This document shows positions 1 to 64,000 of a DNA stretch of 64,000 nucleotides, one piece after another. The notes under the pieces were generated by a model. It made no database searches and was not told where the DNA came from. It was given only the letters and a program-made list of their open reading frames with translations. Origin of the DNA: an uncultured Pelagibacteraceae bacterium (lineage in GTDB: Bacteria; Pseudomonadota; Alphaproteobacteria; Pelagibacterales; Pelagibacteraceae); assembly GCA_902604355.1 (NCBI GenBank), contig CACKYN010000005.1, positions 1 through 64,000 on the forward strand, given 5' to 3'. The position numbers and the translations under genes are program-made. Each line of letters opens with the position of its first letter. Position 1 is the first letter of the stretch.

Positions 1-914
1 TACTTAACTCTGTTTCTTTAGTATTTGAAATGCTACCTTTTATTTTTTTAATAAGTACTCAATTTTTTTTTATAAATTTTTTTAAGAATAATGAATTAGA
101 AATTTTTAAATATTCAGGTCTTAAAAACATTAATATTATAAAAATATTAAGTTTAACCGCCTTTTTAATGGGTATTTTGCTAGTAATCCTGTTCTATAAC
201 TTTTCATCAAACCTAAAAAATATTTATTTGGAATTAAAGTCTAACTATACATCAGACAATAAATATCTGGCTGTAATAACTAATAACGGTTTATGGATTA
301 AGGATAAAATTGATGGAAAAACTCTTATTATAAATTCTAACAAAATTGAAAATAATCATTTGGTAGAAACTTTTATTAGTGAGTTTGACGATAATTTTAA
401 AAATATAAGAAATATTCAGAGTGATAAAATTAATATTGAAAGTAATGAATGGTTAATTAAAGATGCAACAGTTTATAATCAAAATATATCCTCTAAAGTT
501 AAAAATCTAAAAATTAATTCAAATTTTAATTATGAAAGAATTCAAACTCTATTTTCTAATTTATCTTCTTTATCTATTTTGGAATTATTAGATTTAAAAA
601 AAAATTACAATCTACTAGGTTATTCAACTATTAAGGTTGATGTCCACTTATACAAACTTTCATCGTATCCCTTATATTTTATTTTAATTGTGATTTTTTC
701 CTCAATTATTATGTTTAATTCTAAAAATTACAAAAGCACTGGTATTAAAGTTACGATTGGTTTATTTTCTTCAGTTTTAATCTATTATATAAATAATTTC
801 TTTTACGTTCTTGGTAACACCGAGCGAATTTCAATAATAGTAGCAATTTGGTTTCCATTGTTAATACTTAGTTTAATAAATATATTAATGATAAGAAATA
901 TAAATGATAAATAA
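1..914 (+). CDS. lptG: LptG/LptF-family LPS export permease, 5'-truncated by window edge
   Basis: Frame stays open upstream of the ORF-track ATG at 30 (LNSVSLVFEMLPF...), matching the internal LptG/YjgQ region; C-terminal TM segments; directly upstream of lptD. Confidence 0.85.
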   Translation, partial: LNSVSLVFEMLPFIFLISTQFFFINFFKNNELEIFKYSGLKNINIIKILSLTAFLMGILLVILFYNFSSNLKNIYLELKSNYTSDNKYLAVITNNGLWIKDKIDGKTLIINSNKIENNHLVETFISEFDDNFKNIRNIQSDKINIESNEWLIKDATVYNQNISSKVKNLKINSNFNYERIQTLFSNLSSLSILELLDLKKNYNLLGYSTIKVDVHLYKLSSYPLYFILIVIFSSIIMFNSKNYKSTGIKVTIGLFSSVLIYYINNFFYVLGNTERISIIVAIWFPLLILSLINILMIRNINDK

Positions 915-3513
915 ATTTAAAATAATTTTGTTAATTATATTGATATTTTATTCGAATAATCTATTTGGACAAGAACAATTCAATTTTGATGTGACTGAAA
1001 TTGAAATAAAAGAAAATGGTAATAAATTTATTGGTTTAAAAAGAGGAACAATAATTACAGATAATGGAATAAATATAGATGCTGACAATTTTATTTATGA
1101 TAAAATTCCGAATATTTTAAATGCTCAAGGTAATGTTAAAATTATAGACAAAGTTAATAATACTATCATTTTTTCAAATAAAATTAGTTACTTAAAAAAT
1201 GATGAAATAATATTTACCAGTGGGGACTCTAAAGCTATAAATGATGAAACCATAATATCTGCTGAGGAATTTAATTACTCAAAAAAAACCAATGTTTTAG
1301 TTGGAAAAAATAAAGTTAATATAATTGACTCTAAAGAAGATGTTAAAATTTTTGCACAAGAAATGACTTACAATAAAAATGAAGAAATTATTTTTACAAA
1401 AGGTTTTACAGAGGCTCATGTACAAAATAAGTATAATTTTTATTCAAATGATGTTTTTTATGACAAGAAAAAAATTGAACTTTCATCTAAGAGTAAAACT
1501 CAAGTTTTAGATGATAAATTTAATCTCTACGAATTAGATGAATTTAATTATTCTAAAAAAAAATTTTTACTAAAAGGAAAAAAAGTAAAAATTAAAACAA
1601 ATTTCAAATCCTTAAATAACTCAGATGAATATTTCTTCGAAAATGGTTTTTTTGATTTACAAAATAGAAATTTTAATGCAGGTAAAACTGCAATAAATAT
1701 GCAGAAAAGTATATTTGGAAATATTGAAAATGACCCTAGACTTCTAGGTGTTACGTCTTTTAAAGAAAATCAATTAACTCAAATTAATAAAGGAGTATTT
1801 ACTAGTTGCAAAAAAAGAGATGGCTGTCCTCCGTGGAGCCTTCAAGCTCAGGAAATTATACACGATAAAATAAAAAAACAACTAGTTTATGATCATGCAT
1901 TATTAAAAATATATGATGTTCCTGTAGTATATTTTCCTAAATTTTTTCATCCAGACCCCACAGTAAAAAGACAATCTGGTTTATTAAAACCAATTTTGAA
2001 TGAGTCTCAGGTCCTTGGGTCTTCACTACAATTGCCTTATTTTAAAGTTTTAGCTCCTGATAAAGATATAACTTTTAGACCAAACATTTTTGACAGTGAT
2101 ATTTTTATGCTACAAAATGAATACAGAAATAAAACAGAATATTCTACGTTGTTGGCTGATTTTGCGTTTACAAAAGGATACAAATCTTCTTTATCTTCTA
2201 AAAAGAAAAATATTTCTCACTTATTTGCTAAATATAAATTAAATCTAAATTTAGACAATTTTGCTTCAAGTGAATTAAATATCAATTTAGAGAAAGTTAC
2301 TAATGATACATATCTAAAAGTTTTTGAGAGTAATTTATCAGAGATGGCAATCAAACCTGATAAAGATAAAATTACATCATCAATTGATTTGTTGTTAGAT
2401 CATAACGACTTTAATTTTTCTACTGGCTTTACAAGTTATGAAACATTAAGTGGAAAAAATAGTGATCGTTACCAGTTTATCTTGCCCTACTATAATTTTT
2501 CAAAAAATATTTTTACTAAACAAAATCTGTTTAATATCAAATTAAATTCATCAGGAAGCAATAATTTAAAAAATACAAATAATTTAAGATCTAGAGTGGT
2601 AAATGATCTAAGTTTAGAAAGTGATGATTATATTCTTAATACAGGATTAAAAAATAATTTTGGCGCTTATATTAAAAACTTGAATACTTCAGGAAAAAAT
2701 GATGATTTATATAAATCAAGTCCTCAAGTTGAATTAATGAGTATATTTGAAATGAATTCAAGTTTACCCTTAATTAAATACGGTAAAGTTTTCAATGATT
2801 ATATTGAACCAAAAATTTCATTGAGGTTTAATCCAAGCGATATGAAAGACTATTCCGATAGTGGCCGTAAAATTAATAGTTCAAATATTTTTGAGATAAA
2901 CAGACTCGGTCTTACTGACACATTTGAAGAGGGTAAATCTCTCACTATGGGCCTTGAGTACAAAAAAGAGAGCATTGAAAATATAAATAATTATTTTGAA
3001 TTTAAAATTGCATCTGTATTTAGAGACAATGTTGAAGCAAGAATTCCCTCATCCAGTTCAATTAAACGAGGCGGAGATTTGATAGGATCTGTTAAAAGTA
3101 ATTTAAATAAAAAATTAAATTTTTCATATGATTTTGCAATTGATAATGACATTAAAACAATTGAGTATAACTCACTTAATGCTGATTTTAGTTTAAACAA
3201 ATTTTCGACAGGGATAAAATTTATAGAGGAAAATGGCAAAATTGGTGACTCAAATTCAATAGAAAATACCCTGGAATATAGATTTGATGAAAATAATTTT
3301 TTATCTTTCAATACTAGAAGAAATAGAAAAATTAATTTTACTGAGTATTATGATTTGATATATGAGTATAAGAATGATTGCCTTACTGCTGGTATAAAAT
3401 ACAGGAAAACTTACTATCAAGATAGAGATTTAATGCCAATTGAAAATTTTATGATCTCAATTACTATTTTCCCATTAACCACTTACGAAACAAATTTAGA
3501 TAGCATCAACTAA
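904..3513 (+). CDS. lptD: LPS-assembly outer membrane protein LptD
   Basis: OstA-like N-terminal repeats then beta-barrel; conserved 'CPPWSLQA', 'YDHALLKIYDVPVVYFPKFFHPDPTVKRQSGLL'. Confidence 0.93.
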   Translation: MINKFKIILLIILIFYSNNLFGQEQFNFDVTEIEIKENGNKFIGLKRGTIITDNGINIDADNFIYDKIPNILNAQGNVKIIDKVNNTIIFSNKISYLKNDEIIFTSGDSKAINDETIISAEEFNYSKKTNVLVGKNKVNIIDSKEDVKIFAQEMTYNKNEEIIFTKGFTEAHVQNKYNFYSNDVFYDKKKIELSSKSKTQVLDDKFNLYELDEFNYSKKKFLLKGKKVKIKTNFKSLNNSDEYFFENGFFDLQNRNFNAGKTAINMQKSIFGNIENDPRLLGVTSFKENQLTQINKGVFTSCKKRDGCPPWSLQAQEIIHDKIKKQLVYDHALLKIYDVPVVYFPKFFHPDPTVKRQSGLLKPILNESQVLGSSLQLPYFKVLAPDKDITFRPNIFDSDIFMLQNEYRNKTEYSTLLADFAFTKGYKSSLSSKKKNISHLFAKYKLNLNLDNFASSELNINLEKVTNDTYLKVFESNLSEMAIKPDKDKITSSIDLLLDHNDFNFSTGFTSYETLSGKNSDRYQFILPYYNFSKNIFTKQNLFNIKLNSSGSNNLKNTNNLRSRVVNDLSLESDDYILNTGLKNNFGAYIKNLNTSGKNDDLYKSSPQVELMSIFEMNSSLPLIKYGKVFNDYIEPKISLRFNPSDMKDYSDSGRKINSSNIFEINRLGLTDTFEEGKSLTMGLEYKKESIENINNYFEFKIASVFRDNVEARIPSSSSIKRGGDLIGSVKSNLNKKLNFSYDFAIDNDIKTIEYNSLNADFSLNKFSTGIKFIEENGKIGDSNSIENTLEYRFDENNFLSFNTRRNRKINFTEYYDLIYEYKNDCLTAGIKYRKTYYQDRDLMPIENFMISITIFPLTTYETNLDSIN

Positions 3514-3514
3514 A

Positions 3515-4444
3515 GTGAATATAAAAAAATATTTATTATTAATATTAATACTATTATTCATAAATCAAAATTTAAAAGCAATTGAAAATAAAATTCTTTT
3601 TAAAATTGATAATGAAATAATAACTAGTATTGAGATCTTTAAATATTCAAACTATCTGGTTGAAATGGATAAAAACATTAGAAACCTAAATGATAAAGAG
3701 GTATTTGAACTGGCAAAAAATTTGTTGATCAAAGAAAAAATTAAGAAAATTAAACTTAAAAATGAAGGTGTAAAATTAGATATAGATGAGAAAATACTTG
3801 ATAATTATATTAAATCTATTTTTTCAACTAAAAGGATAAATAATTTTAATCAATATAAAGAATTCTTAAATAATTTAGAGATAGAAGCTGATTTTATGAA
3901 GGAAAAATTAATAATAAATTTAGCATGGAATAATTTAATATTTAAGAAATTTTCCTCAAAATTAAAAATAAATAAGGATGAGTTAAAAAAAAAAATCAAT
4001 AATCAAAATAATATAAATTCAAAATCTTATCTATTATCAGAAATATTTTTTGAAGTATCAGATAAGTCTAAAGTAAATAAAAAATACAAAGAAATAAAAA
4101 CATATATAGAGAAAGAAAGTTTTAAAAAAGCAGCTTTAATTTATAGTAAGGCTGATACGTCTAGAGATGGGGGAAGTCTAGGTTGGATAAACGCCAAAGC
4201 TTTAAATAAAAATATACTCAAACCGTTATCTGTATTAAATAAAAACGATATTACTAATCCAATTCCAGTACCAGGTGGTTTTTTAATTCTTCGTTTGGAG
4301 GATAAAAAAACAATTAAAGATATTTCGAATTTAGAAAATGAGCTAAATAATTTAATAAGAATTAAAACTAATCAACAATTAAGTCAATTTTCTAATATAT
4401 ATTTTAATAAAGTAAAAAAAGAAATTTTAATTTATGAATTTTAA
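3515..4444 (+). CDS. surA: SurA-like periplasmic peptidyl-prolyl isomerase (GTG start)
   Basis: Signal peptide, parvulin-like 'DGGSLGWINAKAL...PIPVPGGFLILRLEDKK'; located between lptD and pdxA. Confidence 0.82.
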   Translation: MNIKKYLLLILILLFINQNLKAIENKILFKIDNEIITSIEIFKYSNYLVEMDKNIRNLNDKEVFELAKNLLIKEKIKKIKLKNEGVKLDIDEKILDNYIKSIFSTKRINNFNQYKEFLNNLEIEADFMKEKLIINLAWNNLIFKKFSSKLKINKDELKKKINNQNNINSKSYLLSEIFFEVSDKSKVNKKYKEIKTYIEKESFKKAALIYSKADTSRDGGSLGWINAKALNKNILKPLSVLNKNDITNPIPVPGGFLILRLEDKKTIKDISNLENELNNLIRIKTNQQLSQFSNIYFNKVKKEILIYEF

Positions 4445-5399
4445 TAATTCTATATTAATTGTAATGGGAGAGCCCAATAGTGTATTTTTAGAAATTTTTT
4501 TTAAAACAATAAAAAAAATTAAAACTAAAAATCCATTAATTTTAATTGGATCGTATAAAGTACTCACACTTCAAATGAAAAAGCTAAATTTTAAAAAAAA
4601 GATTAAATTATTAGATCAAAATAATTTAAAAAAATATATACTTGATAACAAATCAATTAATTTAATTGATGTCAGATACGAAACAAATAAAGCTTTTGAA
4701 AATATTTCATCCAAATCTAATATTTATATTAAAAGATGTTTTGAAATTGCATTTAAAATAATTAGAAAAAATAAAATAAAAAAACTTATTAATGGGGCAA
4801 TCAATAAGAAAACTTTTTTAAATAAAAAATACTTAGGTATCACAGAGTACATTTCAAAAGAATTTAAATCTAAAAAGACTGCTATGTTAATTTATAATAA
4901 AAAATTATCTGTTTGCCCAATTACAACACACTTGCCAATAAAATTAGTTTCAAATAAAATTAAAAAAAAAGATATTTCAGATAAAGTTTTTTTAATAAAT
5001 AATTTTTATGTTAAAAAATTTGGTTTTAAACCAAAAATTGCAATTTTAGGTCTTAATCCACATTGTGAGAGTATTCATAAATATAATGAAGATGATAAAA
5101 TTATTAAACCAATAGTTAAACATTTAAATAAAAAATATTATGTTTCAGGACCCTATTCTGCTGACACCATATTTTTAAAAAACAATAGAAAAAAATTTGA
5201 CGTTATAGTAGGAATGTATCACGATCAAGTGCTAGCTCCATTAAAGACTCTCTTTGAATATGATGCAATTAATATAACTTTAGGTTTACCATTTGATAGG
5301 ATATCACCAGATCATGGACCTAATGAAAATATGGTTGGTAAAAATGTCTCAAATCCATTAAGTTTATTAAAAGCCATTCAATTTTTGGAAAAATATTGA
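4434..5399 (+). CDS. pdxA: PdxA-family 4-hydroxythreonine-4-phosphate dehydrogenase (divergent)
   Basis: 'TTHLPIKLV', 'GLNPHCES', 'GPYSADTIF', 'GMYHDQVLAPLKTLF', 'TLGLPFDRISPDHG'. Confidence 0.83.
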   Translation: MNFNNSILIVMGEPNSVFLEIFFKTIKKIKTKNPLILIGSYKVLTLQMKKLNFKKKIKLLDQNNLKKYILDNKSINLIDVRYETNKAFENISSKSNIYIKRCFEIAFKIIRKNKIKKLINGAINKKTFLNKKYLGITEYISKEFKSKKTAMLIYNKKLSVCPITTHLPIKLVSNKIKKKDISDKVFLINNFYVKKFGFKPKIAILGLNPHCESIHKYNEDDKIIKPIVKHLNKKYYVSGPYSADTIFLKNNRKKFDVIVGMYHDQVLAPLKTLFEYDAINITLGLPFDRISPDHGPNENMVGKNVSNPLSLLKAIQFLEKY

Positions 5400-6181
5400 T
5401 TAAAGCCAAAAAAAGTTTAGGACAAAATTTTTTAATAGATGAAAATATTCTAGATAAAATAGTTAGCTTGATTCAAATAGAGAAAAAAAATATTCTCGAA
5501 ATAGGACCTGGTACTGGAAATTTGACATCGAATATTTTAAAAAAAAATCCAAAAATAGTCATAGTGATTGAAAAAGACAAAAAACTTGCAGAAAAACTAA
5601 AACAAAATTTTAGGAATAAGATAACAGTAATAAATAAAGATATCTTAGAAATTGATGAGACTTCATTGATAAGTGGAAAACTTATTGTATTTGGTAACCT
5701 TCCATACAATATTTCTACAGAAATATTAAGTAAATGGATTATAAATTTAAAAGATAACTTTTGGTTTGATCATCTTGTTTTAATGTTTCAAAAAGAGGTA
5801 GCAAATAGGATTATCTCTAAATTTAATTCATCAAGCTATGGCAGAATATCTATATTAGCAAATTGGAAACTCGAGATAATTAAAATTTGCGATATTAAGC
5901 CTGAGGCTTTTTATCCAAAGCCAAAGGTTGATAGTTCTTTACTACTATTCACTCCAAAAAATAAAATATTTAAGCTTAAGGATCCTAAAAACTTAGAAAA
6001 GGTTACAAGAGTTTTTTTTAATCATAGAAGAAAAATGTTAAAAAAGCCTTATAATCAACTTTTTAATGGTAATCAAAATATACTGGATAAGCTTAAAATT
6101 GATTTAAATCTCAGACCACAAAATTTAGATTTTGAAACTTACTACAAATTAGTTAGAGAATATGAATATCTAAGAAGTTAA
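5396..6181 (+). CDS. rsmA: 16S rRNA dimethyladenosine transferase (TTG start)
   Basis: '[11 protein letters not shown]', '[10 protein letters not shown]', '[12 protein letters not shown]', '[12 protein letters not shown]'. Confidence 0.95.
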
Positions 6182-6829
6182 TTTCTCTATATGATTTCTA
6201 ATATAATTGGCATCATAATCTTTTGAACCATTATTTATTTCTGCAAGAATTAGATTTTTTATTTTAGAATAACAAGTTTCAATTGTATCATTTATAATTA
6301 CATAGTCATAATTAATCCAATGCAGTACGTCCCGTCCAAACTGCTTCATTCTTTCTTCAGCGATCAACTTATCTTTCATGTCTCTGTTTGAGAGTCTCTC
6401 AAACAAGATCTCTTTACTTGGTGGTAAAATAAAAAATGAAATCAATTTGTAATCTAAGTTTTTATTCCTTATTTGGTCAGCGCCTTGCCAATCAATATCA
6501 AATAAAACATTTTTACCTTTATTGAGTTTATCGATAACAGGTGTCCTAGTGGTTCCATAGAAATTACTAAAAACTTTTGCATATTCTAAAAATTCTTCAT
6601 TTTTAATAAATCTTTTAAATTCAGTTTCCTCAACAAAAAAATAATCTTTGTTGGGTGTCTCATTAGGCCTAGGTTGTCTCGTTGTATGTGATATAGATAT
6701 TTCAAAGTTATCTAGTTTAGATAACATCTTCACTAGTGTTGTCTTACCTGCTCCTGAGGGAGAAGATAAAATTATCATTACCCCATCTTTTTCTGAGGGC
6801 ATTAAATTTTTAGTTTGCTTTTCCTTCAA
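6170..6829 (-). CDS. gmk: Guanylate kinase
   Basis: P-loop '[11 protein letters not shown]', '[11 protein letters not shown]', '[11 protein letters not shown]'. Internal start near 6802 also possible. Confidence 0.95.
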
Positions 6830-7049
6830 TAAACTTTACTGCATCACCAACAGTTAAAATTTTCTCAGCTTCACTATCTGATATCTCAGATCCAAATTCC
6901 TCTTCGAAAGCCATCACTAATTCAACTGTATCTAGACTGTCAGCTCCCAAATCATCTATAAAACTAGACTCTTCTGTAACTTTTGCTTCGTCGATACCTA
7001 AATGATCAGCAACAATTTTTTTTACTTTGCTTGAAACGTCTTCTGACAT
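6810..7049 (-). CDS. acpP: Acyl carrier protein
   Basis: 79 aa acidic protein with '[21 protein letters not shown]' phosphopantetheine site. Confidence 0.97.
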
Positions 7050-7097
7050 ATTGATCCTTTTTGTTATGAATTCTTAATAGTTTAAAAACATTTTTTG

Positions 7098-7835
7098 TCA
7101 AGCCATATACATGCCTCCATTAACATGTAAAGTTTCTCCATTGATATAACTTGATAGATTTGAACATAAAAAAAGTACTGCATTGGCGATATCATCTGGG
7201 TTTCCAAGACGGGCTGAGGGAATTTTTGATATTATAGCTTCTTTAAATTTACCATCTAATTTATCTGTCATTGATGTTTTTATAAAGCCAGGAGAAATAC
7301 AATTTATATTTATATTTTTTTTTGCATATTCCATCGCCAAACTCTTGGACATAGCTATTATACCTGCTTTAGATGCTGTATAATTAGCTTGTCCTAAGTT
7401 TCCTGTATGACCGACAACCGATGTAATATTCACAATCCTACCTGATTTATTCTTGAGCATTTTTTTAATTGCAGATTTACTCATCAAAAAAGTTGACGTT
7501 AAATTTATATTAATTACTTTTTGCCATTCTTCTAGACTCATTCTTATTGCAAGGTTATCTTGAGTAACTCCAGCATTATTAACTATACAGTCTAAATTTC
7601 CACCAAGTTCTCTCGTTGCATTTTCTACAAATTCCTCAATTTTATCACTTTGAGAAATATCAAATTTTAGAATTTTAATATTTTGATATTTATCTTTTAA
7701 TTCATTTAGTTTTTCAATTCTTGTACCGGAAGCTAAAATATTCGCTTTAGCATAGCTTAATTTTTCAATTATTGAATTTCCAATACCACCAGAAGCACCT
7801 GTAACAATAATATTTTTACCTTCTAGATCCATCAT
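7098..7835 (-). CDS. fabG: 3-oxoacyl-ACP reductase
   Basis: SDR motifs 'TGASGGIG', 'NNAGVTQDNL', 'YTASKAG', C-terminal 'HVNGGMYMA'; next to acpP and fabD. Confidence 0.95.
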   Translation of the reverse strand: MMDLEGKNIIVTGASGGIGNSIIEKLSYAKANILASGTRIEKLNELKDKYQNIKILKFDISQSDKIEEFVENATRELGGNLDCIVNNAGVTQDNLAIRMSLEEWQKVININLTSTFLMSKSAIKKMLKNKSGRIVNITSVVGHTGNLGQANYTASKAGIIAMSKSLAMEYAKKNININCISPGFIKTSMTDKLDGKFKEAIISKIPSARLGNPDDIANAVLFLCSNLSSYINGETLHVNGGMYMA

Positions 7836-8758
7836 ATTTTTATGCTCTCAATATCACTAAGACTGTTTATCGTATCAATTTTTACATCTCTATTAATTCT
7901 TTTTACCAAACCTGACAACACTTTCCCAGGTCCAATTTCTATGAAATGATCTACATTATTTTCAATCATATTAATAACGCTTTCTCTCCATCTTACTCTA
8001 CTCTCTATTTGTTTGATTAATAGAGTTTTAAGCTCGTCAAGATCTTTAATTTCATTGGCTGTCACATTTGAAATTAATCTATTTTGTCCACTTTTAAAAT
8101 TAAGCTTATTTAACTCCTCTCTCATAATTTTGGTAGCATTTTCCATCAAATCACAATGAAAAGGTGCGCTAACTGGAAGTTTAATATTTTTAATCGAATT
8201 TTCTTTTAAAATTTGCATAACTTGTTTTAAGTCTTCTATTCTTCCGCTCAAAACTATCTGACCCTCAGAATTATCATTTGCAATTTCGGCATTAAATATT
8301 TTTTTATTATCAGCTAAAATTTTTTCAACTATATCAATTTTTGCACCTAATACCGCAACCATACCTCCTTCTCCTTTAGGAACTGCATTTTGCATAGCTT
8401 CTCCTCTAGTTCTTAAAATTTTTAAAGTTTCCTGAAAATCTAAATAATCAGCACATGACAAAGCTGAGTATTCACCTAAAGAATGTCCTGCAAAATATTT
8501 AGCTTTATTTAAATCTAGGTTGAATTCTTTTTTAATTATGTTGAATATTGAATAGCTGATTAAAAAAATTGCTGGTTGAGTATTAATTGTTAAATCTAAT
8601 TCTTCTTTTGAACCTTCTAAAATTAGCTTAGAAATAGAGAAATTTAGAGTTTCATCTGCCTGCTTAAACAAATTTTTAACAATATCAAATTTGTCATAAA
8701 GCTCCTTCCCCATTCCCACCATTTGGGAACCTTGACCAGGGAAAATTACTGAAAACAT
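7832..8758 (-). CDS. fabD: Malonyl-CoA:ACP transacylase
   Basis: 'FPGQGSQMVGMG', 'GHSLGEYSAL', 'PVSAPFHCDLM', 'EIGPGKVLSGL'. Confidence 0.95.
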   Translation of the reverse strand: MFSVIFPGQGSQMVGMGKELYDKFDIVKNLFKQADETLNFSISKLILEGSKEELDLTINTQPAIFLISYSIFNIIKKEFNLDLNKAKYFAGHSLGEYSALSCADYLDFQETLKILRTRGEAMQNAVPKGEGGMVAVLGAKIDIVEKILADNKKIFNAEIANDNSEGQIVLSGRIEDLKQVMQILKENSIKNIKLPVSAPFHCDLMENATKIMREELNKLNFKSGQNRLISNVTANEIKDLDELKTLLIKQIESRVRWRESVINMIENNVDHFIEIGPGKVLSGLVKRINRDVKIDTINSLSDIESIKI

Positions 8759-8783
8759 ATAAAAAAAACTAACTAATTTGCCT

Positions 8784-8812
8784 TTTAACTATTGTAATTG
8801 AACTTTTATAAT
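8784..8812 (+). promoter_or_regulatory. Candidate sigma70-type promoter for rpsF-rpsR-rplI
   Basis: TTTAAC (8784-8789), 17-nt spacer, TATAAT (8807-8812), 32 nt before the rpsF ATG, in the fabD/rpsF divergent gap. Confidence 0.55.
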
Positions 8813-8844
8813 AGTATATCCTCATTTTTTATTAAAGAACTTAA

Positions 8845-9198
8845 ATGAATTTATACGAACATACTATTATTGCTAGACAAGATACTTCACCAAGTGAATT
8901 AAAGCAATTAACTGAAAAATATTCTAAAATTATTGAGAAAAATGAAGGAGAAGTTGTGAAGACTGAAAATTGGGGCTTAATTAACTTGTCATATTTAATA
9001 AAGAAAAACAAAAAAGGTAGTTATATTCATTTTAAAATCAAGGGTAGTGGAAAAGTTATTGTTGAGCTTGAAAAGAATGAGTCAATAGATAAAAAATTAT
9101 TAAGGTATTTAACAGTTAGAGTAAAAAAGTTTGATTTAGATACAATGTACTTTGGTAAAAAAGAAGATAATGAAAAAAAGGAAAGTGTTAAAAATTAA
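8845..9198 (+). CDS. rpsF: 30S ribosomal protein S6
   Basis: '[19 protein letters not shown]', '[19 protein letters not shown]'; followed by S18 and L9. Confidence 0.95.
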
Positions 9199-9470
9199 TG
9201 CCTAAAAGACAAAGTGGAAATAAAAAAGGAAAACAAAGTAATTTTGCAAAATTAAGTATTTTTCAACCTAATAAATATAAATTTAAAAAAACCTGTCCAC
9301 TTTCTATAAAAGGGGCCCCAGAGGTTAATTATAAAAATATTAAATTATTAAAGAAATATATGTCGGAAAATGGCAAGATTTTACCTTCAAGAATAACTAA
9401 TGTATCCCAAAAAAAACAAAGAGAATTATCTTTATCGATTAAGAGAGCTAGAAATTTAGCATTAATTTAA
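9198..9470 (+). CDS. rpsR: 30S ribosomal protein S18
   Basis: Basic 90 aa; '[46 protein letters not shown]'. Confidence 0.95.
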
Positions 9471-9929
9471 ATGAAAGTAATATTATTAGAAAACGTTAAA
9501 AGAATTGGATCTATTGGTGAAGTAATAAATGTTAAAAGAGGTTACGCAAGAAACTACTTAATAGCTAATAAAAAAGCGCTTTATGCCTCAAAAGAAAATA
9601 TTAATGAAGTTGAAAAAATTAAAATTGAATTATCTAAAAAGGATAGTGAGAAAAAAAAAGAAGCTTCTCAAATAGCCGAAAAAATTAATGGAAAAGAGTA
9701 TTTAATTAAAAAATTAAGTACAGAGAATAAAGAATTATATGGTTCCGTTAAACCAACCGAAATTGCTAAATTAATTCAGGAAAAAGATAAGATAGAAATC
9801 AAGCCCTCAATGATACAGCCAATAAGAGAAATAAAATCACTTGGTAAGTTTAAAGTTAGAGTCTCTCTACACTCTGAAGTTGATGCAGAAATCTCTATAA
9901 ATGTTTCTTCTGCAGAAATAATTCAATAA
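9471..9929 (+). CDS. rplI: 50S ribosomal protein L9
   Basis: 'MKVILLENVKRIGSIGEVINVKRGYARNYLI' L9 signature. Confidence 0.96.
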   Translation: MKVILLENVKRIGSIGEVINVKRGYARNYLIANKKALYASKENINEVEKIKIELSKKDSEKKKEASQIAEKINGKEYLIKKLSTENKELYGSVKPTEIAKLIQEKDKIEIKPSMIQPIREIKSLGKFKVRVSLHSEVDAEISINVSSAEIIQ

Positions 9930-9998
9930 TTATACAATTTTTTCCCCAGTAATAATTTTGAATTCAATAAATAAAGTTTTTTATATAAGTTGTTCTAT

Positions 9999-11417
9999 AT
10001 GGAAAATCATTTAAGTTTAGTTAAAAGTCAATTTAAAGAACTACCAAATAATATTGAAGCCGAACAAGCTGTAATTGGGTCTATTCTTGTTAGTAATGAT
10101 ATATTTGATGAAATAAACACAATTATTTCAAGTATTAATTTTTACGATCCTATGCATCAAAAGATTTTTGAAGCGATAGAAAGTTTAATTTATAAAGGAA
10201 TGCTAGCAAATCCGATTACATTAAAAAATTATTTTGAAAATGAAAAAGATGATTTAAATATCCCAGAGTACTTAGTTAAAATTACAAAATTTTCCACATC
10301 AGTTAGACAGGCTGTTGAATATTCTAAAATTATTTACGATATGTTTGTTCGAAGAGAATTAATAAAGATCTCAGAGCAAACTATAGATAGTGCAAAATTA
10401 AATGATCTTGATACCAATGGACAAACCATTATTGAAAATTCAGAAAGGTTATTATTTGATTTGGCAGAAAAGGGTTCTTTTAACTCCTCATTAGTAAAGT
10501 TTGATGAGGCAATGAAGCAGACCATTGAAATGGCATCTGCTGCCTATAAAAATGAAGAAGGAATTGTTGGTGTCCCAACAGGACTTAGAGATTTAGATGA
10601 TAAACTTGGGGGATTACATCAATCTGATTTAATAATTATAGCTGGAAGACCCTCAATGGGTAAAACATCGCTTGCAACAAATATTGCATTTAATGCAGCA
10701 CAAAAATTACAAGATACAGGAAAAAAATCCTCTATTGCATTCTTTTCGCTTGAGATGTCCTCAGAACAACTTTCAACTAGAATAATCTCAGAACAAGCAA
10801 GAATTAGTTCAAATGATATTAGAAGGGGTAGAATTTCTGATGATCAATTTGATAAATTTTTAGAAACTTCAAAAAATATTTCTGAACTTCCACTTTATAT
10901 TGATGAAACACCAGCAATTACAATTGCTGCCTTAAGTAATAGAGCAAGACGCATCAAAAGACTATTTGGTCTTGATATGATTGTAGTTGATTATATTCAG
11001 CTAATGAGAGGTACTACGTTTAACAAAGATGGAAGAGTTCAAGAAATCTCACAAATTACCCAAGGTCTAAAAGCAATTGCGAAAGAACTTTCTGTTCCAG
11101 TAGTTGCTCTATCTCAATTATCTAGACAAGTTGAGCAAAGAGACGACAACAAACCACTTTTGTCAGATTTAAGAGAATCAGGTTCAATTGAGCAAGACGC
11201 TGACGTTGTTATGTTTGTTTATAGAGAAGCATATTATTTACAAAGAAAAGAGCCAAGGGCAGCCACAGTTGAACATGCTGAATGGCAAGCAAAAATGAAT
11301 GAAGTTGCACATCTTGCCCAACTTATTATTGGGAAACAAAGACACGGTCCAATAGGTAACGTAACTCTTGAATTTGAGGAAAGATTTACAAAATTTAAAG
11401 ATACTCAAACTAATTAA
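9999..11417 (+). CDS. dnaB: Replicative DNA helicase DnaB (ATG at 9999 preferred over the track's TTG at 9990)
   Basis: 'NIEAEQAVIGSIL', 'GRPSMGKTSLATNIAFN', 'DYIQLM', 'LSDLRESGSIEQDADVV'. Confidence 0.95.
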   Translation: MENHLSLVKSQFKELPNNIEAEQAVIGSILVSNDIFDEINTIISSINFYDPMHQKIFEAIESLIYKGMLANPITLKNYFENEKDDLNIPEYLVKITKFSTSVRQAVEYSKIIYDMFVRRELIKISEQTIDSAKLNDLDTNGQTIIENSERLLFDLAEKGSFNSSLVKFDEAMKQTIEMASAAYKNEEGIVGVPTGLRDLDDKLGGLHQSDLIIIAGRPSMGKTSLATNIAFNAAQKLQDTGKKSSIAFFSLEMSSEQLSTRIISEQARISSNDIRRGRISDDQFDKFLETSKNISELPLYIDETPAITIAALSNRARRIKRLFGLDMIVVDYIQLMRGTTFNKDGRVQEISQITQGLKAIAKELSVPVVALSQLSRQVEQRDDNKPLLSDLRESGSIEQDADVVMFVYREAYYLQRKEPRAATVEHAEWQAKMNEVAHLAQLIIGKQRHGPIGNVTLEFEERFTKFKDTQTN

Positions 11418-11437
11418 TTTCCAATATAAAAGAGCTA

Positions 11438-13834
11438 ATGTTGGCGCATATGTATCAAAACATTGTTCTAAAGAATCCTAAAGCAATAATTGTATTACTA
11501 ATAATCACCATCTTAAGTTTTTGTTATTATGCAAAAGATTTTAGATTAGATGCATCCTCAGAGACATTATTGATCGATGGTGATCCAGATTTAGGCTACC
11601 TAAAAGAAGTTTCTGAAAGATACGGATCTAGAGAGTTTTTAATTCTTACCTATACACCTAATGATGGGATGGTCACTGATACATCAATTAATAATTTACT
11701 GAGTTTAAAATATAAAATTCAAAGTTTGAATTGGGTTCATAGTGTTGTAACTCTTCTAGATATACCTTTGTTAAGTAATTCTGATGCCCCACTTCAAGAA
11801 AGATTAGAAAGTTTTAAAACTTTAAAAGACGAAGATGTTGACAAAGATAGAGGATTTAAAGAAATTCTTAATAGTCCTGTATTTAGAAACTTTGTTATTA
11901 GCGAAGATGGTAAAACAAGTGGCATAATTGTTTATATTAAACAATCTCAAAAACTTGAAAACATCGAAAGTAAATCAAAAGAGGAAATAGAAGATTATAA
12001 AGATCAAATCAAAAAACAGAATCATCAAAATATTTTACAGATCAGACAAGTTATCCAGAGTTATGGCGATGTAGGTAAGATTTATTTAGGAGGTATACCA
12101 ATGATTGCTGATGACATGATGACCTTTATTAAAAGTGACATTGTGGTTTTTGGTATAGGTGTTTTATTATTTATTATTGCAACCTTATGGTTTGTCTTTA
12201 GGAAACTTATTTGGATTGTAGTTCCAATTAGCAGTTGTATTTTTTCAGTAGTAATAATGACTGGATTACTTGGATTGTTAGAATGGAAAGTCACTGTTAT
12301 TTCATCGAACTTCATTGCTTTGATGTTGATTTTAACAATGGCAATGAATATTCATATGAGTACAAGATTTTTACAACTTAAAAAAAATTCACCTACTAAA
12401 AATAATTTTGAAATTATTTCTTTAACGACCAAAAAAATGTTTTGGCCGATTTTTTACACTGCTCTGACTACTATTTTAGCTTTTTTATCTTTAATCTTTA
12501 GTGAAATTAGGCCAATTATTGACTTTGGATGGATGATGACTTTTGGTCTAATTACTTCTTTTATAATTACCTTTACTTTACTCCCAACTTTTTTGAGTTT
12601 CGCTCCCTCAGATAATATTTCGCTTATAAAAGAACAAGATTCTAAATTCACTAATTTTCTAGGATCACTTTCTATAGGTAAAAAAAATTTAATTTTTTCA
12701 GTAACAGGAATTGTAACGATTTTAAGTGTTATTGGTATTAGCAAGCTAGAGGTTGAAAACAGCTTTATTAATTATTTTAACAAAAATACTGAAATCTATA
12801 AAGGCATGAAACTTATAGATGAAGAGCTTGGAGGTACAACACCACTAGAAGTAATTCTTAAGTTTCCTAAGAAAGATAAAGAAAAAAATTCAGCTGAAGA
12901 TGACGAGTTTGAGGACTGGGGAGATGAAAATGATAAGAATGATGAAAAATATTGGTTTACTAAAGATAAAATTGATAAAATTGCATCTGTTCATAATTAC
13001 TTAGATAGTCTTCCTGAAATTGGAAAAGTTTTGTCTTTTTCATCAATTATTGATGTAGCAACTCAATTAAATAATAATAAACCTTTAGGCACATTAGAAA
13101 TGGGTGTGCTTTATTCCAAGATACCTGAAAGCATTAAAACAGAGATTATTGATCCATATCTTTCAATAGAAAATGATGAAGCAAGGGTTAGTTTAAGAAT
13201 AATAGACTCTCAAGAAAATTTAAGAAGGAACGATTTGATTAATAAAATAAATTTTGATCTTAAAGATAAGATCGGTCTAAAAGAAAGTGAATATAAACTT
13301 GCTGGATTATTAATTTTATTTAATAATTTATTACAGAGCTTATTTAAATCACAAATACTTACTTTAGGATTGGTAATGATTGGGATTTTTATAATGTTTT
13401 TAATTCTATTTAGAAATATTAAATTATCTTTAATAGGAGTGGTGCCAAACTTTATTGCAGCATTTTTCATACTTGGAATTATAGGCTTGCTAGAAATTCC
13501 TTTAGATATGATGACTATTACCATCGCTGCAATTACTATTGGTATAGCAGTAGATAATAGTATCCATTATATTTATCGATTCAAAGAAGAGTTCAACAAG
13601 ATTAAAGATTATAATAAAACATTAAAATTATGTCATTCAACAGTAGGAGTAGCAATTTTAAATACTTCAATCACAATTGTGTTTGGATTTTCAATTTTAG
13701 TTTTGTCTAAGTTTATTCCCACAATTTATTTTGGCATGTTTACTGGTTTAGCAATGTTATTGGCTATGATCTTGGTATTGACTTTACTGCCTGCTTTAAT
13801 CTTGATTATCAAACCCTTTGGTAAATCTGCTTAA
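11438..13834 (+). CDS. MMPL/RND-superfamily exporter (possibly HpnN-like)
   Basis: Two TM-cluster halves with large extracytoplasmic domains; 'ITIGIAVDNSIHYIYRFKEEF' RND motif. Confidence 0.8.
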   Translation: MLAHMYQNIVLKNPKAIIVLLIITILSFCYYAKDFRLDASSETLLIDGDPDLGYLKEVSERYGSREFLILTYTPNDGMVTDTSINNLLSLKYKIQSLNWVHSVVTLLDIPLLSNSDAPLQERLESFKTLKDEDVDKDRGFKEILNSPVFRNFVISEDGKTSGIIVYIKQSQKLENIESKSKEEIEDYKDQIKKQNHQNILQIRQVIQSYGDVGKIYLGGIPMIADDMMTFIKSDIVVFGIGVLLFIIATLWFVFRKLIWIVVPISSCIFSVVIMTGLLGLLEWKVTVISSNFIALMLILTMAMNIHMSTRFLQLKKNSPTKNNFEIISLTTKKMFWPIFYTALTTILAFLSLIFSEIRPIIDFGWMMTFGLITSFIITFTLLPTFLSFAPSDNISLIKEQDSKFTNFLGSLSIGKKNLIFSVTGIVTILSVIGISKLEVENSFINYFNKNTEIYKGMKLIDEELGGTTPLEVILKFPKKDKEKNSAEDDEFEDWGDENDKNDEKYWFTKDKIDKIASVHNYLDSLPEIGKVLSFSSIIDVATQLNNNKPLGTLEMGVLYSKIPESIKTEIIDPYLSIENDEARVSLRIIDSQENLRRNDLINKINFDLKDKIGLKESEYKLAGLLILFNNLLQSLFKSQILTLGLVMIGIFIMFLILFRNIKLSLIGVVPNFIAAFFILGIIGLLEIPLDMMTITIAAITIGIAVDNSIHYIYRFKEEFNKIKDYNKTLKLCHSTVGVAILNTSITIVFGFSILVLSKFIPTIYFGMFTGLAMLLAMILVLTLLPALILIIKPFGKSA

Positions 13835-14379
13835 TGTTAGAAATTTTGGTAGATTTTTACAAAGCAACTTCCATTGTTGATTTGATTTATTTATTCATCA
13901 CTATCTGGTCTTTAAACAGCTGTTACAAAAAAGGTTTTATATTAAGTATTCTGTCCATGGCAAAGTGGCTTTTGGCCTATGTGATAACTCTAATTCTATT
14001 TCCAAGAGTTAAACCTTATGTAAAGGACATGATTGATAATGAATATGTATTGGATGTTGGTCTTGGTATGGCAATTTTTATAATAGTTATTTTTTTAGTA
14101 TTGTTGGTTAATAAAGGTATTAGTAAAGCTGTTAGATATACCGGTATTGGTGGTTTAGATACAACGTTTGGATTCTTTTTTGGCTTTATAAAAGCTTATA
14201 TAATTTCTGTTTGTATTTTTTCAGGTATTCATATTGTTTATAATCATGATAAATGGCCAATAAATATGGACAAATCATACACCTTTCCATATTTAGAAAA
14301 AGGTAGTAGTTACTTAATTAAAGAATTTCCAAATGAAAAAACATATCAAGAATCTAGAGAAAAAATTAAAGATATTTGA
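13834..14379 (+). CDS. cvpA: CvpA family membrane protein
   Basis: Four-TM protein directly upstream of and overlapping purF; 'RYTGIGGLDTTFGFFFGFIKAYIISVCIF'. Confidence 0.85.
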   Translation: MLEILVDFYKATSIVDLIYLFITIWSLNSCYKKGFILSILSMAKWLLAYVITLILFPRVKPYVKDMIDNEYVLDVGLGMAIFIIVIFLVLLVNKGISKAVRYTGIGGLDTTFGFFFGFIKAYIISVCIFSGIHIVYNHDKWPINMDKSYTFPYLEKGSSYLIKEFPNEKTYQESREKIKDI

Positions 14380-15814
14380 TCCAAAAATAAAAGAAGAATG
14401 TGGAGTATTTGGTATTAGTAATGCAAAAGATGCTTCGGCTTTAACCGCTCTTGGTTTACATGCTTTACAACATCGAGGACAAGAAGGTTGTGGAATTGTT
14501 AGTTTTGATGGTGAAAAATATTATTCTGAAAAGAGATTTGGTTTAGTTGGAGACAATTTTAATAAAGAAAAAGTTTTAAATAATTTAAAAGGTAATTACG
14601 CAATAGGTCACAATCGATATAGTACAACTGGTAATAATACTTTACGAAATATCCAGCCTTTTTTTGCTGATACTAATGCGGGAGGAATCGGAGTTTCACA
14701 TAATGGAAATTTAACCAATTCAATTTCTTTAAGAAAAAAACTTGTAGAGGAAGGAGCTATTTTTTATACAACTTCAGATACAGAAACTATCGTACAATTG
14801 ATTGCAAAATCTAAGAGATCAAAAACTATCGATAAAGTCATTGATGCAATTTTTCAAATTCAAGGAGGATATGCTTTAGTAATGCTCACTCAAAACTCTC
14901 TTATCGGGGTAAGAGATCCGTATGGCATTAGACCTTTATTAATTGGAAAATTGGGAAGTAGTTATGTCCTAGCATCAGAAACATGTGCATTAGATATTAT
15001 TGGAGCAAACTTTGTAAGAGAAGTTGAAAATGGCGAAATTGTTTTGATTGAAAACAATCAACTTACTAGTATCAAGCCCTTTCCACCTAGAAAAGTAAGA
15101 CCATGTGTTTTTGAATATATCTATTTTGCAAGACCTGATAGCTTAATTGATAATAAGACTGCTTATGAACATAGAAAAAATTTAGGTGTTGAACTTGCAA
15201 AAGAAAATGATATCGATGCAGACATTGTAGTTCCAGTCCCAGACTCTGGTAATGCGGCAGCATTGGGATTTGCCCAAAAACTTAAAATAAACTTTGAACA
15301 TGGCTTGATAAGAAACCATTACGTGGGTAGAACATTTATTGAACCAAGCCAAAAAATTAGGAGCTTAGGTGTTAAGCTTAAATTAAATGCAAATCAAACT
15401 ACTATCAGGGATAAAAAAATTATTTTAATTGATGACTCGCTTGTCAGAGGAACTACTTCTCACAAAATAGTAAAAATGTTATACGATGCAGGTGCAAAAG
15501 AAGTTCATGTTAGAATAGGTTGTCCAGAAATCAAATATCCTGATTTTTATGGTGTGGATACTCCAACTAAAAAAGAATTATTAGCTGCAAATAAAACAAA
15601 TAATGAAATTTGCGATTATATTGGTGCTAAATCTTTAAAATTTTTGTCTATTGATGGTTTATATAGAGCTATTGGATTTGATAAGCGAAATGACACTTAC
15701 CCTCAATTAACAGATCATTATTTTACAGGAGATTATCCAGTTGAACCTGTTGACGAACTAGGAGATAGTAAAATAACACAATTATCTTTGTTAAGTACTG
15801 CCTCGAATAACTAG
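14333..15814 (+). CDS. purF: Amidophosphoribosyltransferase
   Basis: Catalytic Cys 'EECGVFGI', 'LHALQHRGQEG', PRTase motif 'IILIDDSLVRGTT'. Confidence 0.96.
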   Translation: MKKHIKNLEKKLKIFDPKIKEECGVFGISNAKDASALTALGLHALQHRGQEGCGIVSFDGEKYYSEKRFGLVGDNFNKEKVLNNLKGNYAIGHNRYSTTGNNTLRNIQPFFADTNAGGIGVSHNGNLTNSISLRKKLVEEGAIFYTTSDTETIVQLIAKSKRSKTIDKVIDAIFQIQGGYALVMLTQNSLIGVRDPYGIRPLLIGKLGSSYVLASETCALDIIGANFVREVENGEIVLIENNQLTSIKPFPPRKVRPCVFEYIYFARPDSLIDNKTAYEHRKNLGVELAKENDIDADIVVPVPDSGNAAALGFAQKLKINFEHGLIRNHYVGRTFIEPSQKIRSLGVKLKLNANQTTIRDKKIILIDDSLVRGTTSHKIVKMLYDAGAKEVHVRIGCPEIKYPDFYGVDTPTKKELLAANKTNNEICDYIGAKSLKFLSIDGLYRAIGFDKRNDTYPQLTDHYFTGDYPVEPVDELGDSKITQLSLLSTASNN

Positions 15815-15863
15815 TAAGATAAAAAGAGTTTAAAAAAAAAGAAAAGATACTATTTAAATAAGC

Positions 15864-17159
15864 ATGATTGATAATAAAGAAAAAATAGTTGAGTATTTTA
15901 AATCCGGAGTAAAACAAAATAAAGATTTTAAAATTGGAATTGAGCATGAAAAGTTCTTATTTAATAAGAAAAATAATAAACGAGTGGATTATTCTAAAAT
16001 TAAAGAAATGTTCAATGCATTATTAGAATTTGGATGGAACCCGGTTTTTGAAAAAGAAAATATTATTGCACTTAACAAAGGAGGAAAAAGCATTACTCTT
16101 GAACCTGGTAATCAAATTGAATTATCAGGAGATAAACTTAACCATATACATGGGGCTTGTTCAGAGTCTCAAGATTATTTATTTGAGCTAAAGCAAGTTA
16201 CAAAAAAATTAGATATTGAAATTGTCAGTGCTGGTTTTGATCCTATTTCAAAATTAGAAGAAATCCCAAATAATCCTAAACAGAGATATAAATTAATGAC
16301 TCAAGATATGCCCTTTGGTGGTGAATTAAGTTTAGATATGATGTATCGAACTTGTGGGACACAATTAAATATAGATTATAGCTCAGAAGAAGATTTTGTA
16401 AAAAAATTTAAAGTTACAAATTCAATTGTACCCATTTCTATTGCTTTATTTGCTAATTCCTCAATAGTAGAAAAGAAAAATAGTAATTATTTATCGTACC
16501 GATCAAAAGTATGGCAAAATACTTCTAGAGGAGGACTTCCAAAATTATTTTTTGAAAATTTAAATTTTGAAAAATATGCAGAATTTACAATGAATTTTCC
16601 AATTTTATTTATTCAAAATAAAAATGAATATATTTCTGGGAGAAAATATATTTTTAGAGATTTTATGGAGGGTAAAATTCCGGAAATTAATAACCGATTA
16701 CCCACAGAGGGTGATCTTACAACACATTTAAGTACAATCTTTACAGAGAATAGGTTAAAAAAATATATTGAGCTTAGGTCAATGGATACTTGTGGTTGGG
16801 ATTGCTTGTGTGCTGGACCTGCATTTAATATTGGAATGTTATATGGCAATCTTGAAGAAGTTTATGATGTTATTTCTAAGTGGGAAACAGATAAAGTTAT
16901 TAATGCATATTTAGAAGCACCAAAAAAAGGATTTAATACTCAATTAATGGGTAAAGATCTTCTTTACTGGTCATCCACACTATTAAATTTATCAAAAGAA
17001 GGTTTGGAAAATAGAGATATTTTAAACAGAAAAGGAAACAACGAAACAATTTTTTTAAGTCACTTACAAAAAGTAATTGATAATAAGACAACAAACGCAG
17101 ATCATATGATTAGCAAATTTTCAGCAAATGAAAATTTAGATGAATTATATGATAAATAA
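15864..17159 (+). CDS. gshA: Glutamate-cysteine ligase (proteobacterial/plant type)
   Basis: 'GIEHEKFLF', 'ALNKGGKSITLEPGNQIELSG', 'MMYRTCGTQLNIDY', 'RSMDTCGWDCLCAGPAF'; followed by gshB. Confidence 0.9.
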   Translation: MIDNKEKIVEYFKSGVKQNKDFKIGIEHEKFLFNKKNNKRVDYSKIKEMFNALLEFGWNPVFEKENIIALNKGGKSITLEPGNQIELSGDKLNHIHGACSESQDYLFELKQVTKKLDIEIVSAGFDPISKLEEIPNNPKQRYKLMTQDMPFGGELSLDMMYRTCGTQLNIDYSSEEDFVKKFKVTNSIVPISIALFANSSIVEKKNSNYLSYRSKVWQNTSRGGLPKLFFENLNFEKYAEFTMNFPILFIQNKNEYISGRKYIFRDFMEGKIPEINNRLPTEGDLTTHLSTIFTENRLKKYIELRSMDTCGWDCLCAGPAFNIGMLYGNLEEVYDVISKWETDKVINAYLEAPKKGFNTQLMGKDLLYWSSTLLNLSKEGLENRDILNRKGNNETIFLSHLQKVIDNKTTNADHMISKFSANENLDELYDK

Positions 17160-18075
17160 AATTGTTGCAATTCAAGGAAACCATCCCTCAAAATTAAATC
17201 CTGTTTCAGATACAAGTATATTTTTGGGTAATGAAATTCAAAATAAGAATTATAAAATATTCTATTATGAGCCAAAAAATCTTTCAATTATCAATTCAAA
17301 AGTAATTGCAAAAGGTTTTTTTATTAAATTTAACTACGCAAAAAAAAAATTTTTTAAAATATTAAAAAAATGTAGTTTAGACCTTACTAAATGTAAATTT
17401 ATACTTATACGCCAAGATCCCCCGTTTAATCTTGAATATATTTCAACTACATATATTTTAGATACTATTAGACATAAGGTAAAAATACTTAACAACCCTA
17501 CTTCTATTAGAAATGTCTCTGAAAAATTATACTCAGCTAAGTATCGAAAATATATGCCAAGTACTATTTTTACTAAAAATATCGATGAAATTAAAAAATT
17601 TTTCGAAAAAAATAGCAGTGTTATTTTAAAACCAATTCATAGTTACAGTGGAAACGATGTACATTTATTAAACAAATTTGACTCAAAACAAATCAATAGT
17701 TTTATTAAAAAACATGATCATATAATGTTGCAAAAATTTTTACCTAAAATTAGCAAAGGTGACAAAAGAGTTTTTATAATTAATGGTAAGGTCTGTGGAG
17801 CAATCTCAAGAATTCCAAAAAAAGGGTCCATTTTAAGTAACATGAGTAAAGGTGCAATACCTATAAATATTAAACTTAGTAAGCATGAAAATAAGATATC
17901 TAAGCTAATTGCTAAAGATTTAAAAAAAGAGGATATTTTTTTTGCAGGAATAGACTTTATTGATCAAAGACTGAGTGGAGATATTAATGTCACCTCTCCG
18001 ACTGGATTGAAAACTCATTTCGATTTATCAGGCATAAATCTTGCTAAAATTTTTTGGAAAGAACTTAGGGCGTGA
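17149..18075 (+). CDS. gshB: Glutathione synthetase (start probably 17149, ATGA-type overlap with gshA)
   Basis: 'LIRQDPPFNLEYISTTYIL', 'ILKPIHSYSGNDVHLL', 'FAGIDFID..LSGDINVTSPTGL'. Confidence 0.9.
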   Translation: MINKIVAIQGNHPSKLNPVSDTSIFLGNEIQNKNYKIFYYEPKNLSIINSKVIAKGFFIKFNYAKKKFFKILKKCSLDLTKCKFILIRQDPPFNLEYISTTYILDTIRHKVKILNNPTSIRNVSEKLYSAKYRKYMPSTIFTKNIDEIKKFFEKNSSVILKPIHSYSGNDVHLLNKFDSKQINSFIKKHDHIMLQKFLPKISKGDKRVFIINGKVCGAISRIPKKGSILSNMSKGAIPINIKLSKHENKISKLIAKDLKKEDIFFAGIDFIDQRLSGDINVTSPTGLKTHFDLSGINLAKIFWKELRA

Positions 18076-18932
18076 AAACTTTAAATGACCAGCAAAAAGG
18101 ATCTTTGTTAGCCTTTATTGCTGTGATGTTTATCACTCCTGATAGTTTGTTTATAAGATTAGCTAGTGTGGATACCTGGAGTTTAGTTTTTTATAGAGGG
18201 ATAATTCCTTTTTTTACTGTGTTATTTGGGATGCTACTTATTTATAAAGCAAATTTTTTTAAAATGCTTTTCACTAGTGGTCATCATGGAATAATTTATA
18301 TAATAACATTTTCTATAACAAATATTGCCTTTGTCGTTTCTATTCAGAATACGAATGTAGCTAATACATTGGTTATGATTGCTATGGCGCCTATGCTTTC
18401 AGCAATTTTAGGGGCAATATTTTTAAAAGAGATGCCAGATAGTAAAACTTGGACAGCAATCGCAGTAACTTTTTTTGCAGCGATATATATATTTTATGAC
18501 TCCTTACAATTAGGGAACATTTTTGGAGATTTATTGGGGCTTGTTTGTGCACTAGGATTGGCGGTTGGAGCCGTTACTATTAGATCCGCTAAAACAAAAA
18601 ACCTAGTGCCAGCTGCTGTAGTTGGTAAGTTGTTAGTCGCAGTATTTGCCATTTTCTTTATTGAAACCTATTCTTTAGTGGGAAAAGACCTTTTAATAGT
18701 ACCTTTAATGTGTGTAATGTGTGTTGCTATACCTTTTGTTTTGGTAACTATTGCACCAAGATTTATACCTGCAGAGGAAGTAAATTTATTCTTTTTACTA
18801 GAAACAATCGTCGGACCAATTTGGGTTTGGATGGTCATTAAAGAACAGCCAAGTCTTGAAACAATTCAAGGTGGTATAGTCATCATTTTGACGATAGCAA
18901 TTCACTCTTTTCTTAAACTAAAAAAATCTTAG
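18072..18932 (+). CDS. EamA/DMT-family transporter (GTG start)
   Basis: 10 predicted TM; two EamA repeats. Confidence 0.85.
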   Translation: MKTLNDQQKGSLLAFIAVMFITPDSLFIRLASVDTWSLVFYRGIIPFFTVLFGMLLIYKANFFKMLFTSGHHGIIYIITFSITNIAFVVSIQNTNVANTLVMIAMAPMLSAILGAIFLKEMPDSKTWTAIAVTFFAAIYIFYDSLQLGNIFGDLLGLVCALGLAVGAVTIRSAKTKNLVPAAVVGKLLVAVFAIFFIETYSLVGKDLLIVPLMCVMCVAIPFVLVTIAPRFIPAEEVNLFFLLETIVGPIWVWMVIKEQPSLETIQGGIVIILTIAIHSFLKLKKS

Positions 18933-18986
18933 ACCTATTACAATTAACTTGATTTGGCCACAAATCAGAAATAGATAGCGGTTCAT

Positions 18987-20312
18987 ATGAACAAGGTATT
19001 AAAAAATTCGTGGGCTTTATTTTTAGGTATGGGAGCAATTATGCTTGCCTACGGTTTTCAAGGTTCACTTCTTGGAGTTAGAGCTGTAAAAGAAGAGTTT
19101 AGTCTAACCGCAACTGGATTTATGATGTCTGGTTATTTCATTGGATATTTTATAGGTGCAATCACTATTCCTAAATTAATATCAAGAGTTGGCCATATCA
19201 GAATCTTTGCAGCTTTTGCGTCAATCGCATCTTTAGTAATTCTAGTTCATGCCGTATTCGTCAGTCCATTAGTTTGGTTTTTATTAAGAGTACTTACTGG
19301 TATCAGTATGGTCTCTATTTATACAGTTGCTGAGAGTTGGTTAAATGATAGAGCAAGTAATAAAAATAGAGGAAGTGTCTTATCAATCTACATGGTGATT
19401 TTGTATGGTTCGATGGGAATAGGAATGTTTTTTTTAAACTTTAGTAATCCAATAAATTTTGAACCTTTTATATTAGTATCAATAATAACATCAGGTGCAT
19501 TAATACCAATTTTACTTACTAAAAGAAAACCTCCAACATTTAAAAAAATAGAAACTATGTCGATTCAAGAGGTTTATATTTCATCACCTTTCGGAATGGT
19601 TAGTTCATTTCTTTATGGAACAATACAATCTGCGTTATTCACATTATTAGCTGTGTATGCTGCAGGAATGAATTTTTCTATTTTTCATATTTCATTAGTT
19701 ACATTTTTATTAGCTATTTCAGGTGCAATTTCACAGTGGCCAATAGGAAAATTGTCTGACATGTATGATAGAAGAAAAGTAATTATTTTTGTTAGTTTCG
19801 CTGCTGCTTTTTTTGCATTATGTGCAATTTTTTCATCAGCACAAATGTATTTACCTGAGGGCTTAGGAACAAGTAAATTTTGGTTTTATTTTTTTTTAAT
19901 TTTATTCTCTTTTTGTAGTTTGCCAATGTTCTCATTAATCCTTGCTCATACAAATGATTTTATTCCTAAGGAAAAATTTGTTGCAGCTGGTGCGAGTTTA
20001 CAATTTATTTTTGGCTTAGGAGCAATTGGTGGTCCATTTTTATGTTCAATTTTTATGGATATAGCAGGTCTGAATGGTTTTTTTGTTTTTCTAATGTTTT
20101 TTCATATTTTAATTGGAGTCTACGGTGTTTATAGATCTAGAATTAGACCAGCAGTTGAAAATCCAGATTCTCAATTTATTGCAATGCCTCAATCTATTAC
20201 GCCTGCAGGTATTGAATTAAATCCTACTACAGAGCCAATCGAAGAGCCAACAAAAACAGGTTCAGATACTATCACAGAAGATATTAAAACAACTGATCAA
20301 CAATCTCAATAA
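18987..20312 (+). CDS. MFS transporter with hydrophilic C-terminal tail
   Basis: 12 predicted TM; 'GKLSDMYDRRKVIIF' MFS loop motif; Thr/Glu/Pro-rich tail. Confidence 0.85.
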   Translation: MNKVLKNSWALFLGMGAIMLAYGFQGSLLGVRAVKEEFSLTATGFMMSGYFIGYFIGAITIPKLISRVGHIRIFAAFASIASLVILVHAVFVSPLVWFLLRVLTGISMVSIYTVAESWLNDRASNKNRGSVLSIYMVILYGSMGIGMFFLNFSNPINFEPFILVSIITSGALIPILLTKRKPPTFKKIETMSIQEVYISSPFGMVSSFLYGTIQSALFTLLAVYAAGMNFSIFHISLVTFLLAISGAISQWPIGKLSDMYDRRKVIIFVSFAAAFFALCAIFSSAQMYLPEGLGTSKFWFYFFLILFSFCSLPMFSLILAHTNDFIPKEKFVAAGASLQFIFGLGAIGGPFLCSIFMDIAGLNGFFVFLMFFHILIGVYGVYRSRIRPAVENPDSQFIAMPQSITPAGIELNPTTEPIEEPTKTGSDTITEDIKTTDQQSQ

Positions 20313-20382
20313 ATTTAATGATCAGCGTCGTTTTGTAAAGTGAAGTATGTTAGCTTTATTGTTAATTTGAGTAGATACTTTT

Positions 20383-21606
20383 ATGAATAATAACGACATT
20401 CAGTTTCTTTTTGAAAAAACACGAAATCAATCGATAAAAATTATTGAAAATTTAAGTCCAGAGGACATGAATATCCAATCAATGGAAGATGCATCACCCA
20501 TTAAATGGCATCTAGCGCATACTACTTGGTTTTTTGAAAAATTTGTCTTAAGCAAAATAAAATCTAATTATAATTATTTCAATGAAGATTATAATTATTT
20601 ATTTAATTCCTATTACGTTAAAGCAGGCCCAAGATATACAAGATCACTTCGAAATATAATTTCACGCCCAGGAATTGAGGAGGTTCTGGAATATAGAAAA
20701 ACTATAAACCATAGAATTTCAGAGGTATGTCAGTCAAGCAACTCATACTTAAATATGATTGAGGTAGGCTGTCATCATGAAATGCAACATCAAGAATTAA
20801 TGTTAACAGATCTACAACATGGTTTAAGTTTCAATCCTACTAGTCCCATATACGATCAAACTAAAAAAGATATTAAAAATGAAAATATAAAACAAAAATG
20901 GATTGGTTTTGAAAAAGCTATTAGAAGTGTTGGCACCGACAATGAAAATTTCTCCTTTGATTGTGAGCGACCTAAACATGAAATTTTAATCCTACCTTTT
21001 GAAATATCAAACAAGTTAGTAACAAATGGTGAATGGATCGAGTTTATCAATAATGATGGTTATAATAAAAGTGAACATTGGTTGTCAGATGGGTTTTCAA
21101 CATGTCAGCAGGAAAATTGGCAATCCCCTCTTTACTGGAAAAAAGAAAATAGTAAATGGTATCACTTCACTTTAAACGGAATTAAAGAAATAGATATCAA
21201 TGCGCCTGTAAGTAATATTAGCTATTTTGAAGCTGACGCTTTCGCAAGATGGAGTAATAAACGACTTCCAACAGAATTTGAATGGGAAGTTGCATCTAAT
21301 GATCATATTCACGGAAATTTTTTAGAAGATAAGATATATCAGCCATATTCAAAAAAAAATGGTGTTGATTTAAATCAACATTGGGGACATGTTTGGGAAT
21401 GGACTTCTTCTAACTTTTCTCCTTATCCAGGATTTAAATACCACAATGATGATATTAGTGAGTACAATGGTAAATTCATGGTCAATCAGATGGTTTTAAA
21501 AGGAGGGTCTTGCCTCACACCAAAAAACCAAATGAGAAAATCGTATCGTAATTTCTTTTATCCTCATCAAAAATGGCAAATGTCAGGATTACGACTTGCT
21601 AAATGA
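20383..21606 (+). CDS. egtB: Ergothioneine biosynthesis protein EgtB-like
   Basis: DinB_2 part 'DASPIKWHLAHTTWFFEKFVL', 'CHHEMQHQELMLTDLQH'; FGE-sulfatase part 'GHVWEWTSSNFSPYPGF..LKGGSCLT'. Confidence 0.9.
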   Translation: MNNNDIQFLFEKTRNQSIKIIENLSPEDMNIQSMEDASPIKWHLAHTTWFFEKFVLSKIKSNYNYFNEDYNYLFNSYYVKAGPRYTRSLRNIISRPGIEEVLEYRKTINHRISEVCQSSNSYLNMIEVGCHHEMQHQELMLTDLQHGLSFNPTSPIYDQTKKDIKNENIKQKWIGFEKAIRSVGTDNENFSFDCERPKHEILILPFEISNKLVTNGEWIEFINNDGYNKSEHWLSDGFSTCQQENWQSPLYWKKENSKWYHFTLNGIKEIDINAPVSNISYFEADAFARWSNKRLPTEFEWEVASNDHIHGNFLEDKIYQPYSKKNGVDLNQHWGHVWEWTSSNFSPYPGFKYHNDDISEYNGKFMVNQMVLKGGSCLTPKNQMRKSYRNFFYPHQKWQMSGLRLAK

Positions 21607-22517
21607 GATCATTTCTAAAAGAAGTAAGTCTCGGTTTAAGTAAAAAAAATAAGAAGTTAAGTTCTAAATGGTTTTATGACTTTCGTGGATCAAAACTTTT
21701 TGAACAAATTACTAAGTTAAAAACATATTACCCAACAAGAACTGAAAGAAAAATTTTAAAAGATAATAAAATTGAAATTGCTGATAAAATAGGGAAAAGG
21801 GCAGTCTTAATTGAACCAGGTGCTGGAGACTTCAAAAAAATAGCTATTTTTCTTAACAGTTTAGATAAACCAAAAAAATATATACCTTTGGATATTTCTG
21901 AGGATTATATAAATAAGATATCTAAAAGTTTTAAAAAAAAATTTCCAAAAATAGCTATTACTCCTAAAGGATATGACTTTTCAAGAAATAATAAACTACC
22001 TTTTAAAATAAACTCATCTGAAAATATAATTATATTTTTTCCTGGATCAACTATTGGTAATTTTGAAGAAAAGGATGCTGTTAAATTTTTAAAAATGTTA
22101 AAATCAAAATTTAAAGCAAAAAAAATTATCATTGGTGCTGATTTAGTAAAAGATATCCCAACTCTAATTACTGCTTATGATGATAAAAAAGGGATAACTG
22201 CAAAATTCAATAAAAATATTTTGCGAAGAATTAATACTGAATTAGGAGCAGATATAAATCTGAATTCCTATAAACATTTAGCAATTTATAATAAACAAAA
22301 AAAAAGAATTGAGATGAAACTAAAATCTAAAAAAAAAAATAATATTAGATTTAATGGTTCAAGTTATTTAGTAAAAAAAGATGAAGAAATTCATACTGAA
22401 AATTCTCACAAATACACAATTAAATCCTTCAAAAACTTAGCTAATAAAGCTGGATGGAAAATAAAAAAAACATGGGTTGATGACAAAAAACTTTTTAGTG
22501 TTCATTGTCTAAGTTAA
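21603..22517 (+). CDS. egtD: EgtD-like histidine Nalpha-methyltransferase
   Basis: 'SSKWFYDFRGSKLFEQITKLKTYYPTRTERKIL', 'EPGAGDFKK', 'FFPGSTIGNF'; overlaps egtB. Confidence 0.9.
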   Translation: MRSFLKEVSLGLSKKNKKLSSKWFYDFRGSKLFEQITKLKTYYPTRTERKILKDNKIEIADKIGKRAVLIEPGAGDFKKIAIFLNSLDKPKKYIPLDISEDYINKISKSFKKKFPKIAITPKGYDFSRNNKLPFKINSSENIIIFFPGSTIGNFEEKDAVKFLKMLKSKFKAKKIIIGADLVKDIPTLITAYDDKKGITAKFNKNILRRINTELGADINLNSYKHLAIYNKQKKRIEMKLKSKKKNNIRFNGSSYLVKKDEEIHTENSHKYTIKSFKNLANKAGWKIKKTWVDDKKLFSVHCLS

Positions 22518-22524
22518 ATTTGTT

Positions 22525-22905
22525 TTACTCATCAGAAAAATATTCAACTTCTTTAAATCGATCTGTAGGGAAAAGCCAATAAAATCCAAATGTTTCATCG
22601 CTATTATTTTTAAGTGCATGTTTAGAGTTGTTAGAAATATAAACAACGTCCCCTTTTTTAATCTCTTCAAGTTCACCATCTTTGTTTAAAGTTGCAGAAC
22701 CATTGGTTACTACATAAATTTCGTCTGGCAAATGATGATGTAAAGTTAATTTTCCACCTGGTAAAACTTCCGCAAAACCACATGAAATTCCTTTGCTTCC
22801 ATCAATATCCGCATCAACTAAAAATTTCCATCTTACTCCTGGATATTTATCACTTGTTTGCCATTCCTGATTGGAGATTGAATTAAAATTTTTAACAAAT
22901 ATCAT
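22525..22905 (-). CDS. Cupin domain protein
   Basis: 'LPGGKLTLHHHLPDEIYVVTNGSATLNKDGE' and 'GDVVYISNNSKHALKN' cupin motifs. Confidence 0.8.
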   Translation of the reverse strand: MIFVKNFNSISNQEWQTSDKYPGVRWKFLVDADIDGSKGISCGFAEVLPGGKLTLHHHLPDEIYVVTNGSATLNKDGELEEIKKGDVVYISNNSKHALKNNSDETFGFYWLFPTDRFKEVEYFSDE

Positions 22906-22938
22906 ATTGGATTGAGATTATATAAATTTTCGATTTTT

Positions 22939-23166
22939 ATGAACAAAATTAATGCTACTAAATTGTGGAAATTTATTCAGGAAGCTGGCGATTATTTGGA
23001 CGGACAATTACCTGATCATCCTAATCATCCAAAGGGTAGGAATGCTTATGCGCATGTAGCTATTTGTGTAAAATCTAAATTTAATGCTAGTTACAAAGAT
23101 ATTCCTGATGAAAAATTTGAAGAAGTTTTAAAATATATAGAATTTTTAAAGCAAAATCCAAATTAA
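22939..23166 (+). CDS. Small conserved-looking hypothetical protein (start probably 22939)
   Basis: 75-84 aa ORF filling the gap between two genes on the other strand; 'LPDHPNHPKGRNAYAHVAICVKSKF'. Confidence 0.6.
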   Translation: MNKINATKLWKFIQEAGDYLDGQLPDHPNHPKGRNAYAHVAICVKSKFNASYKDIPDEKFEEVLKYIEFLKQNPN

Positions 23167-23170
23167 AGAC

Positions 23171-24286
23171 TTATTGTTTAGGAAAATAATCCTTGAGCTC
23201 CCCTTCTCTGTATACGTCTGCAGTACAACAATGAAGTCCTCCTCCAAATGCATAAGCATCTCGTAGCTCGACCGGAACCACTTCCATTCCTAGTTTATCT
23301 AATTGCTCTGCTTGATAAGTCTCACTTTTTTCAACGCATACTGTTTTAGGATCTAAAGTTAACACATTCATAGATAACCAAGTTGATGAATAACATAATG
23401 GGGGTGGCTCATTGTGTGCTGGTTGTGCGCTATCAATTATTTCCCATCCATTATTTTCAAATAATTTTCTTTGTTCTTTTGGTAGTCTTCTTTGGGGATT
23501 ATTAATTATTAAACCTTCTTTTATTGGTGTGAAAGTTGCATCAATATGAATTGGGTATGGATCACCAGGGAAATTCACTGCATGAACTCTGTGATTTATA
23601 TAATGTCTTTTTAACCAATCAATTCCTTTTAAATTTGTAGTAAAACCATGTTGCACCACCAAATCTTTTCCAAATCTCAATACATCAGCAGCATCAAATA
23701 ATGGTTCTTCCTCTGTTGTTACAAAATGTTTTTTTTCTGTCCATTCTAATCTTTTCTGAACCCCAATTTTATCTGATAAGTAATCTTTTCTATAATCAAG
23801 GTCTGTCAATCTAGGTTTTGGTGCAGACTCATGTCTCATATTTGGATCTTGGTTGTAATACTCTTGTAGAAGTGGTCTGTAACATAAATATTCAAACCAT
23901 CGACAACGATAGCTCATTGTCGCTTCTAAAATTTCATTGCCAACAGTCAATAAAACATCTCTCGGCGGCATACAGCCAAACATAGTTTCTGCCTCCCAAT
24001 CAGGAGTAGATGTTTTTTGATTAAAATCTATGGGTGTTGGTCGATCAACTTTAATTCCTCTTTTCTGAAGTATATTTGAAAAATCATCTAAAAGTTGATT
24101 GGCTTTATCGACTGTATCTTTAGTTCTTGGTCCAAACTGTCCTCGCATATCACTATCTTCAGGAACTTTAGCGTCAAGTGCTGGTTCGGGGGCTGGAATA
24201 CAAGTACCATCAGCTCTTCCAATAATTACATGTTTTAGTGGATCCCATTCATTCCAACTATTAACAATAACATTATTTTTATCCAT
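23171..24286 (-). CDS. Glycine amidinotransferase-like protein
   Basis: 'VNSWNEWDPLKHVIIGRADG', 'DAADVLRFGKDLVVQHGFTTN', catalytic-Cys region 'AFGGGLHCCTADVYREG'. Confidence 0.85.
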   Translation of the reverse strand: MDKNNVIVNSWNEWDPLKHVIIGRADGTCIPAPEPALDAKVPEDSDMRGQFGPRTKDTVDKANQLLDDFSNILQKRGIKVDRPTPIDFNQKTSTPDWEAETMFGCMPPRDVLLTVGNEILEATMSYRCRWFEYLCYRPLLQEYYNQDPNMRHESAPKPRLTDLDYRKDYLSDKIGVQKRLEWTEKKHFVTTEEEPLFDAADVLRFGKDLVVQHGFTTNLKGIDWLKRHYINHRVHAVNFPGDPYPIHIDATFTPIKEGLIINNPQRRLPKEQRKLFENNGWEIIDSAQPAHNEPPPLCYSSTWLSMNVLTLDPKTVCVEKSETYQAEQLDKLGMEVVPVELRDAYAFGGGLHCCTADVYREGELKDYFPKQ

Positions 24287-24289
24287 AGA

Positions 24290-25195
24290 TTAATTTAAAG
24301 CGATGTATCTTTTATTCCATCTCATTATCAAACTGTAATAAAATATTGAAACAAAAAGAAAAAAACCTCCAATAATTGTATTTGTTGAAGGGACCTCATT
24401 GATACCAAATAGTGGTAGCCATACCCAGAATATTCCACCCACTACTTCAGTTAAAGATAGCAATGTAAGTTCTGCTGCTGAAATAGCTTTAGAGCCTATT
24501 GAATATAGAATTAAACCAAAGCAAACTAACGTTCCATGTAAAGAAAATAAAGTTCCATTATAACTTGATGAAAAAAATACTAGGTTATTTGTAATGATTG
24601 CTATTGATGAAAAAACAACACAAAAGATACCTGCAAAAGCGACTGTTGTAAATTTAGGAGTTTCTTTTCTCCACCTTAATGTCACAGAAAAAACTGAAAA
24701 ACCAATTGAAGCTGTAAGACCAAATACAAATCCAATTAAGGATTTTTCACTGGTACTACCAAGTGCCATAATTACTATACCTGCAGTTGCTATTAGAATT
24801 GAAATCCAAACATTTAATGAAATTTTTTCTTTTAAAAACAAAAAAGCTAATAATGCTGTAAAAAAAGGCATTGCAGCTAAACAAAGTAATGTTACGGCAG
24901 CACTTGTATTAGTAATTGAATAAATAAAGGTGATCATTGCAACACCTAGACCGGAACCACCTATCATACCTGATAAACCAATTTTGAAATAATTTTTATA
25001 AAAATTTTTTCCTTCTTCGAAAAATAAGTAAAGATTTAATAAAATAAAAATAGTCAAACCTCGTCCAAAAATATACTGCCATGGTACTAGTTGTGGATTA
25101 TCCATGTATCTCACAACTAATGGGCCAAATGACCACAGCAAGCCTGCAAATAAAACAACTGGTATAGCAATTTTGGGACTTCTAAGCTCAATCAT
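24290..25195 (-). CDS. EamA/DMT-family transporter
   Basis: 10 predicted TM; EamA repeats; adjacent to the amidinotransferase gene. Confidence 0.85.
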   Translation of the reverse strand: MIELRSPKIAIPVVLFAGLLWSFGPLVVRYMDNPQLVPWQYIFGRGLTIFILLNLYLFFEEGKNFYKNYFKIGLSGMIGGSGLGVAMITFIYSITNTSAAVTLLCLAAMPFFTALLAFLFLKEKISLNVWISILIATAGIVIMALGSTSEKSLIGFVFGLTASIGFSVFSVTLRWRKETPKFTTVAFAGIFCVVFSSIAIITNNLVFFSSSYNGTLFSLHGTLVCFGLILYSIGSKAISAAELTLLSLTEVVGGIFWVWLPLFGINEVPSTNTIIGGFFLFVSIFYYSLIMRWNKRYIALN

Positions 25196-25296
25196 ATGCA
25201 GAAATCTAATTCTAAATAGAATTTTCTACAACAAAAATATATTTTAAATCTAATTATAAAATCAGTGATATATATGAAATAAAATTAAAAGTTTAT

Positions 25297-25695
25297 ATGG
25301 ATTTAAAAATTTTAGAGATTGCTTCGGATACAGAAAATAACAAAAATATCAAAAATTATACTCATACTGCAAAATCCAAAAATCCTTTATGTGGTGATGA
25401 AATTCAAATTAAGTTAGTCATAAAAAATGAAAAAATTGTTGATTTTGGCTACCAAGGAAAATCATGTGTTTATTGTCAGGCTACTGCAAGTCTATTGTCA
25501 AAAAATTTGATAAACTCCAAAAAAAATAAACTTAAAGAGCTGTGTGATTATGCAAAATCTTTTTTTAATAAAGAACAAGAAAGTATTGAAAAAAAATGGT
25601 TTTTTTTAAGTAAATTGTTTGATCAGAAAAATAAATCAAGAAAAGAATGTATTCTTCTTCCTTTCAACGCTTTAAAAAAAATTATAGCAAACTAA
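25297..25695 (+). CDS. SufU/NifU-like Fe-S scaffold family protein
   Basis: 'SKNPLCGDEIQIKLVIKNEKIVDFGYQGKSCVYCQATASLLSK' plus C-terminal Cys 'SRKECILLPFNALKKI'. Confidence 0.75.
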   Translation: MDLKILEIASDTENNKNIKNYTHTAKSKNPLCGDEIQIKLVIKNEKIVDFGYQGKSCVYCQATASLLSKNLINSKKNKLKELCDYAKSFFNKEQESIEKKWFFLSKLFDQKNKSRKECILLPFNALKKIIAN

Positions 25696-25698
25696 ATT

Positions 25699-26163
25699 AT
25701 GGGAAATTTAAAGCAATCATTCTTCGCAGGATTCTTTTCGATTTTTACAATTGGAATAATTACTCTTTTAACTTACAAAACTGAATATGGAATATTTTTA
25801 ATTGCTTCCTTTGGATCTTCAATGGTACTACTTTATGGATATCCTGAAAGTCCTTTCGCCCAACCAAAAAATGTTTTCTTTGGTCACGTCCTCACAACAA
25901 TTGTAGGAATGATTTTTTTATACTTTATCCCTTTACCTTTATATTTAACTATCCCTTTAGCTGTAGGTTTTGGTGTAGCTTTTATGATATTGTTTAATGT
26001 AACTCACCCACCAGCTGGTGGTAATCCAATTATAGTCATAATGGGTAGTGTGTCGGTGGACTACTTATTAACCCCTGTAATTTCTGGTTCAATAATCATT
26101 CTATTTTTTGCAATTATTATAAATAAATTTATCTTAAAAAAAAATTATCCCTCTAAGAAATAA
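25699..26163 (+). CDS. HPP family membrane protein
   Basis: TM-rich 154 aa; 'ASFGSSMVLLYGYPESPFAQPKNVFFGH', 'VTHPPAGGNPIIVI'. Confidence 0.85.
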   Translation: MGNLKQSFFAGFFSIFTIGIITLLTYKTEYGIFLIASFGSSMVLLYGYPESPFAQPKNVFFGHVLTTIVGMIFLYFIPLPLYLTIPLAVGFGVAFMILFNVTHPPAGGNPIIVIMGSVSVDYLLTPVISGSIIILFFAIIINKFILKKNYPSKK

Positions 26164-26237
26164 TTTGTTTGCTAGCTCTTTGAAAATAAGGTTAGATGAC
26201 AAAATAAATTAATATTTTATTACATACAGGAGATTAA

Positions 26238-27437
26238 ATGAAGATATTGTGCGTATTATACGATGATCCTAAAGGAGGAATGCCAAAATCATATCCACTT
26301 AGTGATCTTCCTAAATTAGAGAAATATCCAGATGGAATGACTTTACCAAGCCCAAAAGGTAGAGACTTCACACCAGGTGAATTATTAGGATGTGTTTCAG
26401 GAGGATTAGGATTAAGAAAATATTTAGAGACTAATGGTCATGAATTTGTTGTAACAAATAGTAAAGATGGAGATGGATGTGAAGCTGATAAACATATCGT
26501 TGATGCAGATATTGTTATATCTCAACCATTTTTTCCTTACTATTTAACAAAAGAGAGAATAGCGAAAGCAAAAAATTTAAAAATGGCTATCACTGCTGGA
26601 ATTGGTTCAGACCATGTTGATTTACAAGCAGCAATGGATAACAAAATTGATGTGGTAGAAGTAACATTTTGTAATTCAAGATCAGTTGCTGAACATATAG
26701 TTATGATGATTGTTTCAATGGTAAGAGATTATCACAATCAACATAGGATCGTTAATGAAGGTGGCTGGAATATAGCAGACGCTGTACAAAGATCTTATGA
26801 CGTTGAAGGTATGCATATCGGAACAGTTGCTGCAGGTCGAATTGGTTTAGATGCACTTAGAAAAATGAAACCTTTTGATGTACATTTGCATTACTTTGAT
26901 AGACATAAACTACCTGACAGTGTTGAAAAGGAATTAAATTTAACTTTTCATGAGTCTGTAGAGTCTATGGTCAAAGTCTGTGATGTGGTGACAATAAATT
27001 GTCCACTCCATCCAGAAACTGAAAACCTGTTTGATGATGCAATGATAAGTAAAATGAAAAAAGGTGCATACATTGTTAACACTGCTAGAGGTAAAATTTG
27101 TAACCGTGAGGCTATTGCAAAAGCTCTAAAAAGTGGACAATTAAGTGGTTATGCAGGAGATGTTTGGTTTCCACAGCCAGCTCCAAATGATCATGTTTGG
27201 AGAACTATGCCCAATCATGGAATGACACCACACACTTCTGGAACTTCATTATCTGCTCAAACGAGATATGCTGATGGCGTAAGAGAAATTTTAGAATGTT
27301 TCTTTGCAGGTAGTGAAATTAGAGATCAATATCTTATTGTTAAAGATGGCCAATTAGCTGGAATGGGCGCTCACTCATACAGTAAAGGATCGGCAACAGG
27401 TGGATCTGAAGAAGCGGCTAAATATAAAAAAAAATAA
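26238..27437 (+). CDS. NAD-dependent formate dehydrogenase (single-subunit, D-2-hydroxyacid dehydrogenase family)
   Basis: 'ITAGIGSDHVDLQAA', 'EVTFCNSRSVAEHIVMMIL-like', 'GTVAAGRIGLDALRKMKPFDVHLHYFDRHKLP', 'NTARGKICNREAI', 'GYAGDVWFPQPAPNDHVWRTMP'. Confidence 0.93.
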   Translation: MKILCVLYDDPKGGMPKSYPLSDLPKLEKYPDGMTLPSPKGRDFTPGELLGCVSGGLGLRKYLETNGHEFVVTNSKDGDGCEADKHIVDADIVISQPFFPYYLTKERIAKAKNLKMAITAGIGSDHVDLQAAMDNKIDVVEVTFCNSRSVAEHIVMMIVSMVRDYHNQHRIVNEGGWNIADAVQRSYDVEGMHIGTVAAGRIGLDALRKMKPFDVHLHYFDRHKLPDSVEKELNLTFHESVESMVKVCDVVTINCPLHPETENLFDDAMISKMKKGAYIVNTARGKICNREAIAKALKSGQLSGYAGDVWFPQPAPNDHVWRTMPNHGMTPHTSGTSLSAQTRYADGVREILECFFAGSEIRDQYLIVKDGQLAGMGAHSYSKGSATGGSEEAAKYKKK

Positions 27438-27452
27438 CTTAAACTAATACTT

Positions 27453-27488
27453 ATTAAAGGTAGTTTACAAAAAGTAGCTACCTTTAAT
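27453..27488 (+). terminator. Candidate hairpin terminator after formate dehydrogenase
   Basis: Perfect 11-bp inverted repeat ATTAAAGGTAG (27453-27463) / CTACCTTTAAT (27478-27488); a T-run follows about 20 nt downstream. Confidence 0.5.
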
Positions 27489-27527
27489 ATCATAGACTTA
27501 ATTCTTTTTTTTTGTTTATGATGTTGG

Positions 27528-28103
27528 ATGAAATTTTTAACTATCATAATTTTTATCATATCTTTCATTACAGCAGCAGAAGCAAACCAAAAAAGTAAGG
27601 CATATTTTGCTGGTGGGTGTTTTTGGTGCATGGAAGAGTCCTTTGAAAAATTGAGTGGAGTTGAAAAGGTAATATCGGGTTACTCTGGTGGGACTACAGA
27701 AAACCCGACCTACAAAGAAGTAGTTTATGGAAAGACTGGCCATTTTGAAGTTGTTGAAATTATCTATGACAAAAAAATCATTTCATTTAAAGAATTACTA
27801 AATATTTTTTGGAAAAATATAGATCCCTTCGATCCTTATGGGCAATTTTGTGATAAAGGATATAGCTATAGATCAGTTGCTTTTTATCAAAATAATGAGG
27901 AAAAAAAACTCATAGAAAATAGTATTAATGAGTTAGAGAAAAAATTTAACAAAGAAATCGTCACCTACGTAAGAAGTTTTGATAAATTTTACCAAGCTGA
28001 GGTTTATCACCAAGATTTTTATGTAAAAAAATTTCAAAGGTATTTGGAATACAAAAAAGCTTGTAGAAGAGAGGAAATTTTAAACAATATTTGGAAACTA
28101 TAA
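27528..28103 (+). CDS. msrA: Peptide-methionine (S)-S-oxide reductase, signal-peptide bearing
   Basis: 'AYFAGGCFWCMEESFEKLSGV', 'YSGGTTENPTYKEV', 'AEVYHQDFY'. Confidence 0.95.
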   Translation: MKFLTIIIFIISFITAAEANQKSKAYFAGGCFWCMEESFEKLSGVEKVISGYSGGTTENPTYKEVVYGKTGHFEVVEIIYDKKIISFKELLNIFWKNIDPFDPYGQFCDKGYSYRSVAFYQNNEEKKLIENSINELEKKFNKEIVTYVRSFDKFYQAEVYHQDFYVKKFQRYLEYKKACRREEILNNIWKL

Positions 28104-28108
28104 AACCT

Positions 28109-29563
28109 GTGAAAAACTATATTAAATGGAATTTTGATAATTCTTATTCAAAGTTACCAAAAGCTTTTAAGGAGATTATTAAACCTGTTTCAGTTTTGAA
28201 ACCTGAGTTGGTTATCTTAAATGAAAATTTGGCAAATGAATTAGGGCTTAATTTTTCTAAAATCGAAAAAAATGAATTATCTGCTCTATTTTCAGGAAAT
28301 AATCTTCCTGAAGGAACAAGCTCAATAGCTCAAGCTTATGCAGGGCATCAATTTGGACATTTTACAATGTTAGGTGATGGAAGAGCAGTTTTAATCGGTG
28401 AGCATGTAACTAATCAAAAAAAAAGATATGATATTCAATTCAAGGGATCCGGCAAGACTTCATTTTCAAGAGGCGGTGATGGTCGTGCAGCTTTGGGGCC
28501 AATGCTAAGAGAATATATTATTAGTGAGTCAATAAACTCATTAAATATTCCTACAACTAGAAGTCTTGCTGTGACTAAAACTGGAGAAAAGGTTGTAAGG
28601 GAAAATTTATTAGATGGTGCAATATTAACTAGAGTTGCCTCTAGTCATATTCGAGTTGGAACATTTCAATACATCGCTGCAAAACAAAATATTGATGAGT
28701 TGAAAATGTTACTTGATTATACAGTTGATAGACATTTTCCAGAAATTAAATCTTCCAAAACAAAAGCTGTAGATTTGTTAAATTTGGTAATTGAGAAACA
28801 ATGTCAGCTAATAGTTAATTGGATGCGAGTTGGATTTATTCACGGAGTAATGAATACTGATAACATGGCAATTTCAGGTGAAACTATAGATTATGGACCC
28901 TGTGCTTTTATGGATTACTATGATCCTAAAACTGTTTTTAGTTCAATCGATAAGTTTGGAAGATATGCATTTTCTAATCAGCCAGCAATTGGAAAATGGA
29001 ATTTAGCCAGATTTGCTGAATGTTTGATTCCTCTAATTGATGAAGACGAAGAACAGGCTATTAAAACAGCAACTAAAATTATTGATAATTTTCAAAATAT
29101 TTATGAACAAAAATGGTTGAATATGATGAAATCTAAACTTGGTTTGGTTGGTGATAATAAAGATGACTTAAAACTGATTAATTCTTTACTTAATTGGATG
29201 GAAAAAAATAAAGCAGATTACACAAATACATTTTGTTTTTTAATGGGAATTTATGATGGTGATGAAATTTATAAAAATAAAAGTTTCGAAGACTGGTTAG
29301 AAGCATGGAAAAATAGATCAAGTTTAAATAATTCTGACAAAGAAGATCAACTTAAACTAATGAAAAAAGTTAATCCAGTCATCATTCCTAGAAATCATAA
29401 AGTAGAAGAGGCTTTATCTGATGCAGAGAAAAATAATTATAAAACCCTTAATATTTTATTGTCAGTGATAGATAACCCTTATGACCCTAAAGTTGATATT
29501 TCAGAATTTCAGACACCTGCTCCAGCATCAAAAGAAAAGTATCAAACTTTTTGTGGGACTTAA
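28109..29563 (+). CDS. selO: SelO (YdiU/UPF0061) protein adenylyltransferase; GTG at 28109 preferred over the track's TTG at 28091
   Basis: 'AYAGHQFGHFTMLGDGRAVLIGE', 'QFKGSGKTSFSRGGDGRAALGPMLREYI', 'GVMNTDNMAISGETIDYGPCAFMD', C-terminal 'FCGT'. Confidence 0.93.
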   Translation: MKNYIKWNFDNSYSKLPKAFKEIIKPVSVLKPELVILNENLANELGLNFSKIEKNELSALFSGNNLPEGTSSIAQAYAGHQFGHFTMLGDGRAVLIGEHVTNQKKRYDIQFKGSGKTSFSRGGDGRAALGPMLREYIISESINSLNIPTTRSLAVTKTGEKVVRENLLDGAILTRVASSHIRVGTFQYIAAKQNIDELKMLLDYTVDRHFPEIKSSKTKAVDLLNLVIEKQCQLIVNWMRVGFIHGVMNTDNMAISGETIDYGPCAFMDYYDPKTVFSSIDKFGRYAFSNQPAIGKWNLARFAECLIPLIDEDEEQAIKTATKIIDNFQNIYEQKWLNMMKSKLGLVGDNKDDLKLINSLLNWMEKNKADYTNTFCFLMGIYDGDEIYKNKSFEDWLEAWKNRSSLNNSDKEDQLKLMKKVNPVIIPRNHKVEEALSDAEKNNYKTLNILLSVIDNPYDPKVDISEFQTPAPASKEKYQTFCGT

Positions 29564-29565
29564 AA

Positions 29566-30669
29566 TTACAATACGTATGGTTCTGGCCTTGCGCTATTGC
29601 CTAACACTCTTTCGACTGAAAAATCACTAATATCAATTGTTTGGTAAGATCCCGTTGTAATTAGTTCTGTTAATGCTCTACCTATACCAGGTGCTTGCAT
29701 TAATCCCCTTCCAGTAAAACCAGATGCCATATAAACATTTTCATATTTTGGATGCTTACCAACCACTGCATTGTTATCTAATTTGTTGCAATCGTAATAT
29801 CCAGCCCATCCACCTGTTAGTTTCAGTTCTTCAAAAGCTGGGATTCTTTTTGCTAATGCTGGCCAAACTAATTCTTCAAAATCATTCCATGCTGGTTCTA
29901 AATCATTAGCGTCAAAAACTGAAATAGGTGATCCAGCTAGGTATTCACCACCCTCTGGTCTCCAATAAACACCTGTTGTTAGATCTCCTGTTAGAGGCAT
30001 TTCTTTAATATATTTTGGACATTTAACCCTAAATACCGTGTGCTTCTGAGGTACTACAGGAATATCTTCAAGTAATTTTTTTGTCCAACACCCAGCAGCA
30101 GAAACAATAGTTTTAGCCTTAACTTCAGAAATGTTTTTAATTTCTCCTTTAATAAATTCAGCTCCAAGTTCAATTGCTTTACTTTTTAAAGCGGTATGAA
30201 AAAGGAAGGGGTCAATCCAACCTTCAGTTTGATTATCGGTATAAGTTGCTGTTTCTATTCCCTCATTATTTATATAGGGAAATATATCTGATAATTCTGA
30301 CCCTTTAATATTTTTTGTTCCTGCTTCACACTTTTTATGATTTTCTAATGCTCTGTATTGTTCTTCAGCATGTTCAGGTCCGAACATTAATAAATAACCA
30401 TTTGTTACCATACTAGCAGTAGGGTTTGGATTTTTTTTAGTTTTTAATAATTGTGGTATTTGATTAATAAATTCTTTAGCAAATTTTCCTAATAAAATAT
30501 TTTCTTTTTGAAAAAATTGTCGTCTAAATCCACCTAAAGATAATGGGAATGATGCAGTTTTGTATGTTGGGTCTTTCTCGATTACTTTAACTTTTCTACC
30601 CTCTTTAGATAAAAAATAAGCTGTAGCTGCCCCAATAATTCCACCACCTATTACTACAACATCATCCAT
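29566..30669 (-). CDS. FAD-dependent oxidoreductase (DAO family)
   Basis: N-terminal 'VVIGGGIIGAATAYFLSKEGRKVKVIEKD'; C-terminal 'NVYMASGFTGRGLMQAPGIGRALTELI'. Confidence 0.85.
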   Translation of the reverse strand: MDDVVVIGGGIIGAATAYFLSKEGRKVKVIEKDPTYKTASFPLSLGGFRRQFFQKENILLGKFAKEFINQIPQLLKTKKNPNPTASMVTNGYLLMFGPEHAEEQYRALENHKKCEAGTKNIKGSELSDIFPYINNEGIETATYTDNQTEGWIDPFLFHTALKSKAIELGAEFIKGEIKNISEVKAKTIVSAAGCWTKKLLEDIPVVPQKHTVFRVKCPKYIKEMPLTGDLTTGVYWRPEGGEYLAGSPISVFDANDLEPAWNDFEELVWPALAKRIPAFEELKLTGGWAGYYDCNKLDNNAVVGKHPKYENVYMASGFTGRGLMQAPGIGRALTELITTGSYQTIDISDFSVERVLGNSARPEPYVL

Positions 30670-30670
30670 A

Positions 30671-31138
30671 TTAGTTTATCATTATAAGATTAATATTGAG
30701 GAATAGTGCAAAGCAACACCAAAGTAAATAAGGAATCATTAAATAGGAACTAACTACATTGACACGTTTAAATCTTAAAATGAGATTAATTATCAGTCCA
30801 ATTAATAAAATTAAAATAAATAAAGCTAAGACCATATTCTGAAAAACAAAGAAAACTACACTCCAAGTTGTATTAAACACTAGATGAATTAAATAAACAT
30901 AAACAGTATTTTTATTCCTATTTTTTGAGTGCCAAAATAACCATATTGCAAGTGTCATCATCAAATATAAGGTCGTCCATACAGGTCCAAAAACCCAATC
31001 AGGAGGATTAAAGGTTGGTTTATTCAAAAGTGAATACCACGGCTCTTTATAATTAATTGTTGCTAAGCTTCCAATAACTGAAGCTCCAAAAGTTACCAAA
31101 AGAAAGGATATAAAAGTTAAAAATTTATTTTTAAACAT
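30671..31138 (-). CDS. TspO/MBR family protein
   Basis: Five TM; 'PWYSLLNKPTFNPPDWVFGPVWTTLYLMM', 'VFNTTWSVVFF'. Confidence 0.92.
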   Translation of the reverse strand: MFKNKFLTFISFLLVTFGASVIGSLATINYKEPWYSLLNKPTFNPPDWVFGPVWTTLYLMMTLAIWLFWHSKNRNKNTVYVYLIHLVFNTTWSVVFFVFQNMVLALFILILLIGLIINLILRFKRVNVVSSYLMIPYLLWCCFALFLNINLIMIN

Positions 31139-31161
31139 GTTAGTAATATATACGATTAACT

Positions 31162-31920
31162 ATGAATAAAAAAACAATATGGATCACAGGCGGAAGTACA
31201 GGTATTGGTAAAGCTCTAGCTATTAAATTTTCTAGTAAAGGATGGAATGTTGCAGTTTCTGCAAGAAGAGTGGAATTATTAAATGAACTTTGTGATCAAT
31301 ATGAGAATATTACAGCTTTTCCATTAGATGTTACTCATAAAGAAAATTGCTTAAAAGTATTCAATGAAATTAAAAATAAATTTAATGATATTGATATTTG
31401 TTTTTTTTCAACTGGGACATGGAACCCAAAAAAAGAAAAAGATATTGATGTAGAACAAATGGAAGAGGTATTTAAAGTTAATTTTTTTGGGACTGTAAAT
31501 ACCATAAAAGCTGTTGAACAACACTTTAAAGACAGAAAAAATGGTGTAATTACTATTGTTTCCTCTATTGCTGGTTACAGAGGTCTGCCTAATTCTACAG
31601 GCTACGGTCCATCTAAATCTGCACTAAACAATTTAGCTGAAAGCCTATATTTTGATTTCAAAAGATCTAACGTACGTGTTTGTTTAGTATCACCTGGGTT
31701 TATAAAAACTCCTATGACAGATAAAAATGATTTTAAAATGCCTTTCTTAAAAACACCAGAATATGCTGCAGATCAAATTTATGATGGTTTAGTTAATAAA
31801 AAGTCTTTTGAAATTCATTTTCCAAAAGCACTTACACTTACACTTAAAATTTTAAGTTTTCTACCTAGTAAGTTATATTTTAATTTAGTAGGTCGATTGA
31901 CAAAATATCAAAAGAAATAA
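31162..31920 (+). CDS. Short-chain dehydrogenase/reductase
   Basis: 'ITGGSTGIGKALA', 'SSIAGYRGLPNSTGYGPSKSAL', 'VSPGFIKTPMT'. Confidence 0.88.
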   Translation: MNKKTIWITGGSTGIGKALAIKFSSKGWNVAVSARRVELLNELCDQYENITAFPLDVTHKENCLKVFNEIKNKFNDIDICFFSTGTWNPKKEKDIDVEQMEEVFKVNFFGTVNTIKAVEQHFKDRKNGVITIVSSIAGYRGLPNSTGYGPSKSALNNLAESLYFDFKRSNVRVCLVSPGFIKTPMTDKNDFKMPFLKTPEYAADQIYDGLVNKKSFEIHFPKALTLTLKILSFLPSKLYFNLVGRLTKYQKK

Positions 31921-32469
31921 TTAATCTTTAACAAATACTACAGTCAGCTCAGCAACTTTAAAACCAAATTTTGTCATTGTAGCTCTATTGATTGCGACAC
32001 GTTCATCTTGTTTAAAAATCCAATCATCAAATGTGATTTTTAATTCTCTTCCTTTTACTGGAACTAATAAAACATATTCAAATTTAAAGGCTGGACCATA
32101 TGAATAACCTTTAGCTTTACCTACAACATCTCCTGCAGTTCCCTCATAATTATGTTCATCAATTTTATTTATTGTCCATTCCCTGTCTTGGACTTCACCA
32201 TCATCCCAATTAAATGTTTCTTTTAAAACTAATTTTTTACCGTCCCACGTCCCATTTAAATCAGCACTAAATTGTCTTGTAACTTTACCCGATCTATTTT
32301 GTAAAACACCCCATGCCTTCAAATTTCCACTTAAATATTCTTCAATTATCAACCTTGGTTCTTTATTTTTAAAATCTTCTGGTTTCATAGCACTATTGTT
32401 TGAACAACTTGTAATTAAGAAAGCACAAATTATCAATAAAATAGATTTAATTGTTTTTATATTTTGCAT
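31921..32469 (-). CDS. DUF3833-like lipoprotein
   Basis: Lipobox-type signal 'LLIICAFLITSCSNNS'; 'FNWDDGEVQDREWTINKIDEHNYEGTAGDVVGKAKG'; family context with Cfa/DUF1365. Confidence 0.75.
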   Translation of the reverse strand: MQNIKTIKSILLIICAFLITSCSNNSAMKPEDFKNKEPRLIIEEYLSGNLKAWGVLQNRSGKVTRQFSADLNGTWDGKKLVLKETFNWDDGEVQDREWTINKIDEHNYEGTAGDVVGKAKGYSYGPAFKFEYVLLVPVKGRELKITFDDWIFKQDERVAINRATMTKFGFKVAELTVVFVKD

Positions 32470-32486
32470 AAATGTCCTTTTATCAG

Positions 32487-33665
32487 TTATTTGTTTTGAA
32501 GTGAAAATTGAATCAGATCTATATTCTTTGATTTAAAGCCAGCTTCACAATAAGATAAATAAAATTCCCACATTCTCTTAAATTTTAAATCAAAACCTTG
32601 ATTTTTAATTAACTCCCATTTTTTGATAAATTGATTCCTCCAAATTTCTAAAGTATCAGCATAATGATCTGCATATGAGATATATGAGTTAATTGTCAGT
32701 CCATTATCTGAAACATATCTATTTATGCTGTTTTTATTAGGAAGAAATCCTCCAGGAAAGATATATTTTTGAATAAAATCTTGTTTATTTTTATATCTAT
32801 CAAACAAATTATCATCAATTGTTATTGCTTGAATAGCTGCTTTGCCACCTACTGATAAATTATTTTTGATTGTTTTAAAATATCCGTCAAGATAATTTTG
32901 CCCGACAGCTTCGATCATTTCGATTGAAGCAATAGAATTATATTTTCCCTGTAAATCTCTGTAATCTTTAATCTCAATATTAACTTTTTCATTTAAACCA
33001 CATTTGTGAATTCGCTCTTTGGCATATTCAAATTGTTTTTTTGAAATAGTAATACAATCAAGTTTTACATCATATTTTTTACCTAAATACTCAGCAAAAC
33101 CACCCCACCCACAACCAATTTCTAAAACTTTGTCACCATTATTCGGTTTAATAAGATCAATTAATTTTTGATATTTATTATTTTGTGCTTCAGATAAGTT
33201 TTTTGAATTTTCATTAAATATAGCACTCGAATAAGTTAAAGTATCATCAAGCCATAATGAAAAAAATTCATTCCCTAAATCATAGTGCTTAGCGATATTC
33301 TCCTTACTCCTACTCTTGGTGTTTTTAATGATTTTATTTTTAATATAATTAATTATGGGAATATCTAATAAACCTGAAAACCTGTGAATAATTTTTATAT
33401 TTCTTGCAGTAAGCTCAATCAAATTTGAGAGATTATCTGTTTCAAATTCACCTCTCATATAAGACTCGGCAAAACCAATACTTCCACCACGTATTAAATT
33501 ATAATTAAAATTTGGTTTTTTAATAATTATATTAGCACTAAGTGGTTCTTCTTGATTTCCAAACTTGAGAAGTTCTCCATCAAAGGTTTTAATCTCTAAA
33601 TAGCCATAATCAATCTTACTCAAAAAATTAAATACTAATTTATCTGATATTTTGTTTAAAAACAT
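32487..33665 (-). CDS. Cyclopropane-fatty-acid synthase-like SAM methyltransferase
   Basis: 'IAKHYDLGNEFFSLWLDDTLTYSSAIF', 'VLEIGCGWGGFAEYLGKKY', 'SIEMIEAVGQNYLDGYF', 'QKYIFPGGFLPN'. Confidence 0.9.
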   Translation of the reverse strand: MFLNKISDKLVFNFLSKIDYGYLEIKTFDGELLKFGNQEEPLSANIIIKKPNFNYNLIRGGSIGFAESYMRGEFETDNLSNLIELTARNIKIIHRFSGLLDIPIINYIKNKIIKNTKSRSKENIAKHYDLGNEFFSLWLDDTLTYSSAIFNENSKNLSEAQNNKYQKLIDLIKPNNGDKVLEIGCGWGGFAEYLGKKYDVKLDCITISKKQFEYAKERIHKCGLNEKVNIEIKDYRDLQGKYNSIASIEMIEAVGQNYLDGYFKTIKNNLSVGGKAAIQAITIDDNLFDRYKNKQDFIQKYIFPGGFLPNKNSINRYVSDNGLTINSYISYADHYADTLEIWRNQFIKKWELIKNQGFDLKFKRMWEFYLSYCEAGFKSKNIDLIQFSLQNK

Positions 33666-34429
33666 TAATTCTCAACTGTTAAATTATTTTTAATATTAAG
33701 TTTTTTTTTAACTAATCTTATTCCTTTTAACCATAATTTGAACGCTTCAAAATGTATCGCAGAAATAATTTTTAGAGTCATTAAAGGATGTTTTAGATAA
33801 GATTTAATTAATTGGGTACTATTCAGATCATTTCTTACACCATCTTGAGAAGCAAACAAAATCTTTCCATCTTTATCATATTGATCAATAATTACTGATA
33901 ATTTATCTCCTGGTTTTAATATTTTAAAAAAGTACTGACAGTCCATTTCAATAAATGGAGATACATGAAATTTCTTTGAGCAATTATTCTTTATTAAATT
34001 ATTTTTGTTATCCACCCTAAACACATAAGTATGTTGTTCTCCAAAAGTATTTTTTACTTCATATAAAATTGATACCAACTGTTCTTGATTGTCGTAAATA
34101 AAAAAAATACTAAGAGGATTAAAAACGTATCCCAATATTCTTGGGTAACACAAAAGTTTAATTTTAATATTTTCTGATTTAATATTATTTTGTTTTAGGT
34201 GTTTTTCTACCCATTTGGTTAATGATGAACCGTCTCGTTCTCCATGATCTTTTTCTTGAAAACTTATTAAATTAAAACGATTTAGAGAAAAAAATCTTAT
34301 TTTATCATTCAAAGTCTCAAGTTCAGATAAATCTATCAACAATGAAAAAACTTTATATTTAAAGAAGTGCTTTTTAGGTTTAAATCGTTTATGGATTACT
34401 GTTCCAGTATATATACAAGAGTTAATCAT
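33665..34429 (-). CDS. DUF1365 family protein
   Basis: 'IYTGTVIHKRFKPKKHFFKYKVF', 'PRILGYVFNPLSIFFIYD', 'KKFHVSPFIEMDCQYFF'. Confidence 0.88.
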   Translation of the reverse strand: MINSCIYTGTVIHKRFKPKKHFFKYKVFSLLIDLSELETLNDKIRFFSLNRFNLISFQEKDHGERDGSSLTKWVEKHLKQNNIKSENIKIKLLCYPRILGYVFNPLSIFFIYDNQEQLVSILYEVKNTFGEQHTYVFRVDNKNNLIKNNCSKKFHVSPFIEMDCQYFFKILKPGDKLSVIIDQYDKDGKILFASQDGVRNDLNSTQLIKSYLKHPLMTLKIISAIHFEAFKLWLKGIRLVKKKLNIKNNLTVEN

Positions 34430-35660
34430 TAAGGTTATTCAGCATTTCAATAGATGATTTTATTCCATCTTCATGAAATCCGTAACCAAAATAACTTCCA
34501 CAAAAAAGTAGATCTTTTTGATTTTGTAATTTAGAGAGCTCGTGTTGCGTATCTAATGCTATTTGATCATAATATGGATGAGTAAATCTAACTTTTTTAA
34601 GTATTTTTGACTTATCAATCTCAAAATATGGATTTAAGGTCAAAAAAATATCTTGTTCACACTTTAAATTTTGTAACAAATTTAACCAATAACTAATTGA
34701 GTTCTTTTCAACATTTTTATCGTCGATAGATGAATTCCAAGAACTCCAAGCTTTTTTGTTCTTAGGCATAGCTCTAACATCCGTATGAATATACGCGATA
34801 TTTTCTTTATAGCTAAAATTAGATAGAATTTTTTTCTCGTCCTCTGTTGGATTATCGATTATTTCTAAAGCTTCATCTGCATGAGTTGCTATGACTACTT
34901 TGTCATAATCAAAAAACTCACTTTGCCCTCCATAGTATAAATCAATACCTGAGAGCTTTCTTTTTAATTTTTTAACTTTATAATTTTTATAATGCTCACC
35001 ACTAATGTTTGATATGATGTGATTTACATAAGTTCTACTTCTATTTGATACCGTATACCATTGAGGTCTATTTTTTAATTTAAATAAACCATGATTTTGG
35101 AAAAATTTTAAAAAAAAATTTATTGGCATCTTACTTGCTTCTAATGGGGGCATTGACCAAATAGCTGAAACCATGGGAATTATATGGTAATCTACAAATG
35201 GTTTTGATAATCTATTTTTTTTAAGATATTCACCTAAAGTTAATTTTTCTTCTGAGATACTTTCTTGATCACTTTTTTTATAAAATTTAATTATATCAAA
35301 GAACATTTTTAAAAATTTTAAATTAAACAAATTTAATCTATTAGAGAAAATACCACTTATCCCTTTTCCACAATACTCAAAATTTGTATTATCAACTGAA
35401 ACCGAAAAAGACATGTCACTTTTTTCAATTTCAATACTATTTTCTTTAAAAAATTTTATTAAATTTGGGTATGTTTGAAAGTTAAATACAATAAAACCTA
35501 TATCAACAGAGACTTTTTTTTCTCCAAAAGTAAGGTCAATGGTATGTGAGTGGCCCCCAAAACGGTCTTCTTTTTCAAAAAGATCTACATGATGTTTTTT
35601 GGATAAATAGTATGCAGCACTTAAACCAGAAATACCTGAGCCGACAACAGCAATTTTCAT
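34422..35660 (-). CDS. FAD/NAD(P)-binding oxidoreductase (amine-oxidase/desaturase-like)
   Basis: 'KIAVVGSGISGLSAAYYLSKKHHVDLFEKEDRFGGHSHTI', 'FCGSYFGYGFHEDGIKSSIEML'. Confidence 0.88.
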   Translation of the reverse strand: MKIAVVGSGISGLSAAYYLSKKHHVDLFEKEDRFGGHSHTIDLTFGEKKVSVDIGFIVFNFQTYPNLIKFFKENSIEIEKSDMSFSVSVDNTNFEYCGKGISGIFSNRLNLFNLKFLKMFFDIIKFYKKSDQESISEEKLTLGEYLKKNRLSKPFVDYHIIPMVSAIWSMPPLEASKMPINFFLKFFQNHGLFKLKNRPQWYTVSNRSRTYVNHIISNISGEHYKNYKVKKLKRKLSGIDLYYGGQSEFFDYDKVVIATHADEALEIIDNPTEDEKKILSNFSYKENIAYIHTDVRAMPKNKKAWSSWNSSIDDKNVEKNSISYWLNLLQNLKCEQDIFLTLNPYFEIDKSKILKKVRFTHPYYDQIALDTQHELSKLQNQKDLLFCGSYFGYGFHEDGIKSSIEMLNNLND

Positions 35661-35666
35661 TAATTT

Positions 35667-38537
35667 TTATGCTGCATCTTCTTTAAACTCATCCATACTT
35701 GGACAAGTACAAAAAATATTTTTATCTCCATAAACATTGTCTACTCTTGCGACTGGAGGCCAAAATTTATTTGTTTTCAAGAATTTTGCAGGATACGCTG
35801 CTTGCTGTCTAGAATATTTGTGTTCCCATTCATCTGACGAAAGTTCAATATCAGTGTGAGGTGCATTTTTAATTGGATTATCTATTTTATCAAATTTACC
35901 CGACTTGATCATTTCTATTTCCGTTTTAATATTTATTAAAGTATCACAAAATCTATCCATTTCTGTTAAACTTTCACTCTCGGTAGGCTCTATCATCATT
36001 GTACCAGCAACTGGCCATGACATTGTTGGTGCATGGAACCCATAGTCTATTAATCTTTTTGCAATGTCTTCCTCACTCACACCCGTTTCACTTTTAATTG
36101 ATCTAATATCAATTATACATTCATGCGCAACATTCCCATTAGTACCTTTGTATAAAATTGGAAAATGGTTTTTTAATCTATGAGCTATATAATTAGCATT
36201 TAAAATGGCAACTTCTGTTGCTAATTTTAAACCTTGAGAACCCATCATTTTTATATACATCCATGAAATAGATAAAATACTTGAACTACCCCATGGTGCT
36301 GCAGAAACTGCGCCTATACCTGTTGCAGGACCACAATCTTTAACCACTGGATGATTAGGCAGATAAACTTGTAAGTGTCTTTTGCAACCAATTGGACCCA
36401 TACCTGGTCCTCCACCACCATGTGGAATACAGAAAGTTTTGTGTAAGTTTATATGACAAACATCTGGACCAAAATTTCCAGGTTTTGCAATACCTACGAG
36501 CGCATTTAGGTTTGCACCATCCATATAAACTTGACCACCATGTTTATGAACTAAATCACAGATATCTGATATTTTTTCTTCAAAAACACCATGTGTTGAT
36601 GGATATGTAACCATCAAAGCTCCAAGATTTTCTGAATGTGTTTCCGCTTTTTTCTTTAAATCTTCAAAATCTACATTCCCTTCATTATCACAATCAACTA
36701 CTACAACTTTCATTCCAACCATTTGTGCGCTTGCTGGATTTGTTCCATGTGCTGAGCTAGGTATTAAACATATATTTCTATTTTCATCACCTCTGTCTAA
36801 GTGATATTTTCGTATTACCATTAATCCCGCATATTCACCTTGAGCACCTGCATTCGGCTGAAGCGAAACTCCAGAAAAGCCAGTGATTGATCTTAGCCAA
36901 TTTTTAAGATCAGTGAACAATTCTCGATAACCCTCCATCTGTTCAACAGGCACAAACGGATGAGGCTCAGCTAATTCTCTCCATGAAATAGGTATCATTT
37001 CTGCAGTAGCATTTAGTTTCATAGTACATGAGCCTAGTGCAATCATGGTTCTGTTAAGAGCTATATCTTTATCTTCTAACTTTTTAAGATATCTAAGCAT
37101 TTCTGTCTCTGAATGGTATGAATTAAAAACAGGGTGTTCTAAATATTTAGAAGATCTAATTAAATTTTTTGGTAAATTTACTAAATTTGCTAAAGGATCT
37201 TCTTTTTTAATTGACTCTGCTGCATTAAAAATTTTTAGTAGTTGGTTTACTCTATAAACATTTTTTCTTTCATCGAAAGATACTGATAACATTTCCGAAT
37301 TTACTTTTCTAATATTAACTTTTTGATTTAAAGCATTTTCGAAAATCTGATCAGTCTTATCTTTGGTGATAATAGTTACAGTATCAAAAAAATAATCTGA
37401 ATATAATTCATATCCAGATTGTTTTATTTTATCAGCAAAATTTTTTGCTAATTGAGATACTCTTTCAGAAATATTTTTAATTCCCTCTGGACCGTGATAA
37501 ATAGCATATGCTGCTGACACAATTGCTAATAAGGCTTGAGCTGTACAAATGTTGCTTGTAGCTTTATCTCTTCTTATGTGCTGCTCTCTAGTTTGTAATG
37601 ATAATCTATAGGCTTTATTTCCGTGTCTATCCACTGAAACTCCTACTAATCTACCTGGTAAAGATCTTTTATATTCATCTTTTGTTGCAAAAAATGCTGC
37701 GTGAGGGCCACCATAACCCATCGGAATTCCAAACCGTTGAGAACTACCCACGGCTATATCAGCACCTAGTTCTCTTGGTGTTTTCAATTTAGCAAGTGAA
37801 AGTAAATCGCATGCAAGTATCGCTTTACCATTCTTTTTATGGATTTTACTTATTGATTCACTTGGATCTTTAATATCACCTAAAGTTCCAGGATATTGTA
37901 AAATTCCACATACAACATCTTCTTTTAAATTCTCTAAAACTTTATCTTCATTACCGACAAGAACTTTGAGCCCCATAGGTTCTGCCCTAGTTTTTACGAG
38001 ATCAATTGTTTGTGGATGACAGTTTTCTGATACAAATACTAGTTTGCAATCACTTTTATTTAACCTGTAACTCAAACCCACGGCTTCTGCAGCAGCTGTA
38101 CTTTCATCAAGTAAAGATGCATTAGCAATGTCCATACCAGTAAAATCGACAATCATCTGTTGGAAGTTCAGTAACATTTCTAACCTACCTTGAGCTACTT
38201 CTGGCTGATAAGGTGTGTATGAAGTATACCAGCCAGGATTTTCTAATATATTTCGTAAAATTACATATGGAGTATAAGTTCCGTAGTATCCCATTCCAAT
38301 AAAATTAGAGTAAATCTGATTTTTTTTTGAAATCACTTTTAATTTTCTTAGCGCTTCATATTCTGAATTAGACTCGCCAATATTTAGTTCACCTTTAAAC
38401 TGTATTTTTTCTGGAACAGTATTTTTTATAAGGTCATCTAAAGAACTATATTTAAGTTCACTGAGCATTTTTTTTTGATCTTCCTCAGACGGACCGATAT
38501 GTCTTCTCAAAAAATCTTTTTGTGAATTATGTAACAT
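35667..38537 (-). CDS. gcvP: Glycine dehydrogenase (decarboxylating), P-protein
   Basis: 956 aa; 'FIGMGYYGTYTPYVILRNILENPGWYTSYTPYQPEVAQGRLE', PLP site 'HINLHKTFCIPHGGGGPGMGPIG'. Confidence 0.97.
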   Translation of the reverse strand: MLHNSQKDFLRRHIGPSEEDQKKMLSELKYSSLDDLIKNTVPEKIQFKGELNIGESNSEYEALRKLKVISKKNQIYSNFIGMGYYGTYTPYVILRNILENPGWYTSYTPYQPEVAQGRLEMLLNFQQMIVDFTGMDIANASLLDESTAAAEAVGLSYRLNKSDCKLVFVSENCHPQTIDLVKTRAEPMGLKVLVGNEDKVLENLKEDVVCGILQYPGTLGDIKDPSESISKIHKKNGKAILACDLLSLAKLKTPRELGADIAVGSSQRFGIPMGYGGPHAAFFATKDEYKRSLPGRLVGVSVDRHGNKAYRLSLQTREQHIRRDKATSNICTAQALLAIVSAAYAIYHGPEGIKNISERVSQLAKNFADKIKQSGYELYSDYFFDTVTIITKDKTDQIFENALNQKVNIRKVNSEMLSVSFDERKNVYRVNQLLKIFNAAESIKKEDPLANLVNLPKNLIRSSKYLEHPVFNSYHSETEMLRYLKKLEDKDIALNRTMIALGSCTMKLNATAEMIPISWRELAEPHPFVPVEQMEGYRELFTDLKNWLRSITGFSGVSLQPNAGAQGEYAGLMVIRKYHLDRGDENRNICLIPSSAHGTNPASAQMVGMKVVVVDCDNEGNVDFEDLKKKAETHSENLGALMVTYPSTHGVFEEKISDICDLVHKHGGQVYMDGANLNALVGIAKPGNFGPDVCHINLHKTFCIPHGGGGPGMGPIGCKRHLQVYLPNHPVVKDCGPATGIGAVSAAPWGSSSILSISWMYIKMMGSQGLKLATEVAILNANYIAHRLKNHFPILYKGTNGNVAHECIIDIRSIKSETGVSEEDIAKRLIDYGFHAPTMSWPVAGTMMIEPTESESLTEMDRFCDTLINIKTEIEMIKSGKFDKIDNPIKNAPHTDIELSSDEWEHKYSRQQAAYPAKFLKTNKFWPPVARVDNVYGDKNIFCTCPSMDEFKEDAA

Positions 38538-38917
38538 TAACTAGAGCTCTCCTTTGCAAACTTATCGTATTCCTCTTTATTCATTAAACTATCTAACTCA
38601 GAAATATCTTTCATTTTTAATTTAAAAAACCAAGCTGCACCCTCAGGATCCTCATTTATTTTTGCAGGATCATCAACAATAGCTTGGTTTATATCAACAA
38701 CTTCCCCACTTACAGGTGTATAAACGTCACTCGCAGCTTTAGTAGATTCAACTACTCCAGCGGTTCCATCCTTTTCAACATTTGAGCCCTTCTCAGGTAA
38801 TTCTGCAAATACTATATCACCTAGCATTTCAGTTGCGTGTTGAGTTATACCAATTGTGGCTACATCTCCTGCTAAAGTAATCCACTCATGTTCTTTTGAA
38901 AATTTAACTTCACTCAT
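38537..38917 (-). CDS. gcvH: Glycine cleavage system H protein
   Basis: '[39 protein letters not shown]', lipoyl site '[19 protein letters not shown]'. Confidence 0.97.
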
Positions 38918-40020
38918 TAATTCACTCCTTTCACGTAACTTTTTTTGTAGAACGGTAACTTACAAATATTTGCTGGATGTTTTTTACCTCTTACCTCCAA
39001 TAAAATTTTAGTATCGATTTTAGAAAATTCTTTATCAACATATCCCATTGCTATTGGACCATTAATACTTGGACCAAATGTGCCGCTTGTTATTTCTCCA
39101 ATTGGTAACTCACTTTCATTAAAAATCTTTGTCTTTTCTCTAGCGATTAATCTGCCTTCAGGTTTAATTCCAACTCTTATTTGTTTTGCACCATCCTTAA
39201 TTTGATTAATTATTTTATTAGAGCCAACAAAACCTCCATTCGATAATCTTTCCTTTGATATTGCCCATTTAAGGTTTGCCTCTACTGGAGTTTTATTTAG
39301 GTCTAACTCATGACCATATAAACATAATCCAGCCTCTAATCTCAAAGTATCTCTTGCTCCAAGACCAATTAATTCTGCACCCTTCTTAATTAAGCTTTTT
39401 GTGAATTCTTCAGCTAAATCATTTAGAATGGATATTTCAAAACCATCCTCTCCTGTATATCCTGATCTAGTAACAAATAACTTTTGACCATTATAATCAA
39501 ACCAGTCACCAGTCATAAAAGTTAGGTGTTTAACCCCATTTATAGTTTCATTTAAAATTTCTACTGCTTTTGGACCTTGTATTGCAACTAGAGCTCTATC
39601 ATTACTTAATTCCATTTTATATTTTTTAGATAATATATTGTTTAAAATTTCAAAATCTTTTTCTTTGCATGCAGCATTTAAAATAATTAAGTATCCATTT
39701 TCCAGTTTGGTAATTATAAGATCATCATAAATACCTGCCTCTTCGTTCATAAGAAAACTGTACTTAGAGCAATTTTGTTGAAGATTTTTTAGATCTAAAG
39801 GAAAAATTTTTTCAAGATCGGATGTTAGATTTTCATTTCCATAAATAAATAACTGACCCATATGTGAAACATCAAAGATACCAGCATGTGATCTTGTAAA
39901 TTTATGCTCTTCTATGACACCTTTGCTATATTGAATTGGCATCTCATAACCAGCAAATTCAACAAACTTTGCCTGACAATCTTGATGTAACTTATTTAAA
40001 GATGTTTTTTTAATTTCCAT
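38917..40020 (-). CDS. gcvT: Glycine cleavage system T protein (aminomethyltransferase)
   Basis: '[21 protein letters not shown]', '[10 protein letters not shown]', '[12 protein letters not shown]', '[21 protein letters not shown]'. Confidence 0.96.
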
Positions 40021-40044
40021 ACTAACTCTTTGTACCCATCTGTA

Positions 40045-40187
40045 TATTTGCCTGAGAGTTTTACTCCTTCGGCGAGAATTTAATCTCTTTCCAGAGTTAA
40101 TATGTTACGGTCCTTTTACCTGAGAGTTTCCTGGGTGGTTGCTCCTTCGGTGTCACAATAAAATCGTGATCTCTCCCGTGGAGAAAT
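40045..40187 (-). promoter_or_regulatory. Tandem glycine riboswitch upstream of gcvT
   Basis: Minus strand carries two glycine-aptamer units: 'ggagagatcacg...gacaccgaaggagcaaccaccc...aaactctcaggtaaaaggacc' and 'ggaaagagatt...tctcgccgaaggagtaaaactctcaggca'; immediately 5' of gcvT. Confidence 0.93.
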
Positions 40188-40218
40188 AATCTAACATATA
40201 TTGGTTAATGTCAATATT

Positions 40219-41091
40219 TTAAGCAGTCTTTTTTTCTAAGGAATAAAGATTGTAAAATTGAAGTAATACTGCAAAAATTACAATTGCCCCTCCAATAATC
40301 ACTATAAATGGTGGTTGTTCGTTAATAAATATCCATGCCCAAAGTGGTCCGAGAACTGCCTCTGTCAACATTATGATTCCAACCATAGCGGATGGTGTTC
40401 TTTGAGCACCAATTGTAATTAAAATAAATCCAAATCCTAATTGCATAAAACCTGCAAGGAAACCTAGAAAAATATCATGAGCAGAAATTAAAATTTTTCC
40501 AGACATTAAAAAACCAATAGTTAGAGCAAAAATTCCAGCAATAAATTGTGCTGGCACCATATCTACATTAGGATATTTTCTTACAACTAATATTAAAACT
40601 GCAAACGAAATTGGCATTATAAACGCAGCAACATTTCCTGTCATTTGACCTGGGGATAAAGAGTTTCCTACCATCAAGAGGATACCAGAAATTGCCAATA
40701 TAATAGAAGTAAGTGTGATGACTGAAATTTTTTCCTTTAGAAAAAAATATCCAAAAATTGCTAAAAAGATTGTTTGAGTTTGAATTATGAAATTAGCATT
40801 TGCGACAGTAGTGTTATACATTGCAAAAACGTATCCACAAAAACCAAATGATAAAACAAAACCTCCAATAAATCCTGGAAATCCTAAATTATAGAATGAA
40901 CGAAATACTTTTTTTTTGTAGGTTATGATTAAGTAAAGACAAATTATGATTAGAAAAAAAACTGTTCTCCAAAATAAGATTTGCCAAAGAGTTGCACCTT
41001 CAAACGACTTAACTATTAAACCGCCAAAACTTAGACTGCAAGCACCAAGAAATACTAATAAGGGACCTGGCAATTTTCTAATTACATTCAT
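40219..41091 (-). CDS. EamA/DMT-family transporter
   Basis: 10 predicted TM; EamA repeats. Confidence 0.85.
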   Translation of the reverse strand: MNVIRKLPGPLLVFLGACSLSFGGLIVKSFEGATLWQILFWRTVFFLIIICLYLIITYKKKVFRSFYNLGFPGFIGGFVLSFGFCGYVFAMYNTTVANANFIIQTQTIFLAIFGYFFLKEKISVITLTSIILAISGILLMVGNSLSPGQMTGNVAAFIMPISFAVLILVVRKYPNVDMVPAQFIAGIFALTIGFLMSGKILISAHDIFLGFLAGFMQLGFGFILITIGAQRTPSAMVGIIMLTEAVLGPLWAWIFINEQPPFIVIIGGAIVIFAVLLQFYNLYSLEKKTA

Positions 41092-42053
41092 TAAATTTGA
41101 CTAAGTAGATTGTCCGTATCCATCTCATACAGCTTAAACAATGTTTCTGCATCAGTTAATTGTATTTCTGTAAATTTAATTTCTGATCCTGGGGTTATTT
41201 GAACCAATCGGTCATAATCGACACTAGCTACAACCCCAATTTTTGGATAGCCACCAATTGTACCATGATCTGATAACATTATAATTGGATTTCCGTCTGG
41301 TGGAACTTGAATTACACCTTTAATTAATCCTTCAGACTTTATATTTGTATTTACAACATTATTTATTTTATTTCCTTGAAGTCTCATTCCCATTCTATCA
41401 GACAGTTTTGAAACTATAAATTTTTTTTCAAAAAAAGTTTTTATTCCTTCGTCTGAAAAGTAATTAAAATTTGTACCTTTAATAACTCTAATATTTTCAA
41501 CTTTTGAATTGGTATAATCTATTTTTTTTTTGTCTTTGTTAGAATTTAATTTTAATAGTTTTATAGTCTGATTGTTTTCTAATTTCTTTCCATTATTAGA
41601 GCCTATTTTAGCATTGGTATTAATTGAGCAACTTTTCCACTGAAACTTTATATCAATTTCCCCACCAATAGCTAAATATCCATATATCGTTTTGTTAGTT
41701 GAGATTATATCTATTTCATCTCCGTTTTCTATTTGATAGCTCTCATAACAATTTCCAGTGTATTCAACACCATTTTTTATAATTTTAAAAATTACATCGC
41801 CAGTTATAGCAATAATTATTGTATCTCCTTGGTATTTTAGATGAGGACCTTGATAGGCAAATTCTAAAACAGGTGCATTTAAGTTATTGTTAACTAATTT
41901 ATTTGCAATAAGAAAATTTCTATTATCCATGGCTCCACTATATGGAATTCCAATATGATATAAATTTTCTCTACCTTTATCCTGATAGGTTGTATTTATT
42001 CCAGATCTGATGAATTTAAAATAAGAATTAATCATGATAATTTTTATATTCAC
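41091..42053 (-). CDS. pxpC: PxpC/KipA-like 5-oxoprolinase subunit
   Basis: 'SGINTTYQDKGRENLYHIGIPYSGAMDNRNF', 'LIKGVIQVPPDGNPIIMLSDHGTIGGYPKIG'. Confidence 0.9.
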   Translation of the reverse strand: MNIKIIMINSYFKFIRSGINTTYQDKGRENLYHIGIPYSGAMDNRNFLIANKLVNNNLNAPVLEFAYQGPHLKYQGDTIIIAITGDVIFKIIKNGVEYTGNCYESYQIENGDEIDIISTNKTIYGYLAIGGEIDIKFQWKSCSINTNAKIGSNNGKKLENNQTIKLLKLNSNKDKKKIDYTNSKVENIRVIKGTNFNYFSDEGIKTFFEKKFIVSKLSDRMGMRLQGNKINNVVNTNIKSEGLIKGVIQVPPDGNPIIMLSDHGTIGGYPKIGVVASVDYDRLVQITPGSEIKFTEIQLTDAETLFKLYEMDTDNLLSQI

Positions 42054-42702
42054 TAGAAGTTATTTCTTTGAAAATGACTGTATCTCCTGGACTAATTAAG
42101 TTTGGTTCATTTTCATTTAGATTATTGAAAATATTCAAAGGAGTGTTTCCAATAATGTTCCAACCACCGGGACTTTCAAATGTATAAATATTTGTAAATT
42201 GTTCAGTTAATCCAATTGATCCCTTAGGTACTTTAACACGTGGAGTTTCTAACCTATTAGCTCTCATATTTTCATCTAGATCCCCTAAGAAAGGCATACC
42301 AGCTATAAATCCAGTCATGTAACAAAAGTATTTTTTATTAAAAAATTTTTCTAGAATTTGTTCTCTGTTTAAACTCAATTTTTTTTCTAATCTTTTAATA
42401 TCTAGAGAAAAAGAGCTTTCACAGCAAACTGGTATTTGTATTTCTTTATTAATAATTTTATTTTCATAATCGATATTTAATACCTCAATTTCTTTTTTTA
42501 ATTTTTTAAAATTTGTGATTGATAAATTAAAAGAAATTATAAGTTTGTTGTATGAAGGAGTAACATTGGTAATACCTTCGATATTACTTTTTCTAACAGA
42601 ATTAAAATATTTTATTACTTTAGAATTAATATCCTTATTTACTTCTTGTCCAAAATCACAATATAAAGCTGAGTCACCTAAATTTACAATTTTATTAATC
42701 AT
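42028..42702 (-). CDS. pxpB: PxpB/KipI-like 5-oxoprolinase subunit
   Basis: 'GDSALYCDFG', 'FCYMTGFIAGMPFLGDLDENMRANRLETPRVKVPKGSIGL', 'SPGGWNIIGNTPL'. Confidence 0.9.
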   Translation of the reverse strand: MINKIVNLGDSALYCDFGQEVNKDINSKVIKYFNSVRKSNIEGITNVTPSYNKLIISFNLSITNFKKLKKEIEVLNIDYENKIINKEIQIPVCCESSFSLDIKRLEKKLSLNREQILEKFFNKKYFCYMTGFIAGMPFLGDLDENMRANRLETPRVKVPKGSIGLTEQFTNIYTFESPGGWNIIGNTPLNIFNNLNENEPNLISPGDTVIFKEITSSEYKNYHD

Positions 42703-42741
42703 ATTACTCTATATAATCAGTGGTTGATTATACATAAATAA

Positions 42742-43875
42742 CTAAATGCTATAATTTTTTTCTATCCAATTACTAATAAATGTAGAAATTTCTTTGCTAT
42801 TTTTTTCATGCATCATCATATGACCATTACCCATTATGTCGTGGTCCTCCAGCCTAATAAATTCGTGCTTAACCCCTGCTTGATTTAAAAAATTACTAGT
42901 TCCATGATCGTATGGTGCATGATATGAGGACTGACCTGTCAGAATAAGAATATTTGTTTTGGACAAATTTTTCAATTTTCTTGCAGGTTCTTTTTGTAAG
43001 AAACACTGAACCAAATCATCCTTTGTATTGTTTTTATCAAGCTCAGGAATTAATTTTTCATCTTTTTTTAAAGGAGGGTCATATGTCAATGGTGAATAGG
43101 TGATACCATTAATTCGATCGAGTTCAGAACTAGTTTGATACCAATCTTTATCATACTCATTTTTTTTGAATGTTTGCTTATCCAAATGAGTATGCTTAAC
43201 ACCTCCGTAAGAAACATTAAAAAAAGGAGGTCCATTTGGTTCCACAGCTATACAACATTTTACTTTGTCTGGTCTTAAATCAGCAGCAAGCCAACAAAAA
43301 GGTCCCCCTTGACTATGACCTAAAACTGCAGTGTGTCCTATCAAATCAATCAATTCGGAAAGTGCTTTTTTTGATATCTCTTCTATATAAATTCTATCTG
43401 ACATAGTATTTACTTGTGAGGCCATGTATTGCTCAAAAATATTATCTCCTCTTAATCCAGTTCCAGGCCACTGAGTATGTGTTTTTGATTGTGGCCAATT
43501 TCCTTTTTTTGACATGCCCGTAAATCTTCTTTCAGCATCGTCTATATTTGTCTCTCTATCTATATAATTACCATATAATTTTTCTGAATAACCAGATCTT
43601 GCTCTACCTGGTTGATCTACAACATAAACTGTGTATCCTGAGGATAAAAAATCATGCATCCACCCTCGTCTGCCGTCCGCTGTAGTAATAAAACCTGATC
43701 CACTTTGTCCACCACCATGAATTAAAATAATATTTTTATTATTAGTTTTAACAGGTTCAAATTGCTCCACATACATTTGTCCTCTGATAACCTTTTTTCC
43801 ATCAGCTAAAAAACTCTCCCCTCCTACAAAAAAAATTTTATGTTCTTTTAGATTAATTGCTGAATTAGTTTCCAT
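42742..43875 (-). CDS. Alpha/beta hydrolase, esterase-713-like
   Basis: 'ILIHGGGQSGSGFITTADGRRGWMHDFLSSGYTVYVVDQPGRARS', nucleophile elbow 'GHSQGG', 'AVEPNGPPF'. Confidence 0.82.
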   Translation of the reverse strand: METNSAINLKEHKIFFVGGESFLADGKKVIRGQMYVEQFEPVKTNNKNIILIHGGGQSGSGFITTADGRRGWMHDFLSSGYTVYVVDQPGRARSGYSEKLYGNYIDRETNIDDAERRFTGMSKKGNWPQSKTHTQWPGTGLRGDNIFEQYMASQVNTMSDRIYIEEISKKALSELIDLIGHTAVLGHSQGGPFCWLAADLRPDKVKCCIAVEPNGPPFFNVSYGGVKHTHLDKQTFKKNEYDKDWYQTSSELDRINGITYSPLTYDPPLKKDEKLIPELDKNNTKDDLVQCFLQKEPARKLKNLSKTNILILTGQSSYHAPYDHGTSNFLNQAGVKHEFIRLEDHDIMGNGHMMMHEKNSKEISTFISNWIEKNYSI

Positions 43876-43925
43876 GATAATGTGTAAATTAAATTACATT
43901 ATTATTTTAATTATTAATATTTAAA

Positions 43926-44984
43926 TTATTTTTTTTTCTTCATTATTTTTAAAATAAATGGGATAGAAAATATTATGAAAAAAATTCTCAAAAAATGGTG
44001 ATAGCTTACAAAAAGTGGATCTATATTGTACGCAACACTTATTACAACCATTTCATGTAATCCACCTGGTGCAAAACTTAAAAAAGCTGACATAAAATCA
44101 AAGCCAAAGAATATTTTTAGTAAGTATGCAAAGAAAGCTGCAATTGCCAACAAAATTGCTGACATAATTGCTCCATGAAAAGAGTAAAATAAAATCTCTT
44201 TTGGAGCTAATCCACTTAGTCTACAGCCAATTGCAGATCCTAAAAATACAAAGGCAACATTTATAAATACATCAGGAAACTTTGCTGTAGTAAACTCAAA
44301 TGTATAAAAAAAACCTGCAACAATCATTGCTGCAAGTATTGGTGCTGATGGTATTCTGAACCTTTCTAAGACTTTTGTACCTATTAGAGATACTATAATT
44401 AAAAATATTAATTCCCCAAAGTATCTCAAATCAAATGTTGGGGTATTACCAAAAGAATCTATTTCTTGATATCCAATCTGAGTGACAAAAATAAAGGGTA
44501 AAAATAAAACAATAAACAAGACTCTAGTGGCTTGAGGAATTACAACTTGCCCACTTTTTTTTTTATCTGTAGTGATATCATTAATTGCTCCAGCTATAAC
44601 TACAAATGCTCCAGGTAGAGCTGCCAAAATAGAAACCAACTTGTTAAATTTACATATCTTATAAAAATAAAAAGATGCTGCGATAGTTCCTGCTATTGTG
44701 CATAAAATCATTGCTATTGAAGAGTAAATCCACAAGTGGATTTTATAAAGTAAAGTTATGTTGAAGGAACCTGCAAGAATTACACCTATAATCAAAAGGA
44801 CGGGTAAAAAAATTTTTTTATCAAAAGTAACTTTGTAACTACTAAAGGATACAAAGAGGTTTAATAATAGAGCCCCCAACAACCAAGGTAATGGTAAATT
44901 AATTAACGTACCAATATATCCACCAATAATGCCAATAATAATACTTTTTAAACTACGTCTAAAGGCTAAATAATATTCTTTCAT
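43926..44984 (-). CDS. AbrB-family (ammonia monooxygenase-like) membrane protein
   Basis: About 10 TM; repeated 'GALLLNLFVSFSSYK' / 'APILAAMIVAGFFY', 'AFLSFAPGGLHEMVVISVAYNIDPLFVSYHHFLRI'. Confidence 0.85.
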   Translation of the reverse strand: MKEYYLAFRRSLKSIIIGIIGGYIGTLINLPLPWLLGALLLNLFVSFSSYKVTFDKKIFLPVLLIIGVILAGSFNITLLYKIHLWIYSSIAMILCTIAGTIAASFYFYKICKFNKLVSILAALPGAFVVIAGAINDITTDKKKSGQVVIPQATRVLFIVLFLPFIFVTQIGYQEIDSFGNTPTFDLRYFGELIFLIIVSLIGTKVLERFRIPSAPILAAMIVAGFFYTFEFTTAKFPDVFINVAFVFLGSAIGCRLSGLAPKEILFYSFHGAIMSAILLAIAAFFAYLLKIFFGFDFMSAFLSFAPGGLHEMVVISVAYNIDPLFVSYHHFLRIFFIIFSIPFILKIMKKKK

Positions 44985-44986
44985 TT

Positions 44987-45829
44987 TCAGTTATTTTCAA
45001 TTGATAAATACTTTTTAAAATTTAACAAAGATAAAGTATCTGATGCTTTGTTTTTAAATTTAGGATTTTTATTATTTTTAATTAATTTTAAAGTTGCATT
45101 GACAGTATCGATATAGCTATTCAAGAGTTGCTGAGAATAGAGAACGAACTTGAAATCGCTTTTCTTAATATCTGATATATTAAATTTTATATCTTGAGTA
45201 ATATTAATTATTAATGGAATTTTTTTTAAATTTTGTTTAATTAATTTTATTTCTCTAAGACTATTAATTCCAGTTATAAATACGGCATGTGCCCCTAATT
45301 TTTTAAACATTTTAGCTCTTTTTATAGACTCTTTAATAGAGCCCACACTTAAAGCATCAGTTCTAGCAAATATCAAAATACTATTATTCTCTTTTGAAGC
45401 TTTAATTGCTGTTTTAATTCTTTTTTCAGATTTCTTTAAATCTAATAATTTTACTTTTTTAGTAAGTGCGCATCTTTTTGGAAAAATTTGATCTTCTAAA
45501 ATAACAGCTGATGCACCTGCCTGCTCTAAATCTTTAATAGTTTTATATACATTAGCTAAACCGCCAAATCCTGTATCTGCATCAACAATTATCGGGTTCT
45601 TTGTCTGATTGCAAATTGATCTTGTTGCATCTACCAATTCTTTCTGGGTAATAATACTTGCGTCGGGATAACCAAGACTAGCAGAGGAAAGAGCGAAACC
45701 ACCAATGAATGAAACTTTAAAACCTTTTTTTTCAATTAATTTAGCTGTCAAAGGATCATGACATGATGGAACCTTATATGAATTTTTATCATTTAAAAAT
45801 TTTTTAAGTTTTGAAGTTTTTTTATTCAC
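44987..45829 (-). CDS. Isocitrate lyase/PEP mutase superfamily protein, methylisocitrate-lyase-like
   Basis: 'PSCHDPLTAKLIEKKGFKVSFIGGFALSSASLGYPD', 'VDADTGFGG', 'ILEDQIFPKRCALTKK', 'FARTDAL'. Confidence 0.85.
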   Translation of the reverse strand: MNKKTSKLKKFLNDKNSYKVPSCHDPLTAKLIEKKGFKVSFIGGFALSSASLGYPDASIITQKELVDATRSICNQTKNPIIVDADTGFGGLANVYKTIKDLEQAGASAVILEDQIFPKRCALTKKVKLLDLKKSEKRIKTAIKASKENNSILIFARTDALSVGSIKESIKRAKMFKKLGAHAVFITGINSLREIKLIKQNLKKIPLIINITQDIKFNISDIKKSDFKFVLYSQQLLNSYIDTVNATLKLIKNNKNPKFKNKASDTLSLLNFKKYLSIENN

Positions 45830-45834
45830 TTGAG

Positions 45835-46503
45835 TTATATTAATACTTTAATTTGGTCTTTATATTTCAATAAGGTTTTATAGAAACTTGATACTGTTTT
45901 GCTAGTAAAAAATTGTTTCCAGCCTGATATACTTAAAGTACCTCTAAAATTATTTTGATTATCAAAAATTGGAATTGCAACACTTGCTATATTATCTAAT
46001 CTTTCACCTTTAGTGTAAATGTAACCTTTTTTTTCAATAGCATTTTTTAAATCGTCATTTCCACCAGTAAACGCACTTAAAACTTTTCCTGTTGCTGATT
46101 TTAATTCAAAAGTTGTACCCTCAACTACATAATGATTTAATTCAGATTTAGAATTCACTCTATATAAACAAACTTTTTTTGTACCAGCCTTGACCCAATA
46201 GCCTGCAGATTGACCAGTCGTTGCACAAATTTTACCCAAAATTTCTCTTATTTCCTCACCAGACCTGAAATTTGAGTTGTATATTGATCCTAATTTCCAA
46301 CTACCTGGACCAAGACGGTAGCTTCCATTAATTTCATTTTTAATTAAAAAATTATATTTAATTAATGAATTACAAATTCTTAATATTGTTGATTTATTAA
46401 GTTTGGTAATAATTGTTAAATCTTTTAGAGAAATACTTTTATTAGCATCATCAAAAGAATTTAATATCTGAAAAGTTTTATCTAGAACTTTTATATTACT
46501 CAT
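45835..46503 (-). CDS. IclR-family transcriptional regulator (start probably 46503, not 46599)
   Basis: N-terminal HTH 'KVLDKTFQILNSFDDANKSISLKDLTIITKLNKSTILRICNSL'; IclR effector domain. Met-Ser-Asn-Ile start at 46503. Confidence 0.88.
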   Translation of the reverse strand: MSNIKVLDKTFQILNSFDDANKSISLKDLTIITKLNKSTILRICNSLIKYNFLIKNEINGSYRLGPGSWKLGSIYNSNFRSGEEIREILGKICATTGQSAGYWVKAGTKKVCLYRVNSKSELNHYVVEGTTFELKSATGKVLSAFTGGNDDLKNAIEKKGYIYTKGERLDNIASVAIPIFDNQNNFRGTLSISGWKQFFTSKTVSSFYKTLLKYKDQIKVLI

Positions 46504-46514
46504 AAGTTTTACAA

Positions 46515-46532
46515 TGTGAAACAAGATTTTAT
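46515..46532 (+). promoter_or_regulatory. Candidate shared regulatory motif, copy 1 (TGTGAAACAAGATTTTAT)
   Basis: Similar to 48115-48131 and 59066-59083; in the iclR/MmgE divergent gap. Confidence 0.4.
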
Positions 46533-46601
46533 AATATAAAATTTGTTGACAATCTATAAATTTTTGTTGAAAATGTTTAATAACAGCAAAGGAAATCAAT
46601 T

Positions 46602-48026
46602 ATGGGAAAAGCTTACACGCCAAATATTCAGTCTGATAAAGGAAAAAATTTAACTAAATACGTTGCTCAATTTGTTAAGAAGAATAAGTTTAATTCAATT
46701 CCAAAAAATGTTGTTGAGTTAGCAAAAAAACATATTATAGACGGTTTTGGTTTAGCTTTATCTGGTTCTGTAGCAAGGACTGGTGATTATTTATTTAAAC
46801 ACATAAAACAAAACTCTGCAAAAGGTAGAGCAACAGTGATTGGCTCTAAAATGAAAGTAACTTCACGATTTGCTGCCTTAGCAAATGGAACAGGTATACA
46901 TTCTGATGACTACGATGATACTCAATTAGCTGTACAAAAAGATAGAGTTTATGGATTATTGACACACCCAACTGCCCCATGCCTACCAAGCGCGTATGCA
47001 GAGGGAGAGTTAAAGAAAATTAGTGGAAAAGAGTTCTTAAATGCCTACTTGGTAGGTGTTGACGTAGAATGTAAAGTTTCTGAAGCAATGTCTCCAAGAC
47101 ATTATCAGCATGGTTTTCATTCAACATCCACATGTGGAACTTTAGCCTCAGCTGCAGCTGCAGCAAAAATCCGTGGCTATAATATTTCTCAAATTCAACA
47201 ATCCTTAGCAGTGGCTGCAACTTTGAGCGCAGGGTTAAGAGAAAATTTTGGTACAATGACTAAACCCTTACATGCTGGAAGAGCAGCTGAAAGTGGAGTT
47301 GTCGCTTGTGATCTTGTGGGCTTAGGTTGGACTGCTACTGATAAAATTTTAGAGTCTCCTAGAGGGTTTTTTCAAGCTCATGGAGGGGGTTATAATTTAA
47401 AATCTATTAAAGGTCAGCTTGGAAGACCATGGACTTTTTCAAAACCTGGTGTTTCAATTAAACCCCATCCCTGTGGTTCATTAACCCATCCCGGAATGAC
47501 AAAAATGTTAGAATTAATTTTGAAGCACGATATAAAACCTCAAGATGTAATTAAAGTTGATGTTGGAACTAATCATAATATGCAAAATGCATTAATTCAT
47601 CATAGACCAACTAATGAGTTTCAAGCTAAATTTAGTATGGAATATTCTATGGCAATTTTGCTAGTTCAGAGAAGAGCATATATTCCAGAATATCAGGATA
47701 AAAGAATTAACAAACCGGATGTTCAAAACATGCTTAGAAAAATAAACTTTTATAAAAATAAAATAGCTGAAGCAGCTGGTTACGATAAAATGACTACAAT
47801 TATTGATATTTATCTTAAAAATGGCAAAAAAATTTCAGGTAGAGGAGATTTTGGTAAAGGAAGTCCAATGATACCTATGACATACGATGAAGTAGCAGAT
47901 AAGTTTATGGGTTGTTGTGAATTTGCAAAATGGCCAACAAAGAAGGCGAAGGCAATTATTCAAGCTGTTAGTAAATTAGAAAAAATGAAAGATATTTCTA
48001 AATTGAGTAGGCTTTTATCCAAATAA
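46602..48026 (+). CDS. MmgE/PrpD family protein, copy 1
   Basis: 'HIIDGFGLALSG', 'GTGIHSDDYDDT', 'GYHS-like HGFHSTSTCGTLASAAAAAKIRG', 'KPLHAGRAAESGVVA'. Confidence 0.9.
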   Translation: MGKAYTPNIQSDKGKNLTKYVAQFVKKNKFNSIPKNVVELAKKHIIDGFGLALSGSVARTGDYLFKHIKQNSAKGRATVIGSKMKVTSRFAALANGTGIHSDDYDDTQLAVQKDRVYGLLTHPTAPCLPSAYAEGELKKISGKEFLNAYLVGVDVECKVSEAMSPRHYQHGFHSTSTCGTLASAAAAAKIRGYNISQIQQSLAVAATLSAGLRENFGTMTKPLHAGRAAESGVVACDLVGLGWTATDKILESPRGFFQAHGGGYNLKSIKGQLGRPWTFSKPGVSIKPHPCGSLTHPGMTKMLELILKHDIKPQDVIKVDVGTNHNMQNALIHHRPTNEFQAKFSMEYSMAILLVQRRAYIPEYQDKRINKPDVQNMLRKINFYKNKIAEAAGYDKMTTIIDIYLKNGKKISGRGDFGKGSPMIPMTYDEVADKFMGCCEFAKWPTKKAKAIIQAVSKLEKMKDISKLSRLLSK

Positions 48027-48039
48027 AATCACATTTTTA

Positions 48040-48066
48040 TGTTAGCGATTAATTAAATCGCTAACA
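48040..48066 (+). terminator. Hairpin after MmgE/PrpD copy 1; possible terminator
   Basis: Perfect 10-bp inverted repeat TGTTAGCGAT (48040-48049) / ATCGCTAACA (48057-48066), 13 nt after the stop codon; no strong T tract on either side. Confidence 0.45.
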
Positions 48067-48114
48067 CATTTCATATTATTAATTATATTTCAAATAAAGT
48101 AGGTTGTTTTATAT

Positions 48115-48131
48115 TGTGAAATAAGATTTAT
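48115..48131 (+). promoter_or_regulatory. Candidate shared regulatory motif, copy 2 (TGTGAAATAAGATTTAT)
   Basis: First 15 nt match copy 1 with a single difference; upstream of the TcuA-like gene. Confidence 0.4.
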
Positions 48132-48167
48132 CTTTTTTTTTTTTTTAAAAGAATATAAATAAAAATT

Positions 48168-49637
48168 GTGAAAAATTATGATGTAATTGTTGTTGGAGCA
48201 GGTAACGCTGCATTGTCTGCTGCTCTCTCTGCAAAAGATAATGGTGCAGAAAAAGTTTTAGTATTGGAGAAAGCCTCCTCTAAAGAAAAAGGTGGAAACA
48301 GCAGATATACAAACGGTGCTTATAGGTTTGCTTACAATGACTTTTCAGATTTAAAAAAAGTAATACCAAATTTAAAAAATTCTAACAGTATAGATTATGG
48401 AAAATATAGTGTCGCTGATTTTTTAAGAGACATGAATAAAGTTACAGACGGAAAAACAGATAAAAAATTATCTAAAATCCTAACATCAAAAAGTTTTGAA
48501 ACAATTCATTGGTTAAGTAAAAAAGGTTTAAAATTTACACCCATTAAAGGAAGACAATCTTTCAAAGTCAATGGAGTGATGAGATATTGGGGAGGCTTGA
48601 CTTTAGAGGTAAATGGCCAAGGTGAAAAACTAATAGACTCCATGCTTAAGATTATAAAAAAAAATAAAATTGAAATTCTTTATGATACAGCTGCAACTGA
48701 TTTAATTTATGAAGATAATATTATTAAGGGCGTTGAAGTTATAAGTAAAAATAAACCAAAGACGATTACTGCAAAATCCGTAGTTTTAGCTTGTGGAGGT
48801 TTTGAATCCAGTCCTGAAATGAGAACAAGATATCTTGGTCCAGGATGGGAAATGGCAAAAGTCAGAGGAACAAAACATAACACTGGTGATGGATTAAGTA
48901 TGGCGTTAAAAATAGGTGCCTCACCCTATGGAAATTGGTCTGGTTGCCATGCAGTATTTCACGATATGAATGGACCTGAGTTTAGTGATTTAAAGATAAG
49001 TAATAAATATCGAAAAATTAGTTATCCATGGGGAATTGTTTTAAATGCTAATGGAGAGAGATTTGTTGACGAAGGAGAAGATTTTAGAAATTTTACTTAT
49101 GCAAAATTTGGAAAAGAAGTCATAAAACAACCAAATCAAATTGGATGGCAAATTTTTGATCATAAAGTGAGACATATGCTTTATCCAGAGTATGATGTTA
49201 AGTCTGCTACGATGGTTAGAGCTAACTCAATTAAAGAGTTACTTAAAAAAATATCAAGTATAAATTCGCAGAAAGCTCTAAAAACTATAAATGATTTTAA
49301 CAAAGCTGTTAAAGAAGAAGTTAAATATGATCCAACAATTAAAGATGGAAGATGTACAGAGGGTTTAGCACTTAACAAAAGTAATTGGGCAAATAAAATA
49401 GATAAAGCTCCTTTTTATGCTTATGGAGTTACATGTGGAATTACTTTCACTTTTGGTGGATTAAGAGTAAATCAGAAATGCCAAGTGTTAAATAAAGTCA
49501 TGAAGCCTATCAAAGGACTTTTTGCTGCTGGAGAAATGGTAGGTGGTATTTTTTATTTTAACTATCCAGGTGGTAGTGGTTTAACTTCAGGTGCAGTGTT
49601 TGGTAAGATAGCAGGCAAGTACTCTGCTAAACTTTAA
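48168..49637 (+). CDS. TcuA-like FAD-dependent dehydrogenase (FAD_binding_2; tricarballylate dehydrogenase/fumarate reductase flavoprotein family; GTG start)
   Basis: 'DVIVVGAGNAALSAALSAKDNGAEKVLVLEKA..EKGGNSRYTNGAYRF', 'VLACGGFESSPEMRTRYLGPGW', 'GLFAAGEMVGGIFYFNYPGGSGLTSGAVFG'. Confidence 0.88.
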   Translation: MKNYDVIVVGAGNAALSAALSAKDNGAEKVLVLEKASSKEKGGNSRYTNGAYRFAYNDFSDLKKVIPNLKNSNSIDYGKYSVADFLRDMNKVTDGKTDKKLSKILTSKSFETIHWLSKKGLKFTPIKGRQSFKVNGVMRYWGGLTLEVNGQGEKLIDSMLKIIKKNKIEILYDTAATDLIYEDNIIKGVEVISKNKPKTITAKSVVLACGGFESSPEMRTRYLGPGWEMAKVRGTKHNTGDGLSMALKIGASPYGNWSGCHAVFHDMNGPEFSDLKISNKYRKISYPWGIVLNANGERFVDEGEDFRNFTYAKFGKEVIKQPNQIGWQIFDHKVRHMLYPEYDVKSATMVRANSIKELLKKISSINSQKALKTINDFNKAVKEEVKYDPTIKDGRCTEGLALNKSNWANKIDKAPFYAYGVTCGITFTFGGLRVNQKCQVLNKVMKPIKGLFAAGEMVGGIFYFNYPGGSGLTSGAVFGKIAGKYSAKL

Positions 49638-50688
49638 ATGGACTTCTTACATCATATTTTTTAGATAATTTCTCTAGTTCTTTAATAGTTTCTTTAGAGA
49701 GCAAAATTCCTTTTTTTGAGTTTACATTTTGATTATTAAATTCAGGCTCACCAGGATGTAGTATTTTTTTAAAGCCTTTTGCTTTTTTAAGTTTTTTTAC
49801 CTCCTTAATTCCAAATTCAATTTTTTTTATAAAGTTCGTGTGTGATTGAAATAGATCAGTCCTAAGACAAATCATCAAATGACCTACATTTGAAGCTCCA
49901 GAAAAGTCATTAATTGCATTTTTAACTTTACCACTATGATTTGCACCTGTAAAAATTCCAGCTACTATATCCATCATCCATGATAATCCAGCACCTTTCA
50001 TTCCTCCAAAAGGTAACATGATTCCTTCAAAAGCTTTTGCCCCATCATTCGTGGGTTTTCCAAATTTATCCAATGCATACCCAAAAGGTATTTTAATATT
50101 ATTTTGAGCAGCAAATTTTAACTTTCCTCTCGCAACAGAAGAAGATGCCATATCAAGTATAAAGGGTTTATTGATTTTTTTTGTAGGACAGCCAAATGCA
50201 AAAGGACTTGTGCCAAAGAAAGGTGCCATCGCTCCATGAGGTGGCAAGGCTTTTGATGCGTTAGTAAATACCCAAGCAATACATTTATTTTTTGCAGCAA
50301 TTTCTAAATAATTTGCTGCCATTCCAAAATGGTTGCTTTCACTTATTCCTACCAAACCAATCCCATTTTTTTTTGCTAGAGAGACGCATTTTTTTATTCC
50401 TTCATTGGCGGCTATATAACCCAGACCATTATCACCTGACAAATGAAAAATATTATTAGTTATTTTTTTAAATTTCAGTATTGGATTAATTTTAGCTGAT
50501 TTTTTTTCAATCCTTTTTATATAAATTGGTAATCTAACAATACCGTGTGACCAAACACCTCTTTCATCTGCTCTCACTATTAAATTTGCAACTGTTTTTG
50601 AATTTAAGTTATTTAAGCCAACTTTTTTTAGAACCTTAAATGCAAAATTGATTAAATCTGTTTTTTTATATCTTTTTTTAATATTCAT
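49627..50688 (-). CDS. LDH2/MDH-family NAD(P)-dependent dehydrogenase
   Basis: 'RADERGVWSHGIVRLPIYIKRIE', 'GIGLVGISESNHFGMAANYLEIA', 'GTSPFAFGCPTK', 'LDMASSSVARGK', 'PFGGMKGAGLSWMMDI'. Confidence 0.9.
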   Translation of the reverse strand: MNIKKRYKKTDLINFAFKVLKKVGLNNLNSKTVANLIVRADERGVWSHGIVRLPIYIKRIEKKSAKINPILKFKKITNNIFHLSGDNGLGYIAANEGIKKCVSLAKKNGIGLVGISESNHFGMAANYLEIAAKNKCIAWVFTNASKALPPHGAMAPFFGTSPFAFGCPTKKINKPFILDMASSSVARGKLKFAAQNNIKIPFGYALDKFGKPTNDGAKAFEGIMLPFGGMKGAGLSWMMDIVAGIFTGANHSGKVKNAINDFSGASNVGHLMICLRTDLFQSHTNFIKKIEFGIKEVKKLKKAKGFKKILHPGEPEFNNQNVNSKKGILLSKETIKELEKLSKKYDVRSPFKV

Positions 50689-50771
50689 ATTTTTAACTGT
50701 TATAACCTGATGTTTTAAAATATAGAAAATACTTTATATAATCTTTTAAAGTATTAAATTAAATAAAAACC

Positions 50772-53399
50772 ATGATTTTTAAAAGTTTCAAAAAAATTGC
50801 TATTGATAATAAAGAATATCATTTTGCAGATATCAGTAAAATTAAGGATATAGAAAAAATACCTTATACCTATAGAATTTTGTTAGAAAATATAATTAGG
50901 CAGAATCTTTTGGGTCGTAATGATAATGCTGAAGCTCAAATAAAATCAATTTTAGAAAAACGATTAGGTGAAGCAATTAATTTTGCTCCAAATAGAATTT
51001 TAAGTCATGACATTTTAGGTAAAGTTATGTTGGTAGATTTTATTGCCTATAGAGAAGCCCTTCAAAAAAAAGGAATTGATTCTAAAGATATCCAACCAGA
51101 TGTACCTGTAGATTTGGTGATTGATCATTCTTTGCAGGTTGATTATTTTGGAAATGATAAAGCTGAAATTGAAAACTTAAAAAAAGAGTATGAAAGAAAT
51201 TCTGAGAGATTTTCTTTTTTAAGATGGTGTTCAAAATTTTTGGATAAAGTTAATGTAATTCCACCAGGGGTTGGTATTTGTCATCAGGTAAATATTGAAT
51301 ATTTATCTAAAGTCGTATGGAGAGAAAAAAAGAAAGATCTAAATCTTATTCATCCAGATACTTGCATAGGAACTGATAGTCATACTCCAATGGTAAATGC
51401 TATAGGTGTTTTAGGTTGGGGTGTTGGTGGAGTTGAGGCAGAAATTTCTATGCTTGGAAAAACAATACCTATGACTGTGCCAGAGATAGTTGGGGTAAAT
51501 TTAAAGAACCAACTTAAGGAAGGAATAACTTCAACAGACTTAGTTTTATATATTACAAAATTATTAAGAAAAAATAAGGTTGTTGGAAGCTTTATTGAAT
51601 TTTGTGGAGAAGGAGTTGAAAGTCTTACTGTTGGGGATAGAGCAACTATTTCAAATATGGCACCGGAGTATGGGGCAACTGCAGTCCTATTTCCTGTTGA
51701 CAATTCAACTTTAGATTATTTGCGTATGACAGGAAGAACAGATGAAGAAATTCAAGTTGTTGAAGAATATTCAAAACATCAAAAACTATGGCGAAGATCT
51801 GATATTACTCCAGACTATAACAGAGTTTTAAATCTTGATTTATTCTCAATAGAACCTTGTGTGTCAGGACCCAAAAATCCTGAGGATAAAATTAATTTAA
51901 ATAAGTTTTCAAATGAAATTAATTCTCACTCTAACATGCTTTACAGTCAAGATTTACGAGAGGATGAATTTGAAGTACCTAATCTTGATTACAAAGTAAA
52001 AGATGCAGACATAATGATTGCGGCAATAACAAGCTGTACAAACACTGCAAATCCAAAAAATGTTATTGCAGCAGGTTTGATTGCGAAAAAATTAGTTGAG
52101 CTAGGTTTTAAAAAAAATAATAAAGTAAAAACATCTTTTGCACCGGGTAGCAAAGTTACAGCAGAGATTTTAAGTAAATCTGGTTTGCAAAAATATTTAG
52201 ATCAATTAGGTTTTAATGTAGTTGGTTTTGGATGTACAACTTGTAACGGCAGCTCAGGACCTTTAGACGAAAACTTAGCAAATACTATAGAAAAAGAAAA
52301 AATTTTTTCAGTTGCAGTGCTTTCAGGAAATAGAAATTTCCAAGGGAGAATACATCCAAATATAAGAGCTTCATACTTGGCATCCCCTGCATTAGTGGTA
52401 CTGTTTTCTATAATAGGTAATGTCAAAATTAATCTTTTAAGTGACAGTTTAGGAAAAAGTTCTAATGATCAAAATATTTTTTTAAAGGATGTTTGGCCTT
52501 CAAATATAGAAGTGGATAAAATTGTAAATGAGTTTTACAAAGCAGAAACTTTTAGAGAAAAGTATGATCAGGTGTATCAGGGAGGAAGTTTATGGGAAAA
52601 TTTAAATGTTTCAAATTCTCAAGATTATGACTGGCCTGATAGTACTTATATAAAAAAACCTCCATACTTAAAACATGCAGAAGATAATCAAACTAATGAT
52701 ATAGAACTAGCCCGACCACTAGTATTACTTGGTGACTCTGTCACTACAGACCATATTTCTCCCTCTAGTGTTATAACAAAAGGAACAGCAGCTTGGGATT
52801 ACTTAACAAAACTTGGATTAGACTCTAAAGATTTTAATAATTATTTAACTCGAAGAGCCAATCATGAAATTGTAGAAAGATCTACTTTTGCTAGTTTAAG
52901 ACTAAGAAATTTAATGGTACCCAATCAGGAAGGAAGTCTTACAATTAAATATCCAGAAAATAAAGTAACGAGAATTTATGAAGCTGCAGTTCAATATAAA
53001 AAAGAGAAAAAAGAAATTATAGTTATAGCAGGCGAAAATTATGGATGTGGATCGTCAAGAGATGTAGCCGCTAAAGGACCATTATTAATTGGTGTAAGAG
53101 CAATAGTTGCAAAAGGATTTGAAAGAATTCATAGATCAAATTTAATTGGAATGGGATTGCTCCCTTTAGAATTTGAAAATGGACAAGGTATCAATGAGCT
53201 AAATATTGAAAGTTCAGACCAGTTTAGCTTATTAGGGTTAAATGATATTACAAATGAAAATAAAAAAGTGCTCATGAAAATACATAAACAAACTGGTGAT
53301 ATTATTGAAGTTACACTTAATGCTAGATTAGATGTTCCAGAAGAGTTAAATTTTTGGAAAAATGGTGGGATTTTGCCTACAGCTTATAAGGAGGCTTAA
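50772..53399 (+). CDS. acnD: Aconitase family, probably AcnD-like (2-methylcitrate dehydratase)
   Basis: 'DTCIGTDSHTPMVNAIGVLGWGVGGVEAE', 'GEGVESLTVGDRATISNMAPEYGATAVLFPVDNSTLDYLRMTGR', 'ITSCTNTANPKNVIAAGL', 'FGCTTCNGSSGPL', 'GENYGCGSSRDVAAKGPLL'; adjacent prpF favours AcnD over AcnA. Confidence 0.75.
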   Translation: MIFKSFKKIAIDNKEYHFADISKIKDIEKIPYTYRILLENIIRQNLLGRNDNAEAQIKSILEKRLGEAINFAPNRILSHDILGKVMLVDFIAYREALQKKGIDSKDIQPDVPVDLVIDHSLQVDYFGNDKAEIENLKKEYERNSERFSFLRWCSKFLDKVNVIPPGVGICHQVNIEYLSKVVWREKKKDLNLIHPDTCIGTDSHTPMVNAIGVLGWGVGGVEAEISMLGKTIPMTVPEIVGVNLKNQLKEGITSTDLVLYITKLLRKNKVVGSFIEFCGEGVESLTVGDRATISNMAPEYGATAVLFPVDNSTLDYLRMTGRTDEEIQVVEEYSKHQKLWRRSDITPDYNRVLNLDLFSIEPCVSGPKNPEDKINLNKFSNEINSHSNMLYSQDLREDEFEVPNLDYKVKDADIMIAAITSCTNTANPKNVIAAGLIAKKLVELGFKKNNKVKTSFAPGSKVTAEILSKSGLQKYLDQLGFNVVGFGCTTCNGSSGPLDENLANTIEKEKIFSVAVLSGNRNFQGRIHPNIRASYLASPALVVLFSIIGNVKINLLSDSLGKSSNDQNIFLKDVWPSNIEVDKIVNEFYKAETFREKYDQVYQGGSLWENLNVSNSQDYDWPDSTYIKKPPYLKHAEDNQTNDIELARPLVLLGDSVTTDHISPSSVITKGTAAWDYLTKLGLDSKDFNNYLTRRANHEIVERSTFASLRLRNLMVPNQEGSLTIKYPENKVTRIYEAAVQYKKEKKEIIVIAGENYGCGSSRDVAAKGPLLIGVRAIVAKGFERIHRSNLIGMGLLPLEFENGQGINELNIESSDQFSLLGLNDITNENKKVLMKIHKQTGDIIEVTLNARLDVPEELNFWKNGGILPTAYKEA

Positions 53400-53404
53400 G
53401 ATTA

Positions 53405-54538
53405 ATGGCACAAAGATGGATCAAGGCTACATATTATCGAGGTGGAACAAGTAAAGGTGTTTTCTTTCAAAAGAAAGATTTACCTACCTCAAATCAAAAA
53501 GAGTTAAATGATTTGTTTTTAAAAGTTATTGGAAGTCCAGACTTTAACAAAAGACAGTTAAATGGAATGGGTGGTGGTGTATCATCAGTTTCTAAGTGTG
53601 TTATTATAAGTCCATCAGATCGAGATGATGCTGATGTTGACTATAACTTTATTCAGATTGCTATAGATAAACCTATTGCAGAATGGAATAATAATTGTGG
53701 TAATTTATCAGGTGCAGTTGGACCCTATGCAATTCAAGAGGGTATAGTTAAACCAAAAGAAGGTGAAAATAAAATAAGAATTTACCAAGTCAATACTAAC
53801 AAAATCATCCATTCAACTTTTAATGTTAAAGATGGAAAACCATTAATCGAAGGTGACTATTCGATTGCGGGAGTTCATGGAACTGGATCCAAAGTTAGAT
53901 TAGATTATTTAGAACCTGGAGGGTCTGGAACAGGAAAACTTCTCCCTACGGGAAATGTAATTGATGAAATAGAAATTAAAGATTTTGGCAAAATTAGTGT
54001 AAGTATAATTGACGCCGCAACACCTCTTGTATATTTGCTTGCAGAGGATATTGGTTTAGAAGGTACAGAAACACCAGATGTACTTGATGCACAAATTGAC
54101 AAAATGAATTTAATACAAAAAATAAGACGAAAGTCTGCACATATTATTGGTTTATCAAAATCAGAAGATGATGCACCAATGAACACACCTAGAATTGGAA
54201 TTGTAACTTCTGCAAAAGATTATGTTAGTTTGGATGGAACCAAAATTAATTCTAAAGATCAAGATATTACAACTAGAATGTTTTCAATGGAAAAAACTCA
54301 TAAAGCAATAATGGGTACTGCCGGAGTGAATATTGGTGTTGCTGCTGCAATTGAGGGTACTATCCCAAATAATGTGAAAAGAAAAGACTCTAACCCAATG
54401 GAACTACGCGCAGGAAATCCATCAGGAATAATGACAGCGGGAGCTGTTATCGAAAGTAAAGAGGGAAAGCCCTTTGCAAAATCTGCAATTTTTTATAGAA
54501 CATTCAGACCACTTATGCGTGGTGAAGTTTTGGTCTAA
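53405..54538 (+). CDS. prpF: PrpF-family 2-methylaconitate cis-trans isomerase
   Basis: 'KATYYRGGTSKGVFFQKKDLP', 'QLNGMGGGVSSVSKCVIISPS', 'NCGNLSGAVGPYAI', 'GSGTGKLLPTGNVID', 'AGNPSGIMTAGA'. Confidence 0.92.
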   Translation: MAQRWIKATYYRGGTSKGVFFQKKDLPTSNQKELNDLFLKVIGSPDFNKRQLNGMGGGVSSVSKCVIISPSDRDDADVDYNFIQIAIDKPIAEWNNNCGNLSGAVGPYAIQEGIVKPKEGENKIRIYQVNTNKIIHSTFNVKDGKPLIEGDYSIAGVHGTGSKVRLDYLEPGGSGTGKLLPTGNVIDEIEIKDFGKISVSIIDAATPLVYLLAEDIGLEGTETPDVLDAQIDKMNLIQKIRRKSAHIIGLSKSEDDAPMNTPRIGIVTSAKDYVSLDGTKINSKDQDITTRMFSMEKTHKAIMGTAGVNIGVAAAIEGTIPNNVKRKDSNPMELRAGNPSGIMTAGAVIESKEGKPFAKSAIFYRTFRPLMRGEVLV

Positions 54539-55383
54539 GAAATTCTTATATCTCCACTTATTTGAGTTCTATGCATAACCCGTCTAGTATTTGGGTCAAA
54601 TGAGTCTCTTTTGTGTAAGACAAAAAGATTTTTCCACATCAACACTTCGTTATTTTGCCATCGATGGGTAAAGGTATATTTTTCTTGCGTAGCATGTAAC
54701 CATAATTCATTTAGTAGACTCTCACTTTCATCAATAGTCATTCCAACTATGTAAGCATGTGGTCTTCTGCCAAGAAAAAGTGATTTTTTTTGAGTAGTAG
54801 GATCTTTAAAAATAATTGGATGTTTTGCTCCTGGCGTTAGAGATGGATCAGCATTTTCTTTGTACCCTTTTCTTAATTGTCCAGCACTATTATGTGAGGC
54901 ATCATGAATTAAAATTTTACCATGAATTTTTTTTATTAAGCGCTCAGGCATATCCTCATAAGCAGCAATCATATTAGAAAAGTGTGTATCACCTTGATTT
55001 TTTGGTACTTCTAACGAGTACAAAATTGCACCTTTTGGCGGAATTTCATTATAGGTCATATCAGCATGCCATGTGGCCTCGCCATCACCAAGAATACCAA
55101 TTGGTTTTCCTTTTTCTTTAACATTTGATATTACGTTTATTTCTGGGTATTCAGGTGAAAAATTTATCCCATATGGATTAGGTGCAGGTAAGTCTAAATT
55201 TCCAAAGTATTTACTAAATTTTAATAATTGTGGATCATTTAATTTTTGATTTTTAAATGTCAAAACTAAATTTTCATCCCAAGCTTTTTGGATAAAATTA
55301 ATCTGATCTACTTTTAAATCTTTTGATAAATCAATATTTACAATTTCAGCTGATAAAGCTTTTTTACTTTTAATTAAATTCAT
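54535..55383 (-). CDS. TauD/TfdA-family Fe(II)/2-oxoglutarate dioxygenase
   Basis: 'GEATWHADMTYNEIPPKGAILYSLEVPKNQGDTHFSNM' (HxD), 'WQNNEVLMWKNLFVLHKRDSFDPNTRRVMHRTQI' (distal His and Arg). Confidence 0.9.
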   Translation of the reverse strand: MNLIKSKKALSAEIVNIDLSKDLKVDQINFIQKAWDENLVLTFKNQKLNDPQLLKFSKYFGNLDLPAPNPYGINFSPEYPEINVISNVKEKGKPIGILGDGEATWHADMTYNEIPPKGAILYSLEVPKNQGDTHFSNMIAAYEDMPERLIKKIHGKILIHDASHNSAGQLRKGYKENADPSLTPGAKHPIIFKDPTTQKKSLFLGRRPHAYIVGMTIDESESLLNELWLHATQEKYTFTHRWQNNEVLMWKNLFVLHKRDSFDPNTRRVMHRTQISGDIRIS

Positions 55384-55417
55384 AATTACTCATAATATAT
55401 AAATAAGTTTTCATTAA

Positions 55418-56179
55418 TTACAAATAAGGCTCTAAACCTACATAAATTAATCTAAGCGCGCCAAATAGTAGTATGAAGGTTAATACTTTTTTAAAATATT
55501 TCTCTCCTTTAGAGACTAAAACAAGCTTGCCTATAAAAGTCCCAACAAAGCCAACTAAAATCATTAATCCAACTAGAAATATATATTCCTCAAAAGCAAA
55601 ACCTATAAAAAAAAATGCTAATGATTTAAATAAATGTTGAAAAGTCATTAAAGAACCATGTGTGACCACATGTTTAACTGGATTAAAGTTAAAATTTTTA
55701 ATCAACGCTGATATTAATGGACCTGAAGCACCAAATAACATCGACAATGTTGATGATACTGCCCCACCAAAAAAAATATACTTTTTTCCAAGTTTTGGAA
55801 ATTTACCAAAGATAGAATAAAGTATAAATAACCCAACCCCTACCTGTCCAATTGAGGGATCTAATACTTCATAAATATTTACTCCCAAATATGATCCTAT
55901 TAAACTACCAATAATGAACGGAAGAATAACACTTTTATCTAAATCTTTAACAGAGACAAATATTCTTGCAAAATTTGACCCTAATTGAACTATTCCATGA
56001 ACAGGTATTAACGCAAGTGGTGGTACAACAAATGATAAACCCACTAACATTAGAATTCCACCACCAAGACTTAAGGCAGTGGATATAAAAGAACAAATTA
56101 AATTTAGAATTATTAAAAAAACTGCTGCATATATTGAAATTGTTTCAGGTAAAAGAGATGAAAAGTCCATTAATCTCAA
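55418..56179 (-). CDS. TSUP (TauE/SafE) family anion permease
   Basis: About 8 TM; 'ALSLGGGILMLVGLSFVVPPLALIPVHGIVQLGSNFARI', 'FGASGPLISALIKN'. Confidence 0.88.
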   Translation of the reverse strand: MRLMDFSSLLPETISIYAAVFLIILNLICSFISTALSLGGGILMLVGLSFVVPPLALIPVHGIVQLGSNFARIFVSVKDLDKSVILPFIIGSLIGSYLGVNIYEVLDPSIGQVGVGLFILYSIFGKFPKLGKKYIFFGGAVSSTLSMLFGASGPLISALIKNFNFNPVKHVVTHGSLMTFQHLFKSLAFFFIGFAFEEYIFLVGLMILVGFVGTFIGKLVLVSKGEKYFKKVLTFILLFGALRLIYVGLEPYL

Positions 56180-57522
56180 AGATTAAGATCACACAACTTA
56201 ACTAATTCACTGGCATTAAAGTCTTTATGTAAAATTAAATCAATAAGATCATCGGTTTGAGATGTTTTAAAAACTGAAAACAATCTTTTTGATTTCGCAA
56301 TAATATCCTTTTCTTCCATGGGGTTATCTGGGGTTCCACGAACAGACTTTGCATGGTAAAATAGTTTTTTATCATTATTTAAGATAATTGTAATTTTAGA
56401 CTGCCTTTCTGGTCTAGCAATTGCTAATTCCTCACTTGAAATAGATTTAATTTTTTTTCTCAAACTTACTACTTCCGAGTCGTTGAATAGTTGTTCATCA
56501 TGTGCCTCTTCATATCCCATAGTTTTTTTTATTAAATGAACGGCAATTAAATGTTGTGCACTGATAGAAGGAATTTCTCTATCATTAACAATGTGAAAAC
56601 GATCAGCTGGTATTTCTACTGTTAATTCTTTTATATCTTTGTAATTAAAGTCATTATTTTGAAGTAAATACTCTATTGCATCCATCATGGATTGAATTGG
56701 TGAGCCTACAGACCATTTTTTTAATGAAGCATTATCAATTTCAAAATTTTCACCTAATTTTTCGTTTAACAGTTCAGGTTTAGCATTGTGAGCAAAGCCT
56801 GCATGAAATCCCCTTTCTCCTAAGATCGGATCTCTCACAGATGTAAAATTATCTTTAGCTAATAATGCTGAATAAATGGCATTTCTTGAGGTCATTCCAG
56901 AGAATACAAATGCTTTCTCAATATGATCAGGATCTCTATTCCAACATGCTAATCCTGAAGCTTGTTGAACAGTATATGAAATCAAATAATTGCATTGTTC
57001 GTGAGTTAATTTTAATAACGCACCAGCAGAAGCTGCACTTCCAAAAATTGGTCCTATACTGTGAGTTGCAAAAATACTAGTTTTAGGTGTTTTATATCCA
57101 AGGCTTGTTGTAAACCTAACGCCAACATCATAACCCAAAGCAATACCTTTAAAAATTTCCTCACTGCTAAGATTTTCTTTCTCTGCGACTGCCAGTGTTG
57201 TTGGAATTATTGCGCAACCTGGATGAAATCTTCCTTTTGTATGTGAGTCATCAGTTTCGTTGGCATGAGCAGCCATACCATTTGAAAATGCAGCATTTAT
57301 TGCCGAAACTTTAATATTATTACCTAATAAAGTGGCCTCCTGTACTCCGCCTTGATTTTTTGAAAAATTAAAACCTTTTTGCCCAGGAGGCAAAAGCCTC
57401 CCTGTAAGTATAGAAACAATCGCATCTAGTAAATGAAAACGTGTTTTGATTTTAGTTTTTTCAGGTAGATTATTACTTAAAGCTGTTGAAATATATTTTG
57501 TTAAATCATCCTGGATTTTCAT
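56176..57522 (-). CDS. MmgE/PrpD family protein, copy 2
   Basis: 'NGMAAHANETDDSHTKGRFHPGCAIIPTTLAVAE', 'GYDVGVRFT', 'FHAGFAHNAKPELL'. Confidence 0.9.
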   Translation of the reverse strand: MKIQDDLTKYISTALSNNLPEKTKIKTRFHLLDAIVSILTGRLLPPGQKGFNFSKNQGGVQEATLLGNNIKVSAINAAFSNGMAAHANETDDSHTKGRFHPGCAIIPTTLAVAEKENLSSEEIFKGIALGYDVGVRFTTSLGYKTPKTSIFATHSIGPIFGSAASAGALLKLTHEQCNYLISYTVQQASGLACWNRDPDHIEKAFVFSGMTSRNAIYSALLAKDNFTSVRDPILGERGFHAGFAHNAKPELLNEKLGENFEIDNASLKKWSVGSPIQSMMDAIEYLLQNNDFNYKDIKELTVEIPADRFHIVNDREIPSISAQHLIAVHLIKKTMGYEEAHDEQLFNDSEVVSLRKKIKSISSEELAIARPERQSKITIILNNDKKLFYHAKSVRGTPDNPMEEKDIIAKSKRLFSVFKTSQTDDLIDLILHKDFNASELVKLCDLNL

Positions 57523-59033
57523 TAGAAAATACCTTTTATATTATTTTTTTTGAAGTCTAAATGTTTTTCTTTGCAGACTATATTTAAAGTCTTTATTTCA
57601 TTTGATTTTAATTTTTCCAGATTACCAATTAAATTTATAAATCTATTTTCTTCTTGTTTATGAATTATATTTTTAGTCAAAATTTTCATTTTATTAATAT
57701 ATTCATCTCTTCCAAAAGGAGTTTTTCCATTTGGATGAGCATTGGCAAATTCTAGTTGGTCAATTATTTTTAGTCCATTCATAAGCTCTATTTCTACTTT
57801 TGCTCCTTGTGCTTTTTTTAAAGGATCAGGTTCATCATAATACTTTTTATTCCAACTTTTACTTTCAAAAGTTTTTATTTTTCTCCATAATTTAATCGTA
57901 TCAAGTTTATTTTTTCTTTTTTTAGAATAACTTTTTTCGTGGTGCCAAGCTCCATCTTCCAAAGCAACTGCAAAAATATACATTGCTGAATGGTCAAGAG
58001 TTTCTCTTGAGGCTTTAGGACTATACTTTTCATTATCATTGCTCCCACTACCCATCACAATATGGGTATATTTTTTTGAATAAATATTTATTTTTTTTAT
58101 ATGCTTTATATTTTTAATTTTTTTTCTCATCTTAAATGCTAAATCAATTAAAGCATTTCCATGATAACCCGCTGAATGTTCTTTTGTAAAAGTTCCTAAA
58201 ATTCCATTTCTAGACTCATTTTTTTCAGGTAAATTAATTTTTATATTTTTGTTTTCTTTTTCTAATAAAATTGAAATGATACCATAATCACCCTCCCAAA
58301 CTGGACTTGGTGATTTATCACCTCTGATTGCTCTATCAATTGCATCTATTGCATTTTTACCAACTAACCCAGGAGCATAAGCTTTCCAGCTAGATAAGTT
58401 TCCTTTTCTTCCTTGTCTTGTAAAAATAGACGTGTGTGCACTCCACTGTATCGCTTGATAAATTGTTTCTGTATCTAACTTTAAAAGTCTACCAATTCCA
58501 CTAGTAATTGCTGGACCTAAATGTCCTACATGATCAATCTTATTTGGATTAAGAGCAATTGACATTGATAACCTTAATTGTGTTTCATAACTTGTTGCAA
58601 TAGCTTTTATTAAATCTTTACCATTACAATTTCTTTGCTGCGCTACTGCTAAAATAGTTGGTATGCAGTCTCCAGGATGGCAAGTTTCTTTAGCCATTAT
58701 ATTGTCATGAAAATCTAATTCTCTCACTGCTACTGCATTTGCCCAAGCTGCCCACTGACAATCAAATTTTTTTTTTGAATTTAATCCAATTAAAGTCGCA
58801 CCACTTCTATTTTCAAACTGCATCGCTTGTGCTCTAGCAATTTTAACTGCCTCCCTATTTAAAGCAGCAACTGCAACACCTGCATTGTCAATAATCCTAT
58901 TGCCAACCATCTCAATTACATCTTTGTTTAAATTCCAATCTTCAGAAGCCATCTTAGCAATTAGCCAAGCTAGGTGATTTTTTTTACTTATTTTTTTTCC
59001 CGGTTTTTGAAGTTTAATTGGATGTGTTTTCAT
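57522..59033 (-). CDS. MmgE/PrpD family protein, copy 3 (closest to canonical PrpD by eye)
   Basis: 'AVAVRELDFHDNIMAKETCHPGDCIPTILAVAQQRNCNGKDLIKAIATSYETQLRL', 'KAYAPGLVGKNAIDAIDRAIRGDKSP'. Confidence 0.9.
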   Translation of the reverse strand: MKTHPIKLQKPGKKISKKNHLAWLIAKMASEDWNLNKDVIEMVGNRIIDNAGVAVAALNREAVKIARAQAMQFENRSGATLIGLNSKKKFDCQWAAWANAVAVRELDFHDNIMAKETCHPGDCIPTILAVAQQRNCNGKDLIKAIATSYETQLRLSMSIALNPNKIDHVGHLGPAITSGIGRLLKLDTETIYQAIQWSAHTSIFTRQGRKGNLSSWKAYAPGLVGKNAIDAIDRAIRGDKSPSPVWEGDYGIISILLEKENKNIKINLPEKNESRNGILGTFTKEHSAGYHGNALIDLAFKMRKKIKNIKHIKKINIYSKKYTHIVMGSGSNDNEKYSPKASRETLDHSAMYIFAVALEDGAWHHEKSYSKKRKNKLDTIKLWRKIKTFESKSWNKKYYDEPDPLKKAQGAKVEIELMNGLKIIDQLEFANAHPNGKTPFGRDEYINKMKILTKNIIHKQEENRFINLIGNLEKLKSNEIKTLNIVCKEKHLDFKKNNIKGIF

Positions 59034-59057
59034 AAATAACTAAATAAATGAATTATG

Positions 59058-59083
59058 TTTCATAATATGAAATGACATTTTAC
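59058..59083. promoter_or_regulatory. Palindromic operator candidate overlapping shared motif copy 3
   Basis: Perfect 15-nt palindrome TTTCATAATATGAAA (59058-59072); overlaps TATGAAATGACATTTTAC (59066-59083). Sits between divergent PrpD copy 3 and tctC. Confidence 0.5.
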
Positions 59084-59152
59084 ATATTGAACTTAACTCT
59101 ATTAATGTGTTAACCTTTGTCAATTTTAATAAAACTAACTGAGAGGGAAATT

Positions 59153-60142
59153 ATGTTCAAACTAAATTTGAAAAAGTTTTTTGCTTTTTTTTCTTTATTC
59201 GCTCTTACTTACACATCGATAGCTAGTACATCAGTAGTTGCTGAAACTTTTGCTACTAAAGAGTGTGATCCAATACAAGTTGTGATTCATGCTTCTTATG
59301 GTGGAGGAACAGATACAACTGCCAGAATGATGTCTATCAGATCTAGAAGAACTCTAAAAGCTGATATGCAAATCGTAGGTAAAAGAGGTGGATCAGGAGC
59401 TAAAGCTCAAAACTACACTTTAACAAGACCAAAAGATGGTTGTACAATTATGGCTTTAACAGAGTCACACTTATACACAATGGCTAGAGGCAAATCTAAC
59501 ATGAAGATCGATGATCTTGTTGGAGTTGCTAGAGCTATGGAAGAGCCAACTTTTATAGTTGTAAATGCTGCAAATAAAGAGCTAAGTACAATTAAAAAGT
59601 TTATTAAAAGAGCTCAAAAGAAACCAATCATAACTGCTATCGCTTCTATTGGTGGTACTGAACACATTGGAATGTACAACTATTCTACAGTTGCTGGGGT
59701 TCCGTTTAAAGCTGTTTCATTTGGATCTGGTGCGCAAAGTTTACAAGCTTTGGCATCTGGAAAAGTTGAAGCATCGTTATTGAATCCATCAGAAGCAGCT
59801 GCTTTAATTGAAGATAAAAAAATTAAAGCAATTCTTTTGTTACATGACAAGAAAATGGCAGACTATCCAAAAGTTCCAACTTCATATGAAATGGGTCATG
59901 AAGTTAAAGTTGTTACTACAAGAGGATATGCTGTACTAAAAGGAACGCCTCAAGACAGAATTGATGCGCTTTCTAAAGGTATGGTCAAAGCTATGAAACA
60001 TGACACTTTCGCTAATTATCTTAAAGGAGCTTCTCTAGATCCTGCAACTAGCCCAGCTGGTACAGAGGTTTGGGATAAGCAACTTAAAGAAAATTACGCA
60101 AAAGCTGCTGAGGCATTAAAAGGATTAGGTTTAACTAATTAA
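59153..60142 (+). CDS. tctC: Tripartite tricarboxylate transporter substrate-binding protein (TctC); ATG at 59153 preferred over TTG at 59117
   Basis: Signal peptide; 'CDPIQVVIHASYGGGTDTTARMM', 'GKRGGSGAKAQNYTLTRPKDGCTIMAL', 'GGTEHIGMYNYSTVAGVPFKAVSFGSGAQSLQALASGKVEA'; GAGAGG RBS. Confidence 0.92.
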   Translation: MFKLNLKKFFAFFSLFALTYTSIASTSVVAETFATKECDPIQVVIHASYGGGTDTTARMMSIRSRRTLKADMQIVGKRGGSGAKAQNYTLTRPKDGCTIMALTESHLYTMARGKSNMKIDDLVGVARAMEEPTFIVVNAANKELSTIKKFIKRAQKKPIITAIASIGGTEHIGMYNYSTVAGVPFKAVSFGSGAQSLQALASGKVEASLLNPSEAAALIEDKKIKAILLLHDKKMADYPKVPTSYEMGHEVKVVTTRGYAVLKGTPQDRIDALSKGMVKAMKHDTFANYLKGASLDPATSPAGTEVWDKQLKENYAKAAEALKGLGLTN

Positions 60143-60672
60143 TGTCTGAAGAAAAAAAAACTTTTGACTTTGCGCCCAGAACATTGGGCGCAGGGTTTAT
60201 TCATAAAAAAGATTTAGTACTTGCGATCATATTAGTTGCTTTTGGGGCGTTCATGTACTACGAAGCTGGAAAATTTCCAGAAGCCCCTGCTATTTTAGGA
60301 GATACTTTAAATGCAGATGTATTTCCAAAAATGCTTATTACAATATTATTTATTCTAGTTGCGATTATACCTTTTGAATTCAAACTTACTCCAGCAAAAA
60401 TAGCAAAAATAGATAAAGATAGAGGTGATAGAACATTACCAATAACTTGGTTCACAATAGTTCTATTACTTGTAATAGTTTCTTTTGCTGAATTTTTAGG
60501 TGCAGTTGTAACAATGTTTATCACTTGTTTAGCCTTACCTCTTCTTTGGGGAGAAAGAAATTATATAGCAGTCGCTATATATTCAGTTGTGTTTCCTGGT
60601 TTTGTTTATTTATTATTCAATAAATTGCTAGGATTGTATTTTAATCCTGGAATACTGGAATTACTTAAATAA
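60142..60672 (+). CDS. tctB: Tripartite tricarboxylate transporter small membrane subunit (TctB)
   Basis: Four predicted TM; 'GDTLNADVFPKMLITILFI'; between tctC and tctA. Confidence 0.9.
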   Translation: MSEEKKTFDFAPRTLGAGFIHKKDLVLAIILVAFGAFMYYEAGKFPEAPAILGDTLNADVFPKMLITILFILVAIIPFEFKLTPAKIAKIDKDRGDRTLPITWFTIVLLLVIVSFAEFLGAVVTMFITCLALPLLWGERNYIAVAIYSVVFPGFVYLLFNKLLGLYFNPGILELLK

Positions 60673-60677
60673 AAATT

Positions 60678-62168
60678 ATGGAAGACGTAATAAGAGGATT
60701 TGTATTATTGATGGAGGTTCAAAACCTCTTATTGATTTTTGGTGGAGTTTTGGTTGGTGTATTAGTTGGTGCTCTACCTGGATTAAGTTCACCTATGGCT
60801 ATTGCTTTGTTAATGCCATTCACGATAAGTCTTGATCCTGTTGCATCTATATCAATGATGGCGGCATTATATTGTGCAGGAACCTTCGGTGGTTCAATTA
60901 CTGCAATACTTATCAATGCACCAGGAGCGCCTCCTGCGGTTGCTACTGCTTTAGATGGTTATCAAATGGCAAAAAATGGTGAGCCAGGAAGAGCTTTGGG
61001 TCTAGCAGCAGTTTCCAGTGTATTAGGTGGAATATTTGCAATTGTTATATTTTTATTTGCAACTCCTTTACTTGCTGACATAGCTCTAAAATTTGGACCA
61101 GTTGAATATTTTGGTTTATCAGTTTTTGCTTTATCTATGTTAGCTGCCATGAGTGGTAAATCATCTATAAGAAATCTTGTAGCTGGGGCTTTAGGAGTAT
61201 TCGTATCAACAATTGGAGTTCACCTAGCCACAGGAGTTGAAAGATATGATTTTGGAGTTCAGGAATTAACTGAAGGTATTAAATTTGTACCAGTCCTAAT
61301 TGGACTTTTTGCAATGTCAGAATTATTAACACAATCAAAAACATTAAACGCTGCTGTTGAAAGAATGTCTGCAAGAGCATTAAGGTTACCGACATTTGCT
61401 GAATTAAAAAGTTTAAAAGGTACCATACTAAGATCTTCAGGTCTTGGAACATTTATTGGAATATTGCCTGCAGAGGGTTCAACAGTTGCGGCTATGATGG
61501 GATACAACGAAGCTAAAAGATTTTCAAAAACTCCAGAAAAATTTGGTACAGGATGTGCTGAGGGAATAGTTGGACCAGAAGCTGCAAATAATGCTGCAGC
61601 TGGTGGTGCAATGGTTCCAACACTTGCACTTGGAATACCTGGAAGTGGAACTACAGCCTTAATTTTAGCGGCGTTAGTTATGCATGGTTTCAGACCAGGT
61701 CCTTATCTAATAACAGAAACTCCACATCTAGTGTACGCAATTTTTGGAGCTATGTTATTTGCTAACTTTGCATTTCTAGGAATTGGTTTAGCGGGTGCTA
61801 GATTTTTCTCTTATGTGACTTTTATTCCTAAAAGATTTCTATGGCCTTCAGTATTTATATTTTCTTTAATTGGTTCATACGCTTATAGTTCAGCTATTTT
61901 CGATGTATGGGTTATGTTGATATCTGGAATAATTGGTTATTTTGCTTTAAGAAATGGATTTTCACCTGCTCCTTTTGTTATGGGTTTAATTTTAGGAAAA
62001 ATGGTTGAAGAAACTTTCACTCAATCAATGGTTATCTATGAGAGTAATTTCATGAACTTCTTTGACAGTGGAGTATTTATTTTATTTATGGTATTGACTG
62101 TAATTAGTTTATCAACACCATTTTGGGGTCAAATACGCTCTAAATTAAAACCTAAACCAGTTGAATAA
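60678..62168 (+). CDS. tctA: Tripartite tricarboxylate transporter large permease (TctA)
   Basis: 'LVGALPGLSSPMAIALLMPFTISLDPVASISMMAALYCAGTFGGSITAILINAPGAPPAVATALDGYQMAKNGEPGRALG', 'PTLALGIPGSGTTALILAAL'. Confidence 0.96.
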   Translation: MEDVIRGFVLLMEVQNLLLIFGGVLVGVLVGALPGLSSPMAIALLMPFTISLDPVASISMMAALYCAGTFGGSITAILINAPGAPPAVATALDGYQMAKNGEPGRALGLAAVSSVLGGIFAIVIFLFATPLLADIALKFGPVEYFGLSVFALSMLAAMSGKSSIRNLVAGALGVFVSTIGVHLATGVERYDFGVQELTEGIKFVPVLIGLFAMSELLTQSKTLNAAVERMSARALRLPTFAELKSLKGTILRSSGLGTFIGILPAEGSTVAAMMGYNEAKRFSKTPEKFGTGCAEGIVGPEAANNAAAGGAMVPTLALGIPGSGTTALILAALVMHGFRPGPYLITETPHLVYAIFGAMLFANFAFLGIGLAGARFFSYVTFIPKRFLWPSVFIFSLIGSYAYSSAIFDVWVMLISGIIGYFALRNGFSPAPFVMGLILGKMVEETFTQSMVIYESNFMNFFDSGVFILFMVLTVISLSTPFWGQIRSKLKPKPVE

Positions 62169-62925
62169 AAAATTCACCAAAAACAAAGTAGTCGTAATAA
62201 CTGGTGGCGCAAAAAAAATAGGTAGATCAACAGCACTAAAATTAGCTGAACAAGGTTTTAATATTTTAATTCACACTGGTGGCAAGAGTGTTAATGAAGC
62301 TAAAACAACTGTAAAACTAGTAAAAGAATTCAAAGTAAAAGCCCACTATGTTATGGGGGATCTTGCAAATACAAAAACAATTAAAAAAATTAAAATAGCA
62401 GCAGAGAAATTGGGTGTTCCATCTATTCTAATAAATAATGCTGGTTTGAGAATTTTTGAAAATTTTGAAAATATAAAATATAAGGATTGGAAGAAAGTGA
62501 TGTCGGTTAATGTGGATGCTTCTTTCTTGTGTACCCAAGCTCTTATAAAACATATGACTAAACAAAAATGGGGAAGAATTATAAATATAGGAGGTTTGTC
62601 TGGTCATATCGGTGCTAAAGAAAGGGCTCATGTTGTTACTTCAAAAGCAGCTCTTGTTGGTTTAACAAAAGCCATCAGTATGGAGTTTTTAGAAAGAGGA
62701 ATTACTTGTAATTGTGTTGTTCCTGGTTTTATTGAAGATTTTAGTTCTAAAGAAAAAAAACTTAAAGGACACTGGTTGCGTCATCCACAAACTCCAAATT
62801 TAGTGCTGAAGAGATTTGGAAATCCTGAAGAAGTAGCTGAAGTAATTGTTAATCTTTGTAAAAAGGAAGCTAGTTATATTAATGGACAGACACTTCATGT
62901 TAATGGGGGTAGTTATACCCCATGA
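62161..62925 (+). CDS. Short-chain dehydrogenase/reductase (TTG start)
   Basis: 'VVITGGAKKIGRSTALKLAEQGFN', 'LINNAGLRIFENF', 'HVVTSKAALVGLTKA' (Tyr of YxxxK appears as His-Val), 'YINGQTLHVNGGSYTP'. Confidence 0.85.
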   Translation: MNKKFTKNKVVVITGGAKKIGRSTALKLAEQGFNILIHTGGKSVNEAKTTVKLVKEFKVKAHYVMGDLANTKTIKKIKIAAEKLGVPSILINNAGLRIFENFENIKYKDWKKVMSVNVDASFLCTQALIKHMTKQKWGRIINIGGLSGHIGAKERAHVVTSKAALVGLTKAISMEFLERGITCNCVVPGFIEDFSSKEKKLKGHWLRHPQTPNLVLKRFGNPEEVAEVIVNLCKKEASYINGQTLHVNGGSYTP

Positions 62926-64000
62926 TAATTGCAGAAGAATTTTCTAGTTGGAGTAAAAACTTAAAAGTTAAAGATATTCCAGAAAAAACCCAGTTTACAT
63001 TGAAGTTCTTATTGAAGGATATATGTGGAATTATTTTATCAGCAAGAAACGAGGATTATGTAAAAAGTTTAGTTGAAACTTATAAAGGATCAGGAAGCTT
63101 GATATCTTTAGGTCACAGTGAAAGATTTGATTTATTTTCATCAGCCATAATAGCTGGTACTGCAGCACATGGTGAGGATTTTGATGATACTTTTGAGGGA
63201 AATCCAATGCATGTTGGGGCTACAATGATCCCTGCAATGCTCTCTGCAGCTCAGAAATTTAATCTTGATGGTGATCAAATTTTAAAGGGACTAGCTGTTG
63301 GATCAGAGTTAATTTGTAGATTGGCTTTAGTAGCACCAACCGCAATGCATAAACAATCTTTTCACCCAACTGCAGTTTGTGGAACGTTTGGTGTTGCTGC
63401 TGGTTTATCATCAGTATTAGACATGTCAGAAAAGCAAATGGTATCAGCTTTGGGTATAGCAGGTAGCTTTACCTCGGGTATCATTGAATATCTTGCTGAA
63501 GGATCATGGACTAAAAGAGTTCATCCAGGTTGGTCAGCAAACTCTGGAATGAATGCTACACTGATTGCAAAATCTGGTTTTTATGGACCACGGACTGTTT
63601 TTGAGGGTAAGCATGGTTTCTTTGAGGCTTTTGCATTAAAAGAGATTGAGAGAGATTATTCTCATTTAACCAATGGATTAGGTAAAAGATGGGAAAATCA
63701 AAATTTAGCTTTTAAACCTTTTGCCTGTGGAACCATGGCACAACCTTTTGTCGATTGTGCTATTAAAATTAGAAAAAAAATCAAAAATTTAGATGAAATT
63801 TCCTCTATTACTGCAAAAGTTGGTGAGGGTACTGTCCACAGATTATGGGAACCTTTGAAAGAAAAAAGGCAACCATCAACACCTTACTCAGCCAAATTTT
63901 CAGTCCCATATTGTGTAGCTGTAGGATTTATTAGAGGAGATGCTGGTTTAAACGAATTTAACGAAAAAAGTATAAATGACAAAGAAATTTTAAGCCTAGC
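62922..64000 (+). CDS. MmgE/PrpD family protein, copy 4, 3'-truncated by window end (absent from the ORF track)
   Basis: Manual translation from ATG 62922 (ATGA overlap with SDR stop): MIIAEEFSSWSKNLKVKDIPEKTQFTLKFLLKDICGIILSARNED...AHGEDFDDTFEGNPMHVGATMIPAMLSAAQKF...; open to the window end in the stretches checked. Confidence 0.85.
   Translation, partial: MIIAEEFSSWSKNLKVKDIPEKTQFTLKFLLKDICGIILSARNEDYVKSLVETYKGSGSLISLGHSERFDLFSSAIIAGTAAHGEDFDDTFEGNPMHVGATMIPAMLSAAQKFNLDGDQILKGLAVGSELICRLALVAPTAMHKQSFHPTAVCGTFGVAAGLSSVLDMSEKQMVSALGIAGSFTSGIIEYLAEGSWTKRVHPGWSANSGMNATLIAKSGFYGPRTVFEGKHGFFEAFALKEIERDYSHLTNGLGKRWENQNLAFKPFACGTMAQPFVDCAIKIRKKIKNLDEISSITAKVGEGTVHRLWEPLKEKRQPSTPYSAKFSVPYCVAVGFIRGDAGLNEFNEKSINDKEILSL

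Follow-up and report, generated by a model that had tools for sequence, protein, structure and literature searches.

A probable mobile catabolic island of SAR11 with a candidate PrpD replacement and a putative polycarboxylate module

The gene block between pxpB and pxpA

The window analysed here, the whole 64,000-nucleotide stretch from an uncultured member of the Pelagibacteraceae, carries a 23.7-kb gene block that starts at 42,703 and overruns the window end by 2.4 kb, with TSUP and rhodanese genes in the part past the window, up to contig position 66298 (Table 1). In Pelagibacter loci without the island (29 of 29) pxpB lies next to pxpA in divergent orientation; here, about 23.7 kb lie between them. 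The genes that the first-pass annotation had named in a 21-kb island are present, with intact reading frames, coordinates at or near those it gave, and Pfam or NCBIfam support. The dN/dS values relative to the related genome G222 ranged from 0.016 to 0.13 for the 18 genes tested, indicating purifying selection. Judged from these comparisons, the block is a discrete, selected insertion with sharp borders in a SAR11 genome.

Table 1. Genes of the island and of its two flanks
Feature	Position	Strand	Basis or remark
pxpC + pxpB (5-oxoprolinase subunits), left flank, outside island	41091..42702	-	TIGR00724 239 (cut-off 230), TIGR00370 134 (cut-off 146)
Alpha/beta hydrolase, 377 aa	42742..43875	-	PF00561 9e-12; orthologues in islands of types A, B, and C
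AbrB-family membrane protein, permease-like	43926..44984	-	PF05145 8e-69
PEP-mutase/isocitrate-lyase superfamily, not PrpB	44987..45829	-	PF13714 7e-42; TIGR02317 174 (cut-off 354)
IclR-family regulator	45835..46599	-	PF01614, PF09339
PrpD1, MmgE/PrpD paralogue	46602..48026	+	Tree: in one group with Pacificitalea cl1 and copies from rhizobial plasmids
TcuA-like flavoprotein dehydrogenase	48168..49637	+	NF006130 557 (cut-off 369); TIGR02485 244 (cut-off 373)
LDH2-family dehydrogenase	49627..50688	-	PF02615 6e-102
Acn2, third clade of AcnA/AcnD group; proposed 2-methylcitrate dehydratase with PrpF	50772..53399	+	Phylogeny, co-distribution with prpD loss
PrpF-family isomerase	53405..54538	+	PF04303 8e-106
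TauD/TfdA dioxygenase, accessory, missing from some islands	54535..55383	-	PF02668 3e-52
TSUP permease 1, accessory	55418..56179	-	No NCBIfam match; family name from the first-pass annotation, without family-search confirmation
PrpD2, MmgE/PrpD paralogue	56176..57522	-	PF03972; tree: with Pacificitalea cl3
PrpD3, actinobacterial-type PrpD branch, altered motif SAGYHGN	57522..59033	-	NF042438 611 (cut-off 950)
TctC solute-binding receptor	59117..60142	+	PF03401 3e-19
TctB	60142..60672	+	Small membrane protein, position between TctC and TctA
TctA permease	60678..62168	+	With tctC/tctB in all island types; homologous to TctA on C2
SDR-family dehydrogenase	62161..62925	+	PF13561 2e-44
PrpD4, MmgE/PrpD paralogue, complete (449 aa)	62922..64000, on to contig 64271	+	
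pxpA, right flank, outside island	contig 66380		

The island is also found in the contig of the isolate HIMB114, and numerous SAGs and MAGs of independent origin have it too; it comes in three arrangements (types A, B, and C) and, going by the genomes compared, is rare, being present in some SAR11 genomes only. Exact insertion coordinates in genus g8 were sought from a 250-aa flank match, which failed to hold. Two MED single-cell genomes, G048 and G117, were set aside, as their island contigs are identical though the genomes belong to different families; G048 has an intact pxpB-pxpA junction as well as its island contig. A literature search, beyond whose reach most subscription papers lay, returned no account of the island or of PrpD replacement in SAR11.

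Acn2, PrpF, and the methylcitrate cycle

The aconitase of the island had been described as AcnD-like, an assignment that its scores contradict. It is of the AcnA type by TIGR01341 (1041, cut-off 945) and misses the cut-off for AcnD (TIGR02333 828, cut-off 1420), for which the housekeeping AcnA scores 817 and a genuine AcnD 1735. In the tree it falls into a clade of its own with 100/100 support, outside both AcnD and AcnA and about equally distant from the two (44-47%), and it is here called Acn2. The [4Fe-4S] cysteines are kept (SCTNT at position 421, CTTC at 488), and the TCNG that follows the cluster cysteines is common to Acn2 and AcnD. The PrpF of the island scores 328 against the PrpF equivalog TIGR02334 (cut-off 440.55; genuine PrpF 749), and its K64 and C98, which do not vary among seven homologues, are the equivalents of K73 and C107 of SoPrpF, the experimentally tested catalytic Lys and Cys (PMC5690661). 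The replacement of PrpD by AcnD and PrpF has experimental precedent (PMC5690661). The Acn2-PrpF pair is thus not AcnD-PrpF by family, yet from the distribution of the genes it seems to do the job of AcnD-PrpF.

That no PrpC is encoded in the window had been taken to mean that the pathway does not serve propionyl-CoA. This argument does not hold, as prpB and prpC lie together on another contig (C2:39651-41671), encoding a PrpB (TIGR02317 375, cut-off 354) and a bifunctional PrpC (NF010636 599, cut-off 479). That operon lacks prpD alone, and no housekeeping prpD was found in the genome, in an assembly of 974 kb that is 75% complete and in which the prpB-prpC operon is internal to its contig. The proposed check for a complete prpBCD elsewhere in the genome has therefore given an in-between answer, with prpB and prpC present and prpD not found. 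A search with PF03972 of the same assembly detected only the four MmgE/PrpD genes of the island. As for the isocitrate-lyase-like protein of the island, which had been likened to methylisocitrate lyase, it is not a PrpB: its TIGR02317 score is far below the cut-off, and it has KRCAL where PrpB has KRCGH.

Searched genome-wide, none of the ten genomes with an intact acn2-prpF has a housekeeping PrpD; 17 genomes without the island, spread over six genera, have one. Both states, prpD kept without the island and acn2-prpF without prpD, occur within each of the genera g1, g6, g8, and g9; since genomes that are related do not provide independent cases, the contrast is carried by about four genera. 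A further seven single-cell genomes in which acn2 is intact likewise lack prpD in the ancestral c227-prpB-prpC operon. Three island-free genomes have no PrpD (G004, G157, and G163), and prpB is lacking there too. In G030, a single draft MAG that is 83% complete and the only island genome with acn2 deleted, acn2 is cut to a 46-residue remnant, the island genes prpD1-3 are present, and the housekeeping prpD is kept. Immediately after acnA, most of the examined island-free genomes of g6, g8, g9, and g10 have prpD; the island genomes of g6 and g8 have acn2-prpF there instead, in the exact slot of prpD. The prpD-less c227-prpB-prpC operon of g6, g8, and g9 was not counted as a loss from that operon, as prpD ancestrally stood after acnA there.

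The absence of the housekeeping prpD from genomes with intact acn2-prpF suggests a role of this pair in the methylcitrate cycle, and because the usual methylcitrate enzyme of the host is lost wherever the pair is intact, the block appears to take over a step of propionate metabolism. In gene content the genome as assembled is of the AcnD-PrpF type known from Shewanella and Burkholderiaceae (prpB-prpC-acnD-prpF): a hydratase gene and a PrpF-family isomerase gene are adjacent and co-directional, and prpB and prpC are present without prpD. It differs from this type in that Acn2 forms a separate clade, PrpF is below the equivalog cut-off, and acn2-prpF lies in a catabolic island far from prpB-prpC. 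According to the model that we favour and hold to be probable, Acn2 and PrpF replace PrpD in the methylcitrate cycle of the host, and a second module takes up and degrades a polycarboxylic acid. Dehydration of 2-methylcitrate by Acn2 would yield the 4-methyl isomer of aconitate, which PrpF would convert to 2-methyl-cis-aconitate; the housekeeping AcnA would hydrate this compound, and PrpB would cleave the product of AcnA to pyruvate and succinate, with PrpC and PrpB supplied from elsewhere in the genome.

The Tct/PrpD module and competing readings

The second module would consist of TctCBA, the SDR, AbrB, and the four MmgE/PrpD enzymes; TcuA, LDH2, the hydrolase, and the PEP-mutase-like protein may provide feeder steps. 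PrpD1-4 all score above the PF03972 cut-off of the MmgE/PrpD superfamily, and the best PDB match of PrpD1 is the IDS epimerase (155 bits). With the isomerases and decarboxylases of that superfamily (methylsuccinate isomerase, IDS epimerase, cis-aconitate decarboxylase) they share the fold family, and PrpD1, PrpD2, and PrpD4 also share the conserved Lys/His positions; they differ in that each island paralogue forms its own branch. The CoA-transferase and the lyase of the itaconate pathway are not co-located in the island. The closest PDB matches of TctC, an unnamed UPF0065 protein and a generic receptor, are uninformative, and ligand prediction from them was given up.

A plasmid of Pacificitalea manganoxidans (pDY25-A, NZ_CP021405 45128-56596) carries the same combination of TctCBA, SDR, AbrB, and four ancient MmgE/PrpD paralogues, with counterparts of PrpD1, PrpD2, and PrpD4 and a PrpD3-like fourth copy. 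Subsets recur on rhizobial plasmids, the three-MmgE clusters of Phyllobacterium and Neorhizobium carrying counterparts of PrpD1 and PrpD4. Unlike the island, these plasmid clusters have no Acn2, PrpF, TcuA, or LDH2 within the stretches viewed, and hold PdxA and tartrate-dehydrogenase genes instead; no published characterisation of them was found. Going by this recurrence, the set is a conserved, uncharacterised catabolic module, presumably for polycarboxylates, and an imported-acid pathway is plausible for it. Of the tri- or dicarboxylate pathway proposed earlier, what stands is thus one discrete island whose TctCBA-SDR-PrpD part recurs in unrelated Alphaproteobacteria, as an uncharacterised pathway for an imported di- or tricarboxylate would lead one to expect; the argument from the missing PrpC falls away.

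That earlier view would have Acn2 and PrpF themselves work on a tricarboxylate taken up from outside, be it trans-aconitate, tricarballylate, or a citrate analogue, with the loss of prpD as a side effect: TctCBA would import the acid, TcuA oxidise it, PrpF move the double bond, and Acn2 hydrate the product. In line with it, acn2-prpF is linked to TctCBA in all island types, and PrpF isomerises trans-aconitate in vitro (PMC5690661). AcnA/PrpF/TcuA/Tct clusters without prpC exist in other organisms as well; the clusters of Shinella and Hydrogenophaga comprise TcuA(B), an aconitase-superfamily hydratase, PrpF, and Tct without prpC, and Rhodococcus opacus has a Tct-PrpF-AbrB-citrate symporter-AcnA-PEP-mutase-PrpD arrangement. 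The island resembles tricarballylate catabolism in that genes for a TcuA-like flavoprotein, an aconitase-type protein, and a Tct transporter neighbour each other, comparably to the Shinella plasmid, but it has no TcuB, and TcuA is missing from the island genome G030. This view is nevertheless unlikely, as it leaves unexplained that prpD was lost with prpB kept, repeatedly in four genera, that prpD is kept where acn2 is deleted, and that acn2-prpF occupies the slot of prpD; moreover, the tree places the aconitases from the clusters of Shinella and Rhodococcus with AcnA and apart from Acn2.

It is improbable that PrpD3, rather than Acn2-PrpF, has taken over the housekeeping PrpD reaction. PrpD3 and the housekeeping PrpD belong to the same PrpD branch with 49-55% identity, and PrpD3 is found in every island in which its region is resolved. 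However, the motif [SP]AE[YF][QH][SA]Q, present in every canonical PrpD compared, including the housekeeping PrpD of SAR11 and the PrpD of E. coli, is replaced by SAGYHGN in eight of the eight island sequences compared, and G030 still keeps the housekeeping prpD although its prpD3 is intact.

More doubtful still, and hardly to be expected, is a role of the island in the breakdown of a sulfonated acid or another acid containing sulfur, in which TauD would free sulfite, TSUP export it, and the rhodanese handle sulfur. The block does have two TSUP genes besides TauD and a rhodanese protein, and its LDH2 enzyme shows similarity to sulfolactate dehydrogenase (244, cut-off 500). Against this, no sulfo-lyase was identified in the block, TauD has no counterpart in L217, L222, or any g9 island, and TSUP permease 1 is missing from others, among them G222, G048, and G225, while the PrpD-Tct-SDR core is constant across islands. 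Finally, assembly artefact or contamination, to which the 44 contigs and 75% completeness of the source assembly and the identical contigs of the two MED genomes might have pointed, is refuted for the block as a whole, which occurs in three arrangements in HIMB114 and a large number of independent SAGs and MAGs and is under purifying selection.

Implications for SAR11

The replacement of PrpD by Acn2 and PrpF beside a polycarboxylate module remains the favoured model, and the block is, on balance, probably a mobile catabolic island of SAR11 in which two functions are bundled. Its borders, its gene content, the repeated loss of prpD alongside it, and the recurrence of the second module are read directly from sequence; the enzyme activities, the substrates, and a coupling of the two modules are inferred. 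A bolder proposal, tentative and rather unlikely as a whole, would make Acn2 a third, independently evolved 2-methylcitrate-class dehydratase that travels with, and is biochemically coupled to, a hitherto unknown four-MmgE/PrpD pathway for one imported polycarboxylate, so that acquisition of the island repeatedly rewires the propionate branch of SAR11.

SAR11 bacteria are abundant and their genomes streamlined, so that a 24-kb catabolic island apparently swapping out a central enzyme is unexpected. If the favoured model is true, PrpD would have been replaced naturally, in several SAR11 genera, by an aconitase-isomerase pair outside the AcnD clade, and the aconitase family would have an extra dehydratase lineage. 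The island would also provide a concrete, testable gene set for an unassigned organic acid in seawater, and its presence in the isolate HIMB114 opens the question to culture work.

The island, its borders and its carriers

The genes named by the first-pass annotation were all found as intact reading frames in the window, and that description could be sharpened. The source assembly (974 kb, 75% complete) shows that the block continues 2.4 kb further, PrpD4 being followed by a TSUP gene, a rhodanese gene and then pxpA. Because pxpB and pxpA, divergent neighbours in every one of 29 Pelagibacter loci without the island, lie about 23.7 kb apart here, the island borders are sharp. Sequence comparison of 18 island genes with those of G222, a genome of the window's genus (g1), gave dN/dS values of 0.016-0.13, which indicates that they are functional.

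Orthologues of the island PrpF were found in Pelagibacterales only, in 4 of 121 genomes (own plus relatives), and those of PrpD3 (72-93% identical) in 10 of the 397 genomes of the order, the window's own counted. A scan of named genomes yielded 24 loci with the PrpF orthologue, including isolate HIMB114; those 99% identical to the window's come from uncultured Pelagibacteraceae single-cell genomes, which places the host in SAR11. The island lies between pxpB and pxpA in g1 (type A), has its Tct-SDR-PrpD4 segment inverted and lacks tauD in genus g9 (type B), and adjoins the housekeeping acnA in g6 and g8 (type C). From these arrangements and the few carrier genomes, it is a rare element that has been rearranged and sits at more than one genomic site. 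Median identity to the window genome is higher for island than for core genes in g9 (81% versus 69%, p 0.015) and g6 (80% versus 67%, p 0.001) but not in g8; with core genes drawn as a small sample from one reference locus, this hints at transfer within SAR11. SAG-MED32 and SAG-MED34 (L012/L016, L013/L017) have common island contigs and identical PrpF, yet are placed in different families, and cross-contamination between these single-cell genomes is likely.

Features of the island, the prp operon and related loci (G000, window genome)
Feature	Genome:contig:positions	Observation
acn2	G000:C5:50772-53399	
prpF	G000:C5:53405-54538	
prpD4	G000:C5, end 64271	
prpC (L137)	G000:C2:39651-40775	bifunctional
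Second PrpF-family gene (L136)	G000:C2:12717-17086	close to 4-oxalomesaconate tautomerase (427, cut-off 440); neighbours a TctC-like receptor and a long TctA-family protein; homologues in type C islands
Fifth MmgE/PrpD gene, type C islands	G225:C1:711433-712656	two stop codons; open in G135 and G367
abrB	G362:C4:78417-79474	in two frames; pseudogene or sequencing error
PrpD1-like fragment (L154)	G152:C18	80% identical, directly adjoining prpC, island undetected in genome; PrpD1 may also move by itself
199-aa gene of unknown function (g9)	G342:C5:42026-42625; G256:C6:51263-51862	between HAD-phosphatase gene and prpB

The TctCBA-SDR-AbrB-PrpD module

The four MmgE/PrpD proteins are ancient paralogues in the tree, PrpD3 branching with actinobacterial-type PrpD and the SAR11 housekeeping enzyme. 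PrpD3 carries the motif SAGYHGN in 8 of 8 sequences; all canonical PrpDs compared, E. coli included, have [SP]AE[YF][QH][SA]Q. SAGYHG recurs in the fourth MmgE of a Pacificitalea plasmid, a PrpD3-like gene that accompanies AbrB, SDR, TctCBA and counterparts of PrpD1, PrpD4 and PrpD2 within about 11 kb. Plasmids of Phyllobacterium and Neorhizobium combine PrpD1 and PrpD4 counterparts with SDR, TctCBA, tartrate-dehydrogenase and PdxA genes and either AbrB or, at its position, an unnamed protein; Paracoccus versutus has TctCBA, SDR, AbrB, a PrpD4 counterpart, TcuA and an alpha/beta hydrolase. Since these bacteria carry all or subsets of it, the module is a catabolic system that recurs and is so far uncharacterised. 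On plasmid pTAV3 of P. versutus (L287), a TcuA gene is paired with a phosphosulfolactate synthase gene adjoining an SDR-TctCBA-PrpD4 cluster.

Substrates of the known MmgE/PrpD enzymes are non-CoA di- or tricarboxylates with a common C4 dicarboxylate core (PMC12290011), and PrpD1, PrpD2 and PrpD4 retain the conserved Lys and His positions; this makes a branched polycarboxylate, imported and probably hydroxylated, the likely substrate, as a compound class only.

Acn2-PrpF and the host methylcitrate cycle

The earlier interpretation, that the chemistry may act on an imported acid rather than propionyl-CoA as no PrpC was seen, was half right. A module for an imported acid is plausible; the argument from PrpC fails, because prpC adjoins prpB on another contig (both above NCBIfam cut-offs), and the most likely role of the aconitase-PrpF pair is in the methylcitrate cycle of the host itself. 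That cycle is split, not absent. Other g1 genomes have the operon c227-prpD-prpB-prpC; the window genome's copy, internal to its contig, is cleanly without prpD, and seven more single-cell genomes with full-length acn2 read c227-prpB-prpC. A genome-wide search with the housekeeping PrpD as query detected the enzyme in 17 genomes without the island, from six genera, and in 0 of 10 that carry the island with acn2-prpF intact; in these ten the sole match was PrpD3 (49-55%). In the 20 island-free genomes in which PrpD was not found, any prpB match is truncated or at a contig end and the remainder have no prpB; prpD was therefore lost there along with prpB, or only appears lost through a contig break. 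PrpC of the prp operon is the only citrate synthase found in the g1 genomes examined (G127, complete; G000, G222, G143, G030), unlike g6 and g8, which have two.

Gene order adds to the case that the pair stands in for PrpD. In most island-free g6, g8, g9 and g10 genomes examined, prpD lies directly 3' of acnA, without a gap. Since g6 and g8 island genomes have the order acnA-acn2-prpF, the pair occupies prpD's slot; in G362, the g9 island genome examined, the gene immediately after acnA is the one that an island-free relative has after prpD. In G030, one draft MAG that carries the island, acn2 is cut down to residues 830-875, with no other copy found elsewhere in the genome, tcuA is absent, and prpD is retained in the operon despite intact island prpD1, prpD2 and prpD3. 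This exception points to acn2 rather than prpD3 as the gene whose presence lets prpD be lost.

The label AcnD-like does not hold for Acn2, which scores 828 against TIGR02333, versus 817 for host AcnA and 1735 for genuine AcnD. It forms a separate clade beside both, in a tree for which the program warned that the Acn2 and AcnD branches are both long. The cluster cysteines are retained, a few positions near the cluster are common to Acn2 and AcnD (TCNG, GTDSHTP), and diagnostic columns are mixed (13 AcnD-like, 21 AcnA-like, 23 neither). The island PrpF falls below the equivalog cut-off (328 versus 441) and keeps both residues shown to be important in Shewanella PrpF.

Experiments have shown that AcnD and PrpF replace PrpD, and the intermediate is likely to be 4-methyl-cis-aconitate (PMC5690661). 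On the simplest reading, Acn2-PrpF would likewise stand in for PrpD, with an aconitase of another lineage. The enzyme replacement would be of a known type, but made in SAR11 by a new aconitase clade that a mobile island carries.
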